This document shows positions 1 to 64,000 of a stretch of DNA of 64,000 nucleotides, piece after piece. The stretch's first letter is position 1; the number at the start of each line of letters is the position of its first letter. Source of the DNA: Cloeon dipterum (Eukaryota > Arthropoda > Insecta > Ephemeroptera > Baetidae); assembly GCF_949628265.1 (NCBI RefSeq), contig NC_088787.1, forward strand, positions 34,336,844 through 34,400,843. The letters run 5' to 3'. The notes beneath the pieces are model-generated. The model made no database searches and had not been told where the DNA came from. It was given only the letters and a program-made list of their open reading frames with translations. Position numbers and translations under genes: made by a program.

Positions 1-384
1 AATAACCACGCGCCGCTCTCCCCGCCGTCCCCGACATTAAAATCAAAATGGTTTATTTTAAATTTTCAAACCAATTCTACCACTAAAGCCATAGATCACA
101 GAAAAAATCTTGTTAATTTTTATAGAATTGGGAGAATTCTTCTATTTTAAACAATATTTTTTTATTCAATCTAGCAATAAAATGCCAAAGAAAATATTGT
201 CTCTCTGTTGAATTCATCTTGACCGCTCATGAACTGAATTGGTATCAAATGATGCAACATTTAAAACACACATCCTAAATTATTTTATAGATTGGTGTGG
301 ATTTTATTGATAAGTGAAATAAAATTTAATAATTAGAATAAGCTAAAAAGTCTTTATTTTTACAGGAAATAGAGGAAAATCAAC
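1..384. other. AT-rich upstream region of LRR gene
   Basis: I see no coding exon here. The stretch is AT-rich and ends in a pyrimidine tract plus 'tacag' just before position 366, so it may include a 5'UTR intron of the LRR gene that follows. Confidence 0.4.
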
Positions 385-2590
385 ATGAAATTTACATCGA
401 AGTCTCTGTTGGAATTGGCGAGGAGAAGGTCTATGATAAAGAACAGGCGAAAAACGTTGAAAAATCTGGCAGAAAGATCAATCAGAACGAAATTGCGCGC
501 GCATCTTAAAGGCGGTGGTCATAATTTGGCGAAATTACGTAAGCTTCAAAGATTTTGTTGTTGGAATAATAATTTACTTAATGGTTTTTACAGCTGCATG
601 CTTGCGTGAGTCGTTGTTGCTTGATTTGGTCCAACTCAGGTCGAACCGAATTAACGGAGAAGAGCAGGAACGTAACCGGCCACTGAGAAAGGCCGTTAGC
701 CTTTTGATCAGTTCCGAAACGAAAAAATTCGAGTTTGGAGGCTTAATTTCCTTCAGCACAATGTACTATTACCTCCTAAATACATTCAAGGTATACAATT
801 TAGAATACAACATTTTTCCATAACCACAAATTTTTGTTTCAAGCAGATCCTACAAATTTTGGCAAGAGCTCCCAACCTTGAGCACCTGATTATCAACGTC
901 AAGGAAAAGTTCGAAAATTGTTACCATCCGCTTTTGGAGGAGAGGTCGATTCAAGCTATTTCAAGGATGGAGAATCTCAAAATTTTCAGGAATACCCACT
1001 TCCGTATGAAATATGATCATTTGAAATCCATTTGCAAAGTTCTAAAAAATTTGCAATACGTGGAATTCTTTCACATTGACTTTACTGAAGTGAGAATGAT
1101 GGATCTGGCCGCGGACATCGAAGACTTTGAGTTGAGCTTCTCTCGGCTTGAATAATTTTTGTTTAAACCAAGAACAGAATTAACACTATGCCCGTTCGAA
1201 AGGATGATGAAACTTATGTGCCTGCACCTCCTGCCCAATCTCAAGGCCATCTGCAAGCTCCAAACGGACTTGGATTGCGAGCAAGCTCTGCTCGAAGAAC
1301 CGTGGATTCCGGCTGAACCTTGCGCTTTGCGACACTTGTGCATTTCTCCCAGCACCTCTGACCTGCCAGCGATATTCCCTGAAGTGACAAATTTACACGT
1401 ATGTAGAAAGAGCAATGTATTTTCATGCCTTTTCTAGACATGGCATTTAAATTTTATTGAAATTGGAGATTTTTGCTAAAAATATTACTTAATATATATG
1501 TTTTTGTTACCTAGACATTTATTAGCTAAATGTTTAGTTTTCAATTTTGGGCAAATATGAAGGTATTATTAACGTTATACCTTATTTCTAAATAATTTTT
1601 CCGCTGCCCCTATACCTCTTTCCGCGATATTTTGGGCGTTGACTCTCCTTTCCGGAATGTAAAATAAAAATCAATCGATTCTTTTCCAACAGGTATATTG
1701 TGTGGAGGATGATGAGATGGAAGACGAAGATGAAGACAAGTTCAAATCAATGCTACGCTTTTCAAGCATAGAATGTTTGCTTTTGAAGAATCTGCCGACT
1801 TTTTCGATGCTTGAAAGATTTATCGGCGCTTATGGAACCAACCTGCACACGCTGATGATCTCCGTACGGGAGATTGCTATGGACGGAAAAAGTTTATCAT
1901 TCAGTGAAATTTTCGCTTCCTGCCCGAAACTCCAAAAGTTGGATCTATGTGGCGTTGACATATCTGACGACAAGGAGCCAATAGACACCTTTGCGCCGCT
2001 AAGAGAACTTGAGTGGGAACCTTAGTAAGTTTGAATTATCGTTCTTGGAAAAGGAATATGTGTCAGCAGTTCTAAAGACACAAAGAAAATCCTATAGATC
2101 CAATCTTTTATTTAAAAAAGAAAATTATTACAACCGAAAATGATTTTTTAATTACTTTTACAATTGATCTTTTCGTTACAGTGATGCAGGAGAACAGAAA
2201 TTTAAGGTTACCAACATTCTCTCAGCTCTGCCAAACCTGGAGAAATTCACCCTCGTTGGTTGGGAGTACCTAGCTGTCGAAGATTATAAGAAGCTGACAT
2301 CAAAAATTGCTAAAAATATGATTTTAGACAAGCTCACTAAAATTAAATTACTACTCTCACACGATACTCAAGATACTTTTGAAGTTCCATTGTTGCGGGC
2401 TTTCAGAGACCTAATCGCAATCGCTGCGGCATTTCTCCCCTCCTTGGTTGACATTGAATTCAATACAGATTATGCGGAGTCGAGTACTTTAGATGATTAC
2501 CAAATTCACTACACAAAACAAGCTTTTCAGGAGTGGATCGGAGAAGGCAGCATCTCCAAATTTATTCGTATAATTAAAAACAGAAATTAG
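385..2590 (+). pseudogene. LRR/F-box-like gene with an in-frame stop
   Basis: Five exons join in frame: 385-538, 594-790, 847-1398, 1693-2024 and 2182-2590 (548 codons), all with GT-AG borders. The product is built of leucine-rich-repeat-like lines, for example NLEHLIINV, NLKIF, KLQKLDLCGV and NLEKFTLVGW, with a basic N-terminus and an acidic run (EDDEMEDEDED) at the start of exon 4. It belongs to the same family as the gene at 42474-53077 and the fragments at 5340-5810 and 37437-37735. The frame carries a TAA stop at 1153-1155 in exon 3, where a paralogous fragment (5780 region) has GAT. The frame stays open on both sides, so this looks like a recently disabled gene, or a sequencing error. 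The family resembles the large F-box/LRR-type families of arthropods, but I cannot point to a clear F-box, so substrate-receptor function is only a guess. Confidence 0.7.
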
Positions 2591-3288
2591 ATGAAAATCT
2601 AAACTCTTTGTTTTCCTCGTAATACATTTGCTGGATTTATTAATGGAATATATATTAAAAAGTAACGAAGGAAGTCGCACCGACAGGTGGTGCGCACTGT
2701 GAGCAGGCGTGAGGAGAATAAAGAGAAAAGCGATAGAAAGAATACATGTATGCCTTTCATTTATCTCCTAACAAAGTGAATCCATTTAATTGCCATGCAT
2801 ATACGGCTAGTTACTTTTTTGCTCTTTTTTATCCCTCTCCGAGGACCTGGAAGGGCGCGCATTGCACTAGCACGAATTAATGCTGCAACCCTGGTCCCAA
2901 TAACACCACGAACGGATGACATGGTACAGGGACCCAGCCCACTCAAGGGCCACTTGCCTCCGCACCGAGGACTGCATTGAAACGCTAGACATTCGTCCCG
3001 TGAAGCCAAATCACGCATGCTGGAAAGGTGCAAAGCAGCCCGTTGAGCAATTTGAGCAATTCTTGTCACTAAACTAACCACTTTTTGCCATCTCTGACAT
3101 TGGGTAGCCAGTATTAGATCTCCCAACTGCTCAAATACCTCCCATTGCTTTCACACTCCTGAGAATGCCTTGCTGGTTAAAGGCTGGTTTAGTGCAAATT
3201 AAATACAAATGCTATACGAAGCTGGCAGCTCTCCGCTGGCAGGGTGATATACACGAAAAATCTCCAAATCCCCAGGCTTCAGGCAATT
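2591..3288. other. intergenic, no gene seen
   Basis: 3' flank of the LRR gene. The opposed reading frames at about 2761-3126 overlap on both strands and have no splice or domain support, so I treat them as chance. Confidence 0.4.
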
Positions 3289-3360
3289 GTCAAGTTCGTT
3301 AAGACTCAGTTGGCCGCGTTCCCTGATTCAGGGATCACGGATTCGAATCCCGGCCCTGAC
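3289..3360 (+). repeat. tRNA-like sequence (pseudo-tRNA or SINE head)
   Basis: A 72-nt stretch ends with a good B-box-like segment (GATTCGAATCCC) and 3' CCCTGAC that partly pairs with 5' GTCAAGT. TCCCT and AGGGA can form a short anticodon-like stem. The D-arm is poor and the acceptor stem is mismatched, so a decayed tRNA or a tRNA-derived SINE fragment is more likely than a working tRNA. Confidence 0.35.
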
Positions 3361-5330
3361 CTTTTTGTTACAAGAAAAACACCTTTTTGAAAAATAGAGC
3401 AAAATTCGGGAAAGAAAAAAATATGGAATGTTCTATTTTGTTTTTAAATTAAGAAATCCGCGCCAAGTCCTATTTTAAAATCAAAATTATTAAAGATAAA
3501 AGCTCTGTTTTTACCGCAAAGTATTTTTTTTAAATATTTCTCACTGAAAATTTAATTTATAGTAAAATTTTATCATTTCAATTAATTTCACCTCTCATTT
3601 AAAGAAGCTGTAAACTTTTTTGCGGCTGAAACTGGCAGTTTAATAAACGACCATTAAAAATAAACGCTTTTAAAATTTGTTATTTTACATCAAGCATCCT
3701 CCAAATTGGAGCTCTGCTAGCTGCATGCGCGTTACAGTCACCTCAAAAGAAAAGCTGCCATTTGTCGCGATGCTGCCTCTGCCGCTGAATTGTATTTTTT
3801 CGAAACGCGCTAAAAAGGAATGCATGGAAAACAAGGCCGGGCAAGATTATCAATATATCTTCTATAAACTTAACAAAATGCATCCATCACCCGCGTCCAG
3901 ATATGTTTGGAGTTTATTTATGACTCATTTTTAAGAAAAATAAATGCGTGTTGATTTTAGTTGAGAAGCGGAGAGGAATGTGGAGCAAGAAAAACGGTGC
4001 AATTACGAAAGGTAATTTATATTGCGTAATTCTTGTTTCTAAAATTTCGTAATCAGGTCCCTTTGGCGCTTTGAATTCGGCACAGAGGTAGGGAAAATAA
4101 GGGAGGGGGCTGGTTGGAGAAATTAGGCAATTTGTTCTCACTCGCTTGAAATACATATTTTCGCCATCGTCAATCTCACGGTAGAGACGAGCAAACACTC
4201 CACTGACTCATGTGTGACCCTTCAACGCCAACTAAAAACAACCTGGTAGGTGTTTTTATTTGTTTTTTGCTCTTCATTTCTTTGCCAACAACAAAATCCA
4301 AAAACTTCATTAAATAGGCTAATTTTCCTGAGCTTCCAATTTAAAAAAAAAAACTGGATAGTATATTCCTGTTGTTGTGAAGAGAAATTTAGAAGATGCA
4401 CCGATTTAATGAAATTTAGAAGACGCTTTGAATTTATAAATATCAGGAGTGGTCCGAATTTATGTGACATTATAGTGAAAAGGCAGAAGCAGCAAACAAT
4501 TTTGGCACAAATTTACATGCACCGATCGCCTATGCATTCGAGCTCTCTTGTTCGAACCTCCGTATCTCGGTTTCTAACCAACACAGAATTGCAAAAAAGA
4601 CTAGTCCCGACTTCCTCTAACCAGCCAAAGTGTTTAGAGTTAGGGGTGCTTATTTACCCTCATCGCCTTATTTAAACCCCATTGCTACGTTTTTTATATA
4701 AAAATTTTTAGCAGGCTTCATCAAAAATTTCTCGCAGACCGCATAAACTGGCGTGAGCACCACACTTTACAAAGAGCAATTAAAACATCCTTAATGCGAA
4801 ATGAAATAGAGATGGTCGAGGATTAAGTGATTTGGTTTTGGCATTTCTTTTGTTACCCCCCAAAAAAATACTTGTGCAATGAAAAATATTCTTATAAACA
4901 AATTAAGATCGTTAAGCAATTTCGAATGCAACCCTGTCCTGTATTAGTACTAATACGGGATTCACATTCACAGTCGATGCCTCTGACGCTGAATTGGATT
5001 TTTTCTAATCGCGTGGAAAAGATGACCGGAAAAGATTTTCAATATCTACAAACTTAATAAAATTATCCATCACCCGCGCCCAGACATTTTTTTATTTGTT
5101 TATTTATGCCTCATTTTTTTAGAAAAATTAATGCGTATTGATTTTTATTGAGAAGCGGAGAGTAATTTTTGTAGGAATGCAAGAAAAACGGTAGAATTTC
5201 GAAAAGTAATTGATATATTGTGTAATTTATTTCTAAAATTTCGTAATCTAGTCCCTTCGGTGCTTTGAATTCTGCTCAGCGCTTTTCTTCCGTGAGATGG
5301 TAGTTCTCAGCTGATGCAAGGGACGTTTCA
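3361..5330. repeat. direct duplication block
   Basis: About 3720-4060 and 4930-5280 are diverged direct copies: both contain 'ATCACCCGCG', an 'AGAAGCGGAGAG' segment and a shared 'AATTTCGTAATC' tail. The 3945-4260 part recurs in inverted orientation at 39832-40110. The segment at 4540-4690 resembles the repeat family at 41560-42240. There is no coding evidence. Confidence 0.55.
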
Positions 5331-5339
5331 AGACATTCA

Positions 5340-5990
5340 CGACGATAAGCAACAATAAAACGTTCACAGGATGATTGACACCTGCTCTCAGGAAAATATC
5401 GTCACAAATATCACAAAGGTATTTTCTTTTCTGTTAAATATTTCCAGAGGAACCTAACTATATTTTGTGAGCAAGTTCTCAAGGAGATTTCGCAAAAAGC
5501 CACTGGATTATATAGAGCATATATAGACAGAAAATTGTGAATCAGGTGTTTTAAAATATCCGCGCTTGTTGAATGATTCCATAGAAGCGATTTTAAGATT
5601 GCAAAATCTGAAGACTATTAAATTTGGCGACGTTAAACACATCGATTTTAAACCTTGTTTATAATAATAAAAAAAAATGCAAAACGTGAATTGCGCCCTA
5701 ATTAAATATGCTGAAGATGAATACACAGAAGCCGACATTGACGACTTTAAATCGACCTTTTCTAAACTGAGTGATTTTTTTTGCTCATGTTTATCCCCTC
5801 TCACGCGACTATGCTTCGCAAGATATTATGGCAATTTGAAATTTCTAAAAAAATAAATACTTATAGAATGCCTTTGACGACGCTTCTGAAAATGAGCACA
5901 CGAATCGATTTTTGAGGCTCAAATCCGGTTAAGGTGATATTTTTTCCGATCAAAAAGTGCAACGCGACGTGCGTGTAGGACTTTTTTACC
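5340..5990 (+). pseudogene. LRR-family gene fragment (decayed)
   Basis: The sequence aligns in inverted orientation with 37430-37970. It encodes broken pieces matching exon 3 of the LRR gene at 385, such as IEAILRLQNLKTI around 5575-5620 and the equivalent of DDFKSTFSKLSDF around 5740-5785. Stops and frameshifts interrupt it. 5865-5990 is one arm of the palindromic repeat found whole at 36985-37340. Confidence 0.55.
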
Positions 5991-7250
5991 GCAAAAAAAA
6001 TTCTCAAAACTCAAAATCCATCGACTCCTGGACAAAAATTTGTTGCTTTCACAGTTATATTATTTGCTCATGTATGTTAAATATATATTATTTTAAAGTA
6101 TTTTAACCAGTCACCGACAGATGGCGCATCACTCGGTGCTCGTGTGAGGCAGTGGAAACAGCTAAGGAGGCACCGGAGCCGCAGCCACCAGCGCACCAGC
6201 CAGTTGAGCGAGGGTTGTTGAAGCAATAAGATGCCATTCATTCTTCCTCTTTAAGCTAAGTATAATTCATTTTTCGCTTATCTGTTTTAACTACTTTCCT
6301 GCTTTTTAAGGCTATTCCACAGTTTTAGTACTGGTGAATTTTTAGGTTCCTATATTACAAACTTGGGTTTTCATTAAGAATAGTAATTTTATAATTACTT
6401 GCTGCTTACTCAAGTGTACACACATACAGTATATTTATAGCATAATATCATCCTGGGTACCGTAAAAATGGCTTGAATTTTTAAGGAAAATCTCAACTCG
6501 GGCTGGGAGTAGAGCGTCCATCGGGAGCGGGAGCTAGTGAGACTTCCGCATTTTCTCGTCCGTCCCGTTACCGCGGGCAATTTTCCTTCGTTGACCGGGA
6601 GCGGGACAGAAAAGTACTGGGAGTGTATAAAGTCAAACACAATCGGGACTGACGGGAGAGCTCTGAAATCGAAATTTTTGAAAAATATAGCCATTTTTTA
6701 AAATTTCTTAGTTGTGTTTTTATATTTTTGAAATTCTTTCACTAAAAGAAAAAATGGATTTTTAGGGTTCTGTGCACCTCCAAATCTCGAGTTCTAATCA
6801 TCAGAATTGAAAATATACCCACCTTTACACTCGTCTCAATATCTACTAACCAGCCGCAAAGCTTTAAGAGGGCGCTTACCTCCTTTCAACCCCATTGCTG
6901 CAAATTTGATAGTAAAATTCGTAAAATTTTAACATTCTTTCTCTGGGCTTTAAAATATTTTAAACTATCCAAAATTCCTTAAAAAAAACATCCTGTCCAT
7001 TATTTAAAACCAAAACAGGAAACTAGCTGGTTTTAAATTATAAGTACTTTTAATTAATACAAATATCCGAGAGTTCTAAAATAACACATTTTCGGGAACC
7101 TCGACGCATGCTCCAGTGCTATATAATGCGAATTCCTTATATTTGATTCAATTTCTACTGACAATTTTTATTACCATTGAAACACACCTTTTAGTTGGTT
7201 TTTTTTATTTTGGCTGTTCTGATTGGACAAACTTTTGGTTTTTTTCCAGG
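5991..7250. other. intergenic, no gene seen
   Basis: AT-rich. 6720-6900 contains a diverged copy of the repeat family at 41560-42240 and 53750-54500 (shared motif around TCTAATCATCAGAATTG). A pyrimidine tract and 'ttccag' at about 7240-7250 look like an intron acceptor in the 5' leader of the next gene. Confidence 0.4.
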
Positions 7251-7336
7251 TGCAGTACAGCCTCTAGATCTCTTCAAAAATCAACACAAACTTTCGCAAG
7301 TTTTGCATCGTGTGTGTGCTTGTGCGTGACGTCGTC

Positions 7337-8212
7337 ATGTTTGACTACGCGTACGTGTGCGGCGATCAACCTTCGCGTTATACACTCGTCGTATACGAAG
7401 ATGGTGGACCGAAGGTGGCACATCTAAGTGTTAGTGGCGTGTTTTTTGAGCGAGCAGCTCAATTTTCAAGACCTAAAGACTCCGACGTTTGGCAGTTGGT
7501 GATCATCCCCAGTGAAGATCTGACTTTAACTTGTGTTCATCTCGCCCTGAAGCTGATACACGGCGAACCGATAAGTGAGCAGGTGCTGGAGGACTCCGCC
7601 ATTCAGCTGGGCATATTCAAGTTGGCGCTGGCGTGGGGCTCAATCTTTCTGGCGAATCTCACCGTTGACAAAGTGGCGGCAGCGAGCGGCCCGGAACTCG
7701 TGGACCTTTTCGACACTCTGGTGAAGTACCAGCAAAATCTTGGGTTCGAACACAAGTTTTATAATCTTTTCAGGTCCCTCCAGCAAAGTGTCAGGGATTT
7801 GATTTCGACTCAACCAGTAGATGCGTTCTTTTCCAACAAATTCAATTGTTGTGAATCGGCAACTCTGGTTGAGCTTTTTCAAATCAAAAAATTCAAAAGC
7901 ACTGTCGAGTCCCCATTTGATGAATTTTCTCTGTTTTTAGCTTTGCGCAACTGGATCTCTTACAGGGCTGATCTGAATGTAAACGACATCAGAGAACTTG
8001 TCATTAAAAATGTTAGGTTTTTCTGTTTTCAGATACAACATTTGGACGCTGCCTTCCCCTACTTGGTGCAATTTCTTCGACCTGACGAACTGGACAGCAT
8101 CTTGGACGCTGTACACAAAAAATGTGTTGCTCGCCTTCCAAGGGGATTCTGCAACAAAACACGAGTTTTCGGCAACTCGGTGCAGAAGGCGATGTGTCGC
8201 TGCCATTCGTGA
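7337..8212 (+). CDS. BTB/BACK-like protein
   Basis: A single-exon frame encodes 291 residues from ATG 7337. An in-frame ATG at 7310 gives 300 residues; I prefer the later one because the extension is low-complexity. The N-terminal third (MFDYAYVCGD, then strand-like hydrophobics and a 'LALKLIHGEPIS' helix) has the rhythm of a BTB fold. The centre and end contain LFLALRNWISYRADLN, which fits the helical repeat of a BACK domain. BTB-BACK proteins usually act as CUL3 ubiquitin-ligase adaptors, but no Kelch repeats follow here. The family call rests on pattern only. A likely 5'UTR intron ends at 7250, and AATAAA polyadenylation signals lie downstream at about 8556 and 8586. Confidence 0.55.
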   Translation: MFDYAYVCGDQPSRYTLVVYEDGGPKVAHLSVSGVFFERAAQFSRPKDSDVWQLVIIPSEDLTLTCVHLALKLIHGEPISEQVLEDSAIQLGIFKLALAWGSIFLANLTVDKVAAASGPELVDLFDTLVKYQQNLGFEHKFYNLFRSLQQSVRDLISTQPVDAFFSNKFNCCESATLVELFQIKKFKSTVESPFDEFSLFLALRNWISYRADLNVNDIRELVIKNVRFFCFQIQHLDAAFPYLVQFLRPDELDSILDAVHKKCVARLPRGFCNKTRVFGNSVQKAMCRCHS

Positions 8213-8865
8213 GTTGATCCCCGAGAGGGACTTTTTGTAAATATTTAGATTTTAGTTTTAATTAGTGTGGATTTTGTGCGCATGCTTGGGGGAATTTTGT
8301 ACATTTTAATAGGTGGTGGAGATTGTAGGCAGTTAAATTTTGAGAGTGAATATATTATTAATTTGATGCTGAAACATATTTTGACATAATCAATTTGAAT
8401 ACATAGATAGCATATATCAATTGGTATAATGTATACAAATAATATTACATAAATGAAGCTCTCATAATTAACTGCTTACAGTCGGCAGCATATAAAAAAA
8501 AGGTAAAAAAAAAATTAAAAAAAATGCTGTCCAGCACGCAAACAACTCTTAAAAAATAAAATGAAATATATGTCTCATTTAGTTTAATAAACATTGATAT
8601 AAATAGTCGCTCTTTAACAGAGTTGTCTTGCTATGTTTCAACGTGTCGTTTTATTAATTTGTTTTAATTCATTTTGTGTTTTAAACCAATTTCTGTATTT
8701 CACAATTTTTAACCACACGTTGATTCATAAGAGTGCTGCTGAGGAGGCTTTGTGAGCCGAAACAGCATTTATTGAGATAAAATTATAACTCAAATGTTTT
8801 TTCTCTGGTAAAATTTATCGAAGATTTCAATTCTAGTAATCCAGTATTTTGAGTATTTGAGTAGT
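8213..8865. other. 3' flank of the BTB-like gene
   Basis: AT-rich 3'UTR and intergenic DNA with poly-A runs and AATAAA signals. I see no further gene. Confidence 0.4.
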
Positions 8866-8991
8866 GTCACTTATAGCATCATTTCTGTCACTTGTGGCAT
8901 CTGTTGTTAAAATTCTGTCACTTATAGCATCCTATCAAAGATGCCATAAGTGACGGAAAAGATGCTATAAGTGACAGTCACTTATGGCATC
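8866..8991. other. cluster of six 15-mers at the left end, candidate recombinase sites
   Basis: Copies of GTCACTTATGGCATC or one-base variants occur at 8866-8880, 8887-8901, 8917-8931 and 8977-8991. Inverted copies occur at 8940-8954 and 8961-8975. The pair 8917-8931 / 8940-8954 faces inward around an 8-bp spacer (CTATCAAA, 8932-8939), the layout of simple tyrosine-recombinase sites such as loxP. The pair 8961-8975 / 8977-8991 has a 1-bp centre. The same 15-mer, inverted, closes the element at 36005-36019. The repeats are read directly; their use as crossover sites is inference. Confidence 0.7.
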
Positions 8992-9294
8992 ACGCGAAAA
9001 ATACATAAACAAACGATTTCTTAGGTTGGCAGCACTTAGGCGTGGCCTGTGGTGGGGCGGTACTGGGCGGAGCTACTATTTCGGTTCGCGACGCGTTCAC
9101 CGGCCGGAAGAACCGTTGCGCAATAATCGTAACCGGTTTTTTATACGGGATCACCGAGTTGGAGGTGGGTGCTGCATCGCTGAAACAACTGAGCATCGGC
9201 ATCCGCACCACCATTTTGTGCTTCGTTGTCAGCGTTTTTAGACCGCGTGCGGCTGCATTTTTTATTATTTCGTGTGTTTTGAGTGCTTTTTGGA

Positions 9295-9978
9295 ATGGAA
9301 AACGGGCGTGATCAGTGCTCCCTGGACTGGAGGTTCGACCTGAGTCGTGTGAAGGACGCGATACAGAAGGATGAGTTGGACAAGAGGCGATGCGCGAACG
9401 AGCGGCTGCCTGGTTTCAGTGCGGTAAGTGTTGTCCCTGATTATTTGCATGCTGTTTGTAGTGTATTAGCTGATGGAGGTTAGTAATTGAAGGGTGACAT
9501 TGGTTTTGGAATGTTTACAGGTGCTCCCTGGTTGTTTTTCTGCAGTGCAGATTGGGAAAATCGAGGGGTCCGGTTTGGGAATGTAAGTAGATGGAATGTA
9601 TTTGTAGATGGGTGGGTTATTTAGCATGCTAAATCGTTTCAGGCGGCTCCCGGAAAGCCAGCAGGGCTACCGCGATCTGAACCGGAGGTGCCGAGAAAGA
9701 CAAAACCAATATCATACCCTGGATTCCAGGGTCCGGACAACGCACGAGGGCCGGCATCTATTTGTATCGCGCCGTAGCATTAGGATGCACGATTTGGCAA
9801 TGATTCCGGCGTACGTAAAGGATGCCGAATCGGAACTGGAGTATTCGTAAGTGGTCATGGGAGACGTATTTCAATTTTAAAAGACATGAATGGTGTTATG
9901 TAGGTACGAAGATCACCTGAATCTGCTAGGGATCGAAAATTGGGTATTCCGTGGGGATCGATCAATGCTCTTGCCAAG
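9295..9978 (+). CDS. N-terminal exons of an element gene (unrecognised)
   Basis: Four exons join in frame: 9295-9423, 9521-9582, 9643-9846 and 9904-9978, starting at ATG 9295 (MENGRDQCSLDWRF). All borders are GT-AG with strong donors (GTAAGT/GTAGG). The product is basic and arginine-rich (DLNRRCRERQNQY, LFVSRRSIRMHDLAMIP). I recognise no domain. It lies just upstream of the exon-repeat array and, further on, the helicase, so these may be the first exons of one long gene. However, joining 9978 to the first array exon at 10150 brings a stop in that unit, so either a different junction is used or the exons belong to a separate short transcript. Confidence 0.5.
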
Positions 9979-10149
9979 GTAGGATTGTAGACGAAGGGTT
10001 GTACTTTCAGTTTCTTTACCTGGCAGGTGATTGAAGGATGTCTGGAGGCATGCAGCATAATTTGTTTAATTATAATATAACCAATTGTTCTTTTCCCAGA
10101 TGTGTGAGTGTGTGTGTGTGTATGTGTGTCCGAATGGATTTATTTTCAG

Positions 10150-13100
10150 GCATGTCAGAGTCCAGACGGTGGCACGAGAGGTGCAGCAGTCAGTCTGAGA
10201 CGTCCCGCCAGCAGCCTTGCCAAGGCTGGGAGTCCCCAGGAGCACCTCTGGGGCATGCTGCAGTGAGAGGCGGTTGCCCTGGGCGCCCTGCTAGCCGCCA
10301 AACACCTCGAAGCTGGCAGTTGGAGAGTGGTTGGCGACCGAGCTGGGTGGCGACGGAGTTGTCTGCGTGTGGGGTGAGTGAAAACTGTTTTGCATGTGCA
10401 AAATGTGTTTGGCATTCAGCTGTGGCCTTCCTTATTGCGCCATGTTGTGTTTTTTGTGCGCTGTGACTGATTCACTTTGATTTCAGGCATGTGAGAGTCC
10501 AGACGGTGGCACGAGAGGTGCAGCAGTCAGTCTGAGACGTCCCGCCAGCAGCCGTGCCAAGGCTGGAGCACCTCTGGGGCATGCTGCAGTGAGAGGCGGT
10601 TGCCCTGGGCGCCCTGCTAGCCGCCAAACACCTCGAAGCTGGCAGTTGGAGAGTGGTTGGCGACCGAGCTGGGTGGCGAAGGAGTTGTCTGCGTGTGGGG
10701 TGAGTGAAAACTGTTTTACATGTGCAATATGTGTTTGGCATTCAGCTGTGGCCTTCCTTATTGCGCCATGTTGTGTTTTTTGTGCGCTGTGACTGATTCA
10801 CTTTGATTTCAGGCATGTCTGAGTCCAGACGGTGGCACGAGAGGTGCAGCAGTCAGTCTGAGACGCCCCGCCAGCAGCCTTGCCAAGGCTGGGAGTCCCC
10901 AGGAGCACCTCTGGGGCATGCTGCAGTGAGAGGCGGTTGCCCTGGGCGCCCTGCTAGCCGCCAAACACCTCGAAGCTGGCAGTTGGAGAGTGGTTGGCGA
11001 CCGAGCTGGGTGGCGAAGGAGTTGTCTGCGTGTGGGGTGAGTGAAAACTGTTTTGCATGTGCAAAATGTGTTTGGCATTCAGCTGTGGCCTTCCTTATTG
11101 CGCCATGTTGTGTTTTTTGTGCGCTGTGACTGATTCACTTTGATTTCAGGCATGTGAGAGTCCAGACGGTGGCACGAGAGGTGCAGCAGTCAGTCTGAGA
11201 CGTCCCGCCAGCAGCCGTGCCAAGGCTGGAGCACCTCTGGGGCATGCTGCAGTGAGAGGCGGTTGCCCTGGGCGCCCTGCTAGCCGCCAAACACCTCGAA
11301 GCTGGCAGTTGGAGAGTGGTTGGCGACCGAGCTGGGTGGCGACGGAGTTGTCTGCGTGTGGGGTGAGTGAAAACTGTTTTGCATGTGCAAAATGTGTTTG
11401 GCATTCAGCTGTGGCCTTCCTTATTGCGCCATGTTGTGTTTTTTGTGCGCTGTGACTGATTCACTTTGATTTCAGGCATGTGAGAGTCCAGACGGTGGCA
11501 CGAGAGGTGCAGCAGTCAGTCTGAGACGCCCCGCCAGCAGCCTTGCCAAGGCTGGGAGTCCCCAGGAGCACCTCTGGGGCATGCTGCAGTGAGAGGCGGT
11601 TGCCCTGGGCGCCCTGCTAGCCGCCAAACACCTCGAAGCTGGCAGTTGGAGAGTGGTTGGCGACCGAGCTGGGTGGCGACGGAGTTGTCTGCGTGTGGGG
11701 TGAGTGAAAACTGTTTTGCATGTGCAAAATGTGTTTGGCATTCAGCTGTGGCCTTCCTTATTGCGCCATGTTGTGTTTTTTGTGCGCTGTGACTGATTCA
11801 CTTTGATTTCAGGCATGTGAGAGTCCAGACGGTGGCACGAGAGGTGCAGCAGTCAGTCTGAGACGCCCCGCCAGCAGCCTTGCCAAGGCTGGGAGTCCCC
11901 AGGAGCACCTCTGGGGCATGCTGCAGTGAGAGGCGGTTGCCCTGGGCGCCCTGCTAGCCGCCAAACACCTCGAAGCTGGCAGTTGGAGAGTGGTTGGCGA
12001 CCGAGCTGGGTGGCGACGGAGTTGTCTGCGTGTGGGGTGAGTGAAAACTGTTTTGCATGTGCAAAATGTGTTTGGCATTCAGCTGTGGCCTTCCTTATTG
12101 CGCCATGTTGTGTTTTTTGTGCGCTGTGACTGATTCACTTTGATTTCAGGCATGTGAGAGTCCAGACGGTGGCACGAGAGGTGCAGCAGTCAGTCTGAGA
12201 CGCCCCGCCAGCAGCCTTGCCAAGGCTGGGAGACCCCAGGAGCACCTCTGGGGCATGCTGCAGTGAGAGGCGGTTGCCCTGGGCGCCCTGCTAGCCGCCA
12301 AACACCTCGAAGCTGGCAGTTGGAGAGTGGTTGGCGACCGAGCTGGGTGGCGAAGGAGTTGTCTGCGTGTGGGGTGAGTGAAAACTGTTTTGCATGTGCA
12401 AAATGTGTTTGGCATTCAGCTGTGGCCTTCCTTATTGCGCCATGTTGTGTTTTTTGTGCGCTGTGACTGATTCACTTTGATTTCAGGCATGTGAGAGTCC
12501 AGACGGTGGCACGAGAGGTGCAGCAGTCAGTCTGAGACGTCCCGCCAGCAGCCGTGCCAAGGCTGGAGCACCTCTGGGGCATGCTGCAGTGAGAGGCGGT
12601 TGCCCTGGGCGCCCTGCTAGCCGCCAAACACCTCGAAGCTGGCAGTTGGAGAGTGGTTGGCGACCGAGCTGGGTGGCGACGGAGTTGTCTGCGTGTGGGG
12701 TGAGTGAAAACTGTTTTGCATGTGCAAAATGTGTTTGGCATTCAGCTGTGGCCTTCCTTATTGCGCCATGTTGTGTTTTTTGTGCGCTGTGACTGATTCA
12801 CTTTGATTTCAGGCATGTGAGAGTCCAGACGGTGGCACGAGAGGTGCAGCAGTCAGTCTGAGACGTCCCGCCAGCAGCCGTGCCAAGGCTGGAGCACCTC
12901 TGGGGCATGCTGCAGTGAGAGGCGGTTGCCCTGGGCGCCCTGCTAGCCGCCAAACACCTCGAAGCTGGCAGTTGGAGAGTGGTTGGCGACCGAGCTGGGT
13001 GGCGACGGAGTTGTCTGCGTGTGGGGTGAGTGAAAACTGTTTTGCATGTGCAAAATGTGTTTGGCATTCAGCTGTGGCCTTCCTTATTGCGCCATGTTGT

Positions 13101-14336
13101 GTTTTTTGTGCGCTGTGACTGATTCACTTTGATTTCAGGCATGTGAGAGTCCAGACGGTGGCACGAGAGGTGCAGCAGTCAGTCTGAGACGTCCCGCCAG
13201 CAGCCGTGCCAAGGCTGGAGCACCTCTGGGGCATGCTGCAGTGAGAGGCGGTTGCCCTGGGCGCCCTGCTAGCCGCCAAACACCTCGAAGCTGGCAGTTG
13301 GAGAGTGGTTGGCGACCGAGCTGGGTGGCGAAGGAGTTGTCTGCGTGTGGGGTGAGTGAAAACTGTTTTACATGTGCAATATGTGTTTGGCATTCAGCTG
13401 TGGCCTTCCTTATTGCGCCATGTTGTGTTTTTTGTGCGCTGTGACTGATTCACTTTGATTTCAGGCATGTCTGAGTCCAGACGGTGGCACGAGAGGTGCA
13501 GCAGTCAGTCTGAGACGCCCCGCCAGCAGCCTTGCCAAGGCTGGGAGTCCCCAGGAGCACCTCTGGGGCATGCTGCAGTGAGAGGCGGTTGCCCTGGGCG
13601 CCCTGCTAGCCGCCAAACACCTCGAAGCTGGCAGTTGGAGAGTGGTTGGCGACCGAGCTGGGTGGCGAAGGAGTTGTCTGCGTGTGGGGTGAGTGAAAAC
13701 TGTTTTGCATGTGCAAAATGTGTTTGGCATTCAGCTGTGGCCTTCCTTATTGCGCCATGTTGTGTTTTTTGTGCGCTGTGACTGATTCACTTTGATTTCA
13801 GGCATGTGAGAGTCCAGACGGTGGCACGAGAGGTGCAGCAGTCAGTCTGAGACGTCCCGCCAGCAGCCGTGCCAAGGCTGGAGCACCTCTGGGGCATGCT
13901 GCAGTGAGAGGCGGTTGCCCTGGGCGCCCTGCTAGCCGCCAAACACCTCGAAGCTGGCAGTTGGAGAGTGGTTGGCGACCGAGCTGGGTGGCGACGGAGT
14001 TGTCTGCGTGTGGGGTGAGTGAAAACTGTTTTGCATGTGCAAAATGTGTTTGGCATTCAGCTGTGGCCTTCCTTATTGCGCCATGTTGTGTTTTTTGTGC
14101 GCTGTGACTGATTCACTTTGATTTCAGGCATGTGAGAGTCCAGACGGTGGCACGAGAGGTGCAGCAGTCAGTCTGAGACGTCCCGCCAGCAGCCGTGCCA
14201 AGGCTGGAGCACCTCTGGGGCATGCTGCAGTGAGAGGCGGTTGCCCTGGGCGCCCTGCTAGCCGCCAAACACCTCGAAGCTGGCAGTTGGAGAGTGGTTG
14301 GCGACCGAGCTGGGTGGCGAAGGAGTTGGGAGGAAG
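10150..14336 (+). repeat. 13-unit tandem array of exon-intron modules
   Basis: Thirteen units of 326 or 337 bp repeat head to tail with few differences. In each, an acceptor (TTTGATTTCAG) is followed by a 213- or 224-bp segment and a donor (GTGAGTGAAA), then a 113-bp intron. Segment starts are 10150, 10487, 10813, 11150, 11476, 11813, 12150, 12487, 12813, 13139, 13465, 13802 and 14128. The 213-bp form is exactly 71 open codons, phase 0 at both ends (begins ACESPDGGTRGAAV, ends TELSACG), so such exons can be chained without shifting frame. The 224-bp form has 11 extra bases (between GGAG microrepeats). It is open only when read from an ATG near its start (units 1, 3 and 11: ATGTC-GAG). In units 5, 6 and 7 the same place reads ATGTGA. 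The last unit ends differently (about 14320-14340). Confidence 0.85.
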
Positions 14337-14340
14337 GCAG

Positions 14341-14529
14341 GGTTAGTACGAGCTGTTCGATAGCAGCGTGCCCTCCCGGTGTGCTTGCCTGCGGTGTTCC
14401 TTTTGCTTGTGGTTGACCGACTGAGTGGTAATGCTTTTCTGCGTGACCTAACGTTTAGCAGGTGGAAATGTGAAATTGTTTTACTCCTGTACGATTTGCT
14501 GAAAATGATTTAACCCAGTGTGCCAATGT

Positions 14530-14573
<44 letters not shown>

Positions 14574-14690
14574 TGTGCATTTAGGTGGTAGCTGAAATGG
14601 TTGCTGAGCAATTTTCATTTTGCGGGGGATGTATGATATGTGGGGAAACGATTGTTGTGGTATCCTTTTGAAATAATTGTTTTTCTCCAG
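14341..14690. repeat. intron with (GT)n microsatellite
   Basis: A GT dinucleotide run occupies about 14531-14571, between the last array exon and the first helicase exon. The simple phase of that junction does not fit (one base against two needed), so a small unrecognised exon may lie here. Confidence 0.6.
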
Positions 14691-16883
14691 CGTCATCACC
14701 GGCCTGTACCTCGACCTCGCGAAGCTGGAGACCCTCCTGGACAGAGCTGGTGGCATTGCCAAGGTGACATGCATTGACCAAGGCCGACCAGACCGACGAG
14801 CTGTATGGGAGGCACGACTGGAAGTGGAGCCGACACCTGAAGTCTACGTCTGCCTCGAAGCAACTGTTGGCGAGTGGTGTCAGCTCGAGGTTATTGGCGG
14901 CAGGCCCGTTGGTGGTACGTATCATTTTTTTAATTGACTGCTTAGGTGTAATTGTTGCAACTGCAGGCAAGATGCTGGTGAGGAGCCATGACCGTGGGAC
15001 AGTTACGCTCACCGAGGGTGACGGAGCCAAGCTGTTGGACCGGGAGCTCCTTGTTGCCCTGTGGAACCAGCGGTGCCGCCTGCAGTTCCTGCCAACCTTG
15101 GTGGGGCACCGTCTTAGGGTCACCGGCTCCGTCGATGGATTGAGTGCCCTTGCCGACTACTTCCAGGGAGGTGGCTTGGGAACAAAGGAGTGCGGCATCC
15201 CACTGGTGAGAAATCACTTTGATTGTGTGTTGATAGCTTTACTGACCCAATTGTTTCTGCCGCAGGTTGACGACCACCATCTTGCAGCGCTGAAGCGAGG
15301 AGAGGGATTCATGGACGAGATGCTCAACCAGGAGCAGAGGAGGGCTGTGGTGGAGATCCTGGAGCACAGGCGGCCCCACGTCCCATACCTGCTGGTCGGC
15401 CCCCCAGGAACGGGAAAATCCGCAACCTTGGACGAGGTCGTGCTTCAGTTGGCTACCCACCACAAGGAGAAGAGGACACTTGACGCTCTGTGAGATCTTA
15501 TTGGTTTGTGTAACTTGTTAACTAATTGATTTTCCTTTGTTTTCAGCATCTACTACGTGGTCCCGTCCAACCTGGGGGTTCGGTCGACCGCCGAAAGGTT
15601 GTTGCGGTTGGGAATGAGGAGCGAGCAACTGGTGCGCCTCTACTCGGAGCATGAGCACGTGAAGGGGACCGACCCCCTCAGAGACATCTCGCAGCGAGCT
15701 TCCCGGATGCAACACCTCATCACCACCAGCGTGGTCATCGGGACCCCCATCGCCATTGCTCGCATCGGGCTGACCCTTGGTGAGAGGAATCCACCGCCCC
15801 TTCTGTTGCTGGTAAGTTTTAATCAATTGTACAATTTTGTTTTGATTACATTTCATTTTTTTTTCAGCTGGACGAGGCAGCCTACATCAAGCTGGGAGAG
15901 GCCTTTGCGGCTCTGACGGCGAATGGAGAGCCTGTGCAGACTGTGCTTGCCGGGGACCGGAAGCAGCTTCGGCCACGCTGTTTCAGCAAGGTGGCCGAAA
16001 GCATGCATGGCAAGTACAGTCTGTTCGATTTGGCCGCCGACAGTGGATTCTTCGAGGATGATGGGTAAGTAGCATTGAGGCTGGATGGAACGGTAATTAC
16101 CTAATCATGTTTCAGATTGAGGCCGAAGGAGGGGCTTGGTGTGATGCTGCGTCTCAACTATCGGGCCCACGAGAAGTTGGTGAGGGAGGTCTCCTGCCTG
16201 TTTTACAACGGACTGATGGTAAGCATGACATGCTCGAGTGACTGTTTTGTTATGACTTTTGTTTTGCATTTCAGATCCCTGGCCCAGCTAGCCTCCCCTC
16301 CAACAGCCTGCTGCTGCTGCGTTTCGGGCTGGAGAGACTGGGACTCGACGCGAACCAGAGCGCCATCCGCTGGGTGGACATTGATGGTGCAATGCAACGC
16401 GACCCCCTCACCAGGTCCCTCTTCAACGTAGTGGAAGCCGACGCTGTGGTGTCCGTGGTGGACTCGCTGTGCCGGTGCATCCCCCCCCAACAGGTTACGG
16501 TGCTTGCACCGTACCGTAAGCAGGTATGTTGTGTGCCGAATTGTAACTAGTGGTGCAATGTTGATAATTCTTCGTCTATGTTTCAGGTGGCGGTGCTCCG
16601 GGAGAAGCTCCCCCGTGACATCACTGTCTTCACTGCGGACGAGGTGATAGGCCAGGAGCGGCCTGTAATTGTGGTGTCACTGGTACGAAGCGACCGTGGA
16701 GAAGACAACGCGCGTGATCATGGGGTGGGCTTCTTGAGGGAGCCAAACAGGGTCAATGTTCTGATCAGCCGTGCCAAGGAGATCGTGATCCTGGTAGGCT
16801 CCAGGGCCCACTTCATCAGGAGTGGTGTTGGCTTTTGGGGAATCCTCCCAACCAGGACTGAACCCCTCCCGGCACAGTTCTAA
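14691..16883 (+). CDS. SF1B helicase, UPF1/MOV10-like
   Basis: Eight exons join in frame: 14691-14914, 14967-15205, 15266-15489, 15547-15811, 15868-16064, 16116-16218, 16275-16523 and 16587-16883 (about 599 codons). The helicase motifs appear in order: Q-motif LNQEQRRAV, motif I GPPGTGKS (15398-15421), motif II LDEAAY (exon 15868), motif III GDRKQLRP, motif IV LNYRAH, motif V TADEVIGQE and motif VI NVLISRAKE. This set is that of 5'-3' RNA/DNA helicases of the UPF1/MOV10/SMUBP type, which use ATP to unwind nucleic acid. The first ~150 residues resemble a beta-barrel accessory region. No good ATG opens exon 14691; it must be fed by upstream exons, probably the repeat array, although the phase of that junction is unresolved. 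The stop is at 16881-16883. A role in element replication or RNA control is inference. Confidence 0.85.
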
Positions 16884-17259
16884 ACATGCTACTTATTTAT
16901 TTCCAACTTTTCGGGACTTATTGGTGATTTCATATGGCGTGAAACGCTTCCCTTTGAATAATTACCTCGACACTGTTTTTGATACTAATCTTATGAATTT
17001 TGATAACCTTATTTTACATGTAATGATATATAATGTATTTTGAACTGACCATACTTGGTGACCTTAGACACATAAACTAGTGAATCCTTGAAATAACTGG
17101 TTGACGGTTTTTATTACACGTACTTCCTAGGCACAACCATTCACATGAGCATTTAACAGAGGAGGAAGTAACAATTGGTAACAAATGAAAGGAGAATAAA
17201 GCGTGATCCTTACATAACTGGGCATTGGTTGGCAACAAACAAAACTTCTAGTTAGAATA
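16884..17259. other. convergent 3' ends of helicase and recombinase genes
   Basis: AT-rich intergenic DNA between two converging genes. It should hold both 3'UTRs; an AATAAA on the plus strand lies near 17195. I see no other gene. Confidence 0.5.
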
Positions 17260-20200
17260 TTACTGAACTTTCTTTGGGCGTCCTCTTTTCTTCTCAGGCA
17301 AACTTGAAACCCTGGAGAAACATTGAGTTAACTGAATTTGTTTCAACACTTCTATAAGAAATACCTGGTAATGCTGGAACTTGCGCGCTTCTTGGGAAAC
17401 CGTTTTTCCTGGTTTGAGATGTCAGCAGCAGCGTCACTGTCTGCCGTCACAGGGGCAGATGCTTCCTTTCCTTTGGCAACAGTTTTGTTCTTGGAGCCCC
17501 GCGGTCGGCCTGGGCGTCGTTTCTGTGGCACCGTCAACGTGGGAACCTGTACCTGCGCTTCTGCATTGCTAGTTTCATGCACGGATCTGTAAGGTGGTGT
17601 TAGCTTTGCGAATCTAGTCAGTTGAATTAAATTACCCTGAATCAGCCGAGATGTTGGTCTCTGCGGCGGACTCATTGCTGCTCGTTTCAGTTTCTTCTGC
17701 CTCACTTTCGGACTGCGCTGCTCTGTTAAAGTGATCATTATAAGTTACTCATCCAGCCATCAAGATCCCTTGTTATACTTTTTCGTTTTCTTGCGTAGCG
17801 TCGGTTTATTCGGAGCTCTGACCTTGTTCTTGCTCCCGGGTTTGCGTCCCCGCCGTGGTTTAGTCGGCTGTGGTTTCACAGCAAGCTCTGCCTCTGCGGC
17901 TTCCTCATCCACGTCCTCAAAGAGAATGGCATCTTGGAGGTCCTCGATGCTGAAGCTGATGGAAGAAGGAGAAAGGTAATGTTAATACGTGGAATAGGGG
18001 GAAACGTGGAAGAAGATTTTTTTCAGCCGGTAAATCATAGGCGGCTGTCCAAGTTTTGTTTACGGGAAATACACTTACTCGTCTTCCGGGTCAGCATTGT
18101 CCGGTTGGGCAGCGGTTGTTCTGATCTCTGCTGCCTGTTCCAAGGTGGTTCCCTTGTGCTTTTGAATGTTACCATCTTGGAAAATCTCTAGTGCTCTGCC
18201 GACCATCAGATTGAAACCAAGGCCCGTCGGAAGATCGTAGTACTGGTCGTGGACCGTGATTGAGTGTCCCATCAACAGGCACAGGAGCTTCTTTGAAGGT
18301 CCGCTAAGCTCCATCTGGCCCAAAGTTGTCGCGAAGGTCGTCCTGATGGCACGCGCCCTGAGGTCATCAGGTCGTTCTGCAAGGCACGCTTCAGCAGCTG
18401 CTTTCTGCGGCCCTCTCACGTCCATCGGTTTTCCGTTTTTCGTGCCGAACAGGTAAATGCAACTCTCCGGAATGCCCGCCGCAGCACGCACTCCTTTGTC
18501 AGACAGGGTTGTGAAGTAGTCGCGCCATTCTGGTTTTAAGAGGGAAAGAACTTTGGTAGACCCTTTCCCGGTGGAGGTAAGCACGTCGTACCGCTCGGCC
18601 AGTTCTTGTTGCGCTTTTGATAGCGCATCGCTGTTCTTCCCCGAGTAATTGTTTCTCTCCTCATAGTTCTGCAGAGTAACGAAGCTTCCCTCAGTCGCCC
18701 TGCGAGCGTTGAAGGAACAGAAAGCCAGGTTCAAATGTGTTGCCAACGCCTTGTAGTGACACTCAAACTCTGACTCTTTCTTCGCTTTCTGCAGGTGAAT
18801 GTGGTGGTAGCTGCACATTCCTTCAAGGTGCGCGTTGTAGAGTTGCAGGTCGTGGGGTGACACGTGCGTCTTGTGGAGCTTCTCGCTGTTTTTCTTCTGC
18901 TTTGCAGCCCTTGTTGTCGTATAAATACGGTACCTCTTAGTTTCCAGGTATTCGATCAGCAACCGGCACTCTTCGGTCCACAATTTACGCTCGGCTTCGT
19001 CCTCGAACCGCTCCTGCTGCAACTCACTCGCTACTTGTCTGATGAGTGAGCTGAGCGTCATGACGTCATTGGGCCGCTTGAAATCTACCCTGTTTTCCTC
19101 ACCGCCGCAGATGGTGTGGATGACCTCGATGATTCGGTCAGTCTTGCTTGCCGGTCGGTTGCTGGGAAGCCCCTGCCAAACGGACCGCTTGCAGATGTCC
19201 CTCAGCGAGGTTACTAATCCAGGGATTTCTGCATGCACCTTGAAAGCGGTGTACAAAGCGTAGAGAAGGCGGATATTCCTCCGGCTGATTTGCACTCCGT
19301 TGTTGCCAGTTTCCTGCTGCAGGCCAAAATTTTTTACCACTCTGATCACCAGCTGATCATCTGTGATGATGAAGCTGGCGATCCTTTTGTCACGCATGTT
19401 GTTAAGGATTTTGTCCACCGCAACCGTGTAGCTCTGGTCCAAATTTGTCCGGAGTTGCTCAATGCGGTTCAACTCGAGCAGGTCAACCGGTGGTGCTGGT
19501 TCTCGGGCCTCAACGCCTCGCCGAGTGCGGCAAATCTGCAAGTGCCTCTTGAAATTGCGGCTCGTGTGAAGTGTCAGGCAGTAGGGGCACTTGTTTGTTG
19601 TGCGAACGCTGGCTGTCTGGCTGCGCCGCGACGGTACCAGCGTGCCCTGCCTGCACTGCAATACTGTGGCGTTGTGCTGCTCGTTACCAAGGAGCCGCAA
19701 TTCACTGAAGAAAGCTCTCATTCGTTCCGCGGATGGCTTCGCAGCGTACAGATCTTGGATTTCTGGCTCCTGCATGTGGCCCAACCGCAGATGCCTCATG
19801 ATGTTCCCCCTAAAGTTCTTTCCGCAGAAATAGCAATATTGGTTCTTTTTCACGCCGGCGGCAAGAGCCAAGATCTTGACGGGCGTGGTCTTCACCTTCT
19901 TGTGAGGGGACAGAGTAAGGCATGAACCGCCCATGGCGGCAAATCTTCTCGAACCAGCTGCAATTGGACAGTTGGTACCGTAAGAAAAAACTGCAGTCAT
20001 TATTTTTACATTGCCTACCCGCTTTTGTGAATGTTTCGTAAACTTTTCTCGTGTGTTTCTTCAGTACCCCGCTGAACAGGTCGAATGCTCGCCACTCCGT
20101 GCCAGCATGCACGCCAAAGATGTATACCACTCCCTCTGCAGGATCAATATCCAGGGATTGAAAGGTAGATGTCAGGAAAGTGGCGCCTGGTGGCACAGAC

Positions 20201-22106
20201 TGTGCTAGCAGTTGGTCCGCAGAGAGCAGTTCATTCATCAGTGCATAAAGGGCCTCTGTTGTGATGTACAGCTGGCCTGAAAAATTGCATCTTCACACTC
20301 CAAGGAGAGTTTACTTGGTTGCAATACTCACTGTAGACGATTTCAGCCTTACGGAGAACCTTCGGATCACCACTTCTGTCCTGGGTCAGCCGATGCAGCT
20401 CAGGAAGCGACTGCAGTCCTGGGGACTGGCTGTCTGCGATGAGGAAGAAGTCGGGCATGTCATTCTTCCTTTCCATAGAGAAGAAAGTAATCTTGATTAA
20501 GTGCAACTTGTCATGGGGCACTGAAATGCAAATACAACGCGTGTTAGAACTGGTGTTTCATTCTTTTAATCGCGGAATGAATTTGCAAGAACCACCAGGA
20601 AGATGGAGGTATTACTTACACTCATTGCCTGGCGTCGCAGGCACCGCGTCATTGATCACTTTCTTCTCAGGTGTTTGTTGATCAGTCCGAGCTAAAAAGT
20701 GGAAATTTTAAATGTACTTTCAGTCCAGGAAGCCGAGGAACCGTAGATAGACGCAATTATTCCCTCGGAAAGACTATTACCAATTATAGCCGCCTGGTTT
20801 CCCTGCGGCTTCGAAACTCGGCTGGCAGCCGCCTCATCTGTCATTTCTTGCGACGAGGAGTCATCCGACTCTGCTGTGTCTGTTGACGACTCGTCGAAGC
20901 CGGCTCGGATGGATTTGTGAGCGGCGCCCCATCTTGGGATTGCAACATCAGGGCCTTCCAACGGACGAGGCTTCTTCCTCTCGACCGGCTTCCACCCGCT
21001 GCATCCCGCTACTGGTTCGACTACAAACGAACGCGACACGAGGGATCGGCTTCCTTGGGTGTGTGCGCGCCTAGCACTGCCAAACTCGGCCGATTTTGTA
21101 GAGTGCGCGATGGCGGGTTCTTCACTCGAAGGCAGATGTCTCCCACACTGGCCACCAGGTGGCACAGGACTCATCAGTCTAGCGTACTCATAGTCCATTG
21201 GAGGGGAATCGAGCAGTGCGCGAGGCAGGAAATCACTTGTTCGACCAAACTGTCCCATGCTGGCGCCAGGAGTTGACAAAGCTGGCACCTGCTGGCCAGG
21301 TGTAGGTTGTGGCGCAGGCACAACCTTAGGAAGAGGCACCTCTAGAGGCGGCTCCGAAGTCATCCGGGCGCCAACAGACTGCCGAGAACTGTGCGAAATG
21401 AATTATTTTATTTTATTCGGTTCATTACATTAATTTTGTTGGCAGCGGCATTCAGCACATCAAAATGAGTTTACAGCGATTGCCAAGTAAACGGACAACT
21501 TACACTCGGGAGGCGAGCATTGCAATCAACTTCGTTTGGTAGCGGCTGATCTTCACTGCATCGTTCTTCGTCTTGCTCAGAACGCTGAAGGCGGCGCCAG
21601 ACTCTGATAAAGAATGAATTGTTTCGTGCACCTTACTTGGAATTAATTCTCAAAACGGAATGTTCTTACCGCCAGAGAAGACAACCAAACTGTCATGGCC
21701 ATCTTTGTTCTTGACAACGTCATTAAAGGTCGGGGGGATCGCATTTTTTTCAATCTTCTTCAGTGACACAACACCCTCAGTACTGACCAGCACCATGAAC
21801 TTGAACTGCGCAAATCGGAACAGTTAATTAAATTCTTAAATGATACTGCGAAAGCTAGATTGACAATTGATTGCGTTCGAGAAATTAGAAGCAGATGACA
21901 ATTTTAAAAAATCATTCACTTCACGGATCGCAAACAAGCGAAAGAACAATTATTTTTAGAAAATTGACGGTCCAAATCGATGAAACGTGCAAGTCCCAAG
22001 CAGAGATGCTTTTTCAGGTCGCTAGTAACTGCTTTCCTTATGAGGATGGCTCAAGAAATTGTTGAAATTCTCGATTTCAGAAAATTCTCACCTTGTCGGA
22101 CTGCAT
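17260..22106 (-). CDS. tyrosine recombinase with zinc fingers and AT-hooks
   Basis: Twelve exons join exactly in frame (3828 nt, 1275 residues): 22106-22092, 21805-21670, 21603-21504, 21388-20781, 20691-20620, 20520-20332, 20276-20019, 19990-18079, 17955-17779, 17722-17636, 17586-17365 and 17311-17260. The start is ATG 22106 (MQSDK), in a 15-nt exon. Residues ~512-531 form a C2H2 finger (CYFC...H...H) and 594-613 a C2HC finger (CPYC...H...C). The catalytic domain is in the large exon: FNARRATEG (first Arg, ~889), a Lys hairpin candidate (TSTGKGSTK, ~935), RAIRTTFAT (R-x-x-R, 1006-1009), LLMGHS (His ~1035) and DQYYDL (nucleophile Tyr ~1043/1044). This is the R-K-[H/R]xxR-H-Y set of phage-integrase-type enzymes. 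The tail has three AT-hooks (RRGRKPGSK, RRPGRPRGSK, KRGRPKK) after acidic linkers. The N-terminal ~450 residues are unrecognised. It should bind and exchange strands at the terminal repeats. Confidence 0.88.
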
Positions 22107-22364
22107 GGCTGAACCGATTGAGCGGGGCGCGTGTTGCTTGGCGCGTAAATCCGCAAGGGCATTGCACATCCGCTGCACATCCACTGCAGATCCACTGCAC
22201 ATCCACTGCCAGAAGGGCCTGGCGCGAAAATCAGTTCTCCAGTTGTTACCAGTTGCAGATAGTAGCGTGGCCATTGTTGCATCACTCTGACTTGACACGA
22301 GGTGCAAATCACACAACTTGGAAATCGCAACTAACGGCCATCCGCTTCTATCTGGCCCTCCAAT
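22107..22364. promoter_or_regulatory. divergent promoter region with short tandem repeats
   Basis: The 258 bp separates the recombinase start (minus) from the first BEN gene start (plus), so it should hold both promoters. 22163-22208 is a run of about four 12-bp repeats (ATCCACTGCACA and variants, one with ATCCACTGCAGA). Read on the minus strand it contains GGATCTGCA, which also occurs in every unit of the 26327-28683 array. Confidence 0.5.
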
Positions 22365-23454
22365 ATGCTTCGTCGGACCAAGAAACCGTGTAACTGCACC
22401 CACTGCCTCGCGAAAGAGGAAACGGTGAGCTGTTATCCATGCAATGTCTGCGTACTGGGGCACAACACGTTGGACTGCTCGCCATTTCAGGTCATTCCAG
22501 CCATCCCAGAGAATCTTTGGGAGACCTACAAGGACGCTAGGAGGATGGAGGTCGATGCACAGATGAAGGTGCTCCACTTGGAAGTTGCAGTTCAGAATGC
22601 TACGCAGCGGCAAATGTACGAGTGCGAAGTGGAAATGGCCACGCTGAGACATGAAAGTGAGCAAATTTCGCGTACAATCCGGTGTAATTGTAATATAATG
22701 TGCGAACATCCCTTTCCAGTTAGAAAAGAGCATGATTTTTTCCAAAACCAGTTGGAATTCAAAACCCCTGGCGACATCAGCAAGGACGGAACGAAGGTTA
22801 GTAAAATTTTGGTTATCCGTCCCTCCATCGAGTATAATTTTTCACTAAATGACGCAACAAAAAATATTATATTGTAACACAACGCTCAAACATGTTATAA
22901 TATTTGCTTACGAGTGAGTCAGTTGTTCAAAATTAGGAGGGGAAAAATTTTATTGGCCTCGTAGGGTATTCAAAAATAATAAAATCTCAGTCAGAATTGC
23001 AAACTCCCTCAAACATGCATTGCTTTCAGGTCTTATTTGTAGAATGTTGTCAAGGGACAGCCTTCCTCGACAAGGAATATGTCAATCTATGCTCGAGAGG
23101 CGCTCGGTCAGCTCGGGAGCTGTTGTGGCGGCTCGTGTGTCGTCATTTCACGGGACCCGCCATTATCACCTGCGGCATCGAAGAGGGACACGGCCTGCAA
23201 CAACTCCATCCTCCTACGATGCACGCCATTTGCTGTCAGTAACAAAATTAATTTTGAATTTCTGTGCCCTCATTCTGGACTCACTCATGGTTTCAGCCAT
23301 CGTCAGTGACGTAGCATCGAGTGTTCCGAGCTCGGACCCAAGGAAGGAGAACTTCAGCGAGGACTGCACGAGCATTTCCACTATCAAGGAAAGCCTGCGG
23401 AGGCTCAGGCAGCACATCAGGAGTACAGACAATTATCGAAAATCACTGCACTGA
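22365..23454 (+). CDS. BEN-domain protein 1 of the element
   Basis: Four exons join in frame: 22365-22656, 22720-22796, 23030-23234 and 23297-23454 (243 residues), starting at ATG 22365. The N-terminus has a cysteine-rich patch (PCNCTHCLAKEETVSCYPCNVCVLGH) that could bind zinc, then a helix likely to form a coiled coil (EVDAQMKVLHLEVAVQNA). From residue ~124, the pattern ARSARELLWRLVCRHF...GLQQLHPPTMHAICSIV fits a BEN domain, a helical DNA-binding or protein-interaction module found in chromatin repressors and in insect DNA viruses. It is transcribed away from the recombinase gene. AATAAA at 23519 is a likely polyadenylation signal. Regulator or structural DNA-binding protein of the element is inference. 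Confidence 0.7.
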
Positions 23455-24357
23455 TTTTCCGCATTTAAAATTCAATGTAATCTGATTTCTTCCGAAGGTT
23501 TCGTACCGTTCGTGGAACAATAAAATGTGTAATTTCTAATTAATTCGTTTTAATTGAAACTGGGAGACGGTTCTAGGAATGAGATTTACTAAAACTTTCA
23601 ATCACAATTTGCCTAAAGGCACTGGAACTTGGAAGAAACAAAGGAACATGAGCGAAAAACAAAATCAACACCTAGCTAGGCGGCAGCACTGCCTATGCGG
23701 CAAAGCAGGCCAACACTCCCAAGTGAATGCGGTGAAGGAGCATTGCATTGAGGGCGGCAAAATTTTCACTCTTGACACTCGCGCTATCTCCGGTCCGTCT
23801 TTGTCCCTCGGGTGCAGAAAGAGGCAACAGGTATGTAAATTTCCGTCATATAATGAGTAGAAATGTCAATTACAACAGTTCAACATCAATTTCAACCCAA
23901 TTGCATTCTTTACAATTAATGCATGTGCGTTATGCATGTCATACATCCAATAAGAAATAGGAATCATGTAAGTTAAAGTGATGCATGCCCGCGGAAAAAG
24001 CTGAATCGAATGTAATGCACAATTTCATGGCCTGCGTAATTTTGCATCTTTTGACTGCACTGAATGCGTTAGTGTTATTTATGTGTGTACGTATTTATGC
24101 ATGTCTGTAGCGAAATTTGGACGAATGTATGCAAATGTAAGGCTGCATGTGAGTGAAAATTAATGTAGACTAATTTTTTTACATTCATAACGCTCAACAA
24201 GTACATTCCGAATTCGTTGGCAAAGGGTGTCAGTCCGCCGTTATGTATCGCAAGTTGTACGATTGCTACTTTTGTAGAATTTGTGGCAGACAACGCCGCC
24301 ACTTGCATTGCCGGGGCACGTTGCACTATTTTTTGACATAGGTTTCTCAGTTTCAGC
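23455..24357 (+). other. intergenic or 5' leader of BEN gene 2
   Basis: An open frame from 23579 (internal ATG 23649, MSEKQNQHLARRQHC) runs to a good donor at 23832 (CAACAG/GTATGT). Spliced to the acceptor before 24358 it does not keep the frame of the next gene, so it is either a 5' leader with an upstream open frame or a separate small exon. The rest is AT-rich with repeated GCATG words. Confidence 0.35.
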
Positions 24358-26037
24358 ATGCAACAAGAGTCGGAAACCATGGAAGGCCTGGCAGACTCGG
24401 TCACCATTGACATGAGTGCGCCCGAAAGGGACCCACTGGCCCTCGACTTCGTCCACAACAGTCCGTCATGTGAGTTAAAATCAACCCCCCCTATAAGCTG
24501 CAATACTCAACTCTCATTTATTTCCACTCAGGTGATCCCCTGCATGATTCGATTACGGAGGTCGTAGTTGGTCTTGGTCAAGGAAGAGAGTCGGGTGAGT
24601 AAAAAAGTTAATTGCATGTTGTCCTATTTGTATTTAAATTTCGCTCATTTCTTTCGAACGCAGTCCGCGAAGAAACCACAGCACAGTCCCCCACCAGGCC
24701 TGACGCAGCTGTCCCCCCCCAAACCAAGCGACGACTATTCCAGGACAAGAAGCCAAGCGAAGAGGAGGGCCAGGAACAAGAGTCAGAACAGTCTGACGAA
24801 TACTCCGGCAGTGAGTACGTTCAAGGTAAGCACTCTTATTTTTACTACCCAGATTGCATGACATTAATGCTCTTCTATCCAGAAGAAGAAGACAGCCAGT
24901 CCGGTGCGTCGACTTCGAGCCACACAGACAGTGAGCGTCAGAAGCGACCTCTCCAACCACCTCCAGCTTCGGACAGTCCAGAGATGGCAGACGCTCGTAT
25001 GGAGCCGGCAGAGGACGACGAACTTGCTGCGCAAGTGGCAGGTGAGCTACAGGTTATATTACTGTTGAGGAAACATCTTTTAATAACTATTGTGCAATTT
25101 TCAGCTCTGAGGACGAGGAACGCTGCGTTGGCAGCGGCCAAGTTGGAACTCGTGCAGCGGGTAGCCTCCCTAGAAGCAAAGAAGGCCCGTCTCATGGAGG
25201 AGAACCAAACGTTGCGTGACGAAGCGGCTGTCAACGATCAAAGAGTGGCTCACCTCAAGAAGGCTCGGAGGGAATTCAAGCACCAGAACCTCGAGACGGT
25301 CCACTCTCTCCAACAGGCGGTCGCTGAGCCTGGAACCAGCAAGCACACAGAGGCCACTTACTGGTAAGACCAAATTTGAAACGCTCGTCATGCTTGTACT
25401 TCACAATTCTTGTTCTAGGACCAACATGAACGCTGTCGGCCAACGACTCAGCGAGCACGGTTGGCAGAAGGTTCTGCTGAATGACCCCAACCTACCAAAA
25501 AAGGTGAGTTATACCTAACACTGAATAATTAATGATTTTAATCTTTATTTCTTTTCAGGTTCCATCGTGTGTCACTTCAAAGAAGGGCAACATCGGCATC
25601 GAGCAGGACGACATCGATGAGTGCTACGAGGATGGCAGCGGATCCTTGTACTCGGTGATGCGGCACGTGGCAATCAACCTCTTCAGGATCGAGAACCTCC
25701 TGTATTTCAGCTACGGAGGCACCAGGAGCACAAGGCGGCAAAAGGCAACCATGGCACTTCCCAAAGAGCTGAAGAATGAGTTTCTCGGTAAGTCTTTCTT
25801 GATTAAAAATTTACAATTAATTGAATAATTCTTTCCTTTGCAGACCTGGCCGGAAAAATCATTGCCAACACCAAGTACAAGTGGTACATCAGGTCGAAAG
25901 AGGTCACCATCAAGGAAATCGACATCAAGCGCATTGCCAAGAAAGCGCTCATCAATCTGATGACGGAGCGGCGCCCAAAGTTCAAACCTACCAAAGAAGA
26001 CACAAGTTCCTCAGAGTCCGAAGACGATTCGGATTAA
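24358..26037 (+). CDS. coiled-coil, BEN-like protein 2 of the element
   Basis: Eight exons join in frame: 24358-24469, 24532-24594, 24664-24825, 24883-25041, 25105-25363, 25419-25503, 25559-25787 and 25844-26037 (420 residues), starting at ATG 24358. Residues 1-165 are acidic and disordered (EEEGQEQESEQSDEYSG). Residues ~166-250 form a clear coiled coil (LVQRVASLEAKKARLMEENQ). Residues ~281-395 (SLYSVMRHVAINLFRIENLLYF, later ALPKELKNEF) have the helix pattern of a BEN domain. The end is acidic (SSSESEDDSD). The coil suggests a dimer. I infer a DNA- or chromatin-binding partner of the recombinase; BEN assignment is by pattern and less sure than for the first gene. Confidence 0.65.
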
Positions 26038-26326
26038 TTTCCATGTCCGATACTGATTGGCAGCTACCTTCAGTTACATTTTGCATTGTAATTATTTTCA
26101 TATGCGTGATACACTGCTTGTTACCACAAATAAATTAACCATTCCAAAAATTTCATTGTTTTCTTTAACATTCCATGGCATTGCTCGCAGCAAACACGAT
26201 TTTAATTTCTACAGTTTGTCGCAATTTCCATATTGCTCTAATTCAATTTTTTCAATTGTTCGTGCAACACGTTTCGTTATAAACAAAATCACGCTACGTT
26301 AACCCTTTCCCTCCGTTGCTGATTGT
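26038..26326. other. 3' flank of BEN gene 2
   Basis: AT-rich, with AATAAA at about 26129 as a likely polyadenylation signal. No gene is seen. Confidence 0.5.
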
Positions 26327-28683
26327 TTTCCGACAGTTAAATTGAACTGGATCTGCATTGCCGTGGCAGCGTAACCGCCATGGCCGAAACAGTAATTTTC
26401 GGATTTTGGCCGACGATTTCGATAAAAATTGCTTCGCGAATTATTCCGCGAATAATTACACAAAAATTAAGTGGATGTGGTGCGGAATTAAATTTTTTTT
26501 TTCCGACAGTTAAATTGAACTGGATCTGCATTGCCGTGGCAGCGTAACCGCCATGGCCGAAACAGTAATTTTCGGTTTTTGGGCGAAATTTCCACATCAA
26601 CTTGCTTCCCGAGTGATTCCTCAACTAACTTTACAAAAATTTTTAATGAAACAGTGAAATTTGAATTTTTTGAGCGACAATAGAAATTACACCATGCAAC
26701 GCGACTAGGATCGCACTCAGCTTTATTTGGCGATCAAAGTGCTAAACTGGCAGCGGATCTGCATTGCCGTGGCAGCGTAACCGCCATGGCCGAAACAGTA
26801 ATTTTCGGATTTTGGCCGACGATTTCGATAAAAATTGCTTCCCGAATTATTCCGCGAATAATTACACAAAAATTAAGTGGATGTGGTGCGGAATTAAATT
26901 TTTTTTTTCCGACAGTTAAATTGAACTGGATCTGCATTGCCGTGGCAGCGTAACCGCCATGGCCGAAACAGTAATTTTCGGATTTTGGCCGACGATTTCG
27001 ATAAAAATTGCTTCGCGAATTATTCCGCGAATAATTACACAAAAATTAAGTGGATGTGGTGCGGAATTAAATTTTTTTTTTCCGACAGTTAAATTGAACT
27101 GGATCTGCATTGCCGTGGCAGCGTAACCGCCATGGCCGAAACAGTAATTTTCGGATTTTGGCCGACGATTTCGATAAAAATTGCTTCGCGAATTATTCCG
27201 CGAATAATTACACAAAAATTAAGTGGATGTGGTGCGGAATTAAATTTTTTTTTTCCGACAGTTAAATTGAACTGGATCTGCATTGCCGTGGCAGCGTAAC
27301 CGCCATGGCCGAAACAGTAATTTTCGGTTTTTGGGCGAAATTTCCACATCAACTTGCTTCCCGAGTGATTCCTCAACTAACTTTACAAAAATTTTTAATG
27401 AAACAGTGAAATTTGAATTTTTTGAGCGACATTAGAAATTACACCATGCAACGCGACTAGGATCGCACTCAGCTTTATTTGGCGATCAAAGTGCTAAACT
27501 GGCAGCGGATCTGCATTGCCGTGGCAGCGTAACCGCCATGGCCGAAACAGTAATTTTCGGATTTTGGCCGACGATTTCGATAAAAATTGCTTCGCGAATT
27601 ATTCCGCGAATAATTACACAAAAATTAAGTGGATGTGGTGCGGAATTAAATTTTTTTTTTCCGACAGTTAAATTGAACTGGATCTGCATTGCCGTGGCAG
27701 CGTAACCGCCATGGCCGAAACAGTAATTTTCGGTTTTTGGGCGAAATTTCCACATCAACTTGCTTCCCGAGTGATTCCTCAACTAACTTTACAAAAATTT
27801 TTAATGAAACAGTGAAATTTGAATTTTTTGAGCGACATTAGAAATTACACCATGCAACGCGACTAGGATCGCACTCAGCTTTATTTGGCGATCAAAGTGC
27901 TAAACTGGCAGCGGATCTGCATTGCCGTGGCAGCGTAACCGCCATGGCCGAAACAGTAATTTTCGGATTTTGGCCGACGATTTCGATAAAAATTGCTTCC
28001 CGAATTATTCCGCGAATAATTACACAAAAATTAAGTGGATGTGGTGCGGAATTAAATTTTTTTTTTCCGACAGTTAAATTGAACTGGATCTGCATTGCCG
28101 TGGCAGCGTAACCGCCATGGCCGAAACAGTAATTTTCGGATTTTGGCCGACGATTTCGATAAAAATTGCTTCGCGAATTATTCCGCGAATAATTACACAA
28201 AAATTAAGTGGATGTGGTGCGGAATTAAATTTTTTTTTCCGACAGTTAAATTGAACTGGATCTGCATTGCCGTGGCAGCGTAACCGCCATGGCCGAAACA
28301 GTAATTTTCGGTTTTTGGGCGAAATTTCCACATCAACTTGCTTCCCGAGTGATTCCTCAACTAACTTTACAAAAATTTTTAATGAAACAGTGAAATTTGA
28401 ATTTTTTGAGCGACATTAGAAATTACACCATGCAACGCGACTAGGATCGCACTCAGCTTTATTTGGCGATCAAAGTGCTAAACTGGCAGCGGATCTGCAT
28501 TGCCGTGGCAGCGTAACCGCCATGGCCGAAACAGTAATTTTCGGATTTTGGCCGACGATTTCGATAAAAATTGCTTCCCGAATTATTCCGCGAATAATTA
28601 CACAAAAATTAAGTGGATGTGGTGCGGAATTAAATTTTTTTTTCCGACAGTTAAATTGAACTGGATCTGCATTGCCGTGGCAG
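26327..28683. repeat. two-type tandem array of about 12 units
   Basis: Units of about 173 bp (type A) and 232 bp (type B) alternate in a partly regular higher-order pattern. Both begin with GACAGTTAAATTGAACTGG or CTAAACTGGCAG followed by GGATCTGCATTGCCGTGG and CGCCATGGCCGAAACAG. Type A contains the palindrome TTCGCGAATTATTCCGCGAA. Copies are nearly identical, which implies recent homogenisation. The ~85-100 residue minus-strand frames across the array are a by-product of the repetition. Function is unknown; a binding-site array for the element's own proteins is possible. Confidence 0.85.
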
Positions 28684-28882
28684 TTGATCTGCAAGCCCAA
28701 ACGGTTACTGCAGTGGGCGTGGAGTGCATCTGCAAAATCTCATGAATCACTTTCAGCAACTCTGCTCAACCTTCCAATTTTGGACTTTTACTGCAATTCT
28801 CCAAGGCTGTCCTTCGTGCTTACACTAATTCTGCGCATAAATTGCTTCAAGTGACACACTGTTGCCACGCAATTTCTCAAAA
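28684..28882 (+). promoter_or_regulatory. upstream region of the methyltransferase gene
   Basis: The array's terminal motif decays into GTTGATCTGCAAGCCC and ACTGCAGTGGGCGTGG, then AT-rich DNA leads to the start codon at 28883. The related GATCTGCA/ACTGCAGTGG words at the recombinase promoter suggest a shared control element. Confidence 0.4.
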
Positions 28883-31691
28883 ATGCGGCCACTTGGATCA
28901 TATGCCCAATTTGGCAATCAGTTCTGCAAAATTGTCAGTGCAGAGGAAGATCAGGCATTCAGGTCCCCGGCAATTTACCACATCACAGTGCTCGAGTGAG
29001 TCTTTTCGAACGAACCATTACAATATCTCGCAGCTCTAATTTATTCCCATAGGCGAGTTGCTAAGACTCTCATCCAGAACGGACCGCCAAATGAGTTGGT
29101 CCAAATTAAAGGATGCCATTACGTGGAAGACAGGGCCCTCCGTGATACTATTCGAGTTCTACCATCCATGCAGGAGGCTTCTACAGATGCTTCATATTTC
29201 TGCAGACTCTAGTACTTATAATACACTTAAACAACAAGTTTTGCCTAATTAGCGATTAAACACTCGTGCAGTTTTGATGGATCCTCGTTCCTACCAACAA
29301 TGATTTTCAACGAACAAGACAAGTGGTGCCCTTGCAGGTATTCAAGCAAACGAAAGATGCTGGCGCACGTCACAACGGACGGATTGAATGGCCTAACTTC
29401 TGTAACACATCATTTTAATATTCAAAAGGCCAACAAAAACTCTATCAAATGTTTCATTATGGTGTCACAGGTGCGGTTCGGCTCGTCCGTTGCTATTGAG
29501 AAGGGGACATGCTTAGCCACAACACTCAAATCAGAGCAATTGCCAGAAGTGCCTGGACAAAAATTACTCCGCGTTGTCCGCGTTGACAAAATCAAGGTCA
29601 AAAAAACCGGTGACAAAAAATCAGACCAGGTACTCGCTGCATCAAAGATTCGGTTGGCTGTCACTTGCTTTGTCAGACCTCCTGAGACCAACAGTTGTTC
29701 GCAAGAATCGCCTGCAAATCTTCTACACTTGTCTTCATACAGTGAATATACTCATTTAACAAAACCCTCCGCTTTTTTTAAAACCATCTTCACTACCATT
29801 CACAGAAACTGAAATTTCTGGTGCACTTTTCGTCGCGGTCGTTAACGTCTCGTTCCATAACACACTGGAAGTGAAGTACACAACCGACATCGATCAATAC
29901 GGAACGGCCACATACATCTGCAACAGTCTCCTAGACATGCAAACCAACCAAGTTGTATTGCCTGCTTCCATCCCAAAATTAGTAATTGAATTCATTTATG
30001 CTAACAGCTTTCGATGCTTGATGGCTCCCTTGCTTCAACAAAGAGTGTTACTCCGTCACTCGAATCAAATCCACTCCGATGCCTAGATCTGTTCTGCGGC
30101 TGCGGAGGATTATCCCTAGGGTTGGAGATGAGCCACCTGACAACCTGCCTTTGGGCAGTTGACGCAGACCCTACAGCGTGCAAATCCTTCGCTGCCAACT
30201 TCAGACAAGCAACAGTGTACCAAAGTTCAGCCATTGACTGGTTGAAAGAACTAAAAACGGTAACTTGTTCGAGCACAACACCAAGGAAGATTAATACTCC
30301 TAAATCCAAAATAGGGAGCATTGTTCACAAAAAAGGGACAGAAGCTGCCACAAACCGGCGAGGTGGAAATGATTATTGGAGGACCGCCGTGCCAAGGATT
30401 CTCCAAATTAAATAGATTCAAAAACAACAACACCTCAGTCACAAACGTAACTACTTAGAATTCACTAAAATCAACTTTCCATTGTTTCTTTCATGCCATT
30501 CTTCAGAAATCACAAGTTCCAGTGTTTCTGGAAATCGTCGCCTACTTCAGGCCTAAGTGCTTCTTGATGGAAAATGTCAAATCCTTCATCACAGAGGATG
30601 GTGGAAAACACTTTCTGGCAGCGCTGCAGGCAACCAAAGACTTGGGTTATTATTTCAACTTCAATGTCTTACAGGCTGCTGATTTCGGCGCACCTCAACA
30701 ACGCCCTAGGTTGTCCTCTCCAAAACTTCACTAATCCCACTAACAACATTTCCCAATCTGCTAGGTTCTTCCTGTTTGGCACCCTCGACAGCAGACGGCT
30801 GGCTGCAGCACCAATAAGCACCCATTACTCTGGTCTGGAAGTCACAAGTGTCAAAGCAGCCAGTCATACTCTGGTACCAATTCATGCTTTCCACCACTGC
30901 CTAATTCGTAGCTTCCTTCCCCCTACAGTCATTCACGGACAAACAGGAAGCTTACTTTCAAAAAGTTACTGTGCACCACGCCATTGCTGATTTGCCAGAT
31001 GTTGAGCCACAAGAGAGCGGCAACAAAATCAGCTACAACTCAATCAACTCAACTTTCCAATTCAAAGTGAGTATAACAATCATTTCAATCCGAAACTATT
31101 AATAACATTTCTTCACAGATGAGGAATGGCAGTGACACTTTGCGATTGCATAAGCTCCCCACGTCACTGAATCCAGATGACCAAAAAAGGATCACAATGA
31201 TCCCGCCAGGGTCAGACTGGCGATGCCTACCTCAGTCAGAACACGAGGAATGCTTCAAAACGTTTGCGCTAACTTCGCTTAAAATTTATTTAAAATTAAT
31301 CTTCCTCTTCTCTACTTCCATTAGAGGCATGCCCCTTGCACCTAAGTCACTGGTAAAGTCCTCTCGCTCTAATGGTGACTGGAAAGGAGCTTATGGCAGA
31401 CTGCGATGGTCCGACCTCTTCATGACAGTTTTAACAAGACCAACCCTTGCTTCTAAGACTGGGACAATCATCCATCCTATCTACAATAGAACCCTGACAA
31501 TACGAGAGTTTGCACGAGCACAGACCTTTCCAGACAACTTCAAATTCAAAGGGACCATAGCTCAAGTTCAGCGACAGGTAGCCTATCTAAGTCATTAAAG
31601 CCCTTTGATAATTAATAATATTGCTCTACAGATTGGAAACGCGGTACCCCCCCTTCTGGCTGAATCACTCGGACGTGCATTCAAAATCTAA
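28883..31691 (+). CDS. DNMT1-type cytosine-5 DNA methyltransferase with BAH-like N-terminus
   Basis: Twelve exons join exactly in frame (726 residues): 28883-28995, 29053-29211, 29272-29741, 29806-29981, 30008-30259, 30342-30446, 30507-30709, 30765-30873, 30929-31066, 31119-31261, 31325-31577 and 31632-31691. It transfers a methyl group from S-adenosylmethionine to cytosine C5. Motif I is [13 protein letters not shown] (~333), motif [11 protein letters not shown] (catalytic Cys ~407), motif VI LMENV (Glu ~447), motif VIII QQRPR and motif [35 protein letters not shown] and GAYGRLRW are typical of the DNMT1 branch. Residues ~1-300 look like one or two BAH domains ([36 protein letters not shown]). 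The N-terminal RFTS, CXXC zinc finger and PCNA-binding parts of host DNMT1 are absent. All catalytic residues are kept, so it may be active. Part of exon 3 (about 29401-29468) may be an optional intron. Confidence 0.88.
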
Positions 31692-31844
31692 CAAAACGTA
31701 CGCCTCATTCTCCTCTTTCATAACAACACGAGTCATATTCAATAAAATTTTTACTTCATAACTGTGTATTTATTTCCATTCATTACATTCCATTCCTGCA
31801 CATTCCCTCCAATGGCTGCCACCAGCATGAAGACCGAAGCATGG
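31692..31844. other. 3' flank of the methyltransferase gene
   Basis: AATAAA at 31741 is a likely polyadenylation signal. The right-hand exon-repeat array begins directly after it. Confidence 0.5.
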
Positions 31845-34800
31845 CCGGCGAGCAGGGCGCCCAGGGCAACCGCCTCTCACTGCAGCCTGCCCCAGAGGTG
31901 CTCCAGCCTTGGCACGGCTGCTGGCGGGGCGTCTCAGACTGCCTGCTGCACCTCTCGTGCCACCGTCTGGACTCTCACATGCCTGAAATCAAAGTGAATC
32001 AGTCACAGCGCACAAAAAACACAACATGGCGCAATAAGGAAGGCCACAGCTGAATGCCAAACACATATTGCACATGTAAAACAGTTTTCACTCACCCCAC
32101 ACGCAGACAACTCCTTCGCCACCCAGCTCGGTCGCCAACCACTCTCCAACTGCCAGCTTCGAGGTGTTTGGCGGCTAGCAGGGCGCCCAGGGCAACCGCC
32201 TCTCACTGCAGCATGCCCCAGAGGTGCTCCTGGGGACTCCCAGCCTTGGCAAGGCTGCTGGCGGGGCGTCTCAGACTGCCTGCTGCACCTCTCGTGCCAC
32301 CGTCTGGACTCTCACATGCCTGAAATCAAAGTGAATCAGTCACAGCGCACAAAAAACACAACATGGCGCAATAAGGAAGGCCACAGCTGAATGCCAAACA
32401 CATATTGCACATGTAAAACAGTTTTCACTCACCCCAACACGCAGACAACTCCTTCGCCACCCAGCTCGGTCGCCAACCACTCTCCAACTGCCAGCTTCGA
32501 AGTGTTTGGCGGCTAGCAGGGCGCCCAGGGCAACCGCCTCTCACTGCAGCATGCCCCAGAGGTGCTCCAGCCTTGGCACGGCTGCTGGCGGGACGTCTCA
32601 GACTGACTGCTGCACCTCTCGTGCCACCGTCTGGACTCTCACATGCCTGAAATCAAAGTGAATCAGTCACAGCGCACAAAAAACACAACATGGCGCAATA
32701 AGGAAGGCCACAGCTGAATGCCAAACACATATTGCACATGTAAAACAGTTTTCACTCACCCCAACACGCAGACAACTCCTTCGCCACCCAGCTCGGTCGC
32801 CAACCACTCTCCAACTGCCAGCTTCGAAGTGTTTGGCGGCTAGCAGGGCGCCCAGGGCAACCGCCTCTCACTGCAGCATGCCCCAGAGGTGCTCCAGCCT
32901 TGGCACGGCTGCTGGCGGGACGTCTCAGACTGACTGCTGCACCTCTCGTGCCACCGTCTGGACTCTCACATGCCTGAAATCAAAGTGAATCAGTCACAGC
33001 GCACAAAAAACACAACATGGCGCAATAAGGAAGGCCACAGCTGAATGCCAAACACATATTGCACATGTAAAACAGTTTTCACTCACCCCACACGCAGACA
33101 ACTCCTTCGCCACCCAGCTCGGTCGCCAACCACTCTCCAACTGCCAGCTTCGAAGTGTTTGGCGGCTAGCAGGGCGCCCAGGGCAACCGCCTCTCACTGC
33201 AGCATGCCCCAGAGGTGCTCCAGCCTTGGCACGGCTGCTGGCGGGACGTCTCAGACTGACTGCTGCACCTCTCGTGCCACCGTCTGGACTCAGACATGCC
33301 TGAAATCAAAGTGAATCAGTCACAGCGCACAAAAAACACAACATGGCGCAATAAGGAAGGCCACAGCTGAATGCCAAACACATATTGCACATGTAAAACA
33401 GTTTTCACTCACCCCAACACGCAGACAACTCCTTCGCCACCCAGCTCGGTCGCCAACCACTCTCCAACTGCCAGCTTCGAAGTGTTTGGCGGCTAGCAGG
33501 GCGCCCAGGGCAACCGCCTCTCACTGCAGCATGCCCCAGAGGTGCTCCTGGGGACTCCCAGCCTTGGCACGGCTGCTGGCGGGACGTCTCAGACTGACTG
33601 CTGCACCTCTCGTGCCACCGTCTGGACTCTCACATGCCTGAAATCAAAGTGAATCAGTCACAGCGCACAAAAAACACAACATGGCGCAATAAGGAAGGCC
33701 ACAGCTGAATGCCAAACACATATTGCACATGTAAAACAGTTTTCACTCACCCCACACGCAGACAACTCCTTCGCCACCCAGCTCGGTCGCCAACCACTCT
33801 CCAACTGCCAGCTTCGAGGTGTTTGGCGGCTAGCAGGGCGCCCAGGGCAACCGCCTCTCACTGCAGCATGCCCCAGAGGTGCTCCTGGGGACTCCCAGCC
33901 TTGGCAAGGCTGCTGGCGGGGCGTCTCAGACTGACTGCTGCACCTCTCGTGCCACCGTCTGGACTCTCACATGCCTGAAATCAAAGTGAATCAGTCACAG
34001 CGCACAAAAAACACAACATGGCGCAATAAGGAAGGCCACAGCTGAATGCCAAACACATATTGCACATGCAAAACAGTTTTCACTCACCCCACACGCAGAC
34101 AACTCCGTCGCCACCCAGCTCGGTCGCCAACCACTCTCCAACTGCCAGCTTCGAGGTGTTTGGCGGCTAGCAGGGCGCCCAGGGCAACCGCCTCTCACTG
34201 CAGCATGCCCCAGAGGTGCTCCTGGGGACTCCCAGCCTTGGCAAGGCTGCTGGCGGGGCGTCTCAGACTGACTGCTGCACCTCTCGTGCCACCGTCTGGA
34301 CTCTCACATGCCTGAAATCAAAGTGAATCAGTCACAGCGCACAAAAAACACAACATGGCGCAATAAGGAAGGCCACAGCTGAATGCCAAACACATATTGC
34401 ACATGTAAAACAGTTTTCACTCACCCCACACGCAGACAACTCCTTCGCCACCCAGCTCGGTCGCCAACCACTCTCCAACTGCCAGCTTCGAGGTGTTTGG
34501 CGGCTAGCAGGGCGCCCAGGGCAACCGCCTCTCACTGCAGCATGCCCCAGAGGTGCTCCTGGGGACTCCCAGCCTTGGCAAGGCTGCTGGCGGGGCGTCT
34601 CAGACTGCCTGCTGCACCTCTCGTGCCACCGTCTGGACTCTCACATGCCTGAAATCAAAGTGAATCAGTCACAGCGCACAAAAAACACAACATGGCGCAA
34701 TAAGGAAGGCCACAGCTGAATGCCAAACACATATTGCACATGTAAAACAGTTTTCACTCACCCCAACACGCAGACAACTCCTTCGCCACCCAGCTCGGTC

Positions 34801-35570
34801 GCCAACCACTCTCCAACTGCCAGCTTCGAAGTGTTTGGCGGCTAGCAGGGCGCCCAGGGCAACCGCCTCTCACTGCAGCATGCCCCAGAGGTGCTCCAGC
34901 CTTGGCACGGCTGCTGGCGGGACGTCTCAGACTGACTGCTGCACCTCTCGTGCCACCGTCTGGACTCAGACATGCCTGAAATCAAAGTGAATCAGTCACA
35001 GCGCACAAAAAACACAACATGGCGCAATAAGGAAGGCCACAGCTGAATGCCAAACACATATTGCACATGTAAAACAGTTTTCACTCACCCCAACACGCAG
35101 ACAACTCCTTCGCCACCCAGCTCGGTCGCCAACCACTCTCCAACTGCCAGCTTCGAAGTGTTTGGCGGCTAGCAGGGCGCCCAGGGCAACCGCCTCTCAC
35201 TGCAGCATGCCCCAGAGGTGCTCCTGGGGACTCCCAGCCTTGGCACGGCTGCTGGCGGGGCGTCTCAGACTGACTGCTGCACCTCTCGTGCCGCCGTCTG
35301 GACTCTCACATGCCTGAAAACAAAGTTAATCAGTCACTGTCCATAAAATACATGATATAGCGCAATAAGGAAGGCCAAAAATCAATGCCTTACACATATT
35401 TCAATTTTAAAACTGTTTCCACTCACCCCGCCACGCAGCCAACTCCGTCCTCACCCAGCTCGGTCCCCTAACACTCTCCAACTGCCAAGTTAGCGGTGCT
35501 TGGCAGCAAGCAGGGCGCCCAGGGCATACACCTGGCCCTGCTGCATGCAACGCTGGGCGCCTACGGGGAC
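31845..35570 (-). repeat. inverted exon-intron array (right arm), about 11 units
   Basis: The units are the same 326/337-bp modules as at 10150-14336 but on the minus strand, so the element has inverted arms of about 4.2 and 3.7 kb. Several units have one extra base next to the donor (CCCCAACACG), making the exon 214 bp. Two units (near 33294 and 34968) carry the ATGTCTGAG start on the short form, where it soon meets a stop. There is no helicase downstream, and the array reads into the 3' end of the methyltransferase gene. The outermost unit (35300-35570) is heavily decayed. Probably non-coding or antisense. Confidence 0.85.
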
Positions 35571-36004
35571 TTAAAACTTTGCCCGCGGCATAAATTCAGG
35601 GCATAAACTCAGACAACAATGGCGGCGACTTTTAGAAAAGCACTCATGGCACAATCACAAATGATGTCAAGGCGCATGCGCCAGATGGTCTGTAATCACT
35701 ACCGCGCAGCGCTCACAACACCACTGGTGCTGCCACCTTCCCATACCACACTCGAAAAACCGGTTGTTTTGGCACCATCCCCACCCATTTACAACCGTCC
35801 AGCTTGGATGACGCCCATCACCTTGATAATGCCAACCTCTGAAATTCGTCAACTTTGACCATTTTTTTCACCCCCAACCCCAACCCCAAAAAATCCAAAA
35901 AAATATTTTTTAACACCCCCCCAACCGCATTGACGCCCACAGCAAGTATGAAGCGAATTCATTACTATCATTTTTGTAAACAAAACAATAAAAATATTCA
36001 GAAG
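35571..36004. other. right subterminal region of the element
   Basis: Contains a minus-strand AACCGGTTTTTCGAG...GGTGGCAGCACC block similar to the left subterminal block near 9135-9175, and a C-rich/A-rich stretch at 35868-35930. No gene is supported; the short frame at 35619 overlaps this repeat similarity. Confidence 0.45.
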
Positions 36005-36019
36005 GATGCCATAAGTGAC
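36005..36019 (-). repeat. right terminal 15-bp inverted repeat
   Basis: GATGCCATAAGTGAC is the exact reverse complement of 8977-8991. Only one copy is present at this end, against six at the left. Confidence 0.8.
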
Positions 36020-36331
36020 GCTATTCTGTTTATGGAGGTTTATATGATCGAGAATTATTTTGAAGTGGTATATATACTTAATAAAATAAATGTTCTTAAT
36101 TCATACGTTTTTATTATCGTAACTGTAAAACAGTACAGATACGCGGGTATAAATTACTAAAGTTTATTGACAGTCGATCAATAAACAGCTGGCTAACATG
36201 CCAGAGAATGAACCCAGCAAGAAATTGGATATCCGCGATATCCACCGTATGACATCGGGCAGTACAGATGTAAATCCCCCGGATACGTTTTGGATATCCT
36301 TCAGATATCAAATTTCTTGCTGGGGAGGTGG

Positions 36332-36832
36332 TTACATAGGCTTTTGAAATTTGCGGTCAATAATTTGCACTGACCCAAGGTGTTTCTCAATAATTTGCCT
36401 CAAATGGGCTAATTCTCGTCTCAACTGAGCGTTTTCATTCTTAAGACGTTGGTTCGTATTCCTTATTTGTTTCTCCAGATCTTTTGCTTTGCGCCTTGAC
36501 TTTTTTACTGCTTCGTTGTTTTTCCTGCGTTTCTCTTTATATTCTTCGCTATTTTTATCCTCTTTTGCTCCCGCTTTTCCTCCGATGGCCGCTGGTGCGT
36601 AGATGATCTGTTGGGGAGGATGTGCAATCTGCGTGGATCCTCCGATCGAGTTCAAGTCGTGCCCATCCTTTATGGGCTCAAGTTCCAAATATTGCCCTGA
36701 AGGCGGCAAGTGCTCGGTCTCCTTCGTCTCATCGAGTGCAGCAGTGCAGGCAGGAATAACTGGCAATTTCTCGACGTTCAGAAATGCCGTCGAGAGTGGA
36801 GCGAGATTTTGAATATTTTCACTCAGGTTAAT
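36332..36832 (-). CDS. C/EBP-gamma-like bZIP transcription factor (last exon)
   Basis: The exon starts after a good acceptor (TATTGTTTCAG) at 36832 in phase 0 and ends at TAA 36332-36334. It encodes about 166 residues. The end is a bZIP: basic region EEYKEKRRKNNEAVKKSRRK followed by a leucine zipper (DLEKQIRNTNQRLKNENAQL). The N-x-x-AVKKSR signature is that of the C/EBP class, and the short zipper and small size fit C/EBP-gamma / insect Irbp18. It would bind DNA as a dimer, often with ATF4-type partners. The first codon read as Met is really TTG, so the true start lies in an upstream exon I could not identify; the exon at 37947-37757 ends in a compatible phase but shows no bZIP-family feature. 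Confidence 0.75.
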   Translation of the reverse strand: MNLSENIQNLAPLSTAFLNVEKLPVIPACTAALDETKETEHLPPSGQYLELEPIKDGHDLNSIGGSTQIAHPPQQIIYAPAAIGGKAGAKEDKNSEEYKEKRRKNNEAVKKSRRKAKDLEKQIRNTNQRLKNENAQLRRELAHLRQIIEKHLGSVQIIDRKFQKPM

Positions 36833-36984
36833 CTGAAACAATATAATTTTTCTAATTAACTAGCGAAATTTCTGAATGAATAATGTTAATTAATTGCTTA
36901 TTTTTGTTTATTCGAATCTAATTTCTCTGGTAACTAGAGAGGATCATCATATGTTAAATCTCGACTTAAAGACCGTCTTATTGT

Positions 36985-37340
36985 TAGAGGAAGTTTCTGA
37001 GCACACCAATCGATTCGCGAGGGTAGAATTAGGTAAAGTGGATATTTTTCCGCCCAAAATGTCCAGCGCGACGTGCGAACTTTTTCCCGCCAAAACAATA
37101 TGAATGCGAGAACTGCGCATGCGTCAGAGCTGGCTGGATTTGACAAAGAAGTCATTCGCACAGGTGGTTTCTCTGAAAGTGCTCAAACAAGCTCTGACGC
37201 ATGCGCAATTCTCGAATTCATATTGTTTTGGCGGGAAAAAAGTCCGCAAAGACTCCTTGGTCGGAAAAAATATCACCTTTACCTAATTGGACCCTCAGGA
37301 ATCGATTCGTGTGCTCAAAATTTTCGTCAAAGTGGGCCTT
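36985..37340. repeat. palindromic MITE-like repeat
   Basis: Arms 36990-37145 and 37185-37340 are inverted copies (each with GCGCATGCGTCAGAGCT near the loop). Single arms of the same family occur at 5865-5990, 42595-42775 and 49120-49260, so this is a dispersed foldback repeat. Confidence 0.7.
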
Positions 37341-37436
37341 TATGTAATTACTTTTTAGAAATTTGATATTGCCATTATATCTTGCAAAGTATAGTCGCGT
37401 GAGAGTGGATATACATATTTAAACAAAAATATACTC

Positions 37437-37735
37437 TCAGTTGAGAAAAGGTCGATTTAAAGTCGCTTCCGTGTATTCATCTTCAGCAAATTTAATTAGG
37501 GCGCAATTCACGTTTTGCATTTTATATTTAATTTTTGCAAACAAGCTTAAAATCAATGTATTCAACGCGGCCAAATTTACAGTTTTCAGATTTTCCAATC
37601 TTAAAATCGCTTCTATGGAATCATTCGCCAAGCGCGGATATTTTAAAACACCTGATTCACAATTTTCATCTATAGAATTTCTATTCCGGTGGCTTTTTGT
37701 GAAATCTCCTCGAGAACTTGCTCACAAAATATAGT
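37437..37735 (-). pseudogene. LRR-family gene fragment
   Basis: Read on the minus strand it gives LTIFCEQVLEEISQKATG, a frameshift near 37675, then ANDSIEAILRLENLKTVNL, matching exon 3 of the LRR gene at 847-1398. It aligns with 5460-5800 in opposite orientation. Confidence 0.55.
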
Positions 37736-37756
37736 TAAGTTCCTCTGGAAATATAC

Positions 37757-38483
37757 CTTTGTGGTGTTTTGGCCGTTATTTTCCTTTGGGCAGGAGGAAA
37801 AGTGTCCTTCCAACTCGACTTTTGTAGTTTTCTGGCAGCCCAACCGAGAGCAGGCCTCAATAATTACGTTGTACTGCTTATCGCCGTGAATGTCTTGACA
37901 CTTCCCTTGCATCTGCTGACGACGATATGCGTCACCGAGAAGAAGCACTAGAAATGAATATATGCACAAAATTTAATTTGCATAGAAATTAAAATTTCCA
38001 ATTTAAAGTTCAAAAGGAGCCAACTACAGCTGGTATGGCAACACAAATTTTCAGGATCTTTCACATCGATATTTCAGATTTAATCCTACTGAAAACCAGA
38101 ATATCAAATCGACAAATCGTGGCTGGAACAACAAAATTTTATCCATGTAATATTTTGTTTTTCTTTTATTGACTATCTGACCGAGCCGGTTTGAGATTTC
38201 AGCCCTTCGTATGATAGACAGTTATCATACCATTTTGAATTCGAAATTACAGTGCAGGCAGAGGAAAATTGTAAATGAACAGTAGTGCCGTTTTAGTTTG
38301 AAGCACCAAGTGGTCGATAACGAACAGGGTTAGCATGAAATATATAATTTGATACTTACGAAATTTGTTTGGTTTCACAACTCCATTTTCCTCGCGTTTG
38401 ATCAGAAATTTTTCCAAGCTCTTGACATCAATGCCACTCTTTGACAATGATTCAATCATTTCTCCAATTTTCAAGTCACCCAT
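37757..38483 (-). CDS. unrecognised two-exon gene fragment with Cys/His motif
   Basis: Exon 38483-38360 (MGDLKIGEMIESLSKSGIDV) joins in phase to 37947-37757, which encodes GKCQDIHGDKQYNVIIEACS and then RLGCQKTTKVELEGHFSSCP. The spacing C-x4-C...H-x3-C recalls a TRAF/SIAH-type zinc finger. Without splicing at 37757 the frame runs on to a stop at 37670 through LRR-family sequence, so the gene may be a chimera or its last exons may be lost. Possible joining to the bZIP exon at 36832 is phase-compatible but unproven. Confidence 0.35.
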
Positions 38484-41400
38484 TTCCTGAAAAATGCATT
38501 GAATACTTTAAATCACATTTGCAATTACCCTCTAATATTCTATTATACGTTTGAATTAAGCAAAAGGCGAATAAGGACTAAAGCGACCGAGAAGGAAGAA
38601 GACCAGTTTTATTGATAATAACGGCGAAAGTGCAGCTTAATTGGCTACCCAGAGGGACGAGCGGGGGAGCGAGAGAATTGCCCACTTGCTCGCGTGTGTC
38701 GTCAGGAGCAGAGCTAATGTGTGCGCGCGAGCAGGTAGCGCGCTAAAGACACTTGCCTTTTTATACCTGAGTGAGTGTCTTCCTCGCTCTCCCCTGTGGG
38801 CGCCCGAAAATTTACTTTGGCTCGAACTTGTTCAATCTGTCAAAACATGAAAATTAAAAATTCCGAGCTTTCAAGCAATTGGCCTTTCCCTGCCGGCATG
38901 CCTTCCTTCTCTCACGAGTTTTCTGAGCTTATTCTTTTATCCATCAGTTAATTCAATTATTAAAAGTTGCGGAGTGGACTAGTGCGTCGAGAAGGAATTA
39001 AAGAAGAGCCTTTTGGTTACAAGCGGGGGAGCGTGTCGTCATTAAGGCGGATTTGTCTGCAAGATCGAGGTCACACGGTCAAGAGAGGGAGTCTCGTGAG
39101 GTGCCTTTTTATACCTGAGATTCTCTCTCCGATCCCTCCTGTAGACGCTCAAAAGTTTATTTCGTCACCCAATATTATTGATCGTATGTAATTTCGTCTA
39201 GTGGTAATGATTATGAAACCGATTTCGTATCGAAAAGGCGAAAGAAGAGTAAAATTTCATTTTGAAATATTTAATTTATCTATATTGAGCAAGAAGGAAA
39301 CAGCTTAATTTTTATTTTCAGCTTATGTTATTCTTGAGAGGAAAAATCACGTTTATAATTATAAATCTTCAAAGTGAAACCGAAAAAAATTCGCTGTATT
39401 TCGACCTTGATATAAAAAGGCAACGCTGGGCATAAGGCTAGCATTGTACAATGCTAACCTTATGCCCAGCGTTGCCATTTTCTTTCAAGGTTGCGTCGTT
39501 GCCGTAATCCGCCCCCGTCTCTCCTCTTTCCTTGCGCTCGTCACCCCCGGCGTTAATTTCCTTCTCTTCCCTGTGCAACAAAGTGATCGCGCGCTTTCCG
39601 CAACAGATGGGCGCAGGAAATTTCTGGAAGAAGTCCATCCCTTTTTAAAGCCGGAAAGTATGTCTTCTAAATTTCGAAACAAAGCGGGCACGCACACCGT
39701 ATTAAGTAAAGTGGGGAATAAAGAATATTTTCCTGTTTTTGACAGTTGGAAACTCAGGCCTATATTCTGAAGTTTTCGGAATATTTTTCGTGGGAAAAGA
39801 AATGAAGAGCAAAAAAATAAAATAAAATACCTACCAGGTAGTTTTTAGTTGGCGTTGAGGGAGTCACACGCACACCAAGTGGAGTGTTTGCTCGTCTACC
39901 GTGATATTGACGATGAAGAAAATGTGTATTTCAAGCGAGTGAGAACCAATTGCCTAATAATTTCTCCACCCAGCCCTCTCCCTTATTTTCCCTACCTCTG
40001 TGCCGAATTCAAAGCGCCAAAGGATTACGAAATTGTAGAAATTAATTACACAATATCAAGTACCTTTCGAAATTCTACCATTTTTCTTGCATTACTACAT
40101 AAATTATTCTCCGCTTCTTAATTAAAATCATTACGCATTTATTTTTTTTCAATTTTTCTAAAAAATTAGTCATAAATAAATAAATGAACAAATATCTGAG
40201 CGTGGGTGATGGTCAGTGGATGGAAAGAGAAGGGAGATTTCAGGTCTTTTATTCTGCCACACCTGCAGAGGGAAAGAATAATAAAGACCTGCACTGCGTC
40301 TGCCAGGTGGGTGGCCGCACGCATTGTGTGAGACTTGTTTGCTACGCACAATCGCACACAGCGACGACCCCGAACATTCCAGAAAAAGGAAAATAAATAT
40401 ATAAGGGGGTCAGGTAAAAGAGAGGCCCGAAACAGAATGATAAATGGACGGCGAGCCGTGCCAGCACAAAATAAGAGGAATAAAAATAGACGAAGCGATG
40501 CTCCTTAATTTTTTTTTTCAATGTCGAAATTTAAGAATCGATTTTAGTATTAAAATTAAACTTGAATTAGCAGCCGTGAATCTGGCTTCAGCTGCGCCGG
40601 AGCCGCCAGTGAAAAAGGGTAATAAATTTAAAAGTGCAGGACAAAAAATTGCCTTCCTGCCCTTTAGGCGGTAAGCACATAATCAAACCTCAAATTTAAA
40701 ATATTTTCAGCCACGCACCAGTAACCTGCCTCCGCCTAAAATCTCGCGGCTGACAATGAGCGCACCTGAATGTGAAAGAAATAGTAAAACTATATGGGGT
40801 TGCCAACCCCCAGTTTTAATACCCTCATGCCGTCATAATAATATTTTCAGTATTTAGAATTAGCCAATAAACTGATTTAAATTAGTGTCGCGACACTCTT
40901 TGCCAAGGTTTACCACAATTAGTATTCCCAAATATTTTTAATCATTTTTATTTGAACATTCTGTCAACTGGCAACCTTATCGTTCGTCATGCGCACTGAC
41001 ACAGTTTGCCGTGAGCTGGCATATGAGAGGCAAACGATCAGACGCACAGCATAGCTCGAGCCCTCAATCGCCGCGTTTGGTGTCCTGCCGCCTGCGACAC
41101 AATTTCGCGTCTCTCCTCTGCTGCGCACACATCGCTCTCTCTCCTCACAATAAAAAAATGGTAAGCACAATTTTAACACCTCGTTCATTTGCTCCAGGCG
41201 TTTAACTGATACAAAATTAAATAATAAAGCCAGTACTTTTAATTCTTCAAAATAAAAAATACGTTTCACGCACAAATATTGTCGTTGTGGTTATAATTCC
41301 TCTCTAGAATTCAAAATAATCGATAATTTGGGCCCGAATAAGAGGCCGATGGCTGATTTGAAATGAAAATGTCCGCTAGAATAATAAATGAGCTCTCCAT

Positions 41401-42473
41401 TTTGTTCTCTCGCGCAGCTGCCGCTGCCAGATTAAAAGTGCCCCTCAATTCTCGTTGCTCTTGCGTAAATCCTCCTTTTTTTACTTAACGACGGGCGATG
41501 GCTGCGGCTCGGGAAAAGAGTAGAGTACCAAAACACCCGAATTTCATTTGAGCGAGCCACGCCTAGAGGTCTGATTGTGAGCCGCCCAATTTTTGGCGGC
41601 TGCTGGCTAAACCAGGTTAGCCGTCTAAATCTAGCGGCTGCGGCGGCTCGCCTCTAATGTATGCGGCTGCTGGCTCGCGGCGCGCCTCGAGTCACGTTTC
41701 TGAATTGAATATTTTCGGATAATTCATTCCCCAAATTAATTTTTAAGATGGTAATAAAATTAGGTTTCAGAAATTAATTAACTTATTTGTAATTTCCTAT
41801 CAGTCAAAAAGACAGGAAACTGGAATCCAGTCCTTTTCCGGATTTTATAAGTAACCAGAAATATTTTAACTGGAAGAAGATTTCAATAAACCAAAAAATT
41901 CGGTTTTTTTATTTTTAATTAAAATTAATAAGAAAAAATTCTCGCCAAAGCTAAATAAGCAGGCTGAAAATTTTAGAGTTATTTTATTATTAGTTTTAAA
42001 GAAATTCCTAAGAAAGAAATTGTTTTTCCATTTTTGTGGGCTATTTGTATTTTTAATCTACCAAACCTCAGGTTCTAATTAATAGAATTGCAAAAACCAC
42101 CAACCATTAGACTCGTCTTGACCTCTTCAGAGCAGCTAAAGGATTTAGGAGGTGCATAATCCCATCCATAAAGGCGGCGCGGCTCGCTCAGACCTCTGGC
42201 CACACCAGCAGCCAACAAAAATTAGGCGGCACTCAGACCAATCCAATCTAAAACAGAGCAACCTCATTAAAACAGCCATTCCGTAACATAATTATTGTTT
42301 TTAACACAGTTAAAATGTAATTGCCACCAAGCGTTTCGTTTTTCCGCTATATTCGCCTGTTTGCTATAATGTTTTTCTCTCGGCAACGGATGTTTATCAA
42401 CTATAGTAGGCTGCCCTTTCTAAAAAACAAGTATCTTTTATTCTTTCAGGCGTCACCCAGCAGCCTTTTGAAC
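38484..42473. other. intergenic, repeat-rich; no gene seen
   Basis: 39832-40110 is an inverted copy of 3945-4260. 39419-39476 is a near-perfect hairpin. 41560-42240 belongs to a repeat family also at 53750-54500. I find no splice-supported frame. Confidence 0.45.
39419..39476. repeat. 58-bp near-perfect hairpin
   Basis: Two 28-bp arms (first arm starts GGCAACGCTGGGCATAAGG) are inverted repeats with one mismatch around a 2-nt loop. This could be a foldback element remnant or an RNA hairpin. Confidence 0.75.
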
Positions 42474-45400
42474 ATGGCCGTCAAAACTGCGTTTGACAAC
42501 ATCAAAAGATATGACGAGGACCTCTTCAAGAGCGTTATTGGTGAGAGCAATATATATGAAAAAAGATCAAATCGAACATAGTACATAATTTAAAGATCGT
42601 CTTTGACGAAGTTTCTGAGCACACCAATCGATTCCTGAGGGTCGAATTAGGTAAAGTGGATATTTTTTCGAACCAAACTGTCCAGCGCGATTTGCGAACT
42701 TTTTTCCCGCCAAAACAATAAGAACGTATATGCGAGTACTGCGCATGCGTCAGAGCTGGTTTGAGCACTTGCGGAGCCCACCGAGAAAAAAGTCAACCAA
42801 AAGGTGCCCATTGGGTGCCCGCGTTCGGTCACCCGGCTACCCCCCGTGGGCACCCAGATGGGCACCCATTGGTTATACCGCATGTCCAACCCTTCGGGCA
42901 CCCGCGAGTGGTCATGCCCAGAATTCGGGCACCAAATGGGCACCCTTATTATGACCTTTCATAGAATCACCTTTTATGTACGTTAAAAGTATACCTGAAT
43001 TCAGGGAGCGTAATAAATGAGAGGCCGAGAATATTCGTTGACCAAAAGCTAACCATCGGGTGCCCGGCTGAGGTTACCACCAGTGGGCAGCCAATGGTTA
43101 CCTTTTGGCTACCTTTTATCTAGGGCTGTCAGGTGGCAGGTCGATTGACTCTGTTCGTTAAAAAAGATAAATTTGTAGCGCAAAATGACAGCCCTAGGTA
43201 AGAGGTAGCCAAAAGGTAACCATTGGGTGCCCGCTTGGGGTTACCCTCAGTGGGCAGCTAGATGGGCAGCACTTTTATTGGATGATATTCATACAACAAT
43301 TAAAGTACAATTAAATAATACATTTTTTACATCAAATTTGAAGATCCCTACACTCACAGAAAAATTTTTCACTGTGAGTATCAAAATGCGGCTCTCAAAT
43401 TGATAATGCAACTTTCAGTCTCACAGTGAGTATCAAAGGCGTCCGGACGCTTCTCGTACTCACTGTGATGACCAAACACTCGTTCTCAGTTGATAATGAA
43501 GCGAGCGAGCATTTTGGTCATCACAGTGAGTACGAGAAGCGTCCGGACGCTTTTGGTTCTCACTGTGATGACCAAACGTTCATTCTCAGTTGAGACTGAC
43601 GCGAGCGACGATTTTCGTCATCACAGTGAGTACGAGAAGCCGCCGACCGCTTTTGATACTCGCTGTGATGACCAAACGCTCGCTCTCAGTTGATACTGAA
43701 GCGAGCGAGCATTTTGGTCATCACAGTGAGACTGAAAAGCGGCCGACCGCTTTTGATACTCACTGTGATGACCAAATCGCTCGCTCGCTTTTCAGTCTCA
43801 ATCTGAGAGCGAGCGCACATCTCTTTTAAGTACTCACATACCCTGCAGATCATGGTTTCAGTCATTTTTAATCATTTTATAATTCATTTGGATAAGATCT
43901 CATAAATTTACACACTCGGCGGCATCCATGTTTGATTTGATTGACATTCTCGAGAGTAGTGTCAAGGACGAGGAACTTAGGACAAGCACTTACTTAAGTC
44001 GCTAAATGAACATTTTTTCATTTTTATTATGGGTTGGCCGATATAAGTTGCCTTAATTACGAATAATCGCAGCCAAAAGAGGCTTAAATCAGCAAAATTT
44101 AGACAAAAAATATTGGCAAATGAATAAAAATAAAGAAAAAACGTGAGTGTTCAAATATCTAATGCGCTATCTCCTTTCTCTACATGTATTGTTTTAACAG
44201 CTGAGTTTTAATTTTTATGTACACGCCATGGGTGGCGAAAACTGTAATTTTTACATATTTTATGCTCTAAATCTGAAGCTAACCTATGTCAATCTTGTAC
44301 ACAAAATATTATAAATTGAACAAAATGTTGATTATAATTTGATTTATTCTATTTTATCTTTATGCAAGTAAAACCAGTAGTTGTTTTTTACATTTAGAGA
44401 GGCGTGTACATAAAAATTAAAACTCAGCTGTTAAAGCAATGCATGTAGAGAAAGGAGATAGCGCATTAGATATTTGAACACTCACGTTTTTTCTTTATTT
44501 TTATTCATTTGCCAATATTTTTTGTCTAAATTTTGCTGATTTAAGCCTCTTTTGGCTGCGATTATTCGTAATTAAGGCAACTTATATCGGCCAACCCATA
44601 ATAAAAATGAAAAAATGTTCATTTAGCGACTTAAGTAAGTGCTTGTCCTAAGTTCCTCGTCCTTGACACTACTCTCGAGAATGTCAATCAAATCAAACAT
44701 GGATGCCGCCGAGTGTGTAAATTTATGAGATCTTATCCAAATGAATTATAAAATGATTAAAAATGACTGAAACCATGATCTGCAGGGTATGTGAGTACTT
44801 AAAAGAGATGTGCGCTCGCTCTCAGATTGAGACTGAAAAGCGAGCGAGCGATTTGGTCATCACAGTGAGTATCAAAAGCGGTCGGCCGCTTTTCAGTCTC
44901 ACTGTGATGACCAAAATGCTCGCTCGCTTCAGTATCAACTGAGAGCGAGCGTTTGGTCATCACAGCGAGTATCAAAAGCGGTCGGCGGCTTCTCGTACTC
45001 ACTGTGATGACGAAAATCGTCGCTCGCGTCAGTCTCAACTGAGAATGAACGTTTGGTCATCACAGTGAGAACCAAAAGCGTCCGGACGCTTCTCGTACTC
45101 ACTGTGATGACCAAAATGCTCGCTCGCTTCATTATCAACTGAGAACGAGTGTTTGGTCATCACAGTGAGTACGAGAAGCGTCCGGACGCCTTTGATACTC
45201 ACTGTGAGACTGAAAGTTGCATTATCAATTTGAGAGCCGCATTTTGATACTCATAGTGAAAAATTTTTCTGTGAGTGTATTTTTAAAAATCCCCGAAAAT
45301 CAAAATGTGAATGAAGGGTGGACTGTAACTCTTTACTGGGTTAAGTTATCACCTTGAAATTTTCATTTTCTATCCTAGTTTTCCACCATGAACTTATCAA

Positions 45401-48400
45401 CCTACAAAAAATTCGCAGGGCAAAGGTCAAGGTCACCTTTTGCAACCTTTACTCAAAAATTCAAAATTAAGGGATGATACAACCCTTAGATCTTTTTGGG
45501 GTTCAGGGCTGAATTGTAGCCCTTGAAATTCTACACAAGCTCACCAAGTTTCAAAGGTGCAACAGAAGTTTTGCTGTAATTTGAATTTGAAAATTAAAAT
45601 CCGGCTCGATCGAGCACGGCCTTTAGTCGGCAAGTTCGCCCATCATTCGTCGAGAATATTTTTACCCATTCCATTTTGTTAGACACATCAAGAGGGCCCA
45701 GGATAGACATACTCAGGTCGATACCGACCTTCAGGGTCTTTACCTGACGTGACCCTGAGATAATTCTTTTTAAAAATATCAAATTTCATCAAACTTGGTG
45801 TCTTTCCGTAGGTTATCACCGCTCTGCAGCTCAAATATAAAGTCAAAACTGCCGATTTCAAATTTTAACACTTTTAAACATCACGTCAGGATTAATGGCT
45901 TCCACAATTATTTCAAGAATTGGTTTCAGGATTGTCATTCGGCGGTTTAGGCTGTATTTTTGAGCTGTACAGAGGCCAAAACCTATAAAAAGACACCATG
46001 ATTGAAGAAATTGGACATTTTCCAAATTATCATCTCAGGGTATTGTTAGGTTCAGACCCAGAAGGTTGATTATGACCTAACTGTGTCTATCCTTGGTCCT
46101 CTTGTTGTGCCTAATCAAATGGAATGGATTAAAACATCATCGCCGAATGATAGGCGAACTCGCTGACCGAAGGCCATGCTCGATCGAGCGGCATCGAGCC
46201 GTATTTCAACTTTCATTTTCAAATTACAGCAAACATTTTTGGTACTTCTAAAACTTGGTGTGCTTGTGCAGATTTTCACGGGCTAACCCCAAAAAATCTG
46301 AGAGGGCTATCATTCCTTAATATTGAATTTTCAAAAAAGAAAGGTGACCATGACCTTTGACCTGCGAATTTAAAGTCGTTCACAATTGAAAACTAGGTTT
46401 GGCAGTGAAAATTCGAAGGTTATACCTGATGCAGTTAAGTTACATTCCACCTTTCAATAACAGAATAAGCAGTTACAATTAAAAAAATAAATTATCAAGT
46501 GCAAACAACAATTTTTCAACACCAAAAAATAGACTGCGGAGAACTGCACACTTACAAATTAATAAGACTTAATAGTTAAAACGTTTAAAACCATAACATA
46601 TTAATTTTTGAGGTGATGCAGTAACAGAACAAATAATATTGGATGATTATAATAATTGTACGAGTTAACCTGCAGTTGGGAATTCCCCCTTGGCTGCCTT
46701 TAATTGGCATTGTTTGATTTTAATAAGATTTCACTGAGATAGAGGACACGGTCCTGCTGCTGTGCATTCAACATTCAACCCTTTAAATAATTATATCTGA
46801 TGTGCTGGAAACCAAAAACAGTTAAGCCAATCATGGTCGAAGTGTAGTTACATTTGTTTTCAATGTGCTGATGTTTCTAGGGTGATTGGCGTAACTGATT
46901 TTGGTTTTGAGCACATTAAAATTAATTATATAAGTCCAGAAGGCACAGCAGCAGTATTTAATAAAAAAACACAATGAGAGGGAATTAAAATCAGAAGTAT
47001 ACCAGTGGCACCATCTATTGTTATTGAATTGAAACATTTAAGGCTTTTGCAATTGATATTTTTAAACTTATGAGATCAATATCAGAGAAATTAATTTAAA
47101 AATTAGTTGTGTCTACAATTAGTTGTCAGGGAAATCTAGAAATATTCATCTAGAGAACGCAAACCTAAAATAAAAATATGCCGCAAACACAAAATCAAAA
47201 AATAGTTATTGGAATTAAATTCAGTTGTTGCGAACATTTATTAAGTGAATTTACGCATTTGAGCAGTAAATTAGAGCCTTGTTAACATTAATTTTAAAGA
47301 TTTCAACACACAAAAAACGCCATAAAACATACAAAGAAAAGCACTCAATATCCCTACTCATGTCCAGCGTCCAGCACTACTTATCCTGTCAAACATGGCC
47401 GTTGCTTTACATCTTTGGGGTCCATATAGTCCCATCCATTTCACGTCAGCCGAAAATGCAAACAAAACAGCAGACAAACCCTGCAAAATAAAATACAAAG
47501 TATTAATTATCTACTCAATAATATCGCCGGGAATTCAACTGCATACCTGCGGATATGACTGCGGCCGTTTTGTTAACTTGTCCAGGCTTGTCATCCGGAT
47601 GGCCATCGCGTTCAGGCAGCTATTCCCAAGTTCCCAACCAGAGGACATCAAAATAATCAATCAGGGCGGGACGCGGTGCAAGCCTGATGACACAAGGATG
47701 ATTTTAAAGCAATTTAAAACGAATATTTTGATGCCAGTGTGTCTACGTCTACGCGCGCGTATTTTTGTACACCGCGTCTTACTCAAATCTAATGCAAATT
47801 CAATGATGCCCTTACCTTTCGGGACATCAGGAACACCCACAATCGGTCCAAGAATCCGTTGATATGTTCGATCTGTCATAACGCAACCGAAAACACGTCG
47901 AAATACTCTGCTGAAAATGATGATGCAATCAGCGCGTCTCAACCATCATGCTTGTTTTCAGTCACTGAGCCAGAGGCAGCCACAGCTGGTGCTACTGCCG
48001 ACAGTGGCGCCACACGCGCGGCCGACGAGTGTAACAAAGAAACGCGCGCGCGATCATACTGAGCTAAAATAATTGCTCAAAACGAGATAATTTAAAGAGT
48101 TTGAAATGCTAATTAGTGTTTTGACCAAATAAATTTTTAAAAAATAATTTTAACGAAACACGAACTCAAGAATTTACGGTGGTTCTCAGGTTGCCCATTG
48201 GTTAACCATTGGGTAACCCATTTTGGCTATCAAATTTTTTTTATTTATTTCTTTACTTTAACTACTTTTACAAAAATATTTTCCAAAATAAGTTAAAACT
48301 TGTGGTGACGAAAATCTGACAAAATTTGAGGGTAAAACGAGTAAAGTAAAATGGTGCCCGCGCATCGGTTAACCATTGGGTAACCAAAAGTTGCCCCTTT

Positions 48401-51400
48401 TTAGCAAACATATTAAAATGCATAAAAATTTATTATTCAGTCCTACAATAACCATAATAATATTTTTTCTGTGCCCAAAATTTTACGAAAACAGTTCATG
48501 AACCGGTCACACCGCATATGCAGTTATCCTATCCGAGTTACCCGAAAGCTGCCCGATGGTTGCCCACGACTGGGCACTGGCAATTTTAGGTGATCCCAGC
48601 CAAATATAAAAAAATCCAACCAAGCCAGGATCAAGGTCATGCCTGAAATGCAAAACCGCCTTTAGTTTAATTTTTTTCAGGTGACCGCAAAGTGACCATA
48701 GTTAACCGCCTGCCCGCTCCGAGTATCCGAAAGGTGCCCGATGGGTGCCCAAGACTGGGCACGGGCAATTTCGGTTATCCGAGCCAAATTTCGAAAAAAA
48801 TCCGATGAAACATCATTCAGGATGATGCCTGAAATGCAAAACCACCCTTATTTTAAATTTTGTTAAGTGACCGCAAGTGACCCCCTGCCCGCTCCGGGTA
48901 ACCGAAAGGTGCCCATTTGGTGCCCGACACTGGGCACTCAAAATTTGCATGATCCAAGCCAAATTTCAAAAAAATTCCAATGAAACATGAATCAGGATCA
49001 TGCCTACATTGCAAAACCACATTTTGTTCAACTTTTGTCAGGTGACCGAAAAGTGACCGCGGTTACCCCTCTGCTCGCTGGGAGAGACCGCCTGTACCAA
49101 TGACTTTTTTGTCAGGTCCAGCCAGCTTGGACGCATGCTAAATTCTCGCAGATACGTTCATATTTTTTTTTGCGGGAAAAAAGGTTCGCACATCGCGCTC
49201 GACTTTATGATCGAAAATATATCCATATCATCTAATTTGACCCTCAAGAGTCAGACGAACGTTAATACACTTAATTTTGTTCCTTGTTAGAACTGAGCCT
49301 CTGAACGCAACAAATTTTTGTCCAGGGGTGAAAGTTATTTTGCATAAACTTTGCCCTAATTGACTGACAAAACAGTAGCGAATGCTCCGACTTTCCAATT
49401 TTTGCGGGGTTTGCAGGCGTTCAAAGGTCAAAATCTGGGAATTTTGAGTACTTCTCGCAACTTTGCTGAGGATGGTCCTAGAACAAAAATTAAAAACCGT
49501 TTAACTCGTCTCAACAAGCCAAACAACTTTTAAATTGACTTCAAAGTTAAATGTCAAAGGAAAAGGTCATGAAATTTTATTTTTGGATTTTAAATTCAAA
49601 TTTGAAGATGAATTTATTGAATTTTTTAATATTTTTCATAGCCATTTAGTAGAACACAAAAATTAAGTAAAAACTTTAAAGTTTAGAATAGCGTTTTCCC
49701 TCATTTTTTTAATAATAAAAAAATGAAAACCTTTGTTTTTCGAGGTTAGTAAAAAACGATGAACGACAAAATCTCGACTTCCAACCATCTGATTTTAAAA
49801 AACTGCATATCTTTAGACATCGATCCCATAAGGGGCATGAGACCCACCAACCCCTTTTCAACCCCCTCAGTAACGTTAATCTAGCATTTTTCGACCTTTT
49901 CATCACCTTAGCACGACGTTGACGAGTAATTGTCTTCGTACTCTACATTAAAAATCTCATCGCAAGCACACCGCTCAACTCCCCCTGACATCTCTTTTCA
50001 GGATTTAAGGGTTCCATCTCATTCAACCCCTATTATGCACACCCCATCGCACGTGTGTTTATTTTTGTGCGGAAAAGTGTAATTTAAGCGATTCCGGTTC
50101 CAGCGAAATTCTGATCACAAAACTCTTTTCATAGCAGAGAAAGAGTTGGATTTTATGGTTTGTAAATTGGGTTGATGGTCCTGGGAGGCTAATCGAATTC
50201 AAATTTGGATTTTTGGGGTCTCCATTTCTGCTGTCAGTCTCTCGGAAGTGGTTAAATTACACTTTTCCGCACAAAAATACGCACTCGTCTTGAAATTAAC
50301 TGAGTAAAATCGGATGATTAGAAGTAGAGATTTGGTCAATCATCGTTTATACTACCTTCCTCCAAAAAAACAAATAATTTTCGAGGTTTTCATCGAAATT
50401 AGGAAAAGCGCCATTCAAAATTTTTTGTGCTCTACAAAATGGCTATAAAAAAAATTTCAATAAAATTCATTTTCAAATTTGAGTTTAAATTCAAAAAATC
50501 AATTCTTATGACCTTGACCTTTGACCTACAACTTTGAGGTCAACATAAAAGTTTTTGGCATGTTGAAACTAGTTTAAAGGTTTTTTAAATTTTTGTTCTT
50601 GGACCACTCGATCTGAGCAAAGTTGCGAAATACTAAAAATTCCCAGATTTTGACGCAAGCCCCGCAAAAGTTGGAAAGACGGAGTTTTCTCTACTGTTTT
50701 GTCGGTCAGTTAGGGCATAGTTTACGCAAAGAACTCCATGTTTTTTTTTAAGAGAACTACACTAATGAGTAAAAAAATTTAAACTGTATCACCTCATTCA
50801 AATGTAACGAAGAACAAATGTTTTTCAGCGCCTGTTAGGCAGGAAAAGCTCTCCGAAGTGTTTAAAATGATACGAAATGGTTGCAAAAAGAGAAAAATTC
50901 TGAACAAAGTATGGACACTGCTGCCTTACTTGATCAACTCAAAATCCTATACAACACTTGACTTTGATGACCTGTGTTGGTATGATAGCGAATACTCTCC
51001 CCATAGTGTCTCCAACACTCATTTTCAAAAGGTAAAAGCGTTTTAAGTGTAACTTGTTGATTGGCATTAGACGAAATCTGCACGTAAATTATTCAGACAG
51101 ACATCAAGTATAATTTATTATTTAAATGTTGTATTATCTTTCTCTCCTACCCGCCCTTTCAAATTGCGCTTTATCTTAATGAATAATTTGCGTGTTGATT
51201 TCGTCTAATGCCAATCAATCAATACACCGTTACATAAGTATATAATTCCATTATGTAATATATAAATTTACCATTAATTTTCAGTTCGTCCGGAGTTTAG
51301 GATCGAACACTCCGAACTTGAGGGAATTAAAAATCTGTCTTGGATATCATATCAAATGTTCGCTCGGAGCACGCGAATTCGATTCGATCATTCAGCTCAA

Positions 51401-53077
51401 GAACTTATCCTTGCTAGAGATAGATATTCGTGTCCCTTTGTCAGGAATATTGGAGGTCTCTCGTCGGTGCGAAAAATTAGAGAAAATCGTCGCGAAGTAT
51501 GTCGATATCGACATAAAACCTGCAAGTGTCGCCTTCAGAGATGACTTCGTGCTCGTCTTCATCATGCCGACATATGTTTACAAACAGGTGTCCCTCATAA
51601 TGACTACGATACCTGACACAGATCAAATATGTGATGGAAGGCGAGGAGTCGAATTGGACAATCGTCAAGCGGCTCTCAGTGAGATCGAAACGTTTGCTGA
51701 ACATCTAACCAGAGTATCGGTAAGACATTGATTCCTTTTTAGCATATCTGTGAGGCAACGGAGCTCTGGTATCCCAAATAAATTAGTCCTTAGAGGTGTT
51801 CCCAACTCTTTGACCTTCCCCAAACTCAGCGGGTGTCAGATGTGCGATAAAATTGGTTCGCACTGCGCAGATCCAAGATGGCGTCTGAATGTGGGAAGCA
51901 AAAAGCTCTCTTTGGATGCCGTACAGTGTCTTAGAGTTTGTTTTTACGATCCAAAAGACACAATTAGTTAAGAGTAATGCAAATTATTGAACTTGCTTCT
52001 TTTCGCGCGTTTTCACGTGACCGTTTTTTCGCGCCATGCTCCACCGGACGCCATCTCTGCGCGTTGAACGAATCTGGCCCCCGCTGCCCAAACTCATTTT
52101 TTATCACCATCCCCCTTCTTGCTCTCTTGTACTCCTGGTGCCACGCATTTCTTTTAACACGACCAGCATAAGTAAATTAAAGTAATTGACTCTTAAATGT
52201 TTTAGTTTCAGTGCCCCGATCCTGATAGCATTGAAGAAATGGTCGAATTCCCGTTGTACCTTCCAAAAATAAATTTTGCATCGATTGAGTGCCCCGGTGG
52301 TTTGCTGAGCATGTTACGTAGTTTCATGAAGAAACACGGGCAGGGTCTTGAAGCATTGGCTATTGTTGACATTGCCATCGAGGAGAAGATGACCCTACAC
52401 GAGATCTTCAGCGCATGCCCTAATCTTCAGGAGTTGACATTATTTGGTTGCGATTTGGTTGGGTATGACGCGCCTGTTGAAGCGATCCAACACCTGACAT
52501 CATTTATTTTGAGAGGCAAGCTAATACGTGATGACGACGGGTAAGGAAAAAATAATCATTTAAAAAATTTTAATCATTCTTTCGGTGGACATCCACTTTT
52601 TTCTTGAACCCTCGATGGTATTCAAAGCTTTTGATACAGTCTTGATAACACACGTGTTTTTTTCGCATTTTTGGCCAGTTTTAATTTTAAACCTTGAAAA
52701 TTGTTCATGTTAGATTTTTCAATTGTACATGAAGAGAAAATATTATTAGTTTGCAGTTAGTATATCTTAAGAAGGAAAAGATTAAAACAGATTTCTGCAA
52801 AATATCGATAATTTGAACATTTTAGCCCCTGATCATGTTTTTTAATCATTGCAGAGAGGAATTCAAGCGCGAAGTGGCTTTATCGAGCATATTTTCTGCG
52901 CCTCTCCTTGAATACTTCTCCGTGAGCAACGTACTCATCGACGGAAGCGACAGCGGCGACATCATTGCTCGGTATGAAAGAGGTGAAATCTTGCAGAACC
53001 TCACGTATTTTATGATACGTAGCTGCCATGATCCATATCGGACGATATCGGAAAAATTTCCACCTCCTTTCTACTGA
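42474..53077 (+). CDS. LRR/F-box-like gene with an 8.3-kb first intron
   Basis: Five exons join in frame: 42474-42540, 50829-51031, 51285-51719, 52212-52540 and 52855-53077 (418 residues), starting at ATG 42474 (MAVKTAFDNIKRYDEDL). The product has leucine-rich lines (NLRELKICLGYHI, NLSLLEIDI, NLQELTLFGCDLVGY) and the same exon plan as the disabled gene at 385-2590, including CPNLQEL-type repeats in the fourth exon. The last four exons are well supported. The link to the first exon rests on phase agreement (1 into 2) across an intron full of foldback repeats, so another first exon is possible. An F-box-type adaptor role is inferred from the family look only. Confidence 0.65.
42780..43270. repeat. 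repeats rich in TGGGCACCC / GGTAACC words
   Basis: Runs of GTGCCC, GGGCACCC and GGTTACC words recur here and again at 48180-49080 with a ~180-bp period. Within the first intron of the LRR gene. No coding evidence. Confidence 0.6.
43349..45279. mobile_element. 1.93-kb palindromic foldback element
   Basis: Arms 43349-44227 and 44401-45279 (879 bp each) are near-perfect inverted copies around a ~173-bp loop. The ends read CACTCACAG...CTGTGAGTG flanked by TA on both sides, as expected for a TA-target (Tc1/mariner-type) non-autonomous element. Each arm holds smaller palindromic subrepeats built on GTGATGACCAAA / TTTGGTCATCAC. Confidence 0.8.
45300..46450. repeat. imperfect inverted repeat
   Basis: The left side (CTCGATCGAGCACGGCC near 45604; CAAAGGTCAAGGTCACC near 45421) is mirrored on the right (GGCCATGCTCGATCGAG near 46180; GGTGACCATGACCTTTG near 46345). 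A decayed foldback element. Confidence 0.6.
46710..47045. repeat. foldback repeat, same family as 58618-58921
   Basis: Inverted halves share GTGCTGGAAACCAAAA and TTTTGGTTTTGAGCAC; the related copy near 58715-58840 has GTGCTGAAAACCAAAA / TTGGTTTTCAGCATG. Confidence 0.55.
47358..47648 (-). CDS. possible small two-exon gene, unrecognised
   Basis: Exons 47648-47547 and 47480-47358 join in phase 0 to give 74 residues (starting MSSGWELGNSCLNAMAIRM), with a strong acceptor (TATTTTGCAG). It matches nothing I recognise and lies inside a repeat-filled intron, so it may be a pseudogene remnant. Confidence 0.25.
48180..49090. repeat. tandem-like repeat with TGGGCAC words
   Basis: About four diverged units of ~180-200 bp contain GGTGCCCGATGGGTGCCC and ACTGGGCAC, then CCAAATTTC and GCAAAACCAC. 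Related to 42780-43270. Confidence 0.6.
49300..50745. repeat. large imperfect inverted repeat (~1.4 kb)
   Basis: Left arm words (GACTTTCCAATTTTTGCGG near 49389; CTAGAACAAAAATTAAAAA near 49479) are mirrored on the right (TTTTTTAAATTTTTGTTCT near 50582; CCGCAAAAGTTGGAAAGAC near 50664). It lies just upstream of exon 2 of the LRR gene. Confidence 0.65.
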
Positions 53078-53750
53078 TCTATATAGCGCTATTGTTCCTG
53101 TCAATTATACGTTCTCATATTGTGTGGCCAGGAAAAGATCATCCTGTTCGACAACTGAAATTTAAAATTCAGAGGCAAGGGAAAATTGCGTATTTTTTTT
53201 TAATTTTCTTCCGTAGGGGGAACTGTATATTTTAACAACATAATATATTATGTAATATTACAATCGCTTCTTTAAAATAAAATTATTTTACTTTTTAATT
53301 ACGCTATTTTTATTAAAAATAATCATTTCCCTTGTAATATAATTAAATGTTTTAGAAACAAATAAAATCCGTTCATAGGCTTGCGGGTGTTGAGGACGCT
53401 ATATTTTCGTCTATTTGTGAGCAGTAGAACCCCCGAGATACTCTTTCCCCGTCCAACTGCAACAAATAAAGACAAACATTAATTAATGGATTTCGAAAAA
53501 TGGTCAGATTTTGAAAAACCGAACACGTGCGGCGGACACGCACCATTGGGCCGCATCGACTGGTGCAGAAATCACCGCCAGCCGGCCAGGCCCCGAAAAC
53601 CAAAATTTTGAAATGTCACAAACCGCGATTTTTTCACATTTAAAAATTCAGAGCTCGGCTCCTATGCGATGCAGAGTGGAAAATCAAAGTTGGCTGTTCT
53701 TGCAGTAAAATTCTGCGTATTTTGGGCCCGACTGCTACCACCACCACCTC
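53078..53750. other. 3' flank of the LRR gene, no gene seen
   Basis: AT-rich 3'UTR and intergenic DNA with AATAAA signals near 53361. I see no gene. Confidence 0.4.
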
Positions 53751-54505
53751 CAAATAAAGGTCTGAGTCACCCAATTTTTGTCGGTTCCTGGCTAAACCGG
53801 CTTAGCCTCTCACAAAAATCACGTTTTTGAATTTATTTTTTCCTTACAATTTTTGTAAAAGGTTTCTCGAATTAATTAATTTATTTGTGTGCTTTCCATC
53901 AGTCAACAATATCGTATCTCGAGACAGGGAAATCTGGTCCTTTTCCGGTTTTTCACACGGAACCAGAAATATTTTAACCGGAAAATGACTGGACTTGGTT
54001 TCAAGAAACCAAAAAATATAGATTTTTCTTTTCCAATTAAAATTAATAAGAACAATTCTTGACCCAGCAAAAAAGGCAGGCTGATGATTTTAGAGTGTTT
54101 TTTTTAGATTTCAAAAAATTCCACTACAAAAAATCGAATATTTTTCGAATTTATGGGTTTTTGTACTTCTAAATCTCAGGTTCTAACTGTCAGAATTCCA
54201 AAATCCACCAACCTTTAGACTCGTCTCGACCTCTTTAGTGCAGCTGAAGGGTTTAGAGGGTGTATAATCCCATCCCCTTTCATCCCCAACGCTAAAATTT
54301 TGATAAAAAGTGACGACTGTTTTCTGGCGCCGCTCACTGGTGCATCTTTTAAGCTTTATGTCAACTTTGGGGTTGAAATCAAACACCCCTAAACCCTTCA
54401 GCTGCTCAGAGGAGGTCAAGACGAGTCCAACAGTGGGTAGTTTTAGTAATTATGATGCTTAGAACCCGAGATTTGGCGGTGCAAAGAAACCAAAAAACGA
54501 AAAAA
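53750..54505. repeat. dispersed repeat with inverted tail
   Basis: Matches 41560-42240 (shared CTGGCTAAACC, TGGTCCTTTTCCGG, AACCAGAAATATTTTAAC). The tail 54180-54440 is itself an inverted repeat (CAGCTGAAGGGTTTAG / CTAAACCCTTCAGCTG). Confidence 0.65.
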
Positions 54506-56820
54506 TATATAGAAAGTGTTAAATTTTCAGACAGCTGCTCTTTTTGCCGGGATATAATTCGAACTAAAAATGCGCTATACTCGGCTCAAGATAATTTGAC
54601 TCTTGCAGCTTGATAGATTAAGATAAAATTTAGATTCGGTTTTGAGGGAGCATTGGTTCTAAGCCAATTTTCTTTTCGATAAAACACATGATCTAAATTG
54701 TGATTTTATAGCCTTGAAGCAAGAGAGGTCATTTATCAGCAGTCAAGCCCACATTTGTTTAGTATTTTTATTGGTTTTTTCTCGGTCTGGGAGGCCGTGA
54801 AACCCTTTTGGCTTGACAGTGATTTAAATCGATTAATTAAATTTACCGCTTATTTAGATTTGACGCTGAACTAAATTAACAGACCACCTGATTAACGTTT
54901 CTCCCTTTTTTGTTCAAATCTTGGAAACAGTTGAAATAGGGCAAATTAATTCAAAACATAGAAAAATATAACTAAGCAGTTAAAAACCTAACATAAAAAG
55001 TGCTCGCGCCTGGTTGGAGACAAAGCCATAATTTTTAAATCAAGAGTCTCTTGAAGCTATGCAACCGGCGTGAGACGCGTGCTCGGCAGAAAGCATAAGC
55101 AAGCGCAGCGAGAATAGCAAAAATTAAATTCGAATTGTCGGGACGAGGGACGTTGCTTTGAGTTTCTTTTATCCTTTCGCGCATTCCGCACTTCACCCTT
55201 CACCCTCTTAGCTTTCCTTGTACCTGAAATGTGTGATCCATTTATGGAAACTTCAACTCTCGCAACAAATCTGCGAGCTTAAAAGGTAGATTGGAAAAAG
55301 GTAGGAATATTGATTGTGTGACACTAAGAATATTAATAAAAACAACTGTCATTCCTCAATGCACAATGAATTAGCTTTGCTTCCCTTATTTAAAATCTCC
55401 TCTAAATTAGCTTAAAAGATATAAAATACCACAATTTTACCAGTAGTTCTTTGCAGTCTCTCGAGATGTGAATTCAATATCCAAAATTTTATTCAACTAC
55501 CAGGCTCTTTTTCAGTTTCAAATTCAATTTTGCTAAAATTTAATGAGCAGATGACGCAACCTATCGAAATCGTCAATAATTGAATTTATCTGAGCTCTGC
55601 ATGTAATAAAATCACATTTTATATCGGAGAAAAAATTAATTAAATTAGAGACGCGATATTTTGAAAACCTATCCAGTTGTCTAGGCATTAAATTCAGGTT
55701 GTTTTTACCAGTATACTGGTTTAGTTGGTGTATTTTACTGCATTGTTGTTACCTTAATTGATGTATTTTGTGTTGTTAAAATGTTTTTCGACGCAGATTT
55801 TGAAGCTGCGCAGTAAACTTGTGCGCATTTTAAGCATGCGCAGTATGTTCAGGTCGCTTCTTGATCTCACAGGGAGGCTGAAACTTATCACTGCGCATGC
55901 GTGACCCAATTTAAAACCTTCTGCGCAGTCGTAATTCCCACCGGGGGCCGGGTTGTGACCTGTTTTGGTTCTTGCCGGTCAGAAGTCAATATGGCGTCGA
56001 AATAATGGAGGCCAATAAGGAGACAGTCCAGCGGCCAATCAGAAGCGTCGAAAAAGAGGCGTGACGACCTAATATTTTCATTCCCGTTATTTTGTTCCAT
56101 TTATCCATCAGCCTGATGTGCCATTTAACGGTCGATTCGCCACTTACTGGGCTAATCAGCTGTTAGCAAAGAAATAACAACAAAAATATTAGTCAGCTTG
56201 TAAAGTTCGCCCATTTTGAAGCTGCGCAGTAAACTTGTGCGCATTTTAAGCATGCGCAGTATGTTCAGATCGCTTCTTGTTCTCACAGGGAGGCTGAAAC
56301 TCATCACTGCGCATGCGTGAGGTAATTTAAAACCTTCTGCGCAGTCGTAATTTCCACCGGGAGCCAAGGTTGCGATCTGTGTTTGTTCCCACCAATCAGA
56401 AGTCAATATGGAGTCAAAATAGTGGAGGACAATCAGAAGACAGTCCAGCGGCCTATCAGAAGTGTCAAAAAAGAGGCGTGCCTCCTTTTCGATTCAAAAT
56501 CGTTAATACAGAAGAGAGGTAATTTATATTAAAGGCAAAAATATGGCGCCTTCATTGCTTACTAAAATAATTTAAAATAGGTACAAAACAAAAGGCTGGT
56601 TGGAGGCGTTGCCAGCTGGAGACAGAGCCATTTTTTTTAATCAAATCTCTAACTTAGAGCTAAGCAACCGGCGTGAGACGCGTGCTCGGCGGAAAGCATA
56701 AACCTCAAGACTGGCAGGCGCCTCGAGAAAAGCTAAAAAAGCTAGAAAACTGTCGGAGCTTGGACTTTAAAGGAGCGAGAGGTCGCAGAAGCCAGACACC
56801 TATCAGGGTAAAAAGGTTGT
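54506..56820. repeat. block of direct duplications
   Basis: 55797-56066 and 56214-56482 are close direct copies (AAGCATGCGCAGTATGTTCAG, TCACTGCGCATGCGTGA, ACCTTCTGCGCAGTCGTAAT). 55010-55110 and 56590-56700 are another pair (CAACCGGCGTGAGACGCGTG, CTCGGC.GAAAGCATAA). No gene is supported. Confidence 0.65.
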
Positions 56821-56929
56821 ATAGTTCCTCGGCTGCTGGATGAATGAAAAAAGGAGAAAAGTGACAATAATTTTTTACGTCTACATTGCATTCCTAGAAA
56901 ACCATCGTAATAAATAATTTATTTGACAT

Positions 56930-57930
56930 TATTTCATGGTGCCAAGAGAAAAATAAAATTGATTTGCAATGATTAAAAATAAAAACGTGACAGAAATAGA
57001 CAAGATCTTTCGTATCAAGATCAACTTTACCTTCATTCGTCGCAAAAGAATTAGAATAAATGGCTTATCGCTCGCCGCGGTGCCAGCGACGGTGGACGCG
57101 ACGACAAGAGAGCTGAAGAGCTCGATCCGCGGCAGGGCAGCGACGCCTGTGAAGCAGCCAGACGAGTAGAGGATGATGATAACGAGGCGCCGGTGATGCC
57201 GCTGCGCGACCACAAATTCAATCTCTGAAGCCGCGGCTTCGCGGGCGCGAACTGACTGAAATGCCGCCCGTGCTCAAAAGGCGCGAGGACTCGGCGCTGT
57301 GTTCAATCTTGTGATTTTGGGAATTTCTAGGAGAAAATTAAAAAAATAGTATACTTTATTAATGTCCTTCAGAACATTTAAAATGATTTTATTCGCATTC
57401 TCTGGTTATTTAATTTATCATGTCATTAAAATGAGTCAGAATAATGATATGAATATTTTAAATTGCTCGAGCCGCCCTAAAAATTTATTTGGAAAATGTT
57501 AATTTTAAAAATAAAAATGCAAAAATGGATCCATAAGCTGCAGTGTGTGCTGATCAGGTTTTCAGCTAAAAAGAGCTCCTATGCTAACAACGAGAATTGC
57601 AGGTTCACTCGTCGAGATGAAAACAAGATCACGACGACCTCACAACAGATGGGTGTCTGCATGGCTAGGGTTGGTTGTTGAACTGAGCCTTTTCTCCCTC
57701 CACGTAACACCGGCAGAAAACCGGAACTTTTTTGTGGCGATGACGCAATAACATAGCGCACCTGTTAAAGATCATTCGCCGAAAGATGTTTCCAGTTTGT
57801 AACAGAAAAATACAGACAGATAGATCAAAATATTGTTTCCATGTCAGAATAAATTGGTTTAAAATTTTTGATTGATCGACTTTTAATATGAAACTTAAAA
57901 CTAGATAAAGTGCAATCAATTTCTCCTTGC
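56930..57930. repeat. segment duplicated at 60220-61100
   Basis: Shares GTGCCAAGAGAAAAATAAAA, GATTTGCAAT, TCGTCGCAAAAGAA and CTGAAATGCCGCCCGTGCTC with the downstream segment, in the same order and orientation. No convincing gene in either copy. Confidence 0.6.
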
Positions 57931-58128
57931 TAAATTCTAATCATCCCAAAAAATACAATAATTAGCCAAAACGAATCCTCAGTGTGCACTTCAGGGACTA
58001 AATTTCAGGGATCAAATTTGTTTATCAAAAATTTTAATTCGGAATAATTTCCATGATGCGGAAATTTCCCATGTGCATATGGATTGTCAGAACGTGGCAT
58101 TTTATCAAATAGAGCATCTTGGTTCATC
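57931..58128. other. intergenic, target region of the hAT-like insert
   Basis: AT-rich. Ends in TTCATC, the target-site copy of the next element. Confidence 0.5.
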
Positions 58129-59407
58129 TAGGGTTGGGAAACTTAGACGATCGACTATTTTTTTCTGTGCTCTATTTCTTTCCAAAAACATGAAATCTTC
58201 ACGAATCATGAAAAATGATGACGATTGACACCCACTTAAAATCGTCTAAAACCGTCTAAATTGCCAAAAATCGTCTAAACCCGCCTGAAACAGTCTAAAA
58301 CCGTCTAAAATCCCCCAAAATTGGCCGTTTGCTGGGGAAATTCTCATATTTTATAACATAACAGAATGCAACGTTGATTTGCCGCGATTATCTAGGCTAC
58401 CAGACTTCCCAGAGCCATCTCTGCACGGGTGGATTTTTTCACCTGCACCCAACCACGAAATTCTAAATTTGAGCCCGCACCCGCAGTGACGTGTGTTCCA
58501 AAAACCCCGCAACGGCCGCAACCACGGGTTTTTAAACCGGCAACTTCATATTATAAATTTTGCAATTCACCCTTAAGCGCTTATTTAGTGTTCGAAGCCG
58601 CGACCAGATGTCACCACCGTATACTTTCGTAATAAATTTAATTTTAAGGCACTTCCACTGAGATTTCAGACTCAATCCTGCTACTGTGCATTCTTTACTT
58701 AATATGCTTTCTTTTGACGTGCTGAAAACCAAAATCAATCCAGCCATTTGCCGTAGAAACGTCGGAAAATATTTTAAAATTTATAAAATTGTTTTTCACG
58801 ATTCTACGCCGATTAGCTCAACCGATGTTGGTTTTCAGCATGTTAAAAGAAAAAAATGTAAAGTGAAGAATGCACGGTGGTAGGATTAAGTATGCAAGTG
58901 CCTTAAAATTGAAAGTATACGGGGGCGCCATCTGTTGGCGGCTTCACAGAATATATCATGGTTTTTAGTGCATATACCCGCAACCGCACCGCACCCACCA
59001 GAAATGACAAAAAATTAAACCAACCCGCTACGCGGTGCAGATAACCGCGGGTTTAAACCCGCTCTCTTACACCCGTGCAGGGCTCTATTAGATGTGTCGT
59101 CGGTGGTGTCATTTGTGTGACAAAAATAATAAAAATTCATTGTATAAGTAACATATTCCCGCTTTATCCAAGGAACTTTGGTAATATTTAATTGAATTAT
59201 TTGGCCCATAATTTGAGTAATTGAAAGAAAAACTGAAAAAATATTGAAAATGCAAGAAATTGGCACCAGAAATTAGCCTTCACAAAACAGTCTAAAACCG
59301 TCTAAATCACCAAAAACAGTCTAAAAAACAGTCTTTTTGAGGGCAAAAAGCGTCTAGAAATAGTCGAATATTTTGTACAAAAAAACAGTCTAAGTTTCCC
59401 AACCCTA
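58129..59407. mobile_element. 1.28-kb non-autonomous hAT-like element
   Basis: Terminal inverted repeats TAGGGTTGGGAAACTTAGAC and its complement GTCTAAGTTTCCCAACCCTA bound the element, which is flanked by direct TTCATC copies (58123-58128, 59408-59413). The TAGGGTTG terminus is hAT-like, although the clear duplication is 6 bp, not 8. Near both ends are short tandem (AACCGTCTAAA) words. A second foldback repeat (58618-58921, ends GTATACTTTC / GAAAGTATAC) is nested inside. No transposase frame. Confidence 0.75.
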
Positions 59408-59413
59408 TTCATC

Positions 59414-60220
59414 TGTTTTAAATCTGCCTGTTTTGGCATGATAAATCAATTTTATTTTACTTCAAAGGGATACTATTTTCCAATTTAAAGAGTATACTAG
59501 AGTAACTCTGCAGGATCACTGCGTTGAGACTAAAAAGCGAAACTATAATAATTTATTTTAGTTCCATCAGAGTGTATATTTTGTAATTTTCCTTAACACT
59601 CGCAGGCAGGTGCTTTTTTCAAAGGCAGTTTCCTCCCGAGATAGTGGCCACTAGAGATTTTTTTAAAAGAGAGCTGCCGAATATTCTGCCCGCCCGCTGT
59701 GGAGCCGCATGCAGCCGACTCCGCAGTGATAAACTTTAGCCGGAGGTGTGCATCGTAATATGTATTGCCACTGCCAGAAATAATTAAAACTGGTTTTGCC
59801 TTCGAATTCGAAGAGCAAGTAAGCGATTCGACCTTCTGGTCGCCGGAGCAGCGCTGCACGCCCGCCCTCGCTATATTTAATTTTGTATCTGCATGGCAGC
59901 ATGTTTTGGCAGAGTAAAAAAGAGCCATTGCCCTGCTCGCTTCTCATTCCGGGCGTGAATCTTTGTTCTTTTTCTATTTAATTTAATTATATTTCTTAAA
60001 AACAGCTAATTAATGTTGATTCGGTTTTTTCATACACGCCGTTTTTGCAAAAATTCAATTAATTCCGACGAGAAATCACACGTCGAAGCAGGTTTAAATG
60101 TTGAATTACGGGACCTAAACTGTACCCGACCTTTTTTATCTCTGCGCCTTTCTTCAGGCAGCTGCTCTTTCGTGACGGCGCCCATCCGATGCATCGTGCG
60201 GATTTAACAGTCCTTGACCA
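59414..60220. other. intergenic, no gene seen
   Basis: No splice-supported frame. The opposed frames around 59593-59947 overlap each other and have no recognisable domain. Confidence 0.4.
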
Positions 60221-61100
60221 ATTTCATTGTGCCAAGAGAAAAATAAAATTGATTTGCAATAAAAAAATATAAAAAAAAACTTGACAGAAAGAGATTAATT
60301 CAACATTACCTTTTTTCGTCGCAAAAGAAAAAAAAATGAATGGCTCATTGCTTGAACGCGACGACAAAACCGAGCAGAAAAGCTTGATCCGCGCCCACGT
60401 CAAGTTGGGCAAGGCGGAGACGCACGAGAGGCGCCGCCGGTGAAGCAGTCCGCGGAGGCGGTGCCACTGCGCGACCACGAATTCGATCTCTGAAGCCGCG
60501 CGAACGCGAACTGAAATGCCGCCCGTGCTCAAAGGGGCGCTGAGTTCAATCATTTTCCCGATTTCGATAAGAATTCCGGGTAAAATCCAAAGAAAATTTG
60601 AGGATTTGCAGCAGAAAATAAAATAATAATATAATTCATGTCACTCGGAACGAATCGAAACACTAAAAAATATTATTTCATCGCACCTGCTTTGGGCGTT
60701 TGAGTTTCGCCAGGTCCGAGACGAGTTGAATCCTCAATGCAGTTGATCCTTATAATTTATTAACCATTTTTGAAGCTTCGTGATAAAAAAAAGATTGATA
60801 AGGTATTTTAGCGAGCAGTGAATTTTTTATTTTATTATTTGTTGATATATATTTAATGAAATGGTAATTTTAAAAACAAATATGCACAATTCGACCCATA
60901 AGCCAGTGTGCGTTGCTGAGCTAAAACTGGCTCCTGCTGGCAATGAAAATCGCGTGCCCTCGAGATGAAAACAAGGTCACGAACTCCTCAGATATGCGCC
61001 GAGTCTGGCGCTGGCTTGATATTCAACTTGGCCTCTTCTCCCGCAAAGCAACAGCGACAGAAAACCAGAACTGAACTTACACAACCACAAAAATGAAATT
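60221..61100. repeat. second copy of the 56930-57930 segment
   Basis: Direct-orientation duplicate, diverged by indels. See the first copy. Confidence 0.6.
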
Positions 61101-61517
61101 CACCCCAAAAAATCTAAAAAATGCAATTGAAAAAGAAAAAGGGATATTTCAGCAGTCTGGAGGTGTGTTTATTTATTTCTACAAGTAATGCATTTTATTA
61201 TAAATTATTTCTTTTAGTATAATCAAAAGTCATGATCATAAATATTATTCTGTTATTAAGGAAACAAAATTAAAATTAACAAATAAACATTTTCCCAAAA
61301 AGTGTTAATGAAGTTAGCAAAGAAGTGAAAATGTTGCCTCGTTAGTTCGAAAATTGTGGCAATGACGGAGTGACGCACTTTACACAGAGGTCGAACTGGT
61401 GGGAAATGGCAAAAAGATTTTAGTGCTAACGCACGTGACGATTTAGTCAGACTGGGAGTGCCGTGCGCGACGGTCAGAGCAGCAGCCCGGTCCATCGCGT
61501 GCAGAGAAGAAATCACG
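61101..61517 (+). promoter_or_regulatory. upstream region of the serine protease gene
   Basis: AT-rich to about 61430, then a short GC-richer leader (61440-61517) leads to the ATG. Likely promoter and 5'UTR; no specific site is recognised. Confidence 0.35.
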
Positions 61518-63946
61518 ATGAGGCGAGCGCTTCTCGTGCTCCTCAGCCTCGCGCTTTGCGCCGCACAAACGTCTCAGAGCGACGTTTTCATTCCAGCTCC
61601 GAGTAAGCTTTTCTAATATTTTTATTTTGTCCACCTTAAGTTGGCGGTTAATCGAAAATTTGGCCAATCATATTATAATTTGTGGGACCAAAGGAAATTT
61701 CACATTTTTTTGGGTATATATATTAGAAAAAATTGCAAAAATAAACCTATTAATTTTAATTACTCGGTTTTAATAGACTTAGTCGTAGCTTGACTATCTT
61801 TAAATCACAATTTTTGCCCTCACAGATTTTGACGAAGGAGAAAACTTGAGTAGCGAGAATTGTGGAAGCGAAACAACTCTGAACCAATCGGCCGTTTTTG
61901 TTACAAACATACGTACTAACTTTAGTTGCCATGCATATATAGTTATTTCCCAAAGGACTTTTCTTGGACAAGGTAACAAGGATATCTCTCTAAAGATAAT
62001 CAAAGAGAAAATTTTGTATTGTCTAGGTTATTGCCCCCTTGTGGATACTAGTGATACAACTGATCTACGGGTGTTTCCGAATAACTGTAGAGGCCGCACA
62101 ACAGAAGAGGAATGCGTCAGAAATTCCGTCAAAGTAATTTTCTATTATTTTCAGCAAAACAGTTTCATTTACCTTGTTTATAAAATGTCTTTTTCAATGA
62201 TTAAAGGTGCTGGATATAATCGATATTGCCATAAGTCCGACAGCAACTAGAAAAGTCATCACGATTTTGATAACTGAGAAAATGCTGAGTGTGATATTTC
62301 CCATTTGCTTGTTTAACCGTGACAACATAATGGACTTGCAACTTCAAAGAGAATCGCCTTACTTTGAATGGAATTCATATAACGTTCGTATTTTCAAATT
62401 AATCTTTGCAGATTCTTGCACTAATTATTAATAATCTAATTTTATAGAATGCTCAATCTGGCAAAAGTAAGTTTGTTCGATTATTATACTATTAGAAAAA
62501 TTTGTGACAGGTTTGGGCTGATTAAAATTTATTTTGACTTTTTTGTCTCACCATATTAATCGAAATACGCCACCATGAAGACAATTTATATAAAATTGCG
62601 TATTTTTATTGAGATCAAAAGTCGGGCTTGTTTTATTTTCATTGAGCTGCTTTTCGAATGGTGCAGCGATTTTTAACCTGATGATATAGAGAAATAACTT
62701 AACGTTTGTTTTTGATGATTTCTCAAATGGTCTGCGTTGCATTGAGTAGCATCCCTTAGTATAGTACGAGTATCTTTTTTTAATTGATATAGAGAAATAT
62801 TTAACTCTGGCTAGCGCTGTACCCTTGGACAATTTGCCCGAGGCGTCAGAAAATTTAGTTAATACATATAAGATGCTCGATACAATATTATAAAAATGCT
62901 TATTTACGATGTGCAAAAAATTGCATCTATAAAATTGATGACTTTGATCGTGTGATAAATCGAAATTTACACGCGACTTTTGTTCTGCAGCATTATTATG
63001 TTTTCTATGTCAAAATTAATTTTTATTACTCTTTTTTACTGGCAAGAAAGAATATTTTAAGTTAAATAGAAAGAAAAATGAAAGATTATATCAAATCTAG
63101 AAAAAACATCCGCATTCCCTAAAGTATTGGGTAATGAAAACTAATTTATTCGAATTCTGGAATTAAAAATGTAATATCAATTTGAAACAAATTTTAAATT
63201 GAAGCTTGTTTGAGCTACTTTTCACGGTTTTAATTAATCGCAATCAGAAGCTAAATATTTATTAAAATGTACTTTATAAAATTTGCTTTGTATATTTGTG
63301 AAATTTGACAGCAATAAATGTGACGGGCCAAAGCAACTGCAGCAGGATTCTAAACAGTACTGAATTGGCAATTTTGAAATCAATTAATATTCCCATCCAG
63401 AATATCCTGTGTGTAGAGAAAACTGATGTTTGTAAGTTTTATACAAAAATACGTCTAAATCAATTTCAATAATGGTCTTTTCATGCCTCACAGATTATGA
63501 TTATCTGATCAATTTCTACAGAGGACGCTATTTCTTGAGAGGTTTCAAATTTGTTTGGAACTCTTACAATGATATATTGCCATACATTGACGAGATCGCA
63601 AGGAAAACAAAAGACATTTTAGCTCTACGCCCGATCCCACCAACAAAACAATTGAGAGGTAATTATAAACTCTAATAGATATAATCTCACAGCGATTTTA
63701 TTTTTCTTAAAAAAGGATTCAATGAACGAGACAACCTGAGTTTCCCAAACTGTGGAAGAAAGCCGACGTCAACAAGAAGGAAACGCGGAAATGACGATTT
63801 TTTCGAAGATATCCAACTGGCAAGTTTTATTATCGGCGGAAACATAGCTCAGACACGGGAGCATTCGTGGCATGCTTATATTGAGAATTATGTGACTGGA
63901 GACACGTGTGGCGGAACACTGATTTCACCGACAGCAGTTTTGACCG
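61518..63946 (+). CDS. secreted trypsin-family serine protease (5' part)
   Basis: Seven exons join in frame: 61518-61602, 61826-62133, 62207-62383, 62448-62466, 63312-63431, 63494-63658 and 63716-63946. The gene continues beyond the window. The start gives a clear signal peptide (MRRALLVLLSLALCAAQTSQ). The next ~250 residues are a cysteine-containing pro-region with several N-glycosylation sequons (NQS, NFS, NVT, NCS) and two FxxxxNL-type openings (FDEGENLSSENCG, FNERDNLSFPNCG). This suggests an internal repeat like the N-terminal domain of gastrulation-defective-type proteases. Exon 7 then has an activation site, FIIGGNIAQTREHSWHAY, with CGGTLISPTAVLTG, the start of a chymotrypsin fold. The catalytic His, Asp and Ser lie outside the window, so activity cannot be judged. 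Likely extracellular, in a zymogen cascade. Confidence 0.75.
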
Positions 63947-64000
63947 GTAGTGAAGAAAAGAAACAATAAATTTTATGACTTCGATTTAAAATAAAATTTT

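Follow-up and report, generated by a model that had tools for sequence, protein, structure and literature searches.

Starships are defined by a DUF3435 'captain' as their first gene. In Tn916-type conjugative transposons and in the system of bacteriophage lambda Int, accessory sites are separate from the core sites; Tn916 has variable bases at its junction and tolerates mismatched crossover regions. Sola transposons are of the DDE type. As reported, the Cryptons of animals have no C-terminal domain and terminal repeats were not found in them (PMC3212892), the Symbiodinium retrotransposons SymbioDIRS-Dnmt3 and SymbioLINE-Dnmt carry a eukaryotic DNA methyltransferase (DNMT), with de novo CG methylation by the SymbioDIRS-Dnmt3 enzymes in yeast (PMC5890265), and the 21.5-kb DNA transposon Sola1-1_Ec32 of a brown alga encodes a DNA methyltransferase (PMC12477816). 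We found no description of an animal DNA transposon with both a tyrosine recombinase (YR) and a cytosine DNMT in the literature searched, whose coverage excluded most subscription papers, preprints and Repbase.

We analysed a 64,000-nucleotide stretch of the genome of the mayfly Cloeon dipterum (C2:34336844-34400843, here called the window) and searched the whole assembly of 190.1 Mb in 10 contigs, of which C1 to C5 are 33-43 Mb each and together make up about 187 Mb. As shown in Table 1, the window contains a complete element with ends, genes and repeat arrays of its own. Five near-identical copies of it are present on four of the five large contigs, two on C1 and one each on C2 (the window copy), C3 and C5, and the host flanks are unlike one another in all five. 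Compared piece by piece, the unique DNA of the other four copies is 99.6-100% identical to that of the window copy. Exactly the same five copies show 100% identity of a recombinase exon (661-aa open frame) and of a DNMT exon (136 aa). The copies span 24.7-28.3 kb from outermost 15-bp site to outermost 15-bp site (25-33 kb is the size range over both subfamilies described below), and their repeat arrays vary. A 27-kb mobile element had been proposed for this locus, and five copies with unlike flanks and borders identical to the base bear this out; mobility and borders are thus directly seen. Further copies sharing the ends and the genes were looked for, and besides these five the genome contains an older relative and a second subfamily. 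Whether recombinase and methyltransferase recur together was a check set in the original prediction; within this genome they do, and the helicase recurs with them, so that joint inheritance of the genes is directly observed. The best explanation, which we consider highly probable with its inferred steps included, is a 25-28 kb DNA transposon that is autonomous, has been active recently and is moved by its own tyrosine recombinase.

Table 1. Features of the element in the window (positions of the window).
Feature	Position	Strand	Basis or remark
Complete element	8854..36037	+	limits of the sequence common to five copies with unlike flanks
Left core TATTTGAGTAGT	8854..8865	+	identical in 5/5 copies; AG before each
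Left cluster, six 15-bp sites, GTCACTTATRGCATC-like, four + and two -	8866..8991	+	same left-end sequence in 5/5 copies
SF1 helicase gene, 12 exons, 755 aa	9295..16883	+	AAA_12 E 1.4e-33, AAA_11 4.4e-14
Left tandem array, 12.6 units of 326/337 bp	10144..14328	+	repeat search
Tyrosine recombinase gene, 11 exons, 1,256 aa	17260..21796	-	gene model and profiles
Recombinase exon encoding the zinc fingers and the catalytic region	18079..19957	-	open frame, alignment
Cysteine-rich open frame	22335..22877	+	open frame list; no family match
Acidic, coiled-coil-like protein, 420 aa, 8 exons	24358..26037	+	gene model; called 'BEN' earlier
173/406-bp repeat array	26326..28377	-	repeat search
DNMT1-type C5 methyltransferase, 12 exons, 725 aa (catalytic part 30008-31691)	28883..31691	+	PF00145 E 1.3e-58
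Right tandem array, 11.1 units, in opposite orientation to the left one	31846..35526	-	repeat search
Single right 15-bp site	36005..36019	-	motif search and copy comparison
Right core GCTATTCTGTTTAT and junction tetramer GGAG	36020..36037	+	comparison of five copies

In the window, the host TGAG at 8850-8853 lies directly left of the insertion, and host DNA starts again at 36038. About 300 bp from the right end of the element there is an open frame at 36332-36859 (- strand) with a Pfam bZIP_2 match (E 4.7e-11), which we take to be C/EBP-like; the insertion may adjoin a host regulatory gene. A palindrome at 43349-45279 has 879-nt arms at 100% identity, a 173-nt spacer and 100-bp tandem repeats inside.

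The 15-bp inverted ends claimed at the outset are found as described. The window has seven matches to the motif at ≤2 mismatches against 0.05 expected, and all are at the two element ends; three of them are exact (8940-8954, -; 8977-8991, +; 36005-36019, -). Genome-wide, the motif GTCACTTATGGCATC has 27 exact sites and its reversed control none, and with R and one mismatch allowed there are 118 sites against 6 in the control. The full end layout occurs with identical spacing at five genome places, and because this spacing is common to all of them the left end comprises the entire cluster 8866-8991. The comparison of the five copies moved the borders outward from the predicted 8866 and 36019 to 8854 and 36037, the sequence common to the copies starting with TATTTGAGTAGT and ending with GCTATTCTGTTTATNNAG. 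The junction tetramer is GGAG in the window copy and AGAG in the other four. The ends are asymmetric: the left has six 15-bp sites and the right has one, next to core sequences and an NNAG junction that varies. This is the crossover pattern expected of a tyrosine recombinase rather than of DDE transposition. A Cre/lox-like 15-8-15 core at 8917-8954 was considered and dropped, since the cluster is inside the element in 5/5 copies and the junctions are outside the cluster.

The direct repeats flanking copies A to E are GAG, AGAG, AG, AG and ATAGAG. AG alone is constant, and its presence at the target is seen directly; no target duplication of fixed length was found in the five insertions. Copy E, on C5, sits inside a satellite of mostly 81-bp units, and its uninterrupted target is present at 415 places at ≤2 mismatches, all on C5 among the matches listed. 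The uninterrupted units represent the empty site for copy E and show a precise insertion, so that the search for an empty site was successful. Among the matches listed the satellite lies at C5:31.785-31.795 Mb, and the flanks of copy E are near 31.81 and 31.836 Mb. Eighteen small end stretches, 8 of left and 10 of right type, were picked by hand among the matches listed. Inspected by eye, 14 of 15 right ends (the five young copies and others, with L045 and L046 having a common flank and not being independent) have the 14-bp core followed by NNAG with NN varying, and one is shifted by one base. On the left, AG|TATTT was seen by eye in 9 of 15 clusters (the five young copies, L027, L047, L048 and L056) and was unrecognisable in six that are degraded or belong to another kind (L028, L049, L050, L051, L054 and L055). 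A constant core with varying bases at the adjoining junction is the trace expected, by analogy with Tn916, of a tyrosine recombinase that accepts mismatches in the crossover region.

The recombinase model, in which one intron was set at 89 nt, has C2H2 pairs that start at aa 493 and aa 575, its catalytic motifs at aa 868-1026 and three AT-hooks recognised by eye (aa 1113, 1190 and 1248). We scanned three recombinases against profiles, those of the window element, the older copy and subfamily 2. Pfam Phage_integrase (E 0.0024) and the PRK00283 tyrosine recombinase (E 0.0022) each matched one of the three, and PHROG_1 integrase (E 0.0023) and NCBIfam XerC (E 0.0034) each matched two. Neither Pfam nor NCBIfam gave a match to the window's own recombinase, and its PHROG_1 match was at E 0.094 only. 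Profile comparison by hhalign with E. coli XerC/XerD gave 75.7% probability (pairwise E 2.4e-5; reversed control 0.2%), pairing GKGSTK, AIRTTFAT and LMGH with their counterparts, and comparison with a four-member profile of lambda Int, XerC, XerD and Cre gave 20.7% (reversed 0.3%). Five residues are identical in both subfamilies: R (NARRATEG), K (GKGSTK), R (AIRTTFAT), H (LMGHS) and Y (HDQYY). GKG..K, R and LMGH align with XerD, the box-I R and the Y were placed by eye, and in the recombinases of both subfamilies Arg takes the place of the first His of HxxR. A PDB profile search returned five weak matches, none of them a recombinase; no relatives were found in two IMG/VR scans or in plasmids, and the protein had no DUF3504 Pfam match. 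A single-sequence structure prediction of the core was discarded (mean pLDDT 37.7). The tyrosine recombinase of the original prediction is upheld by profile evidence that is weak but convergent: each signal is weak, but added to the junctions and the catalytic residues the signals persuade us that this is very probably a tyrosine recombinase, of remote similarity to the known ones.

The four multi-exon genes that had been said to close in frame (helicase, recombinase, coiled-coil and DNMT) do so, with GT/AG introns that are numerous and about 50-120 nt long. The helicase also has an intron of 4.7 kb (9979-14690) that contains the left array, and its frame closes exactly across the array. Both helicase halves, AAA_11 and AAA_12, are above cut-off and the motifs were recognised by eye, in agreement with the predicted SF1 helicase, which is presumably Upf1-type. 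The left and right arrays are inverted to each other, again as described before. The BEN proteins of the original prediction had to be given up, as no Pfam BEN match was obtained with whole proteins (E up to 1) or with segments (E up to 10). The cysteine-rich frame at 22335-22877 (+) is possibly a fifth gene of the element.

The methyltransferase matches PF00145 with 199.5 bits and has introns of 52-64 nt. In a PDB search the top 26 of 47 matched sequences were named DNMT1 (best E 2.4e-70), and these two results agree with the DNMT1 type assigned earlier. The cofactor loop, PCQ, ENV, QxRxR and a C-terminal GNAVPP were recognised by eye. DNMT1 enzymes carry RFTS, CXXC and BAH domains in their N-terminal part; here only about 300 aa lie ahead of the catalytic domain, and the one N-terminal exon scanned had no Pfam match. 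The host has two DNMT1-like genes (L036, C1:5.54 Mb; L037, C2:6.90 Mb) and one DNMT2-like gene, and no DNMT3 among 41 scored candidates, the types being assigned by eye. The two host DNMT1-like genes share 80% identity in the conserved pieces compared; identity between the DNMTs of the elements and the host DNMT1s is 43-48%. In a seven-taxon DNMT tree the window element grouped with the older copy (support 96), the host pair had support 94 and hosts plus mouse 69, and the three element DNMTs stood apart from host, mouse and DNMT2 with a support of just 71. Identities and tree together indicate that the element DNMT is no recent capture from the two host DNMT1 genes.

The element has a CpG o/e of 0.77 with TpG/CpA at 1.30/1.32, against 1.01-1.10 and 1.03-1.06 in the flanks. 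This loss of CpG with an excess of TpG/CpA is the pattern of methylated-C deamination and, judged from base composition, looks like a trace of germline methylation. By region, CpG o/e is 0.57 in the arrays, 0.69 in the DNMT gene, 0.70 in the helicase, 0.87 in the recombinase and 0.92 at 21800-26320; the 173-bp array at 26326-28377 is CpG-rich (1.67, against 0.57 in the other two arrays). The host DNMT1 loci are depleted too (0.63 and 0.71). Because the depletion is uneven and the host DNMT1 loci share it, the CpG pattern of the element need not mean self-methylation.

An older relative at C2:35.676-35.703 Mb has kept all four genes, and its recombinase is 73% identical to that of the window. 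Between the window and this relative, Nei-Gojobori dN/dS was 0.086 for the recombinase (626 codons), 0.153 for the helicase (591), 0.158 for the DNMT (415 codons, two stop cells dropped) and 0.198 for the coiled-coil protein (348), values that are rough since dS of 1.4-2.4 is saturated; the edges of introns may also be part of some of the stretches matched. Signs of selection are thus directly seen, and the four proteins, DNMT included, appear to be kept by purifying selection. L040, a 90% copy of subfamily 1, has a dN/dS of 0.216 and one stop.

A second subfamily is represented by a 33-kb copy at C4:6.631-6.664 Mb and a 30-kb copy at C2:36.8545-36.8849 Mb, which agree with each other at 98-100% for the greater part of their length, and by more long matches, at 94-98%, on C2 and C5. 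Two of the latter, on C5 and at C2:36.20 Mb, have stops in the recombinase, and dN/dS between subfamily 2 copies (0.15-0.88) rests on few changes and is uninformative. The subfamily 2 recombinase is 41% identical to that of the window, and the helicase and DNMT, by piece, 28-49% and 37-74%. The gene order differs, as do the arrays (491 bp x 7 and 368 bp x 7), and no coiled-coil gene was found at E up to 0.1 in the nine pieces searched. The end 15-mer of this subfamily, GTCACGAAGAGACTC, occurs once on the left and four times (≤2 mismatches) in the last 180 bp on the right, with an additional inner cluster of seven in the C4 copy and no occurrence in the window. As both subfamilies have a single site at one of their ends and several clustered at the opposite one, the layout has persisted through a change of motif that went with the change of recombinase. 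A stretch of about 8 kb at C2:34497885-34505961 matches subfamily 2 at 97-98% on its left and right and at only 67% in the helicase region, and may be read as a short or third variant. Most other recombinase matches, many with stops, crowd C2:35.67-37.1 Mb and C5:1.05-1.2 Mb near contig ends, and the five intact subfamily 1 copies are located outside these regions. The two regions are possibly element graveyards or small-RNA clusters.

Inverted end motifs resemble terminal inverted repeats, and with Sola1-1_Ec32 a giant DNA transposon bearing a methyltransferase is on record (PMC12477816). Recombinase and DNMT could then be cargo of a large DDE-type or other transposon. We consider this improbable: no DDE domain was present among the element ORFs scanned, the five insertions have no fixed-length target duplication, and the end motifs change with the recombinase subfamily. 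No reverse transcriptase, the mark of DIRS/Ngaro elements, was found among the element ORFs scanned, small ORFs being covered in part. A large endogenous DNA virus of the nimavirus kind, integrating by a tyrosine recombinase with C2H2 fingers, would account for the zinc fingers, since nimaviral YRs typically bear a C2H2 domain and endogenous nimaviruses act as giant mobile elements in crustacean genomes (PMC10871703). It is nevertheless a very improbable source of an element of just 25-33 kb with intron-rich genes, whose scanned ORFs (small ones in part) included no capsid, polymerase or other viral hallmark and whose recombinase had no relative in either IMG/VR scan. The introns give the genes a host-like look, as would a segmental duplication of a host gene cluster, but the chance of that is negligible given borders identical to the base in five copies with unlike flanks, a copy inside a satellite unit, and a second subfamily with another gene order.

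The remaining alternative accepts the same element and differs in what its DNMT acts on: the enzyme would redirect host methylation, or maintain a silencing that makes the element tolerable. The host enzymes found (two DNMT1-like, one DNMT2-like, no DNMT3 among the candidates scored) and the CpG depletion at host DNMT1 loci speak for it, whereas the short N-terminus of the element DNMT speaks for a changed mode of targeting. We regard action on the host as a serious possibility that we do not favour.

For a transposon moved by its own recombinase, the reading we prefer, the YR family suggests that the recombinase would join right core, NNAG and left core into a circle, which would be integrated by crossover at a target AG; zinc fingers and AT-hooks may bind the accessory 15-bp sites and A+T-rich DNA. 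The helicase may aid replication or unwinding of the excised DNA and hence a rise in copy number. Least certain are the steps in which the compact DNMT1 would methylate the element's own DNA, and in which this self-methylation might hide the circle or damp expression and host damage between bursts. In our reading, from one genome searched, this is a new large class of YR DNA transposon carrying its own DNMT1, and probably a new superfamily. More tentatively, and with the chances rather against it, we propose an animal YR transposon superfamily with a heterobivalent recombinase whose accessory (15-bp) sites are distinct from its core sites, as in lambda or Tn916, with movement through a circle that the helicase assists, and with a pared-down DNMT1, active constitutively, that writes 5mC on the element, which would thus encode its own silencing state. 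If large transposons have their own DNMT, an element would control the host-parasite contest over DNA methylation. The near-identical, intact-looking copies make excision, site choice and methylation directly testable, a recombinase with so short a target could become a eukaryotic integrase for large inserts, and the element offers a route for the spread of DNMT1-like genes among animal genomes.

Like SymbioDIRS-Dnmt3, the Cloeon element combines a transposon-borne DNMT with a tyrosine recombinase; the former is a retrotransposon and carries Dnmt3 rather than DNMT1 (PMC5890265). Sola1-1_Ec32 differs by an N4C/N6A-type enzyme with a ParB-like domain (PMC12477816). Like the Starship/Enterprise transposons, the element is giant, YR-driven and multi-gene, but those are fungal; it has no DUF3435 Pfam match, and its recombinase is mid-element. 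With the Tn916-type conjugative transposons and lambda Int it shares variable junction bases and accessory sites apart from core sites, though these systems are bacterial and show no sequence relation to it beyond the YR signal. Like a Crypton (CryptonA and CryptonI of animals), it is a DNA element that encodes a tyrosine recombinase and presumably passes through a circular intermediate, and like the fungal and oomycete Cryptons it has short direct repeats. Cryptons are expected to have 4-6 bp terminal direct repeats and no terminal inverted repeats; here inverted 15-bp sites are present at both ends and only AG is constant. It further differs from the animal Cryptons by its 25-33 kb, its multi-site inverted ends, its helicase and DNMT and the AT-hook tail of its recombinase. 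We therefore read it as an element that works like a Crypton or a conjugative-transposon integrase, yet is unlike the animal Cryptons described.
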